Origin: Bolinopsis microptera
Lineage: Eukaryota > Ctenophora > Tentaculata > Lobata > Bolinopsidae
Direction of reading: 5' to 3'
Assembly: GCF_026151205.1 (NCBI RefSeq)
Contig: NC_087081.1
Span: 3,663,246 to 3,727,245, forward strand
DNA: 64,000 nucleotides
The position numbers were made by a program, and so were the translations under genes. Shown here piece by piece: positions 1 through 64,000 of this stretch; position 1 is the stretch's first letter; every line of letters begins with the position of its first letter. Under the pieces are notes generated by a model that saw nothing but the letters and a program-made list of their open reading frames with translations, was not told the DNA's origin and did no database searches.

Positions 1-21
1 CAAACTCTATACATGTGGTTA

Positions 22-295
22 TACAACACTGTTACACACTGTTACACCCTGTTACAACACTGGTTACACACTGTTACACACTGTTTACACACTGATCACC
101 ACTGTTTCACCTGTTACAACACTGTTACAACACTTTTACCCACTGTTACACACTGTTACACACTGTTACAAACTGTTACACACTGTTACACACTGTTACT
201 CACTGTTACACACTGTTACACACAGTTACTCTAAACGTTACATTACAAACAATGTTAACACACTGTTACACACTGTTTACACACGATACACACAA
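22..295. repeat. 10-bp minisatellite (ACACTGTTAC)n
   Basis: Imperfect tandem array of about 27 units of ACACTGTTAC with single-base indels. It lies at the left edge of the window, so it may extend further left. The open frame through it is an effect of the repeat and is not coding. Confidence 0.9.
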
Positions 296-300
296 TTACA

Positions 301-842
301 TACTGAGGTACTGTTACAGTGTTAACAATTGCTAAAATCCCATAATGATACCTAAATGAATTCTGTTTCTTTAAACTCTGCGTTATCTTCCAAGAGGCCC
401 AGAGAGATAACCAACAAAAACAAAAAACACGTGATATCCACTTAAAGGTCAGTTACATCGGTGAAACTTCTTAATAAGGGTTACGTATTGTCCTGTTTAC
501 CATCTGCCCTCTGCGTCGTCCGAAGAGAACCAACAGTAGAGGAAGAAGGGGGAACTCCAACAAAGATAGATTGTAGAATTCTCACCCAGTCCATACCTCC
601 TACGTACGGCCTTTTACCTGAAAAATCAAAACAAATTTACTGAAATGAAAAACAGTCGGGAAGATTTATTTACTTATTAAAACAAGCGATATATCTTGTG
701 GGTGAGATAGTAAATGTAGTAATACATTAGTAGTAGTAAGGATACATTATACACTAAAATTATTATGTAGTAATGTTTACCTTACTTAAAACAGTTTTCG
801 CAAAGGGTCATACGGATTTAATTAAACTTTCTTTAAATAGAA
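301..842. other. Gene-free stretch
   Basis: AT-rich sequence. A 60-codon open frame near 461-643 has no recognisable similarity, and no flanking splice or promoter signals were seen. Confidence 0.4.
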
Positions 843-870
843 CGGATAAAGGAATTAATTCCTTTATCCG
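843..870. repeat. 28-bp perfect palindrome
   Basis: The arm CGGATAAAGGAATT is followed directly by its exact reverse complement, with no spacer. Two copies of CAATGTATTGGAT-like sequence flank a CG-rich spot just downstream (about 890-950). Function unknown. Confidence 0.9.
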
Positions 871-3800
871 CCATGTTCTGAATTCATGGGCAATGTATTG
901 GATCACTTCCAGTAGCGCGCGATCGCCCTTCCGCGGCAAATGTATTGGATAACCTTACATCACACATCTTGAGGGCCTTTGTGAAGACCGAGACCGAGAC
1001 AAAACGCGATCAAACCCTCCTGAAATCGAGATGAAATTGTTTTTAAAAACAATTATCTACAAGGGGTCTTTATATAGCTCAGTACTGTTTGCCCGATTGA
1101 GGTAATTCCAGTTTGTATGCTTACCATCATCACCTATTCCGAGACTATGTTAAAATTCAAGAATTTTGGGTTCGCATCGGTTTGGCTAGATAAACTTTTA
1201 AAATAATGTAAACAGCTACAAACCTGCTAGGGAATGCCAATGTCTTTACTGTCAAGGTATTTGGAAAAACGAAAACCACAACGAACTATACAACGAGGAA
1301 GAGCCAAAGAAATTAGACCACTACTGTCAGCCGCCATGCACGCGTGACCTGTAAATATTATGTAAATATGTAGTATATTATATAAATATTTAATATATTA
1401 TACAAATATTAATATATTATACAAAAATTTATACATTGACATTGGTGGGTCTGAATCTAAAAGAAAGTTAAGCCGACAATTTTTTGAGATGCGAAGCCTC
1501 TTCTTACTAAAACATCATTTGAAATACACAATCTCTATACTTCCCTTGTAGTCAGTTAAACTTAATGAATCTAGATTATTGTTGTATCTTCTCAATATTC
1601 TCCTATACCAGACTATCACACATCGGTATAACGGTTTAAATCATAAGCAACAAAGAAACTTAATAGTTTTACTAACCGGCAATGTCGAGGATGCCGAACG
1701 CAGAGAGTCATATCCCAGGGTTGACAGAAGGGATAAAGAACTCACCCGGGAGGTAGTATTTGATAGGTTGCATATTTCAGCTGCTTTTGCACGTGCAATT
1801 AAAAGCCAGAATTAAGTGATAATTAATTATGCAATATAACTTAAAAACTAAAAAATATGTGATAATAATTATGAAGCAGTTATAGAAGGTTTGAAAACCC
1901 ACCTTATCAAGGGAGAAATTAAGTATAAAGAATAATCTTGTGTCAACAATATTAAAATTAATTTCAGAGAAGCATTCGATTCATAAACATAATAACAAAA
2001 TTAAAATATCTTTATGAAGCTAAACAATTGGAGTATTCAAACTGTAATACACTGTTACACTTCACACTGTCAACCAACTAAGTCATATGTAACACACAGA
2101 TCGAACAAATGGGTATTGTGAAGCAGCATCCGGCCAGCATCCTACACTGCACTTTACAACAACTACTTCATGGGACACAATTTTTACTAGCATTAATTAC
2201 TAGCAATGTCGTTTCATGGGGTGTGTAACTCATAAATAAATAATAAACATAAATTCATACAAAATAAATGTTTGACTTAAATACGAAACATGCTAGTTAG
2301 AAGTAGTAATACTGGTTAAAAAAATCTCCTCGTAAGCTTTAAAGGTCGGCGAGTGCAATATGAAATTGCCACTAACTGACAGTATCAAACACGAATTTTA
2401 AAAACGCATCTCGGGTGCGCCAACATTTGTTTGTCAACAGCTATTTTCAAACACCAGCAACCAATTCTCAGAGACATGATAGTTTCAGCAAGCGATATGA
2501 AAGAGGTGGAGGGTAATTGACAGCGTATACCAAAGGCCACAAAAATAACATTCGAATGATTGAGAAGACCGTTACAAATACAAGTTATTAATGTAACGTT
2601 TGTTATGGTAAACGTGTTTGTTATGGGAACGATAGTAAATATTATCCGTCGACGTAAACAAAATAGTAATGTATTTAAACCTACATTGAACAACCGCTGA
2701 AAAACTTTTCGTATTTTATATCGTCTCGAGTTTCACTGTCCACCAACTCGATACAACGTTTTTCAGCCCCAAATTTTGATATTGTCTCAAGTAAGACTAA
2801 ATTCAAGTTTGATAATTACTGCTATACTGCATTATCTCATCGATGGTGGTGGGGCGGTCGGAGGGGTACACTGCTCATCGAAGCCGTACAAACATTTGCT
2901 ATCAACTGCTATGCTATACAATGTACAATTATAAGGAGTGCCAAAACGCGGTGAAAACGATAAAAATTGAAAGTAGGAATTTTGTGTAAACAATTTATAC
3001 GTAGGAAACATTTAAATTCAAATGTGAAAAATCCATGAAAGTACTTTGGTAATTCACTGTATTATTAAAACTGATTAGTTACGTATTTATGAAAGTATAA
3101 ACTGATAAATATGAAACAATTTACAACAAAATCCCAAGTTTGAAACAAAAAACGTACTATCATCAATCGATTTTAAGTATTTATCATTATTCAAGCAATA
3201 TTTAAAAGGTATAACAAAAATTAATTCACCTATAATCAGGGTCGTTTACATATTATAATTATATAAGGGGCCTGATGCCGCCGGCCGGGGTTTTTCCAAA
3301 TATTACCTTACTAGTGTGATTGTGACATAATACTAATAGGCAGAATATTATTGCTTAATAGCTATGTATGGAATTGGAGGACTTCGACGCGCGCGCGAAT
3401 TGTCATTCTTGTTCGTATCGAATCGAGCAACGATTGTTGCTCTGCTTCGCAGAGCACCGAACTTGATGGGTTGACATCGTCAATCCATTACTATATCAAC
3501 TCCAATATCCAATAAATTTTTGAAAAGCCCTATTGGAAGGTTTTACAAATTTTCAGAATGATTTCATTCAAGGAACCAAAAAATATATTCCGAATAATAC
3601 GTCCAAAATTTTAAACTAACTTTTGCTCCCAAAGCCACGCGCATCCCAATTTTGGCACTTATGCGAAACTCACTGATGATTCCAAAAACGTACAACAAAA
3701 TTTATATTGTAAAAAGGCTCACACTCTCCAAAAAAAATGTGAACAAAAATTTTGAAAATCCGAGCAACTTTATTTTATCGTGCACCTCCAACTGGAAAGA

Positions 3801-4380
3801 CGAAAGGTATGACATCGTCAATATTCGCTAAACCATCAAAATCATTAATTTTTTAATCACGCGCCGTTTTTTCTAATATCTAGCCAAAAGTAGATACGCG
3901 CGTCGGGCTACCATCCAAGTCAAAACAGTTCGAAATAGTTAGGCGTCGCACGATAAATAAACTTTCTCGTTAAATTTTGTACCATGTTTCTGGACTGGAA
4001 TTTCACATACCATTAGTTAACCTTTTTGGAAGTCAGGAGTTTCCCTAGTGCCTATTGATGTGCGCGGTTTTGAGCAAATTAGCTGTAAAAGTCGCGTAAT
4101 TTGCCGAAATCTCGATTTTTCGTTTATTTTGTATACTTCGTTCTGCATGAATCTCTAAAATTTTGTCAGACCTTCCATCTTAACTCCGACAATTTTTGGG
4201 GATATGGCCTTGATAAGTGTAAAAATGCAAAATAGTATAATTTAGTAACCAATGTCTACTGATTCTCAAACAAATTTTCGACATTTTACGTAGCTGACAA
4301 TTCCAATTGTTTATGGAAGTATTTAATTTTCATTGTTTAAAAATGTGTGCCGAAATAGCGCTAAAAAAAACCATCTAGTC
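871..4380. other. AT-rich intergenic DNA, nothing coding seen
   Basis: Contains an AT-rich stretch of TAATATATTATA type around 1365-1430 and a small hairpin at 3438-3456 (stem TGCTCTGC, loop TTC). Frames at 1579-1815 and 2385-2693 show no domain or splice context and were not called. Confidence 0.4.
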
Positions 4381-4394
4381 GGCACGCCGGCTTA

Positions 4395-4705
4395 CATGAT
4401 CCCACATACCTAACTCGACCCTAAGCCCTAACCCAGAAATCCCGAAGCTATCGATATTCTTAACCACAACCCTAACCCTAACCCGAGCCCTAAATAATCG
4501 AATTCACGTTTTACTAGCCTGTCACGTGACCAAAACGGATTTTTGCCCATAACTCTCCAGGGAAGCATTTTAACCCTACGTCATGGGGGGTGATTCGGAA
4601 TCAGCGTCCAAAAATACACCGATGAAGATAACTTTCATGCCTAAAGGGACTTTTCACAAGAATTTTCTTCAAATTTGGGCGAGCGATTTAGTAGGAGCGC
4701 ATATT
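4395..4705 (+). mobile_element. Dispersed CCCTAA/E-box repeat, copy 1
   Basis: This stretch aligns closely by eye with 62285-62590: CCCTAA-type runs, then GCCTGTCACGTGACCAAAACGG, then GGTGATTCGGAATCAGCGTC, ending GGGCGAGCGATTTAGTAGG. The 62-kb copy has inverted ends and an 8-bp target duplication, so this family is probably a non-autonomous DNA transposon. The left end is unclear here. Confidence 0.7.
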
Positions 4706-5143
4706 ATACGTTACTAAATTGCAAGTTATTCTGCTTGCCAAAAATGGGAACACGATGTAGTCGTATTTATATTATACTTTTCATTTTCACATAGCCACGA
4801 GTCTACAGTTTACTGCTCGCTATTGCTAATGCTTGAAGCTATAAGCGTTACTGTGCCGCGCCGCGCATCCAATTACGCTTCTCGCTAGATCTGCGAGATG
4901 CACTTATGTGCCTCGCCGAGCTGCGATGAATCGACATCATCAATTAAGGCTCAGGTTAGATAACTTTGATAGCTTTAGAGTGAGGGTTTGGATTCACATA
5001 TGACATGATAGCCATGTGTCTACGCGTACTGCGTGGACTGTCGCAAAACGACATCCTTCATTAATTATGCGCCGCGATATCTAGCGCAAGCTGTCACCAC
5101 GATATCAAGCGCTAGATAGCGCTATCTACTTCTACTTCTAGCA

Positions 5144-5235
5144 CTATCTAGCGTAAACTGTCACAAACCGACATTCTCCGCTAGATAGCGCTATCTAGCG
5201 GAGAATGTCGGTTTGTGACAGTTTACGCTAGATAG
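5144..5235. repeat. 92-bp perfect palindrome
   Basis: Arms of 46 bp meet at 5189/5190 with no spacer. I checked the pairing base by base from the centre (AGCGCT) outward to 5144/5235. One mismatch follows, after which pairing continues for four more bases. Confidence 0.93.
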
Positions 5236-5399
5236 CGCTATCTAGCACTAGCTGTCGCCGCGATATCTAGCGCTAGAAAGCGTTATCTAGCGTAAACTGT
5301 CACAAACCGAAATTCTCCGCTAGATAGCGCTAAATAGCGCTGCGTCAGATGTCGTTGCGACATATAGCGTTAGATAGCGCTAGACACCGATAGATGTCG

Positions 5400-6885
<1,486 letters not shown>

Positions 6886-7440
6886 TATAAGCGATTTTTT
6901 GTGCAACCACGTTTAGAACCATGTTGATAGGAAAAACGGTAAAAAGCGGTGGAAAAGATTGAAAAAGCGGTAAAAAGCGGTAAAATAAAAAGCGACAATA
7001 AGCGACAAGGAGCGACAATTGGCAATAAAAATCGCTTATAAGTGGTTTTCAAAAAAGCGCTCTGTAGTCGCTCAGTAGGCGCTTTCAAAAAGGCTAAATT
7101 GCAGTCAACGTATAATCGCTTATTTATCGCTTATAAACGGCGCTTATAAGCGCTTTTCTGAGCGGGCCGCTTTTCCAGCGCTTATAATCGCTTTATTCTT
7201 GGAAAAATCGCTTTCGAAGCGATTTAATCGATTAGAAACGACCAAAAAGCGATTACAAGCGCTAAAAAATAAGGTAATCGCTTTTAAAAATATTTACAGC
7301 AATTATAATCGGTTATGAGCGCTTTTATTTGAATCAATTATAATCGCTATAAAAGCGATTATAAACAGCCTAAACCGAATATAATCGCTAAATAAGCGCT
7401 CAGTAGGCGACAATGAGCGCTCATAGTAAAATTTTATTTA

Positions 7441-7780
7441 TGGAAACTTGTCATTTGTACGGAGTTAAATCAAAATAGAACAGGCAGGGTTTTTGTTAAT
7501 GTAAAAAAAAAATGTAATTTAATAAGTTCTATTAGGTTGTATTGACCGAATTTTTTTTTTTTAGGAAAATATTTTCAAAATTTACATACAATATAACATG
7601 TGGCGCAAAATAAAATCAAAATATAACTGATTGCGATCTCTAAAGGACAGATGTATGTAAATTTCAAAGGGAAACCAGAACGCAGTAAAATTGTAGTCGA
7701 AACCACACCGCACAAGCCTAGTCCCTGGAAAATGAAAATCAATCAAATAATATGTTGATAAAAAATCATATCCCATCAGT
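7441..7780. other. Gene-free AT-rich stretch
   Basis: Contains A10 and T14 homopolymers; no recognisable feature. Confidence 0.4.
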
Positions 7781-7782
7781 CC

Positions 7783-8020
7783 TTCTCGGAGCTTACGATC
7801 TTATTGTTCCTTATAACATGAACTCGCTGAGCTAGGCTCCAATTCCCGTTTCTGCTTAACTTCAAGAACTAACTTCCTGAAGGCAGCTCTCTGCTCGGCT
7901 GATCGGTCGGGGCTGATGTACACTGAGTCATACCCCTCCACTTCTCTTAGTTTTCTCGCTTTGCTCGCAACACTCGCCGCACATGATCTGAGCCGCTGAG
8001 AGTGAACTTGATAGGTTTAA
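7783..8020 (-). pseudogene. LINE ORF1 relic (C-terminal fragment)
   Basis: On the minus strand, reading from about 8020 down, the translation contains KPIKFTLSGSDHVRRVL, then GYDSVYISPDRSAEQRAAFR and, after a shift of frame, KIVSSEKD and a stop. These line up in order with RPVKFTLSSSDQARTIL, FTSVYITPDRSAADRIAYK and RVISSEKEP of the intact ORF1 at 48974-49924. It is a diverged, frameshifted copy of the same protein family. The N-terminal coiled-coil part is not recognisable. Confidence 0.75.
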
Positions 8021-8580
8021 CGAATATGAATACAGAATACTGAAATGACTGAATATTCTCGGTCGAATGAATCACCGAATATTCCGTCAAAATGCATATC
8101 GAAAACTCATACTGAACTTTCAAGCTAAATAATATTTTATTATTGCACAGCTTGGGGCACAAATTAAATTGAAATTACACTTCCGGGAGAATAGTTCAAG
8201 TTGGGGCATAGTTGAGACAAAAAATGACCTGAAGCACAGCTTAGGGAAACTTAACTGTTTTGGGGTACAGTTGGGGAAAAAAATTATTTCAATCTTAAAT
8301 GTGCAACAGTAAACAATCTTTTGAAGTAATTGTAACTTAATGAAAACAATGTATACACAATTATATTAAAATTAGTTAAAATAAACCTAATTCCTGAGAC
8401 AATGTCGAAAACCAATACATTTAACAATTTATACCTTATCGGTTGTGAAGTCAATCCCGGGATTCGGGAATCCCGAGCAAACTAAATTACTAAAGTTATA
8501 AGTATAACACCATGCCCCATGGGCATGATCACTATGACTTTGATTCTAGAGTTCAGAAAAAGAGTAAAACACTAAAATTT

Positions 8581-8706
8581 GGATAATGATTAATCACTCT
8601 ACACTCGACTGTCACGTGACTTTTTCAACCCGTTCTCTAGCTGGTCATGAACGACTATTCGAAACCCTAACCCTCTAATCTGATCCCAACCCTAACCCTA
8701 ACCTTA
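8581..8706 (+). repeat. Dispersed E-box/CCCTAA repeat
   Basis: Nearly matches 61921-62045: GATTAATCACTCTACACTCG, then ACTGTCACGTGACTTTTT, then CTCTAATCTGATCC and CCCTAA runs. Contains the palindromic E-box core GTCACGTGAC. Confidence 0.85.
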
Positions 8707-8745
8707 CCTGGGGACCCCAGGCTATTATGTTCATTAACATAAATT

Positions 8746-8773
8746 ATTCCACCGAATAAATATTCGGCGGAAT
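8746..8773. repeat. Hairpin, 13-bp stem with one mismatch
   Basis: ATTCCACCGAATA, spacer AA, TATTCGGCGGAAT. One mismatched pair. Confidence 0.8.
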
Positions 8774-8784
8774 GACAAGCTGAG

Positions 8785-9195
8785 CGCAGCCCAGTAACCC
8801 TAACCCATTCCTTAACAAAAGCATATGCTGAAATTCTAACCCTAACGAGAAATTAGGCTAACTTTTAATTAAATTTTAACCCTATGAGTATTGCTGAAAG
8901 CACAGTGCAAGGCCTACACGGACCGCCTCTAACTAGCCAATCCCTGTTTACATGCCGTGTAGCAGGGGACTAGAAAGAGCTAAACTAGTAAGCGGGGCAT
9001 AGCCAATACACTGTACTCCCATCATTGAGTATATTACCAACCAAAACTATTTCATTGCACGGGGGGTGATTCGAAATCAGCGCGTCTGAAAATACATCGA
9101 TTGAAGATGATCTCAAAGTCAACTGTCGGGGGCCCTTTTTTGAACAATCTCGAAGATCGATTGTAGAGTGATTTAGCACGCTCGCTAAAATTTCA
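8785..9195 (+). mobile_element. Dispersed CCCTAA-containing repeat, plus copy
   Basis: The reverse complement of this element occupies about 62655-63090. Shared words in order: ACAAAAGCATA-GCTGAAA, CCCTAACGA-AAATTAG, GGTGATTCGAAATCAGCG, ACTGTCGGGGGCC and TAGAGTGATTTAGCACGCTC. No protein is encoded. Confidence 0.75.
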
Positions 9196-9199
9196 CAAA

Positions 9200-10300
9200 T
9201 TTTTGGAAATGTTTGGGCGGTCATGAGCGTGAATAATAATTATTATGTCCGTGAAAAACTTGGTGATCGGTAAAAAACTTGTCCGTGACAATTCTGTTCG
9301 ATAAGATAGTTATATTTATACATTAAGCCATCTTATTCTTCTTTCTTACATCTATAATGCTTTCTTTTAGGTTTGAGAACTGTTCGACTGCAGCATGCTT
9401 GTTATGTAGTTGTCATACGTTGTATATATGACCCGCTGCGTGTCTCCCCCTGTATCTTAAACGACCGTGGGGTCACAGCGTGATACAACAACATGCAAAT
9501 TGAAATTCCTCAGCTCCCTTATTTTCCTGTTGCAAATTGTAGAAGCTATAAGAGAAACGCAATGCCGCCACCTTGGCCTTGGACGCCTCCGCTACAACTC
9601 GTTTGCGGGAAAAGAAGGACACAAAAAGACACCCCTCGTCTAAAAGTAAAGCCGAGGAGAGAGAGAGAGAGATGATTCATCATTAACTCGACCCATAACG
9701 CGGTACTGCTCTTGTACATTGTATTTGTACATTAATGTACATTGTACTACTACTAATTGTACAATGCCGAGGATCACGAGATGGTTCTCATAATTGAGCG
9801 CGAGGAAGGAGCTGCTGCAGCGTATCTGCGTGGAGCCACCTGTCGCAATAGGCATTGCGACAGGTGTGGATCATGGAACGCCTGCAGAGACGGTGTGAGG
9901 GGGTGGTGTTCCAACTGCAACTGTGCTTAGATAGATTACCAAGTTATTTAAATTATGTAAACAAGGAGGAAGATCTTTAATATCTTTAGTACTAAAACTT
10001 TTCCTGTTTTATTAATTAACAAATTAAAAGTGACTGGTTTGTGAGCCTGTTTTTGTTTTACATTTTTGTTCCAGTCTTCAAGTTCAAATAATTATTCGGA
10101 CATTTGTACCCATTATTCATCTTTTATAGTTTTATTCATTCCTTAAGATTCAAATTTTGAAGATTCTCAAGATTCATTTTGTTCATATATACTCGTTTTA
10201 ATTTGTAACCAATGAAATTAAAAGTTCAAACAAGGTTTTTAGAATAAAGATAACCAAGAGGATAATTGAACTGAAAATATATATTCCAGAAAAGTTTAAA
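9200..10300. other. Gene-free stretch
   Basis: Short open frames at 9493-9675 and 9640-9855 have no recognised similarity. A GAGAGAGAGA run lies at 9656-9671. A palindrome-like GGTGTGGAT/CCACCTGTCGC patch lies near 9835-9870. Confidence 0.35.
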
Positions 10301-10303
10301 TTC

Positions 10304-10452
10304 ATGAAATGAGATGAAATGAGATGAAATGAGATGAAATGAGATGAAATGAGATGAAATGCAATGAAATGAGATGAAATGAAATGAGATGAGATGAAAT
10401 GAAATGAAATGAAATGAAATGAAACGACATGAAATGAAATGAAATGAAATGA
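10304..10452. repeat. Pentamer/decamer array (GAAAT/GAGATGAAAT)n
   Basis: Tandem array of GAAAT with GAGAT variants. It is bracketed by direct copies of about 45 bp (10268-10310 and 10495-10540, core ATATATTCCAGAAAA), so the expansion lies between repeats of the same flank. Confidence 0.9.
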
Positions 10453-10769
10453 GGTATTTATATTCCGCTCATATGATTAACCAACAACACAAGGAACTGA
10501 AAACATATATTCCAGAAAATTTTAAATTCATGAAATTCATTCCTCAACACCAGGAAGGTGGTTAACCATGTCAGAGCGGCTAATTGTGAGTGATGTGAGC
10601 AAATGAGTAAATGTGAACTAAAATATTAGTCTACTCTTTAGACATAGACAAAATTATTGTAAACCACATTAAACTAAGTAGAGGCAGAAACCATACAATA
10701 CATGTAGGTATAATAAAGGTTATTTCAGTGACATAATCAACCAAAAAGAAACAGATCCTAGAAAGGTAG

Positions 10770-11135
10770 AGATCAAGGCATAAAATGGAGTGCGATAAAA
10801 AATAAAAGCCAATATGTCTTGCAAACTGCAACGTGAAGACAAAAGGAGCAGTAAAAGACATCAAAACTGATTATACAAATGCTTAAATGGTTCTTTAACA
10901 TTCGCTTGAAACAGTTAGTATCAGTAATACATCTCAACATCAGTGGAAGAGAGTTCCATGCAACCGGTGCATGGCTTGAGAAACGTCTGTCATCAACTTT
11001 GGACTTTTCATTTGTTGGTATCTTGAGCATGAGATGGTCACCCGGTCTCTTCGACCTGGTCACGGTGTTTGAAAGTTCTGTATCCTCTACATCCACATCC
11101 AGTAATACTTTGAGGTAACCCGGTGCAGTACCGTG
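10770..11135 (-). pseudogene. Non-LTR retrotransposon RT C-terminal fragment
   Basis: The minus-strand frame at 10773-11096 reads KSKVDDRRFSSHAPVAWNSL, then P, then a segment ending CFKRMLKNHLS. The pattern R-FS-AP-WNSLP followed by a short spacer and FK-LK-L is the usual extreme C-terminus of CR1/L2/Jockey-type reverse transcriptases. No RT catalytic core is found next to it, so this is a 5'-truncated remnant, and the frame beyond the conserved part is spurious. Confidence 0.65.
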
Positions 11136-11645
11136 AACTGATTTAGAATATAAGTTATAAAATACTTAAATGTCGGTTCAGAATGTCCATTTGAAACTCA
11201 ACAATCGCGATCGGATGAGAAATCAATATGATTCTAGATACGTACAAAAATCGTGTCTATTTCTCCTAGATAACATTAATAACTATCATTACAGCAAAAA
11301 AATTGAACCCTTCTACCATGACAAGCAAATGTCATTTTGGATAATAAACATTTGATAATAAGCTTAGAAACAGGTGGGAGGATGGGCCATCCATGGGTCG
11401 TTAAAAAACTAACCATCTTCTTAAACTTCAGAGTTTATTCATGCTCTTGTTGAAAGTACTTTAGTGTACTTGCTTGTACTAATAGTAATACTTACTTGGG
11501 CTATAGCTATATAGTATATACTATATATATACTAGCTCCACGGGCCTCCTTTTTATTTTGCGACATTATGGCTCACCCTCCCACCAGAATCAAAGTTTAT
11601 TTATCCAAGCATTGAAATTTAACTGGTACAAAAATCTGTTTTGTT
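11136..11645. other. Gene-free AT-rich stretch
   Basis: Contains a TATA-rich patch at 11500-11530; no gene seen. Confidence 0.35.
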
Positions 11646-11649
11646 TAAG

Positions 11650-11863
11650 GGGCCATCTACTTAGGACGTCCGCCAAAATCGCAAATTTTCAGACCACCCC
11701 CTCCCCCTGTCCGAATGTTTTCGAATTTTCAAAACCACACGAATTTTTAATTCGTTAATTCTGCCAAACTTTCCGGATTGTCAGAAACCACCTCCACCCT
11801 CCCCCTGTCCGGATTTCCAAAACTACCCCTCTATATTTGCCGGACGTCCTAAGTAGATGGCCC
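11650..11863. mobile_element. MITE with 23-bp perfect inverted ends
   Basis: Begins GGGCCATCTACTTAGGACGT and ends with the exact reverse complement over 23 bp (11650-11672 against 11841-11863). The interior is non-coding with two CCTCCCCCTGTCCG copies. The target duplication is uncertain (TAA on both sides, offset by a G on the left). Superfamily not determined. Confidence 0.85.
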
Positions 11864-11869
11864 TAACTC

Positions 11870-12417
11870 TAATCAATATATTCAGTGAATAAAAATTCAA
11901 AACAACCACTAAGTTTAAATAAAAGTCGATATGCATTATGCACAGGCAATAAACACTTTTGTCTACCGGGTGAAACCAGCTTTGCGTATTTCGTCTGAAA
12001 TTTATTTTGTCGATATTTTGTATATTTCTCATTATTCTTTTAGCTGAGTTATAAATTAACACTCGTTACAACCGATATTGTCCAATTGGAGGCCTTCATA
12101 ATGCAGTCAAAATGATTATAACTTTTATTTCTATACCATTTCTTTTATTTCTATACATTTCTGTACTATGAAGGCATACATCCGAGGCAAGAAACCGTGC
12201 TTATGATTATGTGAGATTGCCTGTGTTTATGTAAAAATACACAGCTGAAATACAAAACCTTTATATCAGAAAACTGTAAAAATGTAATGTATAATCACTG
12301 TCATCAAAATCAAAATCAAACCCAAAAAATTGAACATTTCAAACTTACTCAAGCAACTAAGTAAATAAAATAAGTATTCAAAACCTACCAAACAACTACA
12401 ACAGTCTCCTTATGTTT
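11870..12417. other. 3' flank of the minus-strand Ly6-like gene
   Basis: No gene. Two AATAAA words on the minus strand (plus-strand TTTATT at 12124-12129 and 12144-12149) lie about 270-295 bp past the stop codon and could serve as polyadenylation signals. Confidence 0.4.
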
Positions 12418-13599
12418 TTAAATTAGTTCTACCAGTCTCTGTTTTAACCCTTTTTCATTAGTGTCATTTTCAACCTTCGATTTAGACTTTCCTTTGTCCT
12501 TCGGTTCAGATCCGCCTTTACCCACTTTAGGATGTTTTCCTTTTTCCTTGGACTTATCTTTTTCCTTAGACTTATCTTTTTCCTTGGACTTATCTTTTTC
12601 CTTGGACTTATCTTTTTCCTTGGACTTATCTTTTTCCTTGGACTTATCTTTTCCCTTGGACTTATCTTTTTCCTTGGACTTATCGTTTTCCTTGGACTTA
12701 TCTTTTTCCTTGGACTTATCTTTATCCTTGGACTTATCGTTTTCCTTAGATTTATCTTTGCCCTTGGACTTATCTTTGTCTTTATCTTCTGTTATCTTTT
12801 TACCCTTCTCATCTTTAGATTTAGTTTTCGAAGAACTGGAGTCTGATCTAGAACTCTTCTCCTCGATCTTTGCCACTTCAACTTTAACCTGTCCAACTCT
12901 GAACTTAAGCATGAATGACTCCCTCAAAGACTTCTTCCTGTGTCCCACTTTCCGGTACTCCTTCCCCTTCCTGGGTCTTATCTTGAAGTACCAGCAGCAG
13001 ATCGAGATAACAATACCCAGACACACAAGCAGGGACACTACAGCTGATACAATGATTATAGCAAGCTCCAGCTGGTCTTGGAACTCCTTGTTACACAGAT
13101 CGTGAGCGCAAGCTTCCTCTCTACACGTCTCACTCTTCATCTGCTGGAACCCGGCACACAGGCTGAAGTCAGGGGCTGAACAAGTCCGGTATTCTAACAG
13201 GACTGTGTCGGTGGTTTTAGCAGGTTGAGCAGGAGGTGTGGCACTAGTGTGGTACCAGGGTTGCGCTGTGGGGTATGCTAGTCCAGGTGGTAAGGTTAGT
13301 TCCACCCTGCTTGTGGCTATCAGACAGGACTGAGTACAGCTGATTATCTGGCAATGTTCCAGGTAATCCCCCACAATACCGCGTACCCCGGACGTCTGCC
13401 AGGTGATGAGCTCTGTGGTGTTACGATAAACCACTGTGTCATTGTGTTGCTTGTGCACGTAGCACTGGTAGCACTGGATAGTGGGTGGTGGAGTGGTGGG
13501 GAACAACTGGGGACGAGGTGAGGTTGGGAGGGGTGGCGTGGAGGCCGGGAGGGATGGAGTGGAGGGGATCAGACTCGATAACACCAGGGTCCACAACAT
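12418..13599 (-). CDS. Ly6/uPAR-like (three-finger) single-pass membrane protein with KSKEKD-repeat tail
   Basis: 393 codons in one exon. Residues 1-16 (MLWTLVLSSLIPS) look like a short signal peptide and are followed by a Pro/Thr-rich linker. The ectodomain opens with CYQCY and has ten further cysteines ending in DLCN; the CxxC start and the C-terminal CN are the signature of the Ly6/uPAR three-finger fold. A hydrophobic helix (LAIIIVSAVVSLLVCLGIVI) precedes a basic tail with about 13 copies of the hexapeptide DKSKEK. Most Ly6 proteins are GPI-anchored or secreted, so a transmembrane form with a long charged tail is unusual. A splice acceptor (CTTCTTCTTACAG) ends six bases upstream of the ATG, so a 5'UTR exon probably lies further right. 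Ligand and function unknown. Confidence 0.82.
   Translation of the reverse strand: MLWTLVLSSLIPSTPSLPASTPPLPTSPRPQLFPTTPPPTIQCYQCYVHKQHNDTVVYRNTTELITWQTSGVRGIVGDYLEHCQIISCTQSCLIATSRVELTLPPGLAYPTAQPWYHTSATPPAQPAKTTDTVLLEYRTCSAPDFSLCAGFQQMKSETCREEACAHDLCNKEFQDQLELAIIIVSAVVSLLVCLGIVISICCWYFKIRPRKGKEYRKVGHRKKSLRESFMLKFRVGQVKVEVAKIEEKSSRSDSSSSKTKSKDEKGKKITEDKDKDKSKGKDKSKENDKSKDKDKSKEKDKSKENDKSKEKDKSKGKDKSKEKDKSKEKDKSKEKDKSKEKDKSKEKDKSKEKGKHPKVGKGGSEPKDKGKSKSKVENDTNEKGLKQRLVELI
12539..12790. repeat. 18-bp coding minisatellite
   Basis: Plus-strand unit CTTTTTCCTTGGACTTAT, about 13 copies, kept in frame with the minus-strand gene, where each unit encodes DKSKEK. All three plus-strand frames are open too, but without support. 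Confidence 0.9.
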
Positions 13600-13606
13600 T
13601 CCTCCT

Positions 13607-14580
13607 GTAAGAAGAAGATTAGCAACTGAGATTTATTTTATAAATCTTAGTTTTATTAAATTTATATGTACTATATTGACTAGTATACAGAACGGTAACT
13701 CCCAAATTCATATTGTTACTGGTATGAAAATATTTCAAATAAATTAAAACATCAACATGATACAGATGGTACTAAATAAAGTAATTTTCTGCTACAGAGT
13801 CAACCCAACTAAAATTACTTGCGTTAAAATAGATGACACAGATTTTGTTATGTCACAAAATTAATCAATTACGATACGATGATGCCATAATGTAGGTAGA
13901 TGCGAAACCAAAATAATTGTAAAGATGACGTCACATTTGGTAATATATCTCGCATATTAGTGTAAATAGATAATTAATTAGCGATAATTGGTTATAATTA
14001 GGGCGTATTTAACAGGGTGAGATCAACAAACAACAGCAGGACAATTTCTTGGAAATAGAAACAAGCAACATCGGTGTTGTATGGATGGAAGCAAAAATTA
14101 AATGCAAGTTGAAGGAGAAGATAGATGAAAGTAGCGTAACGTCAATTAATTAATTACCTGTATTCAATAACCCAATAATTAGAAATAATGCGATCACATT
14201 ATGAAATTGAATATTAAGGATATGCAATAGTGGCTCCCATTGCCCTGTAAAAGGAACATTTGACCTACAACGAAGGACCATACAATATTCATTACAAAGC
14301 GTTGTGTGGATAGATGCTATAAATAGGAATAACCTATGTTATAAACTTATAAACAATCTTATAATCTTAATTTATTCGTAACTTTAACCCGTTCTTGACA
14401 TAAATAGCAAGTTTTTAAACATTTACAGTATTTACCTCCTTATTAATAAAGTTTCGACTGTGTAAATTATCCTGACATTATAATCAAAAAGAGATGATAA
14501 TTGACCAAAACCCATAATCATGGGTAGAGTGAACCGCTGCCAGTGTCTCTCTTTTCCAAACAAAAGGAAATGATATTATT
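13607..14580. other. Upstream intron or intergenic region of the Ly6-like gene
   Basis: AT-rich. Probably intron sequence between the coding exon and an unseen 5' exon. No exon could be recognised. Confidence 0.35.
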
Positions 14581-16735
14581 GAGGAACCGTCCGCAAATGC
14601 AAATTGATACCGAGAATGAAATTGGTCGCTTGCTTTTCCCATTCAATAAGCTTTATTACAATTCGTAACTCATCTATTAAAGATGGCACCGCACAGGAGG
14701 GCCAAGGTGCAAATAATATAAACTCTCGTGACCATGAGCGTGCGGCGCCAGGGGTTTTAAGCCCTATAAAGGACCATCAACCTTTACAATAACAACATTG
14801 TAATATAGCAATTCCTAAAACTTATAATAATAATACTCGTAGGACACAACAAAAACCATTTAAATAATTCTGACAAGATAACAAAACTGACAAAATCAAC
14901 AAAATGTGATGTTTCTTTCAAGAAAATGTCAGATTTTGTTCCAAATAGACTCCAGTGATGACAATATTCCAATGAAGGTAACCAAATAAATCACTTATTT
15001 CTACGCAGTTCTCATATTCTCAAATAATTTGTAGTGTTAAAAGTATTAATGTGTTTAACACTACTATATAACACAATTTCTTTTCACTAAGTCTATTCAG
15101 AAAAAATCAGAAACTTTCTCGAAAACCGAATAAAATTACACGACTTAATAAAAATGTGCTGTTCTTAAAGAATTCTTAAGTTTACGGGAGTGACAAATAA
15201 ATCAGGCAGTAATCTGATATCAGAAATATCGTGAAGCAAATGTATATACTTAAATAAGGCACGAATATATTAATGATACATATGACGATCCAGTGAGCTG
15301 AATAGAACTCAGAAAAACAGTTCTGCAGAGGATAAACAACAATATGTTTTCAGACACTGAAATTGCTAGGCAGTAATCAGATATCATATTTAACCTTACG
15401 ATTAAAGGATTATACCGGTACCTGGTACAGAATGATTTGATTATGATGCATCAATAAAGGAAGTGTAATGAATGAAACTACGTAATGATAACTGTTAACA
15501 AAACGTTTGGTTCATGACTGATTAACTCCCACCTCGAACAACTGTTCTCAAACCCAGATTTGAATACAACACCTCTCCGTGTGTTATAAGACGCACTACA
15601 ATTTGTACCGTCAGTAAAATAAGTCATCGCATAACCTAATTAAATGGCGAGCTTTGCAATCGTTCTGTAGACGAAAAGATGCTGTTAACGACGTTGTAAA
15701 GTTTTCCAATCAATATTCTAAAGTTCTACCAATAGAGGATTACGGGGCAAAACAAAACAGAAACTAACATTTTTGTGAGGCTAACGAATCAATTTGTTCA
15801 GAAAATAACAGAATTGCAACTCACTTAGTAATCGATACCTGTGGGGCACGACATTCTTACCTTACATTATTAAACTTAATTTAATGTAACGAGATTAAGT
15901 AGGTATAAATTATGAAGAAATGAGAGAAACTTGATTTAAAATCCAGCTAACAAATTAGACTTTGAAACGATGGTGCGAGGAATACTACGCACTTTAATCA
16001 TCACGAAGTTTACCTACACAAAACTTCAATCACTCATACCCGGGATTTTAGAACAAATTGGGCATGATTCTAATAAACACCTAGATTTACATAACACGGG
16101 ATGTAGGCTACAAATACCAAGTAATGATATCCTGATGTTGCAGACACTATAATGACTCGTAAATATTTGAGGGGAAATAAGATCAGATGCTGTGGCCAAC
16201 TTGGGTAGAAGGTGATAAGGGGGAGGTAGTAAGTATCCTAGTTAGCTAAAACTAAAAGGTGTTGAATGATATCAAGAAAGCAAGAAAGGTGTTAAGTAAA
16301 ACGGAAATGTGATACGGATCAGGTCGGAGCACATGCACAGCTGTGTAAATTAATTACCTTCCACCAAATTATCTGCATATTTTAGGAAACGTTACACCCC
16401 AGCTGCTGTGGGGATTACACGTTATAACGTTATAATACTCTGATAACAACTTTGCAAAGAACTGCAGGTAAATTCCTCATTTAAAGTCAAATTTAGATAT
16501 CTTATTACACATTTTAGCTCAGGTAGGCTAAATTGTGCCATATTGTGCAGCTCAGCCAAAATCAGAGACAATATTTTCAATCGTGATGATCCAGCGCTGA
16601 TAACTTTATAACTAAGAAGTTTTGGTCACATGTTAAGCATCAATCTAACTCCTGCCGTATTCCTAATTGTGTTAGTTACTGATCTGGACCGATTTCATTC
16701 TCGGTATCATTTTGCATTTGAGAACGGTTTATTTT
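14581..16735. repeat. Widely spaced inverted pair, about 45 bp arms
   Basis: 14581-14630 (core AAATGCAAATTGATACCGAG, then AATGAAATTGGTC) matches the reverse complement of about 16685-16735 (CAAATGCAAAATGATACCGA, then GAATGAAATCGGTCC). The 2.1 kb between shows no coding sequence. Could be the ends of a decayed element or two dispersed copies. Confidence 0.55.
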
Positions 16736-16739
16736 TGGG

Positions 16740-17570
16740 GACTGGTTTATTAGCCAGTCAATGTTTACGAATATAATAACTTTATTAAATAATTATAAAT
16801 ATATAACATAAATCAAATCTTAAACCGAATATTTGCACCCAATTCATAAATAAAAATAAAAAAATGATGATTTATTGATTTAAACAAACAAAAGATAAAG
16901 CACACTGTGCTTCCAACAAAGCAACAACCTTTAAAGCTATTAGACTCGCGATTAGTTTTATTGATGTATTTATTAATCTACTGTAAGTGAAATGTGTCAA
17001 AAAATGAAAAAGAAATAAGTTCCGGATTTTAGACAAATAAGTTCCACGCACTCAGTTCAAATAATATAAAAGTATAAAAGAACTTTAAAAATACCTTTGA
17101 TTTAAGAGCTCTCGAAAAGCAAACCACTGAGCACTGACGACCGTTGATCTGAGGCTGATATCAAATAAGCAACTGAGGGGCGGCAGTGACAAGTGTGAAG
17201 TGTGACTGAAGACATACTACCTCCAAACAACAAATCCATGTCTACCTCTGCCCGCATGTTATTATCAGCCTGGTAAGGGTTCTTGGATCCAGATAACCCC
17301 CGATACAAGGAGTAATAGGGCAAAAGTAGCTACTTTCTGGATGCAGAGAGCCTCACTGACAGGGGATGTTCCTGTGAATAGCTTGTCGGGACGGTTTACA
17401 GGGTTTATGAGGAGATAGGCAGGGTGCACACCGCACGTGTAGCTTGAGTCTGCATTGATACAACTTTACATGGGTTGTGACAGGTAATTCTATGCACTCA
17501 CTGAACACAAAGTAATATCACTACAAAAACGATCAAAATGCCCCAGTGGTCCTCTCAAATCTTTACACGT
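16740..17570. other. Gene-free stretch
   Basis: A 73-codon minus frame at 17102-17323 was looked at; no domain, signal peptide or splice context supports it. Confidence 0.3.
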
Positions 17571-17579
17571 GCATCAACT

Positions 17580-17671
17580 TAACGGGTGATACTCGTAAAA
17601 TATCTGTTCCATATATTGGACCGTCGACGAGTCCAACTCGGCGCGCGTCCTGGTAGGTTGTAAACCTACAA
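17580..17671 (+). mobile_element. Short MITE (family D), 9-bp target duplication
   Basis: Starts TAACGGGTGATACTCGTAAA and ends GGTTGTAAACCTACAA. Flanked on both sides by GCATCAACT (17571-17579, 17672-17680). The opposite-strand copy at 63151-63231 also has a 9-bp duplication, AAGATCATC. Non-coding, non-autonomous. Confidence 0.85.
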
Positions 17672-18495
17672 GCATCAACTAATTCTTCTAATTCCACTGA
17701 TTCAACTTCAACTTCAACAATATGTCAAAAATTTAAACCGTAAACTGTAATAGTTAATACTAATACTAATACAGGTACCCTGTAATAATACACTTAGTTT
17801 GTCTTATAACTGTTTTATATAAGTGTTTCGTTTCATTTCGTTTCGTAAGGACACCATTTATATTTATAAAGACGGAGCCCAAATGAAGTAAAATTAAAAA
17901 CAGCAAGGCTTCATAAGTGAACAAGAATTTCGCCGCGGTTACACCACGCACGATTAATTTTCCCTGCTTAAAGTTAAACCGTTAATTATAATATTTGCAA
18001 CGAAAAGTTAATTTTATCGATTAATTAAAATTAGTTATTGGATTATTTTGTTGTTAAAAAGTTGCAATATTTTCATCGTAATTTGTTATTGCGCGCGTGC
18101 AGGATTGCATGTAATCAAATTGCGAATATTTAGTACGCCGCGCGCAAATTTTGGGCTATTTTAATTTGAACGGCATCGTTTGACAATTGAAATTCGCGTT
18201 GGATACTGCAATTAAATAACACATGCCGAGCGTCGCGCGCAGCATAACAGACCCTTCCTATACACTTAATTATAGAGGAGTGGTCTATATTGCGAAGGAG
18301 CAGACTTTTGTCATCACCGCAGGTCCATCGGGATAGCTCATATATCCAAACCCGATTACTTATTCCCTACGATCTTTTTGCCTTCGGCAAGAGCAGGAAA
18401 AAAAATCAAAGACGCCACAACAGGTCTCAAAATAGATCGGGTGCAACAATTATAAAGCACTTTTCACACACCTTACTTCTACCAGAAAATTTAAA

Positions 18496-18578
18496 GACGG
18501 GTTGCGATGAGCTATTGTCCGAGAGGAAAGCAGCCCACGCTACTTCGAAGAAATTTAGACGAGTATCATCTGTCAAGA
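18496..18578 (+). mobile_element. Diverged remnant of MITE family C
   Basis: CACGCTACTTCGAAGAAATT followed by TAGACGAGTATCATCTGTCAA matches the right ends of the copies at 62775-62903 and 63799-63931. The left part is unrecognisable. Confidence 0.6.
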
Positions 18579-18642
18579 TGAATTAACCGTCTTTAGTACT
18601 TTAGTATTTGAGTATGTTTGATATCTTAAAAGAAATGCACAA

Positions 18643-18671
18643 CTTTATGTTGTCAACATGACAACATAAAG
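18643..18671. repeat. Perfect hairpin, 13-bp stem
   Basis: CTTTATGTTGTCA, loop ACA, TGACAACATAAAG. Confidence 0.9.
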
Positions 18672-18895
18672 AATTGTAAAACAATATTTGAGAAATGTGA
18701 AAGAATAGAGCAATCAGCAAAACGTTTTAACTTTCCTCATAACAAAATCATGCATAATGCAGAAAAGAATAGAAATGTGAGAACGATGAAAAAGAAATAT
18801 TTAAGTAGTGCAACAATTATAATAATATTTAATACAGTAACTTATTGCCATGTGGTTAAAGTACAGCACTATTTCGGATTTCCATGTGGTTCGGG

Positions 18896-19090
18896 AGATG
18901 CTATGAAACTTCAACTAATCATCGCATAAAACAAAATATAAATATAATCTTTCCATTCAGTTATGCGTCTACCCCTACTCACAGAGAAGCATTAGTCATG
19001 GTAAATATAGCCTCTATAAACTATACTTATATAGTATAGTATGTAAAAAGTGAACGTTATGACTGGAACAGTCTTACTGTCTCCCTGTCA
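18896..19090 (+). repeat. Segmental duplication, copy 1
   Basis: ATGCTATGAAACTTCAACTA and about 100 following bases recur at 20166-20270. GTGAACGTTATGACTGGAAC with the following CTGTCTCCCTGTCAC recurs at 21163-21205. In the second copy the two parts are separated by an RTE fragment. Confidence 0.85.
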
Positions 19091-20160
19091 CTGAAAAAAA
19101 GTCATCGTATGAGCCGACTGATGAGATTACAATTTCATCATCGAGCGAGAAATCCACATTGTAACTTAACCAAACAGAGTAGCTACTACGCGTGTGCCGT
19201 GACCCAAGCAGAAATATTGAAAGAGGTTGTTAAGCTCTCAAAATAAGGCGCAGGTAAAATAACATAGTTCGATGCAGACGGGGTTGTCGTGAATCTATAA
19301 AGTACCTCTCCCAGGGGGTGACTGGACATGGGAGAATGACTAGTACGAATATCAGTGATATCTTGGCTAGCATCATGATGTTAGAGCAGGACTACAAATT
19401 GCAAGAATGATTAAGCGTGGCTAGCATCATGATGTTAGAGCATGATGTTAGAGCATTGTTAACAACAGAAAATTAACAAATGTTTACTAGGTTCCAATGA
19501 TACAGTAAATAAAGATTTGAACTCAAAAGCGTTCGCTTTTGAGACCCTGTTCTTCGTTTCACGAATATTCCTCTTGTTAGCCGTTTAGACCAATTATTCT
19601 TAGCAGACCTTAGCAATACGATCGTCACGATTCCTAATCAGAACTTTTCCACTCAAGTAAATTGTATTATGCAAACTGTTGTTCTTCAAACTTATTTGCA
19701 GATGGCCGCAAAGAAAAAGAAAATATTTACTCGTATTGTGGAATAATAAAGTAGTTATTAGTACTAGTAGGAACTAGTAAAAATAATGATGAATAAATAA
19801 ATAAAAGATGGGAGATTTAAAGGTGCAGTCCTCAATAAAATATCACTAACACATTTCTATTTTCTATGGGTTACTTTTGGGACTTTCGGACAGGACGACA
19901 GTTATCATCTGTGTAGCTTCTACATGTGAGATTTAAGTCGAGGTGAGGAAAGGAATTTATAGTGGTAGGAGCATTATAACATCCTGATAATATAAAAAAT
20001 ATTTTAATAATGCTACGTAATAATTCTTAAAACACACAATCCTTTAAACTAAATAAATGGTTGGTTATATCATAAACCTGGGGAACTGTACAAAATTTAA
20101 CACTGAACATACTCAACTTGCCCACAGCACTAATTGTACAACGGGGGCCGTTACTGATTC
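19091..20160. other. Gene-free stretch
   Basis: Holds a small tandem duplication of TGGCTAGCATCATGATGTTAG near 19363-19455. No gene seen. Confidence 0.4.
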
Positions 20161-20165
20161 AATGA

Positions 20166-21205
20166 ATGCTATGAAACTTCAACTAATCATCGCATAAAAC
20201 AAAATATAAATATCATCTTTCCATTCAGTTACTACTACTCACAGAGAATCAGTAGTCATGGTAACCACTAACATGACGATTTATCTTACATATCCTGATA
20301 ATAATCTTACATTTTGGGTTGCAGGGTTGCTGCTACAATTGGACTTAGAATGAATGAAGGGAAAACCAAATTCATTACTCAGAACATCGAGAACCCTGAT
20401 ACCATCAAGTCCCTGGGTAACAGCACAATAGAGCATGTGGAAGACTTTACCTATCTGGGTTCTAGAATCAGAGACAGTGAGAGTGATATCAGGGTTAGGA
20501 AAGAAAGAGCATGGGGAGCATGCCACATACTAAAAAACTTTGGAAATCTAACCTTAGAAAGTCTATCAAGACCAGAGTTTTCACAGCACTAGTCGGTGCT
20601 TTTGTACGGTTCCGAGACTTGAACTATGACGAAAAGGCTAGAGAAGATGGTTGATGGTTGCTATACGCGAATGTTAAGAATGGCCTCTAACATCAATTAA
20701 TATCGAGACTATGTCCGCAACCACAGCCTGTACGGTGATCTTCCCAAAGTCAGCTCCAAGATAACCCAACGAAGGCTCAGACTTGCAGGTCATGCTCACC
20801 GACATCCGGAGCTGACACTGAACAAACTGATCCTCTGGAAGCAGAGTCATGGGCATACTAACACGGCACGACCTAGATAACCTAAAAGCAGATACTGGGC
20901 TGAAGTCAGTAGATGAGATAGCTAGACTGATGGAGGACAGAAAGCTGTGGAGAACTGTTGTCAATGGATCTCGGGAATACTACCCGCCTTAAGTCAAGTA
21001 AGTCAATAATCTTACATATTTTGTATGCTAATACCCCAATTAATTCACCCCAAGTTCAGTGACATAAAATTATGATAACATTACTCTCCAGTGATTTGTC
21101 GACTTCTTATAATTGTTATGGTCTAGAATGTTATCTCAGATGCTACTTTACTCAATTACGAGTGAACGTTATGACTGGAACAGTCTTACTGTCTCCCTGT
21201 CACCA
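20166..21205 (+). repeat. Segmental duplication, copy 2 (interrupted)
   Basis: 20166-20270 matches 18896-19005 and 21163-21205 matches 19048-19088. The RTE fragment and some unrelated sequence lie between. Confidence 0.8.
20290..21010 (+). pseudogene. RTE-like retrotransposon, degenerate 3' fragment
   Basis: Starts inside the RT domain: GLRMNEGKTKFI, then DFTYLGSRI and VRKERAWGACH, parallel to GLHLNESKTKYI, DFVYLGSRI and VRKAKAWGACH of the larger copy at 27348-28635. Further on, after stops and shifts, CYTRMLRMAS and SLYGDLPK are recognisable. It ends with an AAGTCAAGTAAGTC tail. A dead, 5'-truncated copy inserted into the duplicated segment. Confidence 0.85.
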
Positions 21206-21209
21206 AAAA

Positions 21210-22765
21210 CAAACACAATCACGAGGAGACAGTAAACTAATTACAACACTACAAATCTATTACATTTATTGAGAAAATTATGTAATGTAACGCGATGGAA
21301 GTTCTTTAAGCGGGCAATTCCAGTCCAAACCCTGGAAACATGACATAAAAGATTTGTTTTCACTTGTTTGAATGAAAAGCACTAATACACCGTAATATTG
21401 GTAAAGGAGCGCAGAGCAAGAGTAGGGAGTAAGGAATATAAAGGTCAGAGTAGTAGAGAGATAATGATATCTACATCAGTACATTAGGGGGCTTTTCTGC
21501 AGGGGTATGTTTCCACGGTGACCTGATTGCTTACTAATTGCATGCAGCTGGCTAGTCGATAGATGTAATGTGTTACCCTTTGTATTTTTACTGCGGATCA
21601 CGTGTTAAAAGGCGGGATTCGTTTTAAATGTTATGTAAATGTTAGAGCAGAGAAAGTGTTATATATATAAACTAAGCTGCATGTGAACTATGAAATGTTG
21701 GCAAAAAAGTGGGGGAAAAGTGAACTTATCAATCTATGAAATATTGAGATTGAAGACATGGAATCAATAAATCAAGACTGGAAAATGAAAGACAAAGGCT
21801 GAGATTAATAGTCTCATGTACCCGATAGATGGTATGCATCACAGATTACATAACAAACTGAATGATTAATTAAACTAAATCATGAATACGGTATAAATAA
21901 GAATGCGGATCCCTCCTTTGCGTCTTCAGATTTTCGTGAGCAGCCAAGTACCCTTGAAATAATATGTAACGTAAATATTTTATCAGATACAAAAAAAACA
22001 TTTTTCCTTGACGTATTTTCCATTATTTGCAGTTTGTTGCGATTTTATTTCATTTGTCGTCAGTTTATTTTTTATTTAGTTTTCACATATTTTCTAGAAG
22101 TTATGTTTTCAGGAGTGCCCATCGGGGTCCTTATTTTTAACTTATTATGATTGTAATCAATAAATTAGTCCATTAGAGACGACCCCCTTACGAGGGGCTT
22201 TCAATCAATCGGAATAGATAGAACTGAGATTAACAGTTAAACATCTGACTTATCAATTAGCAACGATCGGTATAACAGATAAGGACTTAAAGTTGATTTG
22301 CTGTCGGATACGAAGCCTCTTTGTCCTAATACCGATCAACGTATTTTTGGAATTTAACATTCTGTACTGTAAGGAGCATCCCATCGGTCACAGATTAGGT
22401 CCATTGTTGAAATATTGAAATATTTAAATAACAAATACAAGATATTATGATACAGTAAAATAAATTTCGTGCTCCGATATCCTTGCACGAGTGGTACACG
22501 ATGTTAACAAAGAGGGAGATAAGTAGGGACGGCTTCTTGCCCCACGATGCGGGCCTGTCACGCACCGACGTGAGACAAAAGGCTTCCTTGTCAAACATTT
22601 CAGAGCATGCATCCAAACCATCATTCGTCCACCTCAATGTGACCATTTCGGCATTGTGGTAATTTTTTGAGCCTCCAAGTGTACAATTGTACATCATGAT
22701 TCCAGATACCAAACTTAAAATCGCTCTACAGACTTTACATTACCTATCAATATCATAGAATTATA
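21210..22765. other. Gene-free stretch
   Basis: No recognised coding sequence. The minus frame at 22395-22712 has no domain. Confidence 0.35.
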
Positions 22766-22773
22766 GAATTATA

Positions 22774-22960
22774 CAGGGGCGGCAAAAAGTCAGTGCATAC
22801 GTATTTCAAATCATTTTTATCGTTTCAAACCAAGAAATTTGAAAAAAAAAGTTTTAACGATCTTTGAAAATCCGTTTTAGCGTCCATAACAATTAACAAT
22901 TAAGGGTTCTGGGTTTGTTAGGTTGCCAAAGTTGTAGCAGAAAACACGACTTTTTGCCTG
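22774..22960. mobile_element. Mariner-like MITE, TA target site
   Basis: Left end TA|CAGGGGCGGCAAAAAGTC, right end GACTTTTTGCCTG|TA. The ends are inverted repeats apart from an extra GGC on the left, and TA flanks both sides, as for Tc1/mariner-type elements. 187 bp, non-coding. Confidence 0.65.
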
Positions 22961-23905
22961 TACCACTAACAATGTATAGTAAGGACCTGCAAATCGTAAC
23001 CTTCTAAATACTACAAACACCTCTTGAAATAGGAAAACAGTATATATGCGCGACATAATTGATAATACTAATGACCGATGATGTATGACAAAATCACAGA
23101 ATACAGTGTAGCTTCTCTGAGTTAAAATTAAATAGGTTAAACTGTTTAATGGTTAAACTGTTCCAATGGTTGTAGATGCGTAGGTGATCAAAAAGATCAC
23201 CGCTGACTAGCAGTTCTGTGCTCTCACTATAAAAGCCAGGGCTGTGAATCGGAGGTACCCCGCTAGTGCCCCCCTGTCAGTACCTAGTCGAATAAGTCGA
23301 CCTTAGCCTCTCTGCAACAAGTCCTCCTGATGCCTCCACGTGGTGAAGACTGGATACTGGACGATGGATGGTGGTGAACTCCAGGCAAGAATCAGGATGG
23401 GCGACGGGTAGATAGCTGACCCCCGGAGAGACAAGATAGGAACGTCAGTTGTCTCTCGAACTCCTAGCCTCTGAAGAAGAGAGGTGCGGAGCATCAGCTG
23501 GAGGTGTTGGTCATTATATCCTCTGACTTTCCACTACGACCCAAATGATTGGACCACGCTCTGGTGGAAAGGATGACCCCCCATACCCGGGGTAACGGGC
23601 AGTCAGGGAGAGGGCTAGCTCCTGCAAAAGTTTAGCTTATGCTGACACCCTAGCCCCCCTACCTCAGGGACAGGAGTGGCTACCTTCGGGTAGTGTCGGA
23701 AAAGAAGAAGAAGAAGAAGAAGAACTCACCACATCATTTACCCTGAGCAGACAGTTCGATTGGTTAAAGTCTGAAAAAAAGTTCAACTCAAGTTGATGTT
23801 CCTGCGGTTCAAACCCAAATGTTCCGGTAGCGTGGCTTTGGGAAATGACCATTTGCCACCATGGAGGGGACTCCATGGGGTCATTTAGCTATTTGAAAAA
23901 CAACT

Positions 23906-25736
23906 ATGATGAATTTAAACAGCACTAGGGTTAAAGCCCCTAACACGAATCTTGTGGAGGGTCGGCAGTTTTATGACTTGGTTGGCTTAAAACCCAATCT
24001 GGGAGGGCCAGGCGATGATGTACTGTCGTACCCAACACAACACAACAGGATAAGTACAGAACCGGAAAAGAAGAGCAGTAATAGTGGCAGCGTTGTGTCG
24101 TGTAGTAGGAAAACGTTCATCGGGACACTGAACGTTCGTACTGTTAGGGAACAGTATAAGAGGATAGAGTTAGCATCGCTCTTCCTTGAGAGTAGAGTTG
24201 CAGTTTTAGGGGTACAAGAGCACCGGATTGTGCATGAGGAGGAGATCAAGATCCAGAGTTTCGAGAAGGGTGTGCACCTGGTGACCACACCTGCTTGGAG
24301 AAACACCCGACAAGCTGCTACTGGTGGAGTTGGGTTTATGCTGACCAAGCAGGCCTACAAAGCAGTGAGTCTCATGAAATCGTTTGGGAAGCGAATTTTT
24401 CTCATATCCTTTGATGGAAACCCACGGCTTACAGTAATAACGGTGTACAGTCCCACTGAAGCAGCATCTAATGAAGAGGCAGAGGACTTTCACGAGGGAC
24501 TAAGATCTGCATTAGGAGAGGTACCAGCCCATCATCTGCTAATGGTTGTTGGTGATCTTAACGCCCATCTTAGCAGATTGAATGAGGAGGATTCAGGTTG
24601 GTACTGGCATCGAGTATCCAACAGAAACGGATCGCTTCTCAGGGATACTTTGCTGGAGGGAAACCTTGAGGCAACTAACCACCGATTCCAGAAACGTCCC
24701 GGTAAACTATGGACGTATCTCTCTGACGGAACACTGAGCAAGAGTCAGATTGATTACATCCTGATAAGGAAGAAGTGGCGTAACTCAGTCAAGGACACTG
24801 TTGTCTCCAATTCTTTTAACTCTCTTGGGTCGGACCACCGTCTAGTAGTTAGTTCAGTCAAACTCAGCCTGCGAAAGTGCCAGAATGCACCTAGAGTAGT
24901 AAGATATGACTACAGACTGCTCAAAGAGAATAAGGAGTTGCAAGCCTTGTATTCTGTGGAGGTGAAAAACAGATTCTCTATGCTACTGGAGGAAGAATCT
25001 AGTGAGCAGAACGATCCCACGATTCAGTACGGAAAGCTTATGGATGCCGTGAAAGCAACCAATCATAAGTTGCTTAAGCCCATCCCAAGAAGACAACGTA
25101 ACAACCCCTCCCAAGATCCTAGGGTATCGGAGAAGAGGAGAACTCTGTTTCAGGCCAAAGACGCGTATCATGAAAATCCTACAGAGGAGAGTAGAGAGGT
25201 AGTTAAGGAGTGTAAGGATGCACTTGCAGTGAGCTACAAAGAGGTTGAGGAGAAGACTCTTGTTTCTAGGATCAGGCGGGCTGAGGATGCTGCTGACAGG
25301 TGCAAAAATAAGGAAAGTTGGGACCTTATTAATGACATAAATGGCAGGAAAAGCAAGCCATGCAGCCTGGTTGATGGAGGTAGTGCAGAGGGGAGATTGA
25401 AGAGCTGGAAGGACCACTTCACTAAGCTCCTGGGTCAACCACCATCTGTACCTGACCAGGAAATAGTTATCCAAACCATCCACCCCCAGCAGGATATAGA
25501 GACTGGTCTGTTTTGCAGGGAGGAGTTAGCGGAGGCGAGGAAACAGATCAAGGAGGGTAAGGCCTATGGTGATGATGGCATAGCTCCAGAGATTCTCAAA
25601 AGAGTGGACATGGACGACCTGATTCTAGAGTTCTGTAACAGCGCTCTGGTTGATGGAAAAATCCCTGATCAATGGCGGCAACTCAACATCGTGCCTGTGC
25701 CAAAGAAAGGAAATCTAACTAAAGTGGATAACTACA
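23906..25736 (+). pseudogene. Endonuclease/reverse transcriptase, N-terminal part
   Basis: About 610 residues. An AP-endonuclease-like domain spans about residues 70-325: TLNVRT, VQEHRI, GGVGFML, ITVYSPT, VVGDLNAH, SQIDYILI and GSDHRLVVSS, which include the expected catalytic Asn, Glu, Asp and His positions. A linker is followed by the start of the RT domain (AYGDDGIAPEIL, then WRQLNIVPVPKKGN and DNY). The frame then runs into the inserted transposon and stops at 25753. Start chosen at the first ATG of the frame. Confidence 0.88.
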
Positions 25737-27347
25737 GGGCAATTCCACCGTGACGGACACCACGATTTTGCTGTTTTTTAAACTTCAAACGAATGTTGTA
25801 CTCGAGATGTTGTTTATTTATCAGTTCCAACTGTTTATTAGTCCACATTTAACCTTTCTACAGGTTGTGTGAAAATTTCAGACCCTTACCATTATTACTT
25901 TCTGAGATAGCACCCCTGTGACGGACGCGACTTAAATATGACACTTTTTTTGGGTGTCTACTCAGATGGTACCCAAATTTATCTCAAAAAGTTATCTATT
26001 GTCTCTAATTTGGTATAACAATGATAGAAGAAGGTTTAGGGATTTCTAAGATGCCATTTTCTTGGAGATTGCTCAATTTTTGTTTGCATGGCGCCATTTT
26101 CAAATTGTGACAGACGCGACTGTGACGGACACACGTTTTTTTTCAATTTTTCCAAATCTTCCACTTGACACTTTTATCTTGTTCAGTGACATCTACTCTG
26201 TATTCATGCCAATTTTTAGGCCTCAAATACCCCCAAGAGGTCTGCAATAGCCAAAATTGTCCATTTTGGGCATACGCTAGGGTATCAGTCTAGGGGCATC
26301 AATTATTTCTCTACTTGAACAAATTTATAACTCTGGTAAAACATTCATCACTGTTCAATGCATCATACTGCTGAGACCATCTCCTAAAAGTTTCATTACT
26401 TTAGTGTTTAAAATGTGGAAGATATTGCATTTTTACTTCAAAAATATGCGAAAATAGGGTAAAGTCCATTTTTTGTGCCTTTTACCTCTGAAAAAGTTGT
26501 AAGCAAAAAAAATGGCAAAAACTCAGTAAATTTAATTATTGAATTGCATATGATGTTATTTGATAGTCTAGTCAACATAGTCAACACAATCCAACCTTAT
26601 TTGACTTCTATTTGTCTTGGTTTTAGTCAAAATAATGGAAATATGGATAAAAATGGCTAAAAGTGAGCCGTACGCCCATATATGGGCATATACAAAATTA
26701 TACATAACTCGGCCATTTTCTGTCCAATTTTCGATTTGACGACATAGTTTTGTTGAGGACGGTCTCAGCTTTAAGCAAAATGCATTTAAAGTCTGTTTAA
26801 AGATTTTTTGGAGCATTTTCAAAAAAATGTGACGGACGCGACAAGTTGGGACCCCCCTTCCAAAAATTTTTTCTTAAAAGATACAAGCCTGATAATTTCT
26901 ACGGTACTCCCTTACCTTCAGAAGAGATATGTTACAGTGGTTTTTTGAATATAAATAGCACTATGTGGCTCTGAAAAAACTTTTTTGCTTAATTTTGTGA
27001 CGGACGCGACACCATCTTTGTGGAAATTTTTTAGAAAAAGTGTTTGAGTAACGGTTGTGAAACTTTGCATAGCTCTCATTCTTATGCCTATGCCTAAGTG
27101 TATGAAATTTCATAGAGAAATATTGCTGCATACCCAAACTATGGCCCTTTGAAAATTTGAATGATTTTTTTCATTTCCGAGTAGTGTTCCTTTGAATGAG
27201 AAAAATCAAAAGTTAACGCAATATGAAACAAAAAACTTTTGTTGACCTGTAAGGTTAAGAGTCTAATGAACATATTTTAACCAAAATTAGGAGCCTATCT
27301 TAACATTTTTCATTTTCACCAAGTGGAACCTTACCGTGGAATTGCCC
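25737..27347. mobile_element. 1.6-kb non-autonomous DNA transposon inside the RTE
   Basis: Left end GGGCAATTCCACCGT; right end ACCGTGGAATTGCCC. The 12 terminal bases are exact inverted repeats. The host sequence is duplicated as TACA (25733-25736, 27348-27351); if the outer G belongs to the target, the duplication is CTACAG. Removing the element and one copy of the duplication rejoins the RT frame. The motif TGTGACGGACGCGAC recurs near 25914, 26104 (variant), 26826 and 26996. No transposase frame is present. Superfamily not identified. Confidence 0.9.
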
Positions 27348-28635
27348 TACAGAGGAATCGCTCTTACGTCCATTGTTAGTAAGACCCTGAATCGTATGAT
27401 CCTTAACAGAATCAAACCAGCGATGGAGAAAATACTGAGGATCAACCAAAACGGATTTCGGGAGGGACGCAGTACCACCAGCCACATTCTGTGTCTAAGG
27501 AGGATCTTGGAGGGGGCTAGAGACAAAAACCTGACCGCCCTTCTCTTGTTCATCGATTTTAAGAAGGCCTTTGATAGCATTCATAGGGGTATATTGATGA
27601 AGATACTCCTGGCATATGGGATACCAGAGCCCATTTGTTAGGCTGATAGATGCTATGTACAAGGACACCATGGCACGAGTCATCACGGAGGATGGTCTGA
27701 CTGAAGCTTTCCTTATACTGGCTGGAGTTATGCAGGGAGATACACTGGCGCCCTACCTCTTCGTGATTGTCATTGACTATGTGATGACAACAGCACTTAG
27801 AGGTAAAGATCTGGGCTTCACTGTCAACCCCAGAAGAAGCAGGAGATACCCAGCAGTTAAGATGACAGATGTCGACTTTGCTGACGATCTTGCACTGACA
27901 ACAGACACCGCAGAGCAAGCGCAAGATCTTCTCCTCAGTGTGGAGCTGGCTGCTAACTCCGTTGGACTTCACCTCAACGAGAGTAAGACGAAGTACATCA
28001 GAGTCAATCTCTCTGAGTCTGACTCTACCGTAATTAAAGCAGCAAGTGGGCAGGAGATAGAGCAAGTAGATGACTTTGTCTACCTTGGAAGCAGAATAAT
28101 GAGTGCGGAGAAGGACTTTGATGTTAGGAAAGCAAAGGCATGGGGGGCCTGTCATCAGTTAAAGACAACCTGGAAGTCTGGAATGCGCAGGGACTTAAAG
28201 ATCCGTGTCTTTCGAGCAACGGTTGAGCCTGTACTCCTGTACGGCTCTGAAGCTTGGACGATAAGCCAATCCATGACTAAGCGGATCAATGGATGCTACA
28301 CTAGAATGCTCCGGATGGCCTTGAACATACGTTGGCCACAAATCATCAACAACAGTGATTTATACGGCAACATCCCAAAGCCATCAGCGATGATAGCCTC
28401 CAGAAGAATGAGACTGGCTGGACATGTAGCCAGGCATGACGACCTTCTGGCAAACCAACTTCTGTTCTGGGACCCTCAGCATGGATACAGGAGACCGGGG
28501 AGGCCCCACCTTACGTTTCTGGACATGCTAAAGAAGGACACCAGCCTTTCCTGTGTTGAAGAGATAAGATCTGTTATGCTTGACCGCGACGTGTGGCGAG
28601 GAATTGTAGTTGCTCGGACCAAGAAGCCGACTTAA
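27348..28635 (+). pseudogene. Reverse transcriptase, C-terminal part
   Basis: Continues the RT after the insertion: ALTSIVSKTLNRMI, QNGFREGRSTT, FIDFKKAFDSI, VMQGDTLAPYLF, the active site FADDLAL (27877-27897), then YLGSRI, LLYGSEAWT and the RRPGRPHLTFLDML tail. An extra base in ATTTG near 27637 shifts the frame at PEPI; reading resumes in the next frame and stays open to TAA at 28633. Because of this shift and the insertion it cannot make a full protein. Confidence 0.9.
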
Positions 28636-28640
28636 GAGGT

Positions 28641-30560
28641 AAGAGGAAACTGTTAAAGTGCTAATTAGAGTATATTGTAAAATGAATTTGTACATTTCCT
28701 AACCAGACCTTTATGTGAGAGCTATTCCTCATAAGCTCATACTCATAGGAATAAGCACCATAGTTTGTGCAATCGCTGTGTGACTTGCAGGTTTTTACGG
28801 TTATATGAGTAGCGTGCCAGTGCGTGCCATGGGATCACGAAAGAAAATGAACATCGGCCCTCATTAAAACCACATATTAATCTGTTCAGTATGTGAACTG
28901 TAGGATCACTAGCTGACAAGCACGGGAATCACAACAAACTATCAGGTTCCTACCTATGTGACCTATGTGAGATTGGAGGACCTTTTTCCTCCAATCTTTT
29001 CCAAGATGCAGGATATTCTATATTCTATAGGTTATCTAACTGATTCTTGGGACTTGCGACCCCACGTGTAGCTTTCAACAACGTTTTTGGGTCCAAGTAC
29101 GTACGCTCAGCTGCAAATAGTAGAAAACCAACTAGTGTAGGAACACCAAAAGTGTGTCTTTGAATGTCGAAGAAGTTGAAATAGATGTGGGAGTCCCCCC
29201 GACATCATACTTCAAGTTCGACAGGGGTGATTTCTGGCGAACTTCAAATTTCAGTGCCTGTCGAACCATACAGTACGTGCATAGTACAGACGTTAGTTGT
29301 TTCCCAAGGGAATTGGGTTGGAGACATTTTTGGAGTTCCTAGGGACCTTATAATAAGCCTATTATTCAAATTTGTGTAGTAAATCTGATTATGAAGCGAT
29401 GGTAAAAGTTGTAAACTGAAGTTTACGCTCGTTCAACAGATATATATAGGATCATGTATAATTATCAACAAAATTAACAGCAAAAGAAATGAAAAAGGTT
29501 GAAATGAAAAATGCTGAAATAATACGAAAATGAAAGTATAATGAAGATGATTAAAAACTCTAAAATGAAATTAAAATGCTGAAGTTGATCGGTATTCCGA
29601 ATATACAATATACTGTGATATATTAGAGAAAACAGTTGGGATGCATCACTAAAAGATGGAAAGGATCATCTGAGAAATAAACTACAACAACTTACACAAC
29701 TAATATAACAATATTATAACTAATAAAACATTAAACTAATATAACAGCATTGAATAGTAACAAATGAGCTGATCAGTCTAAGAATTAGAGCCGCTCAGTA
29801 CATAGTAGCTATCCCAGGAGGGACCCAAACAACAAGTCAGGTGATAAAATAGAATGCGAAAACAATACCCCCCCCCCCCCCCCCCCACAATAACACTAAA
29901 TTTACACGCAGCAACCGGTCACAAACTAAAAAAATAGAAAATTGTGTAGACAGAAAATGCAGACCTGTAAATTCCTAACTCTTAATTTGGTTAAGATAAT
30001 AAAACGAGTGTGCGAGTTTCAGAACTAATACAGAGTTAGCAGTTAACAGTTACCGTTAAGAGTGTAGACTATAAATATCCAGCCTTTAGTCCTATTAGAC
30101 CTTAGATCAATAACTCCCGCTGCAAAGTCACAGTTCACACGCTGCGTGACGCGCGCTCTCTTTCTCTCTCTCTAATTGGTTTAGCATGTTATAGGATGTA
30201 GAATCGGGATAGGAACAGGTCGCGTTCTTTGTGTAGACATTGTGTGTATTTCGTGTGTAATTTGTGTGTGGGTTTTCTGCGGGTATTCTATGTGCTTTCT
30301 GGGTGCGTTTTGTGTGCTTTTATGCATCTTTTGATAACATGCTAATGTGTGTTGTATGGGTGTAGAACTTCGTGGGACGACATTTTGGGTATTTAATATT
30401 GTCGCTCGGTTGAATAGCATTATTAATGGTTCATTAGTTTGGTGTGTGAGTCGGTTTATATTATGCCGATCATTGCAGTAATAATACAATCTGCCATGCA
30501 TCAGATCGCATAATTATGGAGTAGATCTCTCGAGACTATTTAACGCCATCAATTTATAGT
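28641..30560. other. Gene-free stretch with hairpins and a poly-C run
   Basis: A perfect hairpin lies at 28970-28997 (AGATTGGAGGA, 6-nt loop, reverse complement). An inverted GTTCGACAGG/CCTGTCGAAC pair spans 29217-29267. A poly-C run lies at 29869-29886 and a CT run at 30159-30172. No gene recognised. Confidence 0.5.
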
Positions 30561-30562
30561 CT

Positions 30563-31219
30563 GTACATCTTCCCTCCCTCTCAGCTTATCAGTTGAACTG
30601 TACATCTTCCCTCACTCTCAGCTTTTCAGTTGAACTTTACATCTTCCCTCACTCTCAGCTTATCAGTTGAACTGTACATCTTCCCTTTCTCTCAGCTTAT
30701 CAGTTGAACTGTACATCTTCCCTCCCTCTCAGCTTATCAGTTGAACTGTACATCTTCCCTCTCTCTCAGCTTATCAGTTGAACTGTACATCTTCCCTCCC
30801 TCTCAGCTTATCAGTTGAACTGTACATCTTCCCTCCCTCTCAGCTTATCAGTTGAACTGTACATCTTCCCTCACTCAGCTTATCAGTTGAACTGTTATAC
30901 ATCTTCCCTCACTCTCAGCTCATCAGTTGAACTGTACATCTTCCCTCACTCTCAGCTTATCAGTTGAACTGTACATCTTTCCTTCCGCTCAGCTTATCAG
31001 TTGAACTGTACATCTTCCCTCCCTCTCAACTTATCAGTTGAACTGTACATCTTCCCTCACTCTCAGCTTATCAGTTGAACTGTACATCTTCCCTCCCTCT
31101 CAGCTTATCAGTTGAACTGTACATCTTCCCTCCCTCTCAGCTTATCAGTTGAACTGCATACATCTTCCCTCACTCTCAGCGTATCAGTTGAACTGTACAT
31201 CTTCCCTCGCTCCCAGCTT
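30563..31219. repeat. 37-bp minisatellite
   Basis: About 18 copies of a unit containing ACTGTACATCTTCCCTCC, then CTCTCAGCTTATCAGTTGA, with small indels. Each unit contains a pyrimidine tract ending in CAG, resembling a splice acceptor, but no adjacent exon was recognised. Confidence 0.95.
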
Positions 31220-33030
31220 ATTTGACCTAATTTAGAATCTTTCTAGTCTCTGATCGTTACCGGAATGTTAATTTACTAGTTGCTGCTTTATCCCTTTACT
31301 ATCTGCCCTCACAGTTCACACAGCTATAACAAGGTGTTTGTGTTGTTGTGTTGTATTTAGCAATTATGTGTTACTTATTACTCTTATTAGCTTATTAGTA
31401 TATCTTACCTCGGATAATTAAGATTAAGGTCGCAAGCGTTATACCAAGTTTTTTTCCACCTAGTCCTACAAAAACGGAAGTGAATTGTTACACTTCACAA
31501 TTGTTACCACCTATATAACTCTATAATAACAGAAGTGAAATGTCATGTTCAAATGTCTGCTTTAAAGTAGACTGCGTATCTGAATAAGCAGTTACATCTG
31601 ACATTATCGCTCTGAACAAGGCTGTAAACTAATTCAATTTATCAGGAACTTTATAGGACCCTTTTTATAGGAACGTTAATATGGTGTACCGCTTCGGCTG
31701 TAGCCCCCTGTATTATCGAATTACGTTTCCCTTCTGATCCCGCGCGTTTTCATTTGAAGTCTCTGGAATTTGTTTAACTTTTTGTTGTCTCCAATATTGA
31801 TAATGTGTTAGTTGTGTCTCCAATATCAGTACTGTTTTAGTCGTGTCTCCAATATTAAGATATTACCACTGTGTTACTTGTATCTCCAATATCAGTACTG
31901 TTTTAGTTGTATCTCCAATATCAGTACTATGTAACACGTCATAGTTAAATGGTAAGTTGCTCCCTCTGCATCAAATTGTTGACCAGCCCGCAGAATCATA
32001 TTTAAACTAAGAAACTGTTGGGAAATTGTCAAATTGTCTTCCTCTGAAACAGTTTACTATGTTTTGCAGTTATTTTCTTCTATATTTGGTAACCCTCTCT
32101 TTACTTACGAATGCCATAATCTTTACATATATTCTGCTATACTTAGTGCGAGGGTTTATGTTACAGTTCTACTCTATCCTTCCATTAGCCCTTTTGAAGG
32201 AATAATTTAACTTAAACTTACTTTATTTATTTTTAAATGTACGCATTTTACACGCATTTTACACGTTTATATAGTTCGACAACTCAAGTTCGCCAGATAT
32301 CAACCCTTTCGAACTTTGGTACGTGTCAAACTAGTGTCTGGGTAGAGTACTCTTTGACAAATAGTTTCTGCTTGTGATCCAACAGCGATTGAAGGGTCCT
32401 CATTATTGGAACCCCCTGGTTCAATGACAGATAAAACAATTTTCTGAAATCTAGCAACCAGCGGTTAGAAATTCCAGAACCTTTCAGTATAATTTTAATT
32501 CTCTTGTTTGCCACTCGGTTCTGGTCTAGCAGTAGCAAACAGGAAAATTGATTGATATCCGACTGTTTCCGGTTCAGCAGCCAAATCTCTAAACCGATAC
32601 TCGTTCACTAGACTTTGTGATAATATATAAAGTGTGGTACGTGGTAGAGATTTATATATAGCGTACTCTACAATCTAGTTATACAAAACGGAGTACGAGT
32701 TACCATGAAGATAGTATTTCATCTACGTAACAATAATTGAGTCTGAGGTCAATTTCCGTAGAATATATACTATATAGATATGGATAATAGAGAATATTAA
32801 GATTACATTCACACATATAGCTGAACATCATGAGTCAAGTGGAAAACAAACAAACGAATAGACTTTACTCGTACTATAAATTAGCATTTCCCTGTTCATT
32901 ACCATGGTAACGTGTTCACTAAGATATGATTGACATTATATTGTTGATCCTTGCAGGATTGAATATTCGTGTGAGATGAGATACTAGATAGTTAAACATT
33001 TTTTGAATTTTTCGAAATTCGTCTGATTGT
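31220..33030. other. Gene-free stretch
   Basis: 31787-31937 holds five diverged copies of a unit starting GTCTCCAATAT. No gene seen in the rest. Confidence 0.5.
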
Positions 33031-33035
33031 GTTAC

Positions 33036-33412
33036 TATAGGTACATTACTAGGTGTTGCTAGGTGTTGCTAGTTGTTACTAGGTGCATTACTAGGTGTTG
33101 CTAGGTATTGCTAGGTGTTGCTAGGTGTTGCTAGGTGTTGCTAGGTGTTGCTAGGTGTTACTAGGTGCATTATTAGGTGTTGCTAGGTGTTGCTAGGTGT
33201 TGCTAGGTGTTACTAGGTGTTGCTAGGTGTTGCTAGGTGTTGCTAGGTGTTACTAGGTGCATTACTAGGTGTTGCTAGGTGTTGCTAGGTGTTACTAGGT
33301 GTTGCTAGGTGTTGATTGGTGTTGCTAGGTGTTGCTAGGTGCATTACTAGGTGTTGCTAGGTGTTGCTAGGTGTTACTAGGTGTTGATATGTGTTACTAG
33401 GTGTTTCTATTT
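33036..33412. repeat. 10-bp minisatellite (TAGGTGTTGC)n
   Basis: About 38 units, mostly exactly 10 bp, with GTGCATTACT and GTGTTACTAG variants. A short array of the reverse complement (CTAGTAACAC) lies at 38740-38797. Confidence 0.95.
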
Positions 33413-34230
33413 GTTTAATGAACTATAACCGCCGGTTCAACTGTACCCGTAACTAAGTAACTAAACTGGCAAATAAACCTGAATAAACCTGATTTAATAA
33501 CTAATAAAAAGTAAAATAGCGGTTTAGTATTTATTTAAAATTCAGAGGAACAAACTCTATATTTTGCAATGACATACGACTACTACTGGCTAGTTACTGA
33601 ATGGTCATCACCATGGTAACGTGACATGCTCTGTTATTGGTTGTTATTAGTCACATGACCTGTAATTACTATAGTCCCTCATTAGAGGTATATAATGTAA
33701 GAGTACGGGCTGTGTAGTCAGAGTCTTTACTACAATACTGATCACTTTCTGTGTGTGTGTCTGTGTGTGCTGTGTGTGTTTGGGGTCATTATCCACTCTC
33801 TCTCTCTCTCTCTGTGCTGTGTAGACCACTTGGATGGAACTTGTGTACCGTTTTGTATTACGTATTTGTTACGTCATGTAAAGTATTTGATGATGATCTG
33901 TTATCGGATCATACTTTCTGCTCTCGCGCTGAATGGATTTCTTTATTCTGCTGTTTTTATTCAGTGCGGTTTGTTGATCTGCCATGATAATACATGTTAC
34001 TTCAGATACTACATTATTATGCAGTATATAGTGTGCTTGATGGTGAGCCTGCCTGATAAGCTAATTTCCCCTTTTCCCCCTCTATAAGCAGATAATAAAG
34101 TCCCCCCTCTCTTCATGGTCCCACTACCCAGTTACCTGATACTGGCATTACCTCCTATTACCTCACAACATATTAACCTCTGATCCAACAATGAGCCAAC
34201 ACGCTGGAACCTGGATCACACCTGATCTCA
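33413..34230. other. Possible promoter region, no gene seen
   Basis: A TATATAA word at 33687-33693 sits about 30 bp before TCAGAGTC (33718). Downstream are GTGT and CT runs. It could be a distal promoter for the receptor gene 5 kb to the right, but no linking 5' exon was found. Confidence 0.2.
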
Positions 34231-34234
34231 CTGC

Positions 34235-34291
34235 CACGTGACTGCTCCGCCCACGTGACTGCTCCGCCCACGTGACTGCTCCGCCCACGTG
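34235..34291. promoter_or_regulatory. E-box tandem cluster (CACGTG x4)
   Basis: Four CACGTG hexamers at exactly 17-bp spacing (34235, 34252, 34269, 34286) in the unit CACGTGACTGCTCCGCC. CACGTG is the core site of bHLH/bHLH-Zip factors (Myc/Max, USF, MITF, CLOCK class). The related 18-bp unit CACGTGACTACTCCTAAT forms the intron-16 array of the receptor gene. Confidence 0.6.
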
Positions 34292-35068
34292 CTTGTAGAG
34301 TGTAGGTCATTATACACGGTGGGGCCAGATGACCAGGTATCAGGTATCAGGTAACAGTGTCCCCTGGAGCGGAGTGTTACTCTAGTTTACACTCTTCTAG
34401 TGTGGGTTAGTGTTTAGTAAGTGTTTAGTGGGGCCAGTGTGTGATGTCACTGCTGGTCATGCAGGCTAACTTATACAGTTATATTGTGTAGTTTGTAGTT
34501 TGTAGCTTGTTACCCTTGTATGGAGCTCTTGTACATTTGCTGCTCCCTCTGCTCCCTCCCTCATCAGTCCTCCTTTATAAAGCAGTATAATACACTAATA
34601 CAGCTCAGCTTATGAATTAGCGAGAGCCTTATCGTGACGTGTGTGTACTATTCTTCAGTAAGAATGTGGGGCTAAATCGTCTCAAGTATAATCGTATAAA
34701 CTTTCTAGTTTCCATTCATTTTTAGTTTGTATTTTGTTTTGTATTTTGTTAGGGAGTCTTGGTAGTAATTGCTGTGGTTGATCTTCATGCTTTAGAATAA
34801 TGCATTTATATATAGAACATTCTTATAGTCAGGGTAAAATAGAGATAATAGAGGACACAGATAGCGTTCTTTATACACACTCAAACTCACACTGCAGGTC
34901 CTCGCTAACTTCCCGTGCGTTATACCCCCTCCTTCACAGTGTTTATTTAGTCTGTGTGTAAATACCTTGTGTTAGCCCTCATATCACCGTGTAAACATAC
35001 CTCATAATACTGGCTTATAACACAGCGTTATCTTTACAAGGCAGCAGTGATGTAATGTAATTATACAT
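34292..35068. other. Gene-free stretch
   Basis: No coding sequence or repeat array recognised. Confidence 0.35.
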
Positions 35069-35069
35069 A

Positions 35070-35415
35070 CTTTATACCCCCCCCCCCCCCCCCAATACTT
35101 TATACCCCCCCCCCCCCCCCCAATACTTTATACCCCCCCCCCCCCCAATACTTTAATACCCCCAATACTTTATATACCCCCATATACTTTATACCCCCAA
35201 TACTTTATACCCCCCAATACTTTATACCCCCAATACTTTATACCCCCAATACTTTATACCTCCAATACTGTTTTACCCCCCAATACTTTATACCCCCCCC
35301 CCCCCCCAATTCTTTATACCCCCCCCCCCCCCCCCCCAATACTTTATTTCCCCCCTCCCCCCAATACTTTATACCCCCCCCCCCCCCCCAATACTTTATA
35401 CCCCCCCCCCCCTCC
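35070..35415. repeat. Poly-C minisatellite, (Cn AATACTTTATA)
   Basis: About 16 units of AATACTTTATA separated by C runs of 4 to 18 bases. The C/G-run strand pair has i-motif/G-quadruplex potential. Confidence 0.93.
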
Positions 35416-35893
35416 ATGTGTATTGTATCAGATCATTGTATTAGATACTATCAGGTGTAAGTGCGTGAGTCTGAACAGTAGAATGTACAACATAGCAAGC
35501 ACACATTAAGAGTAAAGAGAGAGAGAGAGAGAGCTCATCATCTAGCTCCAGATGATGCAATCTACAGTTTATTACATTGCATATTTCTGTGTGTGGTACA
35601 GTCCTTTTTATTACAAATTCAAGCTTTTAGTGCCGTGTCTGCTGCTGTGACACATATTCTAAGTTTGTGACTTGCTTTCCCGCCAAAAGTTAGAAAGAGG
35701 CATAGCTGATTCTGCTTTCCAAATGCTCTTTTGTATTTTTCCAATTTGTTGTTTTCTAATTAGTTCTTCTCGTAGGGTTGTAACCCTAGGGCTGCTGGCA
35801 CTGTTGGTAGTGGACAGTTCCATCTGTTGTGTTGCATTTTGAATACCTTTTTTTAAAACCTTTTTTTCTGTGTGATTATTGTGTAATTATTCG

Positions 35894-36313
35894 GGTTCTT
35901 TTGCGATAGTCAAAACGCGACAACTAGCGCTGGATGGCGACAACTAGCGCTATCCAGCGCTAGTTGTCGCCATCCAGCGCTAGTTATCGAACTGTTTTCT
36001 GCGATGGCCAGTTGCGCTGGCCATCGCAAACTATCGCGTGCGACAGTGTCGCATAGCCAGCGACAACTAGCGCTGGATAGCGACAACTAGCGCTGGATGG
36101 CGACAACTAGCGCTGGATGGCGACAACTAGCGCTGGATGGCGACAACTAGCGCTGGATAGCGACAATTATCTAACATATATATTTTGCGCTGGCCAGCGT
36201 TATCCAGCGCTGGATAGCGACAACTAGCGCTGGATGGCGACAACTAGCGCTGGATAGCGCTAGTTGTCGCCATCCAGCGCTAGTTGTCGCATTTTGACTA
36301 TCGCAAAAGAACC
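35894..36313. mobile_element. Foldback element of GCGCTGG palindromes
   Basis: Left end GGTTCTTTTGCGATAGTC; right end is its exact reverse complement (36296-36313). The interior is repeated GCGACAACTAGCGCTGGATG in both orientations. Related in word structure to the 5-7 kb palindrome cluster. Non-coding. Confidence 0.8.
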
Positions 36314-37014
36314 GATTTTGATACATTGCGCTGGCTAGCGCTGGCTAACGCTGGCTAACGCTGGCTAACGCTGGCTAGCGCTGGCTAGCGCTGGTTAGCG
36401 CTGGCTAGCGCTGGCTAGCGCTGGTTAGCGCTGGCCAGCGCTAGCTGACGAGTAATAGCGCACAAATTTTGCGCTGGATATCGATGGCCAGCGCTGGCTA
36501 TCGCTTAGCGCTGGCCAGCGCTAGTTGTCGCTATCCAGCGCTAGTTGTCGCGTTTTGACTATCGCAAAAGAACCATTATTCGTTATACTATTCCGCTTGG
36601 TAACCGTATTTTCACGGCACTGGTTTAATAGTTTAATGTTAGTAAGGTTACTCTTTATTCCACTCTCAAGTTCCCTTTAAGTGTTCCATATACGCTCTTT
36701 CTTCTTCACTTTTCACCCGGGATTTTCCTGTTTGTTTACACAAAACAACACCAGCTAACACCAACTAACTAGCGCTGGATAGCGACAACTAGCGCTGGAT
36801 GGCGACAACTAGCGCTGGATGGCGACAACTAGCGCTGGATGGCGACAACTAGCGCTGGATAGCGACAATTATCGAACATATATATTTTGCGCTGGCCAGC
36901 GTTATCCAGCGCTGGATAGCGACAACTAGCGCTGGATGGCGACAACTAGCGCTGGATAGCGCTAGTTGTCGCCATCCAGCGCTAGTTGTCGCGTTTTGAC
37001 TATCGCAAAAGAAC
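36314..37014. repeat. Further foldback copies and a 441-bp tandem duplication
   Basis: Runs of GCGCTGGCTAGC follow the first foldback. The right terminus ACTATCGCAAAAGAACC recurs ending at 36573 and 37014, exactly 441 bp apart. About 190 bp of unique flank (ATTATTCGTTATACTATTCC onward) follows each copy. Confidence 0.88.
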
Positions 37015-37180
37015 CATTATTCGTTATACTATTCCGCTTGGTAACCGTATTTTCACGGCACTGGTTTAATAGTTTAATGTTAGTAAGGTTACTCTTTATT
37101 CCACTCTCAAGTTCCCTTTAAGTGTTCCATATACGCTCTTTCTTCTTCACTTTTCACCCGGGATTTTCCTGTTTGTTTAC

Positions 37181-38280
37181 ACAAAACAACACCAACTAAC
37201 ACCAACTAACCCCAACTAACCCCAACTAACCCCAACTAACCCCAACTAACACCAACTAACCCCAACTAACCCCAACTAACCCCAACTAACACCAAATAAC
37301 CCCAACTAACCCCAACTAACACCAACTAACCCCAACTAACACCAACTAACCCCAACTAACCCCAACTAACCCCAACTAACCCCAACTAACCCCAACTAAC
37401 CCCAACTAACCCCAACTAACACCAACTAACCCCAACTAACCCCAACTAACACAAAACAACACCAACTAACACCAACTAACCCCAACTAACCCCAACTAAC
37501 ACCAACTAACACCAACTAACACAAACCAACACCAACTAACACAAAACAACACCAACTAACCCCAACTAACCCCAACTAACACCAACTAACCCCAACTAAC
37601 CCCAACTAACCCCAACTAACACCAAATAACCCCAACTAACCCCAACTAACCCCAACTAACACCAACTAACACCAACTAACACAAAACAACACCAACTAAC
37701 ACCAACTAACACCAACTAACCCCAACTAACCCCAACTAACACCAAATAACCCCAACTAACCCCAACTAACACCAACTAACCCCAACTAACACCAACTAAC
37801 ACCAACTAACCCCAACTAACACCAACTAACCCCAACTAACCCCAACTAACCCCAACTAACCCCAACTAACACCAACTAACCCCAACTAACACCAACTAAC
37901 ACCAACTAACACCAACTAACCCCAACTAACCCCAACTAACACCAACTAACCCCAACTAACCCCAACTAACCCCAACTAACACCAACTAACCCCAACTAAC
38001 CCCAACTAACACCAACTAACCCCAACTAACCCCAACTAACCCCAACTAACACCAACTAACCCCAACTAACCCCAACTAACACCAACTAACCCCAACTAAC
38101 CCCAACTAACCCCAACTAACACCAACTAACCCCAACTAACACCAACTAACCCCAACTAACCCCAACTAACCCCAACTAACCCCAACTAACACCAACTAAC
38201 ACAAAACAACACCAACTAATACCAACTAACACCAACTAACACCAACTAACACAAAACAACACCAACTAACACCAACTAAC
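37181..38280. repeat. Exact 10-bp array (MCCAACTAAC)n, 110 units
   Basis: 1,100 bp of ACCAACTAAC and CCCAACTAAC units plus a few ACAAAACAAC, with no indel: the unit stays in register from end to end. It ends 283 bp before the receptor start codon. Confidence 0.97.
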
Positions 38281-38411
38281 ACCAGTACAGATGTAATCAG
38301 AGTGGAACTATATCTCACTACTTTAAGACCCTGTTATTACATGATCACGCTAGACATCCCTCTCTCCTCTTCACCCTTTACTAGCTTCAAACAGGACCTC
38401 CTCAGTATCCC

Positions 38412-38483
38412 TGATAACAGATTAAAACAAAACTGAAAGCGAAACTGATAACAGATTCCTGACAGCACTCTTGATAACAGATT
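38412..38483. promoter_or_regulatory. Three TGATAACAGATT words upstream of exon 1
   Basis: Copies at 38412, 38446 and 38472. GATAA is the core of GATA-factor sites. The position, 80-150 bp before the ATG, fits a proximal promoter or 5'UTR. Inferred only. Confidence 0.35.
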
Positions 38484-38500
38484 TCTGAAAACTGATCCTT

Positions 38501-38532
38501 GAAAACAGATACTCCTCAAAGTATCTGTTTTC
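38501..38532. repeat. Hairpin just upstream of the start codon
   Basis: GAAAACAGATACT, loop CCTCAA, AGTATCTGTTTTC: perfect 13-bp stem, 30 bp before the ATG at 38563. If transcribed, it would be a 5'UTR stem-loop. Confidence 0.8.
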
Positions 38533-38562
38533 GTCCCTGAAAACAGATACTCAACAAAACTC

Positions 38563-38620
38563 ATGTTCGCACAGCTGATATGTTTCACTTACCTCATTCT
38601 TCTCACCTTACAATCAGAGG
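38563..38620 (+). CDS. Receptor exon 1: signal peptide
   Basis: MFAQLICFTYLILLTLQSE, a hydrophobic leader, then donor G|GTAAGT. Ends in phase 1, the only phase in which exon 2 stays open. Confidence 0.75.
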
Positions 38621-41600
38621 GTAAGTTACTAAATTAGTTACTAAATTAGTTACTTCTTAAATAACCACGATTTGATTGTTCGGGACATAAATAAGGGCAT
38701 GTTTAATGCTATTACGCATAAACTGGATAAGTTGGCCTAGTAACACCTAGTAACACCTAGTAACAACTAACACCTAGTAACACCTACTAACACCAGGGCT
38801 GTGCCCCCGATCAGAGATACCCTGCGCAGGCACATGTACTATCAAGCTCTCCCAGAGTCTTAACCACGGCCAGGCTGCTCTCCAGTGCAAAACTCAAAAC
38901 AAACGTACTTATATGGGGTGAGTGTTGTGGTGGAATAGTAAACTTTCAGTTTCGCTTTCAGTTTCGCTTTTTATTCTCTTGCAAAGCCGACTTGAAGTTA
39001 TTATGATCAATCTTAACCTAAAGTGTAATTTACACTGAAGAGGGTGACCGAGGGTCTAATGACCCCGTCCTCCAGTTCAAGAACTGACGATGAGTTGGAG
39101 AGTGGATGCGCTAGCTCTGTGTTTGGGACTAACACTAATCTTAATATCTGGTCTCGATATAAGCTCAGAGGTATTTATTTTATCATTGAGTTTAAACACT
39201 TTTAAGGAGAAGCTTATATATTTCCTTCCTATATTTCCTAGCTGAAGACGATTTACACATGCATTTTGAAAGCCCCTGCAAAAACAAACTTTTCGTATCA
39301 CTTATATGTTTTAAATAATCGCCCTCCAGGTATATTTCCTTGTTTCTCATGCTGACAAGAAAGGTTTACTAGCTATACCAGAAGTAGCTGAGCACATCTA
39401 ACTATTTCTAGGATTCCCACAATCCGAGACTTATAATTAGTACCCGTCAGTACTGTCCAGTCTCTAACATTATAATGTTTCAGATGGTTTGATAGTAGAT
39501 GAGACAGGAGTAACAATAGACAGGATAAACTGGGGTATAAAGTACTGTGGAGCTGTTGACCAACTGGGTAACTTCATGCCCCATCCTTGTACTTGGAACA
39601 ACTACCGAGCCATCTGCGTTAGTAACCAGAGTAAGTCTGCTGTTTTCTGACAAAAGTGCTTAAGTAACACTAGGTTCATTTTGTGCAAATTGACTTTAAA
39701 GATTTCAATTCTGTAATTGCTCTGAGCTAGCTGCTGTTTAAACTGCACTATGTTTCTAAGAGCTATCTGCTTTAGTAACCAGAGTAAGTGTACTCATCAC
39801 TACACACAAATATCTTAACTATTGCGCGGCTTGTTGGATAACACCAAATAACACTTGCTCCTTCACCAACACAACCTCACCCCGCAGTCCAATACGACAA
39901 GAATAACTTACGAGAGTGCGGGGGAGAATACTACTGGATAACGGACAGGTCGGATCTAGACTACGAGAGAGGGGTGGAACACTGTAGGCAGAACAACATG
40001 GTCCTTGCTACTCCCTATACTAATGCTAGGAGGAACTGCTTCCAGCCTGTTATGCAGGCTCGAGCGATATCTAAAGCTTGGATTAATTACAAGTAAGGGT
40101 TGTTTGTTAATTACAGGTAAGGGTTTTTTGTTAATTACAAGTAAGGATTAATTACAAGTAAGGATTACTTACAAGTAAGTAAGGGTTGTTTGTTAACTAT
40201 CTAAAGCTTGGATTAATTACAAGTAAGGGTTGTTATGTTAATTACAGGTAAGGGTGTCTTGTTATAAGTTAATTACTAGAAGGATTAATTACAAGTGTAA
40301 GGGTTGTAACTTTACTTGGATTATTACAAGTAAGGTTTTTTTACTTTTAAATACATTTGGTTTAAGTTAAATAGTTTATATGAAGAGTATTTGTATCGTT
40401 CAGATATATTTAATCTTTTGAAGAACAGTATTTGTACTAATATTTATAGAAATATAAACGAAACTATAATAATCTGAAGTCAAATTGACTATCGAGAACT
40501 GCACTAATTCAGCTTTATAGTCAACATGTCAATACGCAAACAAGGTTGTCTATGGCCTAACAATTAAGACCCAGGTCTTAGCCCGTCCTACATAATTAAG
40601 ACCAAGCAGAACCTCAAGTAATAAGAGGTTCTGTTTCCCGACAACTATTAATGTATTAATTGCAACTTTCCCGAAATAGTGTGATCAGTTATTTGTTATC
40701 TCTTTATCTGTAGCCTTGTTGATAACGCGTTGTGTTTCAGTATAACAGCAGCTACACAGAAGATAACACCGTGGGACCGGGAGTACTGTATCAAGGTTAA
40801 CAGGTACAACCAGTACACTGTAGATAAATGCGAGACTCGGCTGCCTGTCTTCTGCTCTAGTTTTGGAGGTTAGTTTTTAGTACTTTAGCTGTAGTGAGGA
40901 AACTTGTTAGAGGCAATCTTTGTTATCATGTGTATACTATGTGTACATAGTACATAGTCCATGTATACATGTAACATGTATAATTGTGACATGTATAGTA
41001 CATCAAAACAACATTTCAACACAATAAGTTAACTTATTAAGTTCGTTAAATACTAAAATTAGTAACCTTTCAGAACTAGAAGCATCCGGAGTAGTGGTAC
41101 AGAAAGGTGAACCTGCCGTTATGTCTTGTAAATGCTTTAACTGCACTGTCAATGATATAGGTTAGTGCCGCCCATATGGTTTTGTTGCTTGTACTCACGT
41201 TTAATAGCTAGCTCATGCAAGCAACTGTCCATCGACCTACTTTATTTATATATCGTGTTGAACATACTATTCTCAACGTTATTGCCCCCCCCCCCCCACT
41301 AATTATACCAACCTCCCCCTAACAATACCCCCCCCCCCTCACCCCACCCTAACAATACCCCACCCTAACAATACCCCGCCCCACCCTAACAAAACCCCAC
41401 CCCACCCTAACAATACCCCACCCCACCCTAACAATACCCCACCCCACCCTAACAATACCCACCCTAACAATACCCCACCCCACCCTAACAATACCCCACC
41501 CCACCCTAACAATACCCCACCCCACCCTAACAATACCCCACCCTAACAATACCCCGCCCCACCCTAACAATACCCCACCCCACCCTAACAATACCCCACC

Positions 41601-44600
41601 CCACCCTAACAATACCCCACCCCACCCTAACAAAACCCCACCCCACCCTAACAATACCCCACCCCACCCTAACAATACCCCACCCTAACAAAACCCCACC
41701 CTAACAATACCCCCCCCCCCCCCCCTAACAAAACCCCGCCCTAACAATACCCCACCCTAACAATACCCCACCCCACCCTAACAATACCCCACCCCACCCT
41801 AACAATACCCCCCCCCCCCCCCTAACAATACCCCACCCCACCAGAGTGGACGGATGGTATGACAGTATGGAGATCAGGAGATAACGCCGGAGGTTTCTCC
41901 GTCCGCTCAGTACCCGACACAACGGGCGTCAGATCAACCCTCACCCTAACTGAGACCTTGTTAGACCAGACCTTTACATGTGTTCAGAGAACTCATTTCT
42001 CCGACTCGGTTATATATAAAACTGTGGAGGTGGATGTTTATAATTTGGAGGTGACGTCACACTTTGTGTTTTATGGAGCACAGATTACTGTTACTTGCAA
42101 GTTTAACAATGATAAACATCTGGATATTGATAGGGTGGAGTGGAGTGATAGGAGGGATAATGTGAGTGCTATTTATTTCTTTATATTAGTTACAATTTTC
42201 TTTATTTATCCGTCTTTATATTATAGTTACAATGTTCTTTATTTATCCGTCTTTATATTATAGTTACAATGTTCTTTATTTATCCGTATTTATATTATAG
42301 TTACAATGTTCTTTATTTATCCGTCTTTATATTATAGTTACAATGTTCTTTATTTATCCGTCTTTATATTATAGTTACAATTTTCTTTATTTATCCGTCT
42401 TTATATTATAGTTACAATGTTCTTTATTTATCCGTCTTTATATTATAGTTACAATGTTCTTTATTTATCCGTCTTTATATTATAGTTACAATGTTCTTTA
42501 TTTATCCGTCTTTATATTATAGTTACAATGTTCTTTTCTTTATTTATCCGTCTTTATATTATAGTTACAATGTTCTTTATTTATCCGTCTTTATATTATA
42601 GTTACAATGTTCTTTATTTATCCGTCTTTATATTATAGTTACAATGTTCTTTATTTATCCGTCTTTATATTATAGTTACAATGTTCTTTATTTATCCGTC
42701 TTTATATAATAGTTACAATGTTCTTTATTTATCCGTCTTATCTCCTTTTATAACGTTTTTATTTCATTTTATATTTTTTCTGATCTGCTTTTCATTTTGA
42801 TTTAAAGTTTTCAAAGGAAGACAAGACAAGTGAATTAGTTTGAATTAATACTAGAAAACCCACTGTAAATGTAAATATTCAGATAACAAGAACGTTTGTG
42901 TCCTTTCTTTTCTGACCTATCTTTATTTTTAATGTTACTTTTCCATCACTACAGACGGATTTGTCGGGTAGAGCGCGGCTCTCCTACGACGAAGCAACAG
43001 TAGTGTCAAAACTAGAGATCCCTGTAGAGTATTACACCCATGATGTCATGTGCACTTTCTATGCTAGAGGGGACGGTATTACAGCTTACTCGGGTGTCAG
43101 CAGAATCATCATTTATAGTAAGTCAATAGTAAGTCAATAGCGGTTATCAACGACTTTAAGAACATTCCACCGTACGAACTCTGACCAGGCCCGTTTTTAG
43201 CCTTTGTTCGGTGAATTATATGAAATAGATATAACAAGGTGATCAGTTAGCCGGTAGATAACAGGAACATCTTCTCAGAGATAAACGGAGAAGACCAGTC
43301 AGTGCCTGCTAACGCTAACACGACCCTATCATGTGATCTGAGGGAGCAAGAGGGGAGAAGTGTGGATCTTATACCTCCTACCAGAGTCGACTGGTAAGTT
43401 TGTAATTTGACGTCATACCACGTGGCCTCACACCACGTGACCTCGCACCTTACTCTGTATATCTTTTTCAGTTTCTCCTTGCTTATGAGGAGTGGTACCC
43501 TCGTGCCACCAATCCTAACACTTGCTACCCCAGGAAACAAGGAGACAGCTCGTACATCATACCCTCGGATATAATAAACCCTTACAGAGCGGTCCTGGTG
43601 CGGAACATGAGGACCGGGGTAGATACCTACTCTTGCAGATTCCTCTTTGAGAACGGCAATATCCTCACCAAAACCCTTACCGTCACTGCTTTCGGTGCGT
43701 ACTCTTCTTTTTCTCTATTCGAATTTTGCTAATACTGGGAATACTGCATATTTAGCAGCTAAGCAATTAGATGTAATTGCAATAAGTAGTTTCATACTGC
43801 ATTTCCGTTTTAATAATGGCCTGGAAGAGCTCATCAATTCTAAGAGCCGTACTTTTAAAAGTACCGTGGAAGAATATGGGTATTTGCCCAATTTGAGTAT
43901 TTGTCCAATTTACCCTATTAAGCTATTAGCATTTGACTCTTGTTCCCTTGTTGTATTTGACTCTATTTCTGTTTTCCCCTAGATTTTGAAGGTATTCCCG
44001 CACTGGCAGCTAACGGTACAGCAGCAATGTTGAATTGTAAATACAGTAAAGGGGCCCCTCCTGACACGCCACTATGGTGGGAGCGAGAAGGTCAGTATAT
44101 TATAGATTATACATTATACATTATACATTATACCTTATACATTATAATATTATACACTATACATTATATTATTTAGTACCTTCTACCTGGCGAAAAAATC
44201 TGATAAAGACACAAACGGTCAGCCATTAGCTAATAACGAACCATGGCGAAGTAACAAGTCACTAGGTTCCTTACTCTGTACTGAGAAGGACATTCAAAGA
44301 AGGAGAATCCTAGCTGAGATTGCTTTTAAGAACTTTGGAAAAGTATGGTTGTCCGGTAAGAAAATTTCCCTTGAAAGAAAGCTGAGGTTATATGATGCTC
44401 AAGTTGTATCTGTATTGATCTACAACTCAAATAGTTGGAGTCCTAAGAAAGCAACCATGGAGAAAATGGACACACTCCATCGTAGACACCTCAGGTCCAT
44501 TTTAAACATCAAATGGCCTAAAGGTATGATAAGCAACAAAGCATTGTATGAAAGGTGCAAAGTTGAAAAGTTATCCAAGCGTATTGAACACCAGCGGTGG

Positions 44601-47600
44601 AAGATGTTTGGACACATTCTCAGGAGTATGGAGAACACCCCAGCCCAAACGGCTCTCTCTTTTGCTATTGAATCAGATAATTTATTCATTGGTAGATTGG
44701 GGAGACCTAGAATGAACTTGTTATCGGTTTTAAGAAGTGATTTAAGTAGTAGAAATTTGCAAATGGACAACTTGCATGAATTGAACGAAATTAGAGATAT
44801 AGCTGCATGCAACAGATGTTGGGAAAATCTTTTTCAAGGGTACAGTTTACCGCATTAAGGTATTTTTAAGAATCATTTTTGTCGGTAAGATCCTGTTTTA
44901 TAATAATAATAATAATACATTATATACTATACATTATAATATTATCATAAGAAGCTTTATAGTTTATACAAAGAAAAGGTTAGACTTATTGAAATGTTTC
45001 AAATGTTCTGGTCGTTATAACTAATAATTTGACTTTACTACTTCTTCATTTTACCTGATATAACTAATAATTTGACTTTACTACTTCCTCATTTTACCCG
45101 ATGATTTGCTTCAGGAGTTAAGATATCAAATGGTAAGAAGTATAAGGGAGAAACGTACGAGATAACGTCCAACTTCGTTAATGACGGTTTCTACATGGCC
45201 ACCACTACAGTTACTGTACGAAATGCTTCGGAGGAGGCAACTTTTCAGTGTGGGCTCAGAGTCTCGGGTAGGTTGATAGATTAATTAATTAATTGTTTAA
45301 ATTTAAATTATTATTAACAAATTTAAATTATTTCTTTGATTTTTCTTGATTTATAGGGATCTTTTATCTGGTGACTGTGCAACGTTGTAAGTATTATTTA
45401 TGTGTATATTATGAGCTGCATAGCATTTATTCCTTAAAAGTAATGACACCCATTTAAAACGAACACAAAACAGATAAAGTGTGGAGGAAAGATATCCCTA
45501 TGAAGATCTATATGGGAATGTTCATCGCCCCTAATGTAACGATTGCGGAGGAGATTGACTCGAACACTGGACAGATTGTAGTAAACTGCTCGGTGTGGGC
45601 TAATCCCCGTCCTAACATCCAGATATTCGTGGATACTGAGGTAATAACATCCAGATATTCGTGGATACTGAGGTAATAACTTCCAGATATTCGTGGATAC
45701 TGAGGTAATAACATCCAGATATTCGTGGATACTGAGGTAATAACATCCAGATATTCGTGGATACTGAGGTAATAACATCCAGATATTCGTGGATACTGAG
45801 GTAATAACATCCAGATATTCGTGGATACTGAGGTAATAACATCCAGATATTCGTGGATACTGAGGTAATAATATCCAGATATTCGTGGATACTGAGGTAA
45901 TAACATCCAGATATTCGTGGATACTGAGGTAATAACATCCAGATATTCGTGGATACTGAGGTAATAACATCCAGATATTCGTGGATACTGAGGTAATAAC
46001 ATCCAGATATTCGTGGATACTGAGGTAATAACATCCAGATATTCGTGGATACTGAGGTAATAACATCCAGATATTCGTGGATACTGAGGTAATAACATCC
46101 AGATATTCGTGGATACTGAGGTAATAACATCCAGATATTCGTGGATACTGAGGTAATAACATCCAGATATTCGTGGATACTGAGGTTATAATATCCAGAT
46201 ATTCGTGGATACTGAGGTAATAACATCCAGATATTCGTGGATACTGAGGTAATAACATCCAGATATTCGTGGATACTGAGGTAATAACATCCAGATATTC
46301 GTGGATACTGAGGTAATAACATCCAGATATTCGTGGATACTGAGGTAATAACATCCAGATATTCGTGGATACTGAGGTAATAACATCCAGATATTCGTGG
46401 ATACTGAGGTAATAACATCCAGATATTCGTGGATACTGAGGTAATAACATCCAGATATTCGTGGATACTGAGGTAATAACATCCAGATATTCGTGGATAC
46501 TGAGGTAATAACATCCAGATATTCGTGGATACTGAGGTAATAACATCCAGATATTCGTGGATACTGAGGTAATAACATCCAGATATTCGTGGATACTGAG
46601 GTAATACATCCAGATATTCGTGGATACTGAGGTAATAACATCCAGATATTCGTGGATACTGAGGTAATAACATCCAGATATTCGTGGATACTGAGGTAAT
46701 AACATCCAGATATTCGTGGATACTGAGGTAATAACTTCCAGATATTCGTGGATACTGAGGTAATAACATCCAGATATTCGTGGATACTGAGGTAATAACA
46801 TCCAGATATTCGTGGATACTGAGGTAATAACATCCAGATATTCGTGGATACTGAGGTAATAACTTCCAGATATTCGTGGATACTGAGGTAATAACATCCA
46901 GATATTCGTGGATACTGAGGTAATAACTTCCAGATATTCGTGGATACTGAGGTAATAACATCCAGATATTCGTGGATACTGAGGTAATAACATCCAGATA
47001 TTCGTGGATACTGAGGTAATAACATCCAGATATTCGTGGATACTGAGGTAATAACATCCAGATATTCGTGGATACTGAGGTAATAATATCAGATATTCGT
47101 GGATACTGAGGTAATAACATCCAGTTATTCGTGGATACTGAGGTAATAATATCTAGATATTCGTGGATACTGAGGTAATAACATCCAGATATTCGTGGAT
47201 ACTGAGGTAATAACATCCAGATATTCGTGGATACTGAGGTAATAACATCCAGATATTCGTGGATACTGAGGTAATAACATCCAGATATTCGTGGATACTG
47301 AGGTAATAACATCCAGATATTCGTGGATACTGAGGTAATAACATCCAGATATTCGTGGATACTGAGGTAATAACATCAGATATTCGTGGATACTGAGGTA
47401 ATAACATCCAGATATTCGTGGATACTGAGGTAATAACATCCAGATATTCGTGGATACTGAGGTAATAACATCCAGATATTCGTGGATACTGAGGTAATAA
47501 CATCCAGATATTCGTGGATACTGAGGTAATAACATCCAGATATTCGTGGATACTGAGGTAATAACATCCAGATATTCGTGGATACTGAGGTAATAATATC

Positions 47601-50600
47601 CAGATATTCGTGGATACTGAGGTAATAACATCCAGATATTCGTGGATACTGAGGTAATAACATCCAGATATTCGTGGATACTGAGGTAATAACATCCAGA
47701 TATTCGTGGATACTGAGGTAATAACATCCAGATATTCGTGGATACTGAGGTAATAACATCCAGATATTCGTGGATACTGAGGTAATAACATCCAGATATT
47801 CGTGGATACTGAGGTAATAACTTCCAGATATTCGTGGATACTGATGTAATAACATCCAGATATTCGTGGATACTGAGGTAATAACATCCAGATATTCGTG
47901 GATACTGAGGTAATAACATCCAGATATTCGTGGATACTGAGGTAATAACTTCCAGATATTCGTGGATACTGAGGTAATAACATCCAGATATTCGTGGATA
48001 CTGAGGTAATAACTTCCAGATATTCGTGGATACTGAGGTAATAACATCCAGATATTCGTGGATACTGAGGTAATAACATCCAGATATTCGTGGATACTGA
48101 GGTAATAACATCCAGATATTCGTGGATACTGAGGTAATAACATCCAGATATTCGTGGATACTGAGGTAATAATATTCAGATATTCGTGGATACTGAGGTA
48201 ATAACATCCAGATATTCGTGGATACTGAGGTAATAATATCTAGATATTCGTGGATACTGAGGTAATAACATCCAGATATTCGTGGATACTGAGGTAATAA
48301 CATCCAGATATTCGTGGATACTGAGGTAATAACATCCAGATATTCGTGGATACTGAGGTAATAATATCCAGATATTCGTGGATACTGAGGTAATAACATC
48401 CAGATATTCGTGGATACTGAGGTAATAACATCCAGATATTCGTGGATACTGAGGTAATAACATCCAGATATTCGTGGATACTGAGGTAATAATATGCAGA
48501 TATTCGTGGATACTGAGGTAATAACATGCAGATATTCGTGGATACTGAGGTAATAACATCCAGATATTCGTGGATACTGAGGTAATAACTTCCAGATATT
48601 CGTGGATACTGAGGTAATAACATCCAGATATTCGTGGATACTGAGGTAATAACATCCAGATATTCGTGGATACTGAGGTAATAACATCCAGATATTCGTG
48701 GATACTTTTATCTAAAACTTTTCAAACAATACATAATTATACAGAATTGAATGCTTCTAAATAAACCCAGTTATAAAAGGAAAAAAACCGATATAGCCCT
48801 AATTTTCACTATCCCAGAATATCGAAACCCAAATTATGTATTGAGAGAGGGGTAACCAAAACACGGTAGTGTGCAGTAAATACCACACCCGCAATAAAAT
48901 TGGGCCCTAGCAACAATTAATTAATCAATGAATCAAAACATATAATATTGTACTTATAGAAAATATAAAACTCTCAGGGCTCCTTCTCCGAGCTAATGAC
49001 TCTAAAGTTCCTGATTACGTGAACTTTGTCCGGCTCTGCTGTCCTTTTATTGAGTAGCTGGACGACAACTTTCTTGTAGGCTATTCTGTCTGCAGCTGAT
49101 CTATCAGGAGTTATGTAAACAGAAGTAAACCCGTCTACATGTCTTAATAACTTAGTCTTGCTCAAGATGGTACGAGCTTGATCTGAGCTTGACAAAGTGA
49201 ATTTAACTGGTCTGACTCGTTCACTTGTGTCCTTTCCAACTCTATTACATCTCAAAATTTTTGGTTTTTCGTTGAGATGGTCCAACAAAATACCAGATAC
49301 CTTAGCATCCAAGTTCTCCTCAGTCTCTGGGATCCCAAAGATAATCAGACTTTTACTTCGATCTTCTTCTAGGGCAACCCTTTTCACTGCAGCTTGGATT
49401 TTCTTCGGTGCAAAGGCGTTTTTGCACGTGTTTTTCAACAGAGACGAAAAGGTCTTAATCTCTTTCTGAGCTGCACTTTTCACAGTTCCAATCTCGTCAT
49501 CCTTCTTCAAAGCTAACTTCTCCTGCAGATCACTGATTTTTGTCATATCTTCTTCTTGTTTAGAGAGTAACTTCTCTTGCAGTTCTATGATCTTATTCGC
49601 ATCTTCTATTTTTTCTTTCCTGAACACCCTGTTGTCGGTAGCTGTTTCTGTGGCAGATTGTAACAATGGACCACAATAATCGTTCAGCAAACAGCACACT
49701 GTCTCTAGCCATTCTGATAACCTCTCTCTAGGCACACTTCTCTGGTTCAGTTTGTCAAATTCCACATCATCGTTGTGTTCGGCACCGATTTTAATTCTAA
49801 TCTCCTTAAAAATACTGTTAGTTGCCATGTGTATCTGATTCACATACTCCGTAAGGAACTGGCCATTCATAACCATAGCATCATCTAGCATATCCAAGTG
49901 TTCATTCTGTAGCGGCAAAGGCATCGTACACGTTGTACAGAAAATGTACAAACAATGTATACAAATCTACAAAGCCAGAGAGATAATTCAACGCGCACAC
50001 AAAACTGCTGATAAGAGAGCTACAATTTAGCAACGAATGTAAAAGTGTAATATCGGTACTGAGGTAATAACATCCAGATATTCGTGGATACTGAGGTAAT
50101 AATATCTAGATATTCGTGGATACTGAGGTAATAACATCCAGATATTCGTGGATACTGAGGTAATAACATCCAGATATTCGTGGATACTGAGGTAATAACA
50201 TCCAGATATTCGTGGATACTGAGGTTATAACATCCAGATATTCGTGGATACTGAGGTAATAACATCCAGATATTCGTGGATACTGAGGTAATAACATAAT
50301 AATACTCAGTCGATATACTTTACAGCAACCCAAAGCTATTCAACCTCCAAAACCACTCAGCTTCTTCCCAATTTCATGTTTTAATTTATTAATTGACAAT
50401 TAATCGACTGTAGCTTAATAGGTTAACACTGACTTCTCGACCAGGCAGGAGAAGGGTTGCTGAGCAGTACAAACAATAAAACTACACTGACAGTAAGAAT
50501 AGATCAGACGTGTGAGGCTCCCCAACTTAAGTGTCTGGCAACAAGTAACGAGGGGACCAGGGAAAATGTCGTTAAGTCTAAACTTAACAAAAAGTGCGGA

Positions 50601-53600
50601 TTCTTTGCCAAATGTAGGTTTCTTCCGTTATCCTGTCTTCTTCTGGCCTCGACAGAAAGTTATTTTGATGTCTGATAAAATAATTTGTCTGCGTTTACCT
50701 TTTTACTGAAAATACCCATCTTTTTACTGAAAATACCCGTCTCCGGCAGTGACTCTAACAATAAAGTTAGCAATTGGCGGCTCACTTCTGCTGCTTGTGA
50801 TAATAATAATAGTGATCTGCTGCTGCTTCTGCCGCAAGACAAAGGAACTGAAAGAGGAAGTGGAATACCACCGTGAGGTCCTATCTCAGGTTAATACTTA
50901 ATTATTTAATTATTTAACTACTTTTTTTAGTTAATTATCCCTTTCTCAGTTTGATAATAATAATAATTATTTAATTACTTTTTAGTTAATTAGCCCTTTT
51001 TCAGTTTAATACCTAATTACCTAATTATTAAATTACTTTTTTAGTTAATTAGCCCTTTTTCAGTTTAATACTTAATTACCTAATTATTAAATTACTTTTT
51101 CAATTAATTAATCCTCTCTCAGGTCATGTATCTCTCTAATCCCTTACCCATTCTTACCTGTCAGGTTGATGGAACTAGTACTATGTACAGTATGAACTTG
51201 TCACGTGGAGGTAAGACCAGTCTTCCTCCGAAGTACGAGGATATGTACTCTGAGGCCGGCACTAATGTGAGTCAGTATATTATACATTATACACTGTATA
51301 TTATAATTATACATTATACATACGAACACCGATGGGACAGTAAGACAACATTAAGACAACATTAAGACAACAATAAGACAACATTAAGACAACATTAAGA
51401 CAACAATAAGACAACGTTAACGCAACAAACACCAATAAGACAACAAACGATAAGACAACATTAAGACAACATTAAGGCAACATTAAGGCAACATTAAAGC
51501 AAACATTAAGACAACATTAAGGCAACATTAAGACAACATTAAGGCAACAATAAGACAAGATTAAGACAACAAACACCGATAAGACAACAAAATAGGATAA
51601 AATATTAAGACAACATTAAGACAACATTAAGACAACATTAAGACAACAAACTGTGTTAATGTGTCTTATTGGTGTCTTAATGTTGTCTTATTGTTGTCTT
51701 AATGTGTCTTAATGTTGTCTTAATGTCCCATCGGTGTTCGTTCTAGTTGTCCATTATACATTATACATTATAAAGTACGAGGATATGTACTCTGAGGCTG
51801 GTACTAATGTGAGTCGAGGGGCACATTTTTCAAATTGGTCTGATAATGTTATAAAAGTTCACAGTTTTCTTTAGAATCATGTAAAAGATGCAATGTTAAA
51901 CTCATTCTTGAAGCTGTAAGAGTTGCGATATTTACATTTCTTTTATCACCCCCGTTTTAGTTGCTCACTTTAATCACGTGAGTACTCCTAATCACGTGAC
52001 TACTCCTAATCACGTGACTACTCCTAATCACGTGACTACTCCTAATCACGTGACTACTCCTAATCACGTGACTACTCCTAATCACGTGACTACTCCTAAT
52101 CACGTGACTACTCCTAATCACGTGACTACTCCTAATCACGTGACTACTCCTAATCACGTGACTACTCCTAATCACGTGACTACTCCTAATCACGTGACTA
52201 CTCCTAATCACGTGACTACTCCTAATCACGTGACTACTCCTAATCACGTGACTACTCCAGACTTTAATCACGTGACTACTCCTAATCACGTGACTACTCC
52301 TAATCACGTGACTACTCCTAATCACGTGACTACTCCTAATCACGTGACTACTCCTAATCACGTGACTACTCCAGACTTTAATCACGTGACTACTCCTAAT
52401 CACGTGACTACTCCTAATCACGTGACTACTCCTCATCACGTGAATACTCCTACAGAACTACGACCCGATAGTGAAAGATAAGATGTACATGGAGCTGCAT
52501 GACACTGACGTTGCTGAATACAACCAGCCTTACTCGGAAGTGGGGCTCATGTCCCCCAAATATCAGAGAATCGAGTCCGACTACGAGCCCGCACCTCAGC
52601 TATTTATGAGCAGGTCAGCTTACAAGTTCATTAATTAATCAGTCTGTTAATTTAATAATTTTTTAGTTAATCAATTAGTTTGTTAATTCATTAATTAACT
52701 TGTTCATTAATTGTTTAGTTTATTGAATAGTTGGTACGTGTCATTAGTTAACTTATGTGGGGCCAGCACAAACTGTTCTAAAAGGGGTCCTGAATCGAAC
52801 AGCCTGACAGCCATCAATAAATATTCAGAATCTATCATGATTTTCTCATATTTCCACATGATTATAATCTAACCTATCTCTCCGCAGATCAAAGTCACGT
52901 GACAACATGTCACGTGGTCCAGATAACATGTTCTCCCCGCCCCTCATGAAGAAGTCCACCACCACACTAAGCTACCAGAACCTTAAGGAGCAGTCCTCTA
53001 AGTACCCTAGTGAAGTTGGCAGCATGAACAAATCTAGCGTCTCCAGATCAGCAACCAATATTAATAACCCCAGGTTAGAGGAACGTTATTGAGGAATAGA
53101 AAAAAAAAATGTAACTATATAAATAGAAAAATATGTATATAACTATATTGAGGAAAAGAAAAACCATAATTTTCATTCATCTCTCTCTTCAGTGGATCAA
53201 TCATGATTTGTTACTGGGGACGAATTGATAATCTCGAATTGAATGGAGATCCTTCATTCGTCCTCAGTAACCAATCAATTATTAACATACGCTGTACACT
53301 GTAATCTGTAAACTGTACATACTACATACCTCCAATTATAGATTGATGAATTTAACTGACCCCATCTAGGAAATTCTCACAGCCTGCAGACACCATGGGG
53401 GCGCAACCAGTGAAGATGAACCCCTTTGGGAACGTACAGAGACTGAAGAGTAATGATCATCCTGATGATGAGATTATGTCTATTACCTCTAAAATACCTC
53501 CCTCCGAAATCTCTGGTTCGTTTGAACGTGTGATTCTCTGCTATTTTTAGCTATTATAACTACCCTCTACTTTAAACTCCCTCCTTGAAAATAAGAAATG

Positions 53601-56600
53601 AGTAATAAACTTTAAAACCCTCTCAGATATGACACCTCCTGTTGAGTAATAAACTTTAAAACCCTCTCAGATATGACACCTCCTTTTGAGTAATAAACTT
53701 TAAAACCCTCTCAGATATGACACCTCCTGTTGAGTAATAAACTTTAAAACCCTCTCAGATATGACACCTCCTGTTGAGTAATAAACTTTAAAACCCTCTC
53801 AGATATGACACCTCCTGTTTAATAATAAACTTTAAAACCCTCTCAGATATGACACCTCCTGTTGAGTAATAAACTTTAAAACCCTCTCAGATATGACACC
53901 TCCTGTTGAGTAATAAACTTTAAAACCCTCTCAGATATGACACCTCCTGTTTAATAATAAACTTTAAAACCCTCTCAGATATGACACCTCCTGTTGAGTA
54001 ATAAACTTTAAAACCCTCTCAGATATGACACCTCCTGTTGAGTAATAAACTTTAAAACCCTCTCAGATATGACACCTCCTGTTTAATAATAAACTTTAAA
54101 ACCCTCTCAGATATGACACCTCCTGTTGAGTAATAACCTTTAAAACCCTCTCAGATATGACACCTCCTGTTGAGTAATAAACTTTAAAACCCTCTCAGAT
54201 ATGACACCTCCTGTTGAGTAATAAACTTTGAAACTCTCTCAGGTATGACACCTCCTGTTGAGTAATAAACTTTAAAACCCTCTCAGATATGACACCTCCT
54301 GTTGAGTAATAAACTTTAAAACCCTCTCAGATATGATACCTCCTGTTGAGTAATAAACTTTAAAACCCTCTCAGATATGACACCTCCTGTTGAGTAATAA
54401 ACTTTAAAACCCTCTCAGATATGACACCTCCTGTTGAGTAATAAACTTTAAAACCCTCTCAGATATGACACCTCCTGTTGAGTAATAAACTTTAAAACCC
54501 TCTCAGATATGACACCTCCTGTTGAGTAATAAACTTTAAAACCCTCTCAGATATGACACCTCCTGTTGAGTAATAAACTTTAAAACCCTCTCAGATATGA
54601 CACCTCCTGTTGAGTAATAAACTTTAAAACCCTCTCAGATATGACACCTCCTGTTGAGTAATAAACTTTAAAACCCTAGTCTCAGATATGACACCTCCTG
54701 TTGAGTAATAAACTTTAAAACCCTCTCAGATATGACACCTCCTGTTGAGTAATAAACTTTAAAACCCTAGTCTCAGATATGACACCTCCTGTTGAGTAAT
54801 AAACTTTAAAACCCTCTCAGATATGACACCTCCTGTTGAGTAATAAACTTTAAAACCCTAGTCTCAGATATGACACCTCCTGTTGAGTAATAAACTTTAA
54901 AACCCTCTCAGATATGACACCTCCTGTTGAGTAATAAACTTTAAAACCCTCTCAGATATGACACCTCCTGTTGAGTAATAAACTTTAAAACCCTCTCAGA
55001 TATGACACCTCCTGTTGAGTAATAAACTTTAAAACCCTAGTCTCAGATATGACACCTCCTGTTGAGTAATAAACTTTAAAACCCTCTCAGATATGACACC
55101 TCCTGTTGAGTAATAAACTTTAAAACCCTAGTCTCAGTCCTCAGATATGACACCTCCTGTTGAGTAATAAACTTTAAAACCCTAGTCTCAGATATGACAC
55201 CTCCTGTTGAGTAATAAACTTTAAAACCCTCTCAGATATGACACCTCCTGTTGAGTAATAAACTTTAAAACCCTCTCAGATATGACACCTCCTGTTGAGT
55301 AATAAACTTTAAAACCCTCTCAGATATGACACCTCCTGTTGAGTAATAAACTTTAAAACCCTCTCAGATATGACACCTCCTGTTGAGTAATAAACTTTAA
55401 AACCCTCTCAGATATGACACCTCCTGTTGAGTAATAAACTTTAAAACCCTCTCAGATATGACACCTCCTGTTGAGTAATAAACTTTAAAACCCTCTCAGA
55501 TATGACACCTCCTGTTGAGTAATAAACTTTAAAACCCTCTCAGATATGACACCTCCTGTTGAGTAATAAACTTTAAAACCCTCTCAGATATGACACCTCC
55601 TGTTGAGTAATAAACTTTAAAACCCTCTCAGATATGACACCTCCTGTTGAGTAATAAACTTTAAAACCCTCTCAGATATGACACCTCCTGTTGAGTAATA
55701 AACTTTAAAACCCTCTCAGATATGACACCTCCTGTTGAGTAATAAACTTTAAAACCCTCTCAGATATGACACCTCCTGTTGAGTAATAAACTTTAAAACC
55801 CTCTCAGATATGATACCTCCTGTTGAGTAATAAACTTTAAAACCCTCTCAGATATGACACCTCCTGTTGAGTAATAAACTTTGAAACTCTCTCAGGTATG
55901 ACACCTCCTGTTGAGTAATAAACTTTAAAACCCTCTCAGATATGACACCTCCTGTTGAGTAATAAACTTTAAAACCCTCTCAGATATGATACCTCCTGTT
56001 GAGTAATAAACTTTAAAACCCTCTCAGATATGACACCTCCTGTTGAGTAATAAACTTTAAAACCCTCTCAGATATGACACCTCCTGTTGAGTAATAAACT
56101 TTAAAACCCTCTCAGATATGACACCTCCTGTTGAGTAATAAACTTTAAAACCCTAGTCTCAGATATGACACCTCCTGTTGAGTAATAAACTTTAAAACCC
56201 TCTCAGATATGACACCTCCTGTTGAGTAATAAACTTTAAAACCCTAGTCTCAGTCCTCAGATATGACACCTCCTGTTGAGTAATAAACTTTAAAACCCTA
56301 GTCTCAGATATGACACCTCCTGTTGAGTAATAAACTTTAAAACCCTCTCAGATATGACACCTCCTGTTGAGTAATAAACTTTAAAACCCTCTCAGATATG
56401 ACACCTCCTGTTGAGTAATAAACTTTAAAACCCTCTCAGATATGACACCTCCTGTTGAGTAATAAACTTTAAAACCCTCTCAGATATGACACCTCCTGTT
56501 GAGTAATAAACTTTAAAACCCTCTCAGATATGACACCTCCTGTTGAGTAATAAACTTTAAAACCCTCTCAGATATGACACCTCCTGTTGAGTAATAAACT

Positions 56601-59600
56601 TTAAAACCCTCTCAGATATGACACCTCCTGTTGAGTAATAAACTTTAAAACCCTCTCAGATATGACACCTCCTGTTGAGTAATAAACTTTAAAACCCTCT
56701 CAGATATGACACCTCCTGTTGAGTAATAAACTTTAAAACCCTCTCAGATATGACACCTCCTGTTGAGTAATAAACTTTAAAACCCTCTCAGATATGACAC
56801 CTCCTGTTGAGTAATAAACTTTAAAACCCTCTCAGATATGACACTTCCTGTTGAGTAATAAACTTTAAAACCCTCTCAGATATGACACCTCCTGTTGAGT
56901 AATAAACTTTAAAACCCTCTCAGATATGATACCTCCTGTTGAGTAATAAACTTTAAAACCCTCTCAGATATGACACCTCCTGTTGAGTAATAAACTTTGA
57001 AACTCTCTCAGGTATGACACCTCCTGTTGAGTAATAAACTTTAAAACCCTCTCAGATATGACACCTCCTGTTGAGTAATAAACTTTAAAACCCTCTCAGA
57101 TATGATACCTCCTGTTGAGTAATAAACTTTAAAACCCTCTCAGATATGACACCTCCTGTTGAGTAATAAACTTTAAAACCCTCTCAGATATGACACCTCC
57201 TGTTGAGTAATAAACTTTAAAACCCTCTCAGATATGACACCTCCTGTTTAATAATAAACTTTAAAACCCTCTCAGATATGACACCTCCTGTTGAGTAATA
57301 AACTTTAAAACCCTCTCAGATATGACACCTCCTGTTGAGTAATAAACTTTAAAACCCTCTCAGATATGACACCTCCTGTTGAGTAATAAACTTTAAAACC
57401 CTCTCAGATATGACACCTCCTGTTGAGTAATAAACTTTAAAACCCTCTCAGATATGACACCTCCTGTTGAGTAATAAACTTTAAAACCCTCTCAGATATG
57501 ACACCTCCTGTTGAGTAATAAACTTTGAAACTCTCTCAGGTATGACACCTCCTGTTGAGTAATAAACTTTAAAACCCTCTCAGATATGACACCTCCTGTT
57601 GAGTAATAAACTTTAAAACCCTCTCAGATATGATACCTCCTGTTGAGTAATAAACTTTAAAACCCTCTCAGATATGACACCTCCTGTTGAGTAATAAACT
57701 TTAAAACCCTCTCAGATATGACACCTCCTGTTGAGTAATAAACTTTAAAACCCTCTCAGATATGACACCTCCTGTTTAATAATAAACTTTAAAACCCTCT
57801 CAGATATGACACCTCCTGTTGAGTAATAAACTTTAAAACCCTCTCAGATATGACACCTCCTGTTGAGTAATAAACTTTAAAACCCTCTCAGATATGACAC
57901 CTCCTGTTGAGTAATAAACTTTAAAACCCTCTCAGATATGACACCTCCTGTTGAGTAATAAACTTTAAAACCCTCTCAGATATGACACCTCCTGTTGAGT
58001 AATAAACTTTAAAACCCTCTCAGATATGACACCTCCTGTTGAGTAATAAACTTTGAAACTCTCTCAGATATGACACCTCCTGTTGAGTAATAAACTTTAA
58101 AACCCTCTCAGATATGACACCTCCTGTTGAGTAATAAACTTTAAAACCCTCTCAGATATGACACCTCCTGTTGAGTAATAAACTTTAAAACCCTCTCAGA
58201 TATGACACCTCCTGTTTAATAATAAACTTTAAAACCCTCTCAGATATGACACCTCCTGTTGAGTAATAAACTTTAAAACCCTCTCAGATATGACACCTCC
58301 TGTTGAGTAATAAACTTTAAAACCCTCTCAGATATGACACCTCCTGTTGAGTAATAAACTTTAAAACCCTCTCAGATATGACACCTCCTGTTGAGTAATA
58401 AACTTTAAAACCCTCTCAGATATGACACCTCCTGTTGAGTAATAAACTTTAAAACCCTCTCAGATATGACACCTCCTGTTGAGTAATAAACTTTAAAACC
58501 CTCTCAGATATGACACCTCCTGTTGAGTAATAAACTTTAAAACCCTCTCAGATATGACACCTCCTGTTGAGTAATAAACTTTAAAACCCTCTCAGATATG
58601 ACACCTCCTGTTGAATAATAAACCTTAAAACCCTCTCAGATATGACACCTCCTGTTGAGTAATAAACTTTGAAACTCTCTCAGATATGACACCTCCTGTT
58701 GAGTAATAAACTTTAAAACCCTCTCAGATATGACACCTCCTGTTTAGTAATAAACTTTAAAACCCTCTCAGATATGACACCTCCTGTTGAGTAATAAACT
58801 TTAAAACCCTCTCAGATATGACACCTCCTGTTGAGTAATAAACTTTAAAACCCTCTCAGATATGACACCTCCTGTGGAGTAATAAACTTTAAAACCCTCT
58901 CAGATATGACACCTCCTGTTGAGTAATAAACTTTAAAACCCTCTCAGATATGACACCTCCTGTTGAGTAATAAACTTTAAAACCCTCTCAGATATGACAC
59001 CTCCTGTTTAATAATAAACTTTAAAACCCTCTCAGATATGACACCTCCTGTTGCCATCCTCTCTCCTCGAGGCTGGGAGATCCCTGACGATCCTGCCAGA
59101 ATGTTCAGTCCTCCGACTGCGCGGCGTCCTAGAGAATATGAGCGGAAGTTCAGTGAGCCGGCCATCTTGCCCTGGCAAGATGCCCAGAATAAGGTCAATA
59201 ACTGGAACCTCCCTCCTACTGCAGAAGGTATGAAACAAGATGAACACATTTCACCTTCACACAAACGTTTTAACAACAGTTTTCAACGATGGCTGGAGTT
59301 GGTATTTGGGTTATATTTATAGATTTATGGTTATTGCTTAGGATCGAGGATAATATGGGTAAAGTTTTATAACCTCTAAATCCACTACAGAATTATACGA
59401 CAGACCTCCCAAAAGCGGCTGGTCAACCCCAGCTGGTCCCCTGAGTACAGTGGGAGAATCCACCGGCAAATCCTCGGCCACCCTGGACACCATCAGTGTG
59501 ACACCTACCTACCTGACAAAACCAATCAGTCTCCCCAAACCCAGCACCCACCCTTCTGATAGGGTTGCTGACTGTGTGTCCCCTCCCCCACTTTCAGTAG

Positions 59601-60836
59601 CTCCTTCTTCTGGTTACCCTCAGAGGTTGGTGTTTCTCTTCTAATAGTTGTTATTGTCATGGTAACACCTTCTTTTCTATCCACTTTTTAGTTGCCCCCG
59701 TAACCACCTATTATTATCATTGGTAACACCTCCTTGCTCTTTTCTCCCTTTTATAGTTGTCCTCTGATTATTGTTGCTGACTGTGTGTCTCCTCCCCCAC
59801 TCTGATTATTGTTGTCACGGTAACCTCTCTCTCTCTCCAGCTCAGTTGGTCCATCAGTCTCGGAGTACGAGAGCCCCATGAGTCCACCTACACACTTCCG
59901 GTCGGCTATTGATAACGATCGGCAAAGAAACAACCTTCAGAATAATGTATTCGATATTGACGATCTAAGTTCGGTTAGTTCTACCCTTCTTTGTTGTTAT
60001 CTTGCTTATATACCCTATAAACAGATTAAACGGATTAAACGATTCAAAAGTCAAATTACATGTCTGACCCAATACAAAAAGTAAAATTACCCAAAAGTCA
60101 AAAAGTATATATACTTTTTGATATATATATATCTGTTACCATTTTACTGACACCACGACTTCAACTTTAACAAGACTTTCCGCGAAAACCGTAAGAGACA
60201 TACTTTTGAAACATTTTTGGCTGGGTTGAATGCTTTTATGGCCTTTTGGTCATTATAAAGAAAGAAAGAATCGGCCAAGGAATAAACAATTTAGGTTCCG
60301 AAAAATGGACCCCCAGGTGGTGTCAAAATCACAAATTATGTCTCTTGACACCACTTTAGAGAAACACGGGTTCCTGCTAGTTTATACTAAGTTTCCACTT
60401 AACTACCACTTTATCACATGGTTAATGATCCTATAAATGATCAGGAGATTGTCCCCTTATCTCCCTGTTCCTACCCTCATGCCTGATTCACCACTTGATT
60501 AACCAGTCTCTGCACTCAGGTGGATGTACCGGAGAATGGGATGGACACGTTAGACAGAAGAGTCCAGTACAACATGCAGCCTGCTGCTGAGAATTTCTAC
60601 ACACCGTCTAGAGGACCTCCTCCTTCGGGGCCCAGTTCAGGGGCTAGGACACCACAGGGGACCAGGACACCACATGGAGTCAAGGTTAGCACGGTTTCTA
60701 CCATTTAACACTTTGTAGGATCTAGAATCTAGATTTTATAAACTATTTGTTATTTGTACGTTTGTTAAATCCGATCTAATTTCAGGTGCTGCCTACACTG
60801 CCGAAGAATCCAAATCTCCGGACATCACATTTTTAA
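38563..60836 (+). CDS. Type I receptor: C-type-lectin-like domain, about five Ig domains, TM, ITIM-type tail (24 exons)
   Basis: Assembled by hand from GT-AG junctions; every phase is consistent and the total is 3,537 nt (1,178 residues). Order: signal peptide 1-17; Cys-rich segment 20-68; C-type-lectin-like domain about 69-179 (CGGEYYWI, HCRQNNMVLATP, AWINYN, CETRLPVFC); Ig-like domains about 180-270, 271-368, 369-467, 468-554 and 555-670, each with paired Cys and most with the central Trp; transmembrane helix 683-704; tail 705-1178. The tail has LSYQNL at Tyr839 (ITIM pattern, also YxN), a YDPI/YMEL pair at 759/768 (ITAM-like but with a five-residue spacer) and a Pro-rich end. This is the layout of an animal cell-surface recognition receptor; ligand unknown. 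The introns hold large arrays copied from its own splice junctions. No AATAAA was seen close to the stop. The 5'UTR is undefined. Confidence 0.85.
38740..38797. repeat. Short (CTAGTAACAC)n array in intron 1
   Basis: Five or six 10-bp units; reverse complement of the 33036-33412 array unit. Confidence 0.85.
39484..39630 (+). CDS. Receptor exon 2: Cys-rich segment
   Basis: Residues 20-68. Contains KYCGAV, PHPCTW and RAICVSN. The last part resembles the closing Cys of a C-type-lectin-like fold, so it may be half of a second, degenerate lectin domain. Acceptor TTTCAG, donor AGA|GTAAGT. Confidence 0.85.
39760..39789 (+). repeat. Duplicate of the exon 2 donor junction in intron 2
   Basis: 30 bp matching 39607-39636 with two differences. 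It covers the last 24 nt of exon 2 and the GTAAGT donor. Confidence 0.9.
39888..40092 (+). CDS. Receptor exon 3: first part of the C-type-lectin-like domain
   Basis: Residues 69-137 with ECGGEYYWITDR, VEHCRQNNMVLATPY and SKAWINY, a recognisable CTLD core. No EPN/QPD or WND calcium-binding triad is evident, so sugar binding of the classical kind is doubtful. Donor AA|GTAAGG. Confidence 0.88.
40072..40330 (+). repeat. Serial duplications of the exon 3 donor junction
   Basis: TTACAAGTAAGG or TTACAGGTAAGG occurs about nine times, the first being the real junction. The copy at 40199-40233 carries at least 24 nt of exon 3 end (ATCTAAAGCTTGGATTAATT). Confidence 0.9.
40331..40740. other. Rest of intron 3
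   Basis: AT-rich intron sequence ending in the TTGTGTTTCAG acceptor. Nothing else seen. Confidence 0.6.
40741..40868 (+). CDS. Receptor exon 4: end of the C-type-lectin-like domain
   Basis: Residues 137-179: TPWDREYCIKVN, YTVDKCETRLPVFC. The spaced Cys and C-x-x-R-x-P-V-F-C end are typical of CTLDs. Donor GGAG|GTTAGT. Confidence 0.88.
41074..41160 (+). CDS. Receptor exon 5: Ig domain 1, first strand half
   Basis: Residues 180-208, VVVQKGEPAVMSCKCFNC, the B-strand Cys region of an Ig fold. Donor ATAG|GTTAGT. Confidence 0.83.
41285..41844. repeat. C-rich 21-bp array filling the 3' end of intron 5
   Basis: Units of TAACAATACCCCACCCCACCC, about 26 copies with variants and C runs, ending CCACCAG exactly at the exon 6 acceptor. 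The opposite strand is G-run rich (quadruplex potential). The array itself supplies the pyrimidine tract. Confidence 0.95.
41845..42161 (+). CDS. Receptor exon 6: end of Ig 1 and start of Ig 2
   Basis: Residues 209-314. Trp at 210, then STLTLTETLLDQTFTCVQ (F-strand Cys254), then Ig 2 with GAQITVTCKF and RVEWSD. Donor AAT|GTGAGT, phase 0. Confidence 0.88.
42170..42740. repeat. 37-bp array in intron 6
   Basis: About 15 copies of GTTCTTTATTTATCCGTCTT followed by TATATTATAGTTACAAT. It starts 8 nt after the exon 6 donor. Each copy contains TTATATTATAG, acceptor-like but with a poor pyrimidine tract. Confidence 0.95.
42741..42954. other. Rest of intron 6
   Basis: Unique AT-rich sequence ending in the CATCACTACAG acceptor. 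Confidence 0.6.
42955..43117 (+). CDS. Receptor exon 7: end of Ig 2
   Basis: Residues 315-368 with SKLEIPVEYYTHDVMCTFYA (F-strand Cys). The donor A|GTAAGTCAAT is immediately followed by a second AGTAAGTCAAT, an 11-bp tandem duplication of the donor. Confidence 0.85.
43258..43393 (+). CDS. Receptor exon 8: Ig 3, first half
   Basis: Residues 369-414, ANANTTLSCDLRE and TRVDW. Of the nearby AGs, only the acceptor CCGGTAG|ATAACAG keeps the frame; its pyrimidine tract is poor, so this boundary is the least certain in the gene. Confidence 0.75.
43534..43694 (+). CDS. Receptor exon 9: Ig 3, second half
   Basis: Residues 414-467, RTGVDTYSCRFLFENG. The Trp codon is split across the junction with exon 8. 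Donor TTCG|GTGCGT. Confidence 0.83.
43983..44090 (+). CDS. Receptor exon 10: Ig 4, first half
   Basis: Residues 468-503, GTAAMLNCKYSKG and LWWERE. Acceptor TTTTCCCCTAG, donor GAAG|GTCAGT. Confidence 0.85.
44195..44925 (+). pseudogene. RTE-like retrotransposon 3' fragment in intron 10
   Basis: Reads NEPWRSNKSLGSLLC, KNFGKVWLSG, LYDAQVVSVLIYNSNSW, LHRRHLRSILNIKWPK and RLGRPRMNLL to a TAA at 44856-44858, then an AATAATAATAAT tail. It is the C-terminal part of an RT related to, but clearly a different lineage from, the 23-28 kb element. In the same orientation as the gene. The frame is still open, which suggests a fairly recent insertion. Confidence 0.85.
45115..45267 (+). CDS. Receptor exon 11: Ig 4, second half
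   Basis: Residues 504-554, TTTVTVRNASEEATFQCGL. Acceptor GCTTCAG, donor CTCGG|GTAGGT. Confidence 0.85.
45357..45386 (+). CDS. Receptor exon 12: 30-nt micro-exon
   Basis: Residues 555-564, IFYLVTVQR. Acceptor TTTATAG, donor GTT|GTAAGT. Skipping it would remove exactly ten residues without changing frame, so it may be a cassette exon. Confidence 0.72.
45474..45640 (+). CDS. Receptor exon 13: Ig 5, first half
   Basis: Residues 565-620, GQIVVNCSVWANPRPN and IQIFVDTE. Ends in phase 0 at GATACTGAG|GTAATAAC. The last 28 nt and the donor are the source of the 32-bp array that follows. Confidence 0.87.
45613..48706 (+). repeat. 32-bp array built from the exon 13 donor junction, about 97 copies
   Basis: The unit is the last 24 nt of exon 13 (from ATCCAGATATTCGTGG to ACTGAG) plus intron bases GTAATAAC. 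The first unit is the exon itself. Nearly all copies keep GAG|GTAATA. Variants are mainly AACTTCC or AATATCC for AACATCC. Because 32 is not a multiple of 3 and the minus strand has no stops, very long minus-strand frames run through it; these are artefacts. Confidence 0.97.
48707..50055 (-). mobile_element. ORF1-only LINE-type insertion inside the 32-bp array
   Basis: 1.35 kb of unique sequence between two parts of the same array, holding one intact minus-strand frame (48974-49924) and about 130 bp before and 270 bp after it. No endonuclease/RT frame, no poly-A, no clear target duplication. Either a fragment or a non-autonomous ORF1-only element. Confidence 0.75.
48974..49924 (-). CDS. LINE ORF1-type protein: coiled coil plus RRM-like domain
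   Basis: 316 codons from the first ATG (the frame is open a little further upstream). Residues about 105-150 are a Lys/Glu-rich coiled coil (IIELQEKLLSKQEEDMTKIS). This is followed by an RRM-like part, SKSLIIFGIPETEE, VRPVKFTLSSSDQARTIL, VYITPDRSAADR. This order is that of ORF1 proteins of L1/CR1-type retrotransposons, which form trimers and bind RNA. The frame is intact, opposite to the host gene, and inside its intron 13. A relic of the same family lies at 7783-8020. Confidence 0.8.
   Translation of the reverse strand: MPLPLQNEHLDMLDDAMVMNGQFLTEYVNQIHMATNSIFKEIRIKIGAEHNDDVEFDKLNQRSVPRERLSEWLETVCCLLNDYCGPLLQSATETATDNRVFRKEKIEDANKIIELQEKLLSKQEEDMTKISDLQEKLALKKDDEIGTVKSAAQKEIKTFSSLLKNTCKNAFAPKKIQAAVKRVALEEDRSKSLIIFGIPETEENLDAKVSGILLDHLNEKPKILRCNRVGKDTSERVRPVKFTLSSSDQARTILSKTKLLRHVDGFTSVYITPDRSAADRIAYKKVVVQLLNKRTAEPDKVHVIRNFRVISSEKEP
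50056..50297 (+). repeat. 32-bp array, right part (about 7.5 copies)
   Basis: Same unit as 45613-48706, continuing after the insertion. Confidence 0.97.
50445..50613 (+). CDS. Receptor exon 14: end of Ig 5 and juxtamembrane segment
   Basis: Residues 621-676: TTLTVRIDQTCEAPQLKCLA, then NKKCGFFAK. Acceptor TCTCGACCAG; donor AAAT|GTAGGT chosen because only this phase opens exon 15. Confidence 0.8.
50750..50889 (+). CDS. Receptor exon 15: transmembrane helix
   Basis: Residues 677-723: LAIGGSLLLLVIIIIVICCC then FCRKTKELKEE. A 22-residue hydrophobic span followed by a basic stop-transfer sequence and a Cys cluster that could be palmitoylated. Donor CTCAG|GTTAAT. Confidence 0.88.
50886..51122 (+). 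repeat. About 59-bp array starting at the exon 15 donor
   Basis: TCAG followed by TTTAATAC-like sequence recurs at 50886 (the real exon end), 50946, 51001, 51060 and 51119. The first unit begins at the exon 15 donor; the last ends in the acceptor-like CTCTCTCAG. Confidence 0.8.
51165..51266 (+). CDS. Receptor exon 16: tail, YEDMYSEAG
   Basis: Residues 724-757. Acceptor CTTACCTGTCAG chosen. An in-frame upstream alternative at CTCTCTCAG|GTCATG (51123) would add 14 residues. Donor AAT|GTGAGT. Confidence 0.8.
51322..51741. mobile_element. 420-bp inverted-repeat element in intron 16
   Basis: Ends ACGAACACCGATGGGACA and its exact reverse complement (51322-51339, 51724-51741). The interior is (TAAGACAACAT)n going in and the reverse complement coming out, so it folds on itself. 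Confidence 0.85.
51773..51815 (+). repeat. Duplicate of the exon 16 donor junction
   Basis: 43 bp matching 51231-51273 with two synonymous differences (GCC to GCT, GGC to GGT). It includes the GTGAGT donor and lies just beyond the inverted-repeat element. Confidence 0.92.
51970..52454. repeat. 18-bp E-box array (CACGTGACTACTCCTAAT)n in intron 16
   Basis: About 27 copies, each with CACGTG. Two irregular units carry TCCAGACTTT. The array runs to the exon 17 acceptor (CTCCTACAG). Open frames on both strands come from the 18-bp period. Confidence 0.96.
52456..52613 (+). CDS. Receptor exon 17: tyrosine-rich tail segment
   Basis: Residues 758-809: NYDPIVKDKMYMELHD, YNQPYSEVGLMSPKYQRI, SDYEP. Seven Tyr; YDPI and YMEL form an ITAM-like pair with a short spacer; YQRI fits an endocytic YxxPhi motif. 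Donor AG|GTCAGC. Confidence 0.83.
52888..53073 (+). CDS. Receptor exon 18: ITIM-type motif
   Basis: Residues 810-871 with TTTLSYQNLKEQ. LSYQNL matches the (I/V/L/S)xYxx(I/V/L) ITIM pattern and its YQN matches a GRB2-type YxN site. Acceptor TCTCCGCAG. Confidence 0.83.
53200..53290. repeat. Imperfect hairpin in intron 18
   Basis: GATTTGTTACTGGGGACGAAT pairs with ATTCGTCCTCAGTAACCAATC across a short loop, with few mismatches. Confidence 0.7.
53370..53515 (+). CDS. Receptor exon 19: tail
   Basis: Residues 872-920, KMNPFGNVQRLKS and DDEIMSITSKIPP. No domain recognised. Donor CTG|GTTCGT. Confidence 0.8.
53600..59052 (+). repeat. 44-bp array built from the exon 20 acceptor junction, about 124 copies
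   Basis: The unit carries TTTAAAACCCTCTCAG, then exon bases ATATGACACCTCCTGTT, then GAGTAATAAAC. The last unit is the real acceptor and start of exon 20. Most copies keep the CTCTCAG acceptor. Variants (CCCTAGTCTCAG, GAAACTCTCTCAGG, ATGATACC, GTTTAATAA) recur in blocks, showing higher-order duplication. Confidence 0.97.
59036..59227 (+). CDS. Receptor exon 20: tail
   Basis: Residues 921-984: MTPPVAILSPRGWEIPDD, RMFSPPTARRPREYERKF. Pro/Arg-rich. Its first 17 nt belong to the repeat unit. Donor GAAG|GTATGA. Confidence 0.82.
59391..59625 (+). CDS. Receptor exon 21: Ser/Thr/Pro-rich tail
   Basis: Residues 985-1062: LYDRPPKSGW, then TLDTISVTPTYLTKP and VADCVSPPPLSVAPSSG. Acceptor CCACTACAG, donor AGAG|GTTGGT. 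Confidence 0.82.
59626..59840 (+). repeat. Intron 21 with a copied piece of exon 21
   Basis: 59773-59801 matches exon 21 positions 59564-59592 (GTTGCTGACTGTGTGTC, then CCTCCCCCAC) with two or three differences. The intron also holds three diverged copies of GTTATTGTCATGGTAACACC. Confidence 0.85.
59841..59973 (+). CDS. Receptor exon 22: tail
   Basis: Residues 1063-1107: VSEYESPMSPPTHF, NNVFDIDDLSS. Acceptor CTCTCTCCAG, donor TCG|GTTAGT, phase 0. Confidence 0.82.
60099..60120. repeat. 22-bp perfect palindrome in intron 22
   Basis: CAAAAAGTATA followed by its reverse complement; no spacer. Confidence 0.9.
60520..60684 (+). CDS. Receptor exon 23: Pro/Gly-rich tail
   Basis: Residues 1108-1162: RRVQYNMQPAAENFYTPSRG, then PPPSGPSSG and two RTP-x-G repeats. 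Phase 0 at both ends. Confidence 0.82.
60786..60836 (+). CDS. Receptor exon 24: C-terminus and stop
   Basis: VLPTLPKNPNLRTSHF then TAA at 60834-60836. Acceptor TAATTTCAG. Confidence 0.78.
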   Translation: MLPTLPKNPNLRTSHF

Positions 60837-61062
60837 TTTAGTTTATATAACCAGTTTAGATTCGTCGAGTTATATATTATATTGATACAATTTATTAAGT
60901 TTTAAATCTTTAACTCTAAGCTATCAGATTTAAATTTCATATTTCTTTGATAATGCATCTTTTGCTACCAACAAGAATGACCAAACATTATGAATGGACG
61001 AGGAGCCATATTGCAGACTGTATTCCACCAGTATTCCACATTCATTATTACAGCATTAACAT
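60837..61062 (+). other. 3' flank / probable 3'UTR of the receptor gene
   Basis: AT-rich. No AATAAA found here; the polyadenylation site is not defined. Confidence 0.4.
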
Positions 61063-61245
61063 AATTATTTAATTAACAGTGGCCTGAACTGATCACATTT
61101 ATTTTTACTCCAGTTATATCGATCAAATGTGGTCATGTGTTAATCTTATGTTTTACACCAACTGTAAAGGCTTGATGACTGACGTTTGAAGTTCTTGTAT
61201 CAGACTAAGTGAATACTGCGAGCGTGCAAAGTGTATAATGAATTG
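61063..61245 (+). repeat. Direct duplication, copy 1
   Basis: Matches 62078-62194 plus 62598-62670. This uninterrupted copy shows the empty site for the insertion at 62195. Confidence 0.9.
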
Positions 61246-61920
61246 GGAGCACATTATCCCGGGCGATCTAGCTGCTTTGTAAATCACGTGACCACTCCTA
61301 CTTATTTCCTACCTCGCTATAACCCAGATATTGGAGTCTAGAAAACTGAACCCTTTACACTTTACTGTTAACTAGTCACTGAATCTGACTAATTAATATG
61401 TCTCCTCAAGTATGAGAGCGAGAGATTATTTTAACTGATGTTCATGACTTGTTATGTATGATGAATTTTATTTTTCACAAATTTCGTAACTTGTACAATT
61501 TTACTTACTAAAGATAGAAACAAAGTAATAATAATAACCCTGTCGGTCTAGGTGACTCGCTTCTTTCCTGTGAGGAGAAAGGTGACAACACTGTGGGAAA
61601 ATGGGACAGAGAATGGAACAAAATTATTTTTCAATTTTTTTCGGAATTTTGACTTCCAGTTCCAGTACCTCAATTTGGTTTCATACCATCATAGATTAAC
61701 TGACTAATTAATGGTCTCTGGGCAGAAAGTCCGTCCAATCTGTCAAATTTGTTTTCATATATTTTCATATTTTAAAATGGGACAGAAGTTAGAAAATGTG
61801 AATTTTCGTTTTGTTAAGCTACATATAATTATAGAAAACACGTGTATAACTCTAGCGCTACAGCTGATGATAACTATGAACATTTTGTGTTCTTTGAGAT
61901 ACAGATCCACTACCTTACCC
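61246..61920. other. Gene-free stretch
   Basis: One CACGTGACCACTCC word at 61287. Nothing else recognised. Confidence 0.4.
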
Positions 61921-62045
61921 GGATGATGATTAATCACTCTACACTCGACTGTCACGTGACTTTTTAAACACTCTCTCTAGGTGGCCCTGAATGACTATTC
62001 GAAATCCTAGCCCTCTAATCTGATCCTAACCCTAACCGAATCTCT
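61921..62045 (+). repeat. Dispersed E-box/CCCTAA repeat, second copy
   Basis: Matches 8581-8706 for the first 45 bases almost exactly. Confidence 0.85.
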
Positions 62046-62194
62046 AACATGTAACAAAAGCATAGGTATGCATTTAATTATTTAATTAACAGTGACCTGA
62101 ACTGATCACTTTTATTTTTACTCCAGATTTATAACTTATATCGATCAAATGTGGTCATGTGTTAATTTTATGTTTTACACCAACTGTAAAGGCT

Positions 62195-62597
62195 GGCTCT
62201 TACTAATACTAATTCGCTCGCCCAAAAATTTCACGTGACTTTGGTTTTTATGGTTTTGCAGCCGTACAAAACGGTTTTACATAAACCCTAATTCCAACCC
62301 TAACCCTAACCATAACCCCGAAGCTAACAATAACCCTTACCACAACCCTAACCCTAACCCGAGCCCTAAGGCTAAACAATCGTATTCATGGTTTACTAGC
62401 CTGTCACGTGACCAAAACGGTTTTTTGCCCATAAATCTCCGTGGAAGAATTTTTACCCTATACGTCATGTGCAATGTGTGGTGATTCGGAATCAGCGTCA
62501 AAAAATACACCGATTTAGATCAATTTCACACCCAAAGGGCCTTTTCACAAGAATTTTCTTAAAATTTGGGCGAGCGATTTAGTAGGAGCGGTAAAAC
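62195..62597 (+). mobile_element. 403-bp CCCTAA/E-box TIR element with 8-bp target duplication
   Basis: Flanked by TAAAGGCT (62187-62194, 62598-62605), single in the empty site near 61166. Subterminal inverted pair: TTACTAAT...TCGCTCGCCCAAA at left, and TTTGGGCGAGCGATTTAGTA at right. The interior matches 4395-4705. Non-coding. Confidence 0.85.
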
Positions 62598-62654
62598 TAA
62601 AGGCTTGATGACTTACGTTTGAAGTTCATGTATCAGACTAAGTGAATACTGCGA

Positions 62655-63090
62655 GCGTGCAAAGTGCGAGCGTGCTAAATCACTCTATGCTTTATAGTCG
62701 ATCTTTGAGATTGTTCTAAATGGCCCCCGACAGTTGAAACTAAATGAAACCAACTTCCATCGATGTATTTTCGGTTGACCATTGGTAATGGTCTGGCCCG
62801 GCGCGCGCTACTTCGCTTCGTAGCACTTGCCATCGGGCCAATATTTCGAGAAGAAAGCGGCGCGCGCTACTTCGAAGAAATTTAGACGAGTAACATTCGT
62901 CAAATTTTCGGACGCTGATTCCAAATTTCACCCCTTGACGAGATATTGCAGGCGAAAAACTGTCTCGATCACGTGATACATTATGACCGTATAAGTATAA
63001 CTATAAGGAAGTTAGTCTAATTTATCGTTAGGGTTAAGGTTTCAGCTTATGCTTTTGTAAAGGATTGGGTTACTGTTAGGCCTAGGGTTG
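62655..63090 (-). mobile_element. Minus-strand copy of the 8785-9195 repeat
   Basis: Reverse complement shares the block order of the 9-kb copy. Interrupted by the MITE at 62775-62903. Confidence 0.75.
62775..62903 (+). mobile_element. MITE family C, copy 1
   Basis: TTGACCATTGGTAATGGTCT at left, GACGAGTAACATTCGTCAA at right; the 5 terminal bases are inverted (TTGAC/GTCAA). Flanked by ATTTTCGG on both sides (62767-62774, 62904-62911). Interior GC-rich (GGCGCGCGCTACTTCG twice). Confidence 0.88.
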
Positions 63091-63150
63091 AATTCAGGCA
63101 AAAGCCGCCGCCTAGCTGAGCAATTTGGCATTGCACTTGCAAAGATCATC

Positions 63151-63231
63151 TTGTAGATTTATAACCTACCAGGACGCGTGCCGACTGCCGAGTTGGACTC
63201 GGAACAAATATTTTACGAGTATCACCCGTTA
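63151..63231 (-). mobile_element. MITE family D, copy 2
   Basis: Reverse complement of 17580-17671, flanked by AAGATCATC (63142-63150, 63232-63240). Confidence 0.85.
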
Positions 63232-63240
63232 AAGATCATC

Positions 63241-63789
63241 ACGATTCAAATAATACAATTTAATGTATATTCAATATTATAGCCTGCCAGCAGCTTTTGC
63301 TATAAAATCAGCTAATATAATCAGCTATGAGCTAAATAAATGGAATTTGAAAAAGGTGCATAGGGAGCGTTGACATATTACGTCAATCCATTTTTATACA
63401 GCAAGTAAGAAAAGCTGTCGTTAAGCACAAAGCAGTAAAAATGTTCAAAGATGTGTTCATGATCACTATCAGTGTTTAATATCGCATATCATCTTCATCA
63501 AATGGGGTTTTGTGTATGAACTAGTTCAACGTTAAAAAATTAACTTTTAAAATTAACCAACGTTGGCCTACAAAACGTTTAAGAACTTTTCATTCACAAT
63601 CTAAAAGTAAAATTAAATACAACGTTAAAACGCTCTTCAATTTTAAACGTTGCTCATATCAATTGGTTTATCTTTTTGGGCGTTCGTGTAATGTTTTTTA
63701 TCCCAGTTTCAACGTATTTTCAGTTTCAATGAGTCAGCTAGAACATAGAAACTTAATCAGAATCTCTATTTCCAGACTTTCATAATCAA
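63241..63789. other. Gene-free AT-rich stretch
   Basis: Repeated AACGTT words between 63530 and 63720; nothing coding. Confidence 0.4.
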
Positions 63790-63798
63790 TAATGATCA

Positions 63799-63931
63799 TT
63801 GACCATTGTTAATGATTTGGCCCGGCGCGCGATACTTCCAACTTCGTAGCTCTTGCCATCGGGCCATTTCGAGAAGAAAGCGGCGCCGCGCGCGCTACTT
63901 CGAAGAAATTTAGACGAGTAACATCCGTCAA
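63799..63931 (+). mobile_element. MITE family C, copy 2
   Basis: Same element as 62775-62903, with TTGAC/GTCAA ends, flanked by the 9-bp duplication TAATGATCA (63790-63798, 63932-63940). Confidence 0.9.
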
Positions 63932-64000
63932 TAATGATCATTATGATTAGGCTCACAACAGCTGGAATAATTATAAAATAAGTTAACCTCCTTTCTGGCT

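What the first reader, a model, noticed from the sequence alone, without database searches (positions are those of the whole stretch)
39484..59801. One gene whose introns are repeatedly seeded by copies of its own splice junctions
In a single receptor gene, the junctions of exons 2, 3, 7, 13, 15 and 16 (donors) and 20 (acceptor), plus an internal piece of exon 21, are duplicated into the adjacent intron, from one copy to over a hundred. The repeats of introns 5 and 16 also end exactly at acceptors. Chance would not place so many array boundaries on exon/intron borders. A possible explanation is that slippage or unequal exchange at a junction is tolerated because one working copy always remains, so junctions become nucleation points for minisatellites. 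I know of no named system like this.
Basis: partly seen in the sequence, partly recalled or inferred. Interest (0 to 1): 0.95.

Follow-up and report, generated by a model that had tools for sequence, protein, structure and literature searches.

The report
Repeat arrays copied across splice junctions
In a comb-jelly receptor gene, short stretches spanning the ends of coding exons have been copied into the neighbouring introns, up to about 120 times; this is a known kind of repeat ("mirages" in lancelets) seen here in a very different animal, and it offers a natural test of how cells pick one splice site among many identical ones.

Summary
The window lies in a ctenophore genome (probably Bolinopsis microptera). 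A 24-exon gene (38563-60836) carries copies of its own junctions: donors of exons 2, 3, 7, 13, 15 and 16, the acceptor of exon 20, and a piece of exon 21. Exons 7 and 15 are the weakest cases.

"No named system" is wrong: junction-spanning minisatellites are known from amphioxus as "mirages". I found the same anatomy in 8 other genes of this genome, and less surely a ninth.

That junctions nucleate arrays is not established. In this gene local duplication rises from exon into intron without a peak at the donor. In 258 kb elsewhere 2 of 120 arrays hold a predicted donor (4.8 expected) and none an acceptor (4.6 expected). Against this, a post-hoc model gives a donor excess in this gene (6 against 1.5-2.1), and donor-motif clusters exceed control about three-fold.

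Best reading: young minisatellites fill the introns (62% of intron bases), tolerated across donors, mostly rejected at acceptors.

The parts
38563..60836 (+). host gene, 24 exons: signal peptide, Ig-like ectodomain, transmembrane segment in exon 15, long cytoplasmic tail
   Evidence: gene model and translation, coding score, weak Ig matches; exons 9-21 matched nowhere else in the genome (exons 1-8 not searched)
39607..39641 (+). exon 2 donor junction, original
   Evidence: 35 nt, 89% identical to 39760-39794; score 45, 0 of 100 shuffles
39760..39794 (+). dispersed copy of the exon 2 donor junction in intron 2
40068..40264 (+). array of the exon 3 donor junction (units 17, 24 and 65 bp)
   Evidence: TRF; score 60; 10 exon bases repeated
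43115..43140 (+). 11-bp array at the exon 7 donor, 2.4 copies; only 3 exon bases
   Evidence: TRF; score 22, 0 of 100 shuffles
45613..50297 (+). 32-bp array across the exon 13 donor: 97 units to 48706, insertion 48710-50056, 7 more units
   Evidence: 102 of 286 GT sites in the intron score at least as high as the authentic donor
50886..51110 (+). 59-bp array in intron 15 that starts at the exon 15 donor; imperfect match at the splice site
   Evidence: TRF; score 25, 0 of 100 shuffles
51231..51273 (+). exon 16 donor junction, original 43 nt
   Evidence: 95% identical to 51773-51815
51773..51815 (+). copy of the exon 16 donor junction, beyond a foldback element
51322..51741 (.). foldback element in intron 16: 37-nt inverted ends around 11-bp repeats
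   Evidence: arms 51322-51358 and 51705-51741, 97% complementary
53599..59053 (+). 44-bp array across the exon 20 acceptor, about 121-123 units
   Evidence: 108 of 251 AG sites as strong as the authentic acceptor; 17 exon bases repeated
59773..59808 (+). copy of an internal piece of exon 21 (59564-59599) in intron 21
   Evidence: 36 nt, 89%
41357..41842 (+). 21-bp array in intron 5 that stops just before the acceptor; no exon sequence
   Evidence: exon 6 starts 41845
51971..52452 (+). 18-bp array in intron 16 that stops just before the acceptor; no exon sequence
   Evidence: exon 17 starts 52456
42178..42739 (+). 37-bp array inside intron 6, away from both junctions (example of a non-junction array)

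Best explanation
An ordinary receptor-like gene of a lobate ctenophore whose introns have been overrun by young minisatellites. Seven of its 46 intron ends lie in locally duplicated sequence, as arrays or single copies of the type known in amphioxus as mirages. Likely steps: (1) a short segment is duplicated locally by slippage or repair between short matching ends (inferred; the readable end overlaps are 0 to 6 bp). (2) The duplicate grows by unequal exchange or slippage (inferred from near-identical units and from differing copy numbers at two copies of another locus). (3) Selection filters positions. Duplications inside introns are free. Those across a donor survive because the exon-proximal donor still joins in frame. 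Those across an acceptor are mostly lost, presumably because an extra acceptor upstream competes with the real one. Those inside exons are lost. The position of arrays at junctions therefore reflects tolerance more than nucleation. That splicing really uses the outermost site is inferred from the open frame, not shown.
For: Introns 61.8% array, exons 3.2%. Share of introns with a local duplicate: 0/21 at 72 nt inside the exon, 6/23 at the donor, 7-10 of 19-23 from +24 to +96 into the intron; on the acceptor side 0/22 at 24 nt inside the exon, 1/23 at the junction, 5/23 at +12, 8/23 at +24. Array-placement test: acceptors 1 against 2.8 expected in the gene (P 0.19) and 0 against 4.6 in 258 kb elsewhere (P 0.002); donors 4 against 2.85 and 2 against 4.8. 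Decoy use would bring a stop or a frame shift. In the two long arrays 74 of 97 and 88 of 121 units equal the consensus, and the splice signals are mutated less than other positions (in the 6 full-length units right of the insertion slightly more, on 3 changes). Same anatomy in other genes. Two places with the same unit have 37.0 and 26.1 copies.
Against: The event model for this gene gives more donor-spanning units than uniform placement (6 against 1.5-2.1, P 0.001-0.009). Exact donor-motif tandem pairs exceed the reversed motif (1515 against 38, and 1507 against 223). Of 10 independent arrays of four or more copies on contig C1 picked by a donor motif, 6 cross a junction and 1 starts at a donor. 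The acceptor avoidance rests on predicted exons (69 calls in 100 kb random sequence against 46 in the same sequence reversed, at the threshold used). No RNA was available.
Confidence: 0.72

Rival explanations
1. Splice donors actively nucleate minisatellites: the donor consensus, or pausing or R-loops at exon ends, promotes slippage, so junctions are hotspots.
For: Event model donor excess in this gene. Tandem donor pairs 1515 against 38 and 1507 against 223 reversed. Clusters on C1 0-15.83 Mb: 16 donor-motif (15 distinct, two of them the same unit) against 5 control (4 if two neighbours are joined), while single sites of the first motif differ only 10758 against 7965. Of 10 independent arrays of four or more copies on C1, 6 cross a junction, and so does the one long array of the first control list.
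Against: No peak at the donor in the profile. No enrichment by placement tests. 3 of 113 donors against 3 of 110 intron-interior windows in kinase/receptor loci. Of 32 arrays of 4.5 or more copies outside the gene 1 crosses a called junction, leaving aside false exon calls in satellite locus L063. Pair counts are inflated by long arrays, and the gene was chosen post hoc.
Confidence: 0.2
2. The arrays are functional: tandem splice sites give variable exon length or regulate splicing, as in polyubiquitin-type repeat genes.
For: Signals in more than 100 decoys are intact. Tandem arrays of dual-use AGGT sites are used in UBC (PMC10809524, abstract only).
Against: Reading into the arrays meets stops (+1 to +96 nt), and units of 32 and 44 bp are not multiples of 3. 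Intact signals are also expected from young arrays.
Confidence: 0.04
3. Introns were created by tandem duplication of exon pieces (Rogers model) or by introner-like elements.
For: In intron 15 donor and acceptor share the motif TCTCAG|GT and the repeat fills most of the intron.
Against: In the other six introns the copy is on one side only. The exon 13 unit was found only at this locus, so it is no dispersed introner.
Confidence: 0.03
4. Assembly or sequencing artefact that multiplied junctions.
For: The exon 8/9 frame shift suggests at least one small error or a defect. The copy count of long arrays may be inexact.
Against: Units carry distinct variants (14 kinds in each of the two long arrays), one array is split by an insertion, and the same anatomy appears in unrelated loci.
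Confidence: 0.02

Closest known systems
Mirages: junction-spanning minisatellites of amphioxus (Adh3, globins BflGb6/BflGb9, troponin C, PGBD5); PMC3087553 passages read, PMC3902484 passage read; Canestro et al. 2002 known only through these (not held)
   Same: Units that carry part of an exon, the splice signal and part of the intron; both 5' and 3' boundaries affected; many decoy AG/GT signals retained
   Different: Ctenophore, not cephalochordate; seven intron ends in one gene; over 100 copies in two introns; units 11-59 bp (amphioxus Adh3 10-72 bp, globins 150-160 bp); splicing not tested here
Internal tandem repeats at exon-intron boundaries of human paralogs in segmental duplications (PMC2812944, passages read)
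   Same: Minisatellite-type repeats at exon-intron boundaries
   Different: There they change transcripts and can form new introns; here no transcript evidence
Intron gain by tandem genomic duplication (Rogers model; PMC4974935 and PMC2891723 seen only in a search listing)
   Same: Duplication of exon-end sequence with a splice motif
   Different: Here existing introns grow; only intron 15 has matching ends
Tandem arrays of dual-specific splice sites in polyubiquitin (PMC10809524, abstract and outline seen)
   Same: Many identical splice motifs in a row
   Different: There the sites delimit repeat monomers and are used; here decoys lead to stops or frame shifts

Membership tests
Mirage (junction-spanning minisatellite) | minisatellite-like duplicated units | tested here: met
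   TRF arrays in introns 3, 7, 13, 15, 19; the copies of exons 2 and 16 are single and dispersed
Mirage (junction-spanning minisatellite) | unit spans the exon/intron boundary and carries the splice signal | tested here: met
   6 of 23 donors and 1 of 23 acceptors; clear for exons 2, 3, 13, 16, 20, weak for 7 and 15
Mirage (junction-spanning minisatellite) | both 5' and 3' boundaries can be duplicated | tested here: met
   donors plus the intron 19 acceptor; copine-like acceptor array L067
Mirage (junction-spanning minisatellite) | mRNA splicing undisturbed | not testable with these tools
   no RNA; only the frame argument
Mirage (junction-spanning minisatellite) | length instability | tested here: inconclusive
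   same unit 37.0 and 26.1 copies at two places C1:36k and C1:761k, which could be a duplicated gene or a misplaced haplotype
Intron gain by tandem duplication | donor and acceptor of the new intron derive from copies of one segment | tested here: not met
   junction copies are on one side only in introns 2, 3, 7, 13, 16, 19; intron 15 inconclusive
Introner elements | near-identical copies in many unrelated introns | tested here: not met
   the exon 13 junction query matched only this locus, 47 places all in C10:3708805-3713528; the other units were not searched

The most novel reading that the evidence does not exclude
In ctenophores junction-spanning minisatellites are common enough (hundreds of genes, by rough extrapolation from two exact motifs on one chromosome) to be a main route of intron growth, and their positions record a splicing rule: arrays may pass a donor but not an acceptor, because the exon-proximal donor wins among identical donors whereas an upstream acceptor would win among identical acceptors.
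Probability: 0.3. Interest if true: 0.72.

Novelty: new member of a known kind. Interest (0 to 1): 0.5.

Why it matters
The papers I could see describe mirages from cephalochordates only. Finding them in a ctenophore, in several genes, suggests a recurrent by-product of minisatellite-rich genomes. Introns 13 and 19 hold 102 donor-type and 108 acceptor-type sites as strong as the authentic ones, a natural test of how the spliceosome chooses among identical sites. The donor/acceptor asymmetry (acceptors 1 seen against 7.4 expected, donors 6 against 7.6; sums of the two groups) makes that choice rule testable from genome sequence.

Tried and rejected
Raw pair counts as proof of nucleation: rejected because long arrays dominate, and counting clusters shrinks the excess to about three-fold. 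The permuted control motif GATGAGTA (334 pairs; its reverse 108) contains a donor-like GAGTA and was not used as a clean control; the reversed motif TGAGTGGA is also partly donor-like. Acceptor-motif pairs (2308 against 1092) are dominated in the listed part by dispersed repeats and were not used. I first took the 32-bp arrays L049/L050 for a non-genic satellite; a both-strand exon scan showed a donor array of a coding exon. Random locus L063 is a CT-rich satellite that the exon caller mistakes for exons: the random set gave 7 of 51 donors, 6 of them in L063, so I set that row aside; L063 was left out. The exon caller's training ORFs lie in the kinase/receptor loci that it was later used on. 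Of 17 array ends I used only those with readable overlaps (introns 7, 13, 19; L042, L049/L050, L056); the rest, among them introns 3, 15 and L055, could not be read. The Pfam hit Orthoreo_P10 covers only the transmembrane segment and was discarded. Structure prediction was not run, as the question is about introns. Searches for the Ig family PF07679 did not complete.

Full report
WHAT IT IS. The window is G000:C10:3663246-3727245 of a 264.65 Mb assembly in 232 contigs. Contigs C1-C13 are 15.2-26.2 Mb each and sum to about 258 Mb, 97.5% of the assembly. A glutamate-receptor ORF of the genome (L048) matches the ligand-binding domain of ML032222a iGluR far better (E 9e-121) than the best vertebrate receptor (3.5e-71); that ML032222a is from Mnemiopsis is recalled. 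Bolinopsis microptera has 13 chromosome-scale scaffolds holding 97.23% of its bases and 265 Mb in 346 scaffolds, against 248 Mb for M. leidyi. So the source is a ctenophore, most likely B. microptera; the scaffold count differs (232 here) and the species was not tested directly.

THE GENE. Twenty-four exons on the + strand, 38563-60836, encode a signal peptide, an ectodomain with weak Ig matches (E about 0.005-0.06, below Pfam cut-offs), a transmembrane segment and a long tail. The protein of exons 9-21 matched only this locus: 11 of 11 matches; exons 1-8 were not searched. A coding model trained on 38 kb of other genes scores the true frame above zero in 22 of 24 exons, and the exon caller finds the exact exon start for 22 of 23 donors, with splice matrices made from these same introns. 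One blemish: at intron 8 the obvious GT-AG sites shift the frame by one base.

THE OBSERVATION. Junction copies in the adjacent intron are found at 6 of 23 donors (introns 2, 3, 7, 13, 15, 16) and 1 of 23 acceptors (intron 19), each with 0 of 100 shuffles as high; the next best end, the intron 15 acceptor, had 2 of 100, and all others 12 or more. Exons 2, 3, 13, 16 and 20 contribute 9 or more exon bases, exon 7 only 3, and exon 15 matches with a shift. Three duplications are single dispersed copies (exons 2, 16 and 21). The exon 16 copies flank a foldback element with 37-nt inverted ends. The intron 13 array has 97 + 7 units and the intron 19 array 121; 74 of 97 and 88 of 121 units equal the consensus. 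In intron 13, 102 of 286 GT sites score at least as high as the authentic donor; in intron 19, 108 of 251 AG sites do so for the acceptor. Reading past the six duplicated donors meets a stop +1 to +96 nt downstream.

PRIOR ART. Tandem repeats spanning exon-intron boundaries were named "mirages" in amphioxus Adh3, then reported in amphioxus globins, troponin C and, as imperfect repeats, PGBD5; both boundaries occur, and RT-PCR of the globins suggested regular splicing (passages). Similar repeats at human exon-intron boundaries are described in PMC2812944 (passages). My searches for a report outside chordates listed none that I recognised; I saw titles and abstract starts only. The library holds only open-licence papers, so absence from print is not shown.

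OTHER GENES. Junction arrays elsewhere in this genome, with exon bases repeated: L049/L050 (same unit at two places, 37.0 and 26.1 copies; 29 or more), L055 and L056 (about 35 or more; L056 is a metalloprotease-like exon, Reprolysin E 0.0012, below cut-off), L064 (about 35-41), L065 (26; weak Ig- and sushi-type matches, E 0.009 and 0.027), L067 (17, acceptor of a copine-like exon, E 1.5e-4, below cut-off), L068 (7) and L069 (two copies only; 6 clean bases, longer with mismatches). These are 8 genes. L042 (8) has a weaker exon call. On C1, 18 clusters were examined: 11 with AGGTAAGT, all of C1; 8 with AGGTGAGT, up to 15.83 Mb; L055 is in both. Of these, 8 cross a called junction (L049, L050, L055, L056, L065, L067, L068, L069); L071 starts at a donor with 2 exon bases; L070 stops at an acceptor; the other 8 do neither. 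Counting arrays of at least four copies and the L049/L050 pair once, 6 of 10 cross.

IS IT MORE THAN CHANCE? Five tests. (a) Profile in this gene: 0/21, 6/23 and 7-10 of 19-23 introns duplicated at -72, 0 and +24 to +96 from the donor; on the acceptor side 0/22 at 24 nt inside the exon, 1/23 at the junction and 5/23 at +12. There is no junction peak. (b) Event model for 19 duplications in this gene: 6 donor-spanning against 1.5-2.1 expected (P 0.001-0.009); either end 7 against 3.0-4.2 (P 0.009-0.076). It is post hoc, with events listed by hand. (c) Windows elsewhere: kinase/receptor loci, donors 3/113, intron interior 3/110, exon interior 4/108; rest of the window, donors 0/12; random loci, donors 7/51 and intron interior 9/50, mostly from satellite locus L063. 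Focal gene: donors 5/23, intron interior 8/22, exon interior 0/20. (d) Array placement against positions shuffled with collapsed arrays: outside the gene, without L063, 120 arrays and 211 predicted exons, donor 2 against 4.78, acceptor 0 against 4.63 (P 0.002); in the gene, donor 4 against 2.85 (P 0.32), acceptor 1 against 2.81. With a stricter exon threshold, outside the gene: donor 1 against 3.26, acceptor 0 against 3.27 (P 0.03); the full-length shuffle points the same way. (e) Genome-wide exact motif pairs: AGGTAAGT 1515 against 38 reversed, AGGTGAGT 1507 against 223; single AGGTAAGT sites 10758 against 7965. Collapsed to clusters on C1 0-15.83 Mb this is 16 (15 distinct) against 5. Tests a, c and d speak against nucleation; b and e leave room for a donor preference of a few fold.

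MECHANISM. Shown: near-identical young units; array ends overlapping by TAACAT (intron 13), ATAG (intron 7), T (intron 19), TTTATC (L042), GAGGG (L056) and nothing in L049/L050 (other ends not readable). Intron bases are 61.8% array against 3.2% of exon bases; of 10 random 10-kb loci, eight have 1-11% array and two 37% and 74%. Inferred: birth by slippage or repair at short matches, growth by unequal exchange, and a selection filter that passes donor copies, mostly stops acceptor copies and removes exon-internal ones. Arrays that stop just short of acceptors (introns 5 and 16; L070; L060, about 7 bp away) fit that filter. The intron 19 array and L067 cross acceptors and show that the filter is not absolute.

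VERDICT. A real and striking example of a known kind of repeat in a phylum where I found no earlier report. The special claim that junctions seed arrays is unproven.

Noticed in passing
window 43393-43472: Under the obvious GT-AG sites intron 8 shifts the frame by one base, so exons 9-24 are open only in another frame; sequencing error, missed micro-exon or real defect.
   Followed up: partly
window 48710-50056: The intron 13 array is split by a 1.3-kb insertion with a 330-aa ORF on the - strand; the array resumes at TACT, which also ends the left part.
   Followed up: partly
window 44148-44858: Intron 10 holds a 236-aa ORF that looks like the end of a retrotransposon (weak DUF6451 match).
   Followed up: no
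window 23897-28635: Non-LTR retrotransposon pieces: endonuclease ORF 23897-25753 and reverse transcriptase ORF 27601-28635.
   Followed up: no
window 12540-12777: An 18-bp minisatellite (13 copies) lies inside a 404-aa ORF on the - strand and encodes KDKSKE repeats.
   Followed up: no
window 39091-39169: A second possible signal-peptide start (MSWRVDALALCLGLTLILISG) in intron 1, not in phase with exon 2.
   Followed up: no
L049 and L050 (C1:35900-39200, C1:760700-763700): The same exon and junction array occur twice 0.7 Mb apart with 37.0 and 26.1 units: a duplicated gene or misplaced haplotype showing array length change.
   Followed up: partly
G000, 32 matches to PF10613: Many ionotropic glutamate receptor matches lie in single open frames of 650-990 codons, that is no introns in most of the coding part.
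   Followed up: no
L027:2446-2859: An 11-bp GACAACAATAA array and its inverted partner, like the foldback element of focal intron 16, so that element is probably dispersed.
   Followed up: no
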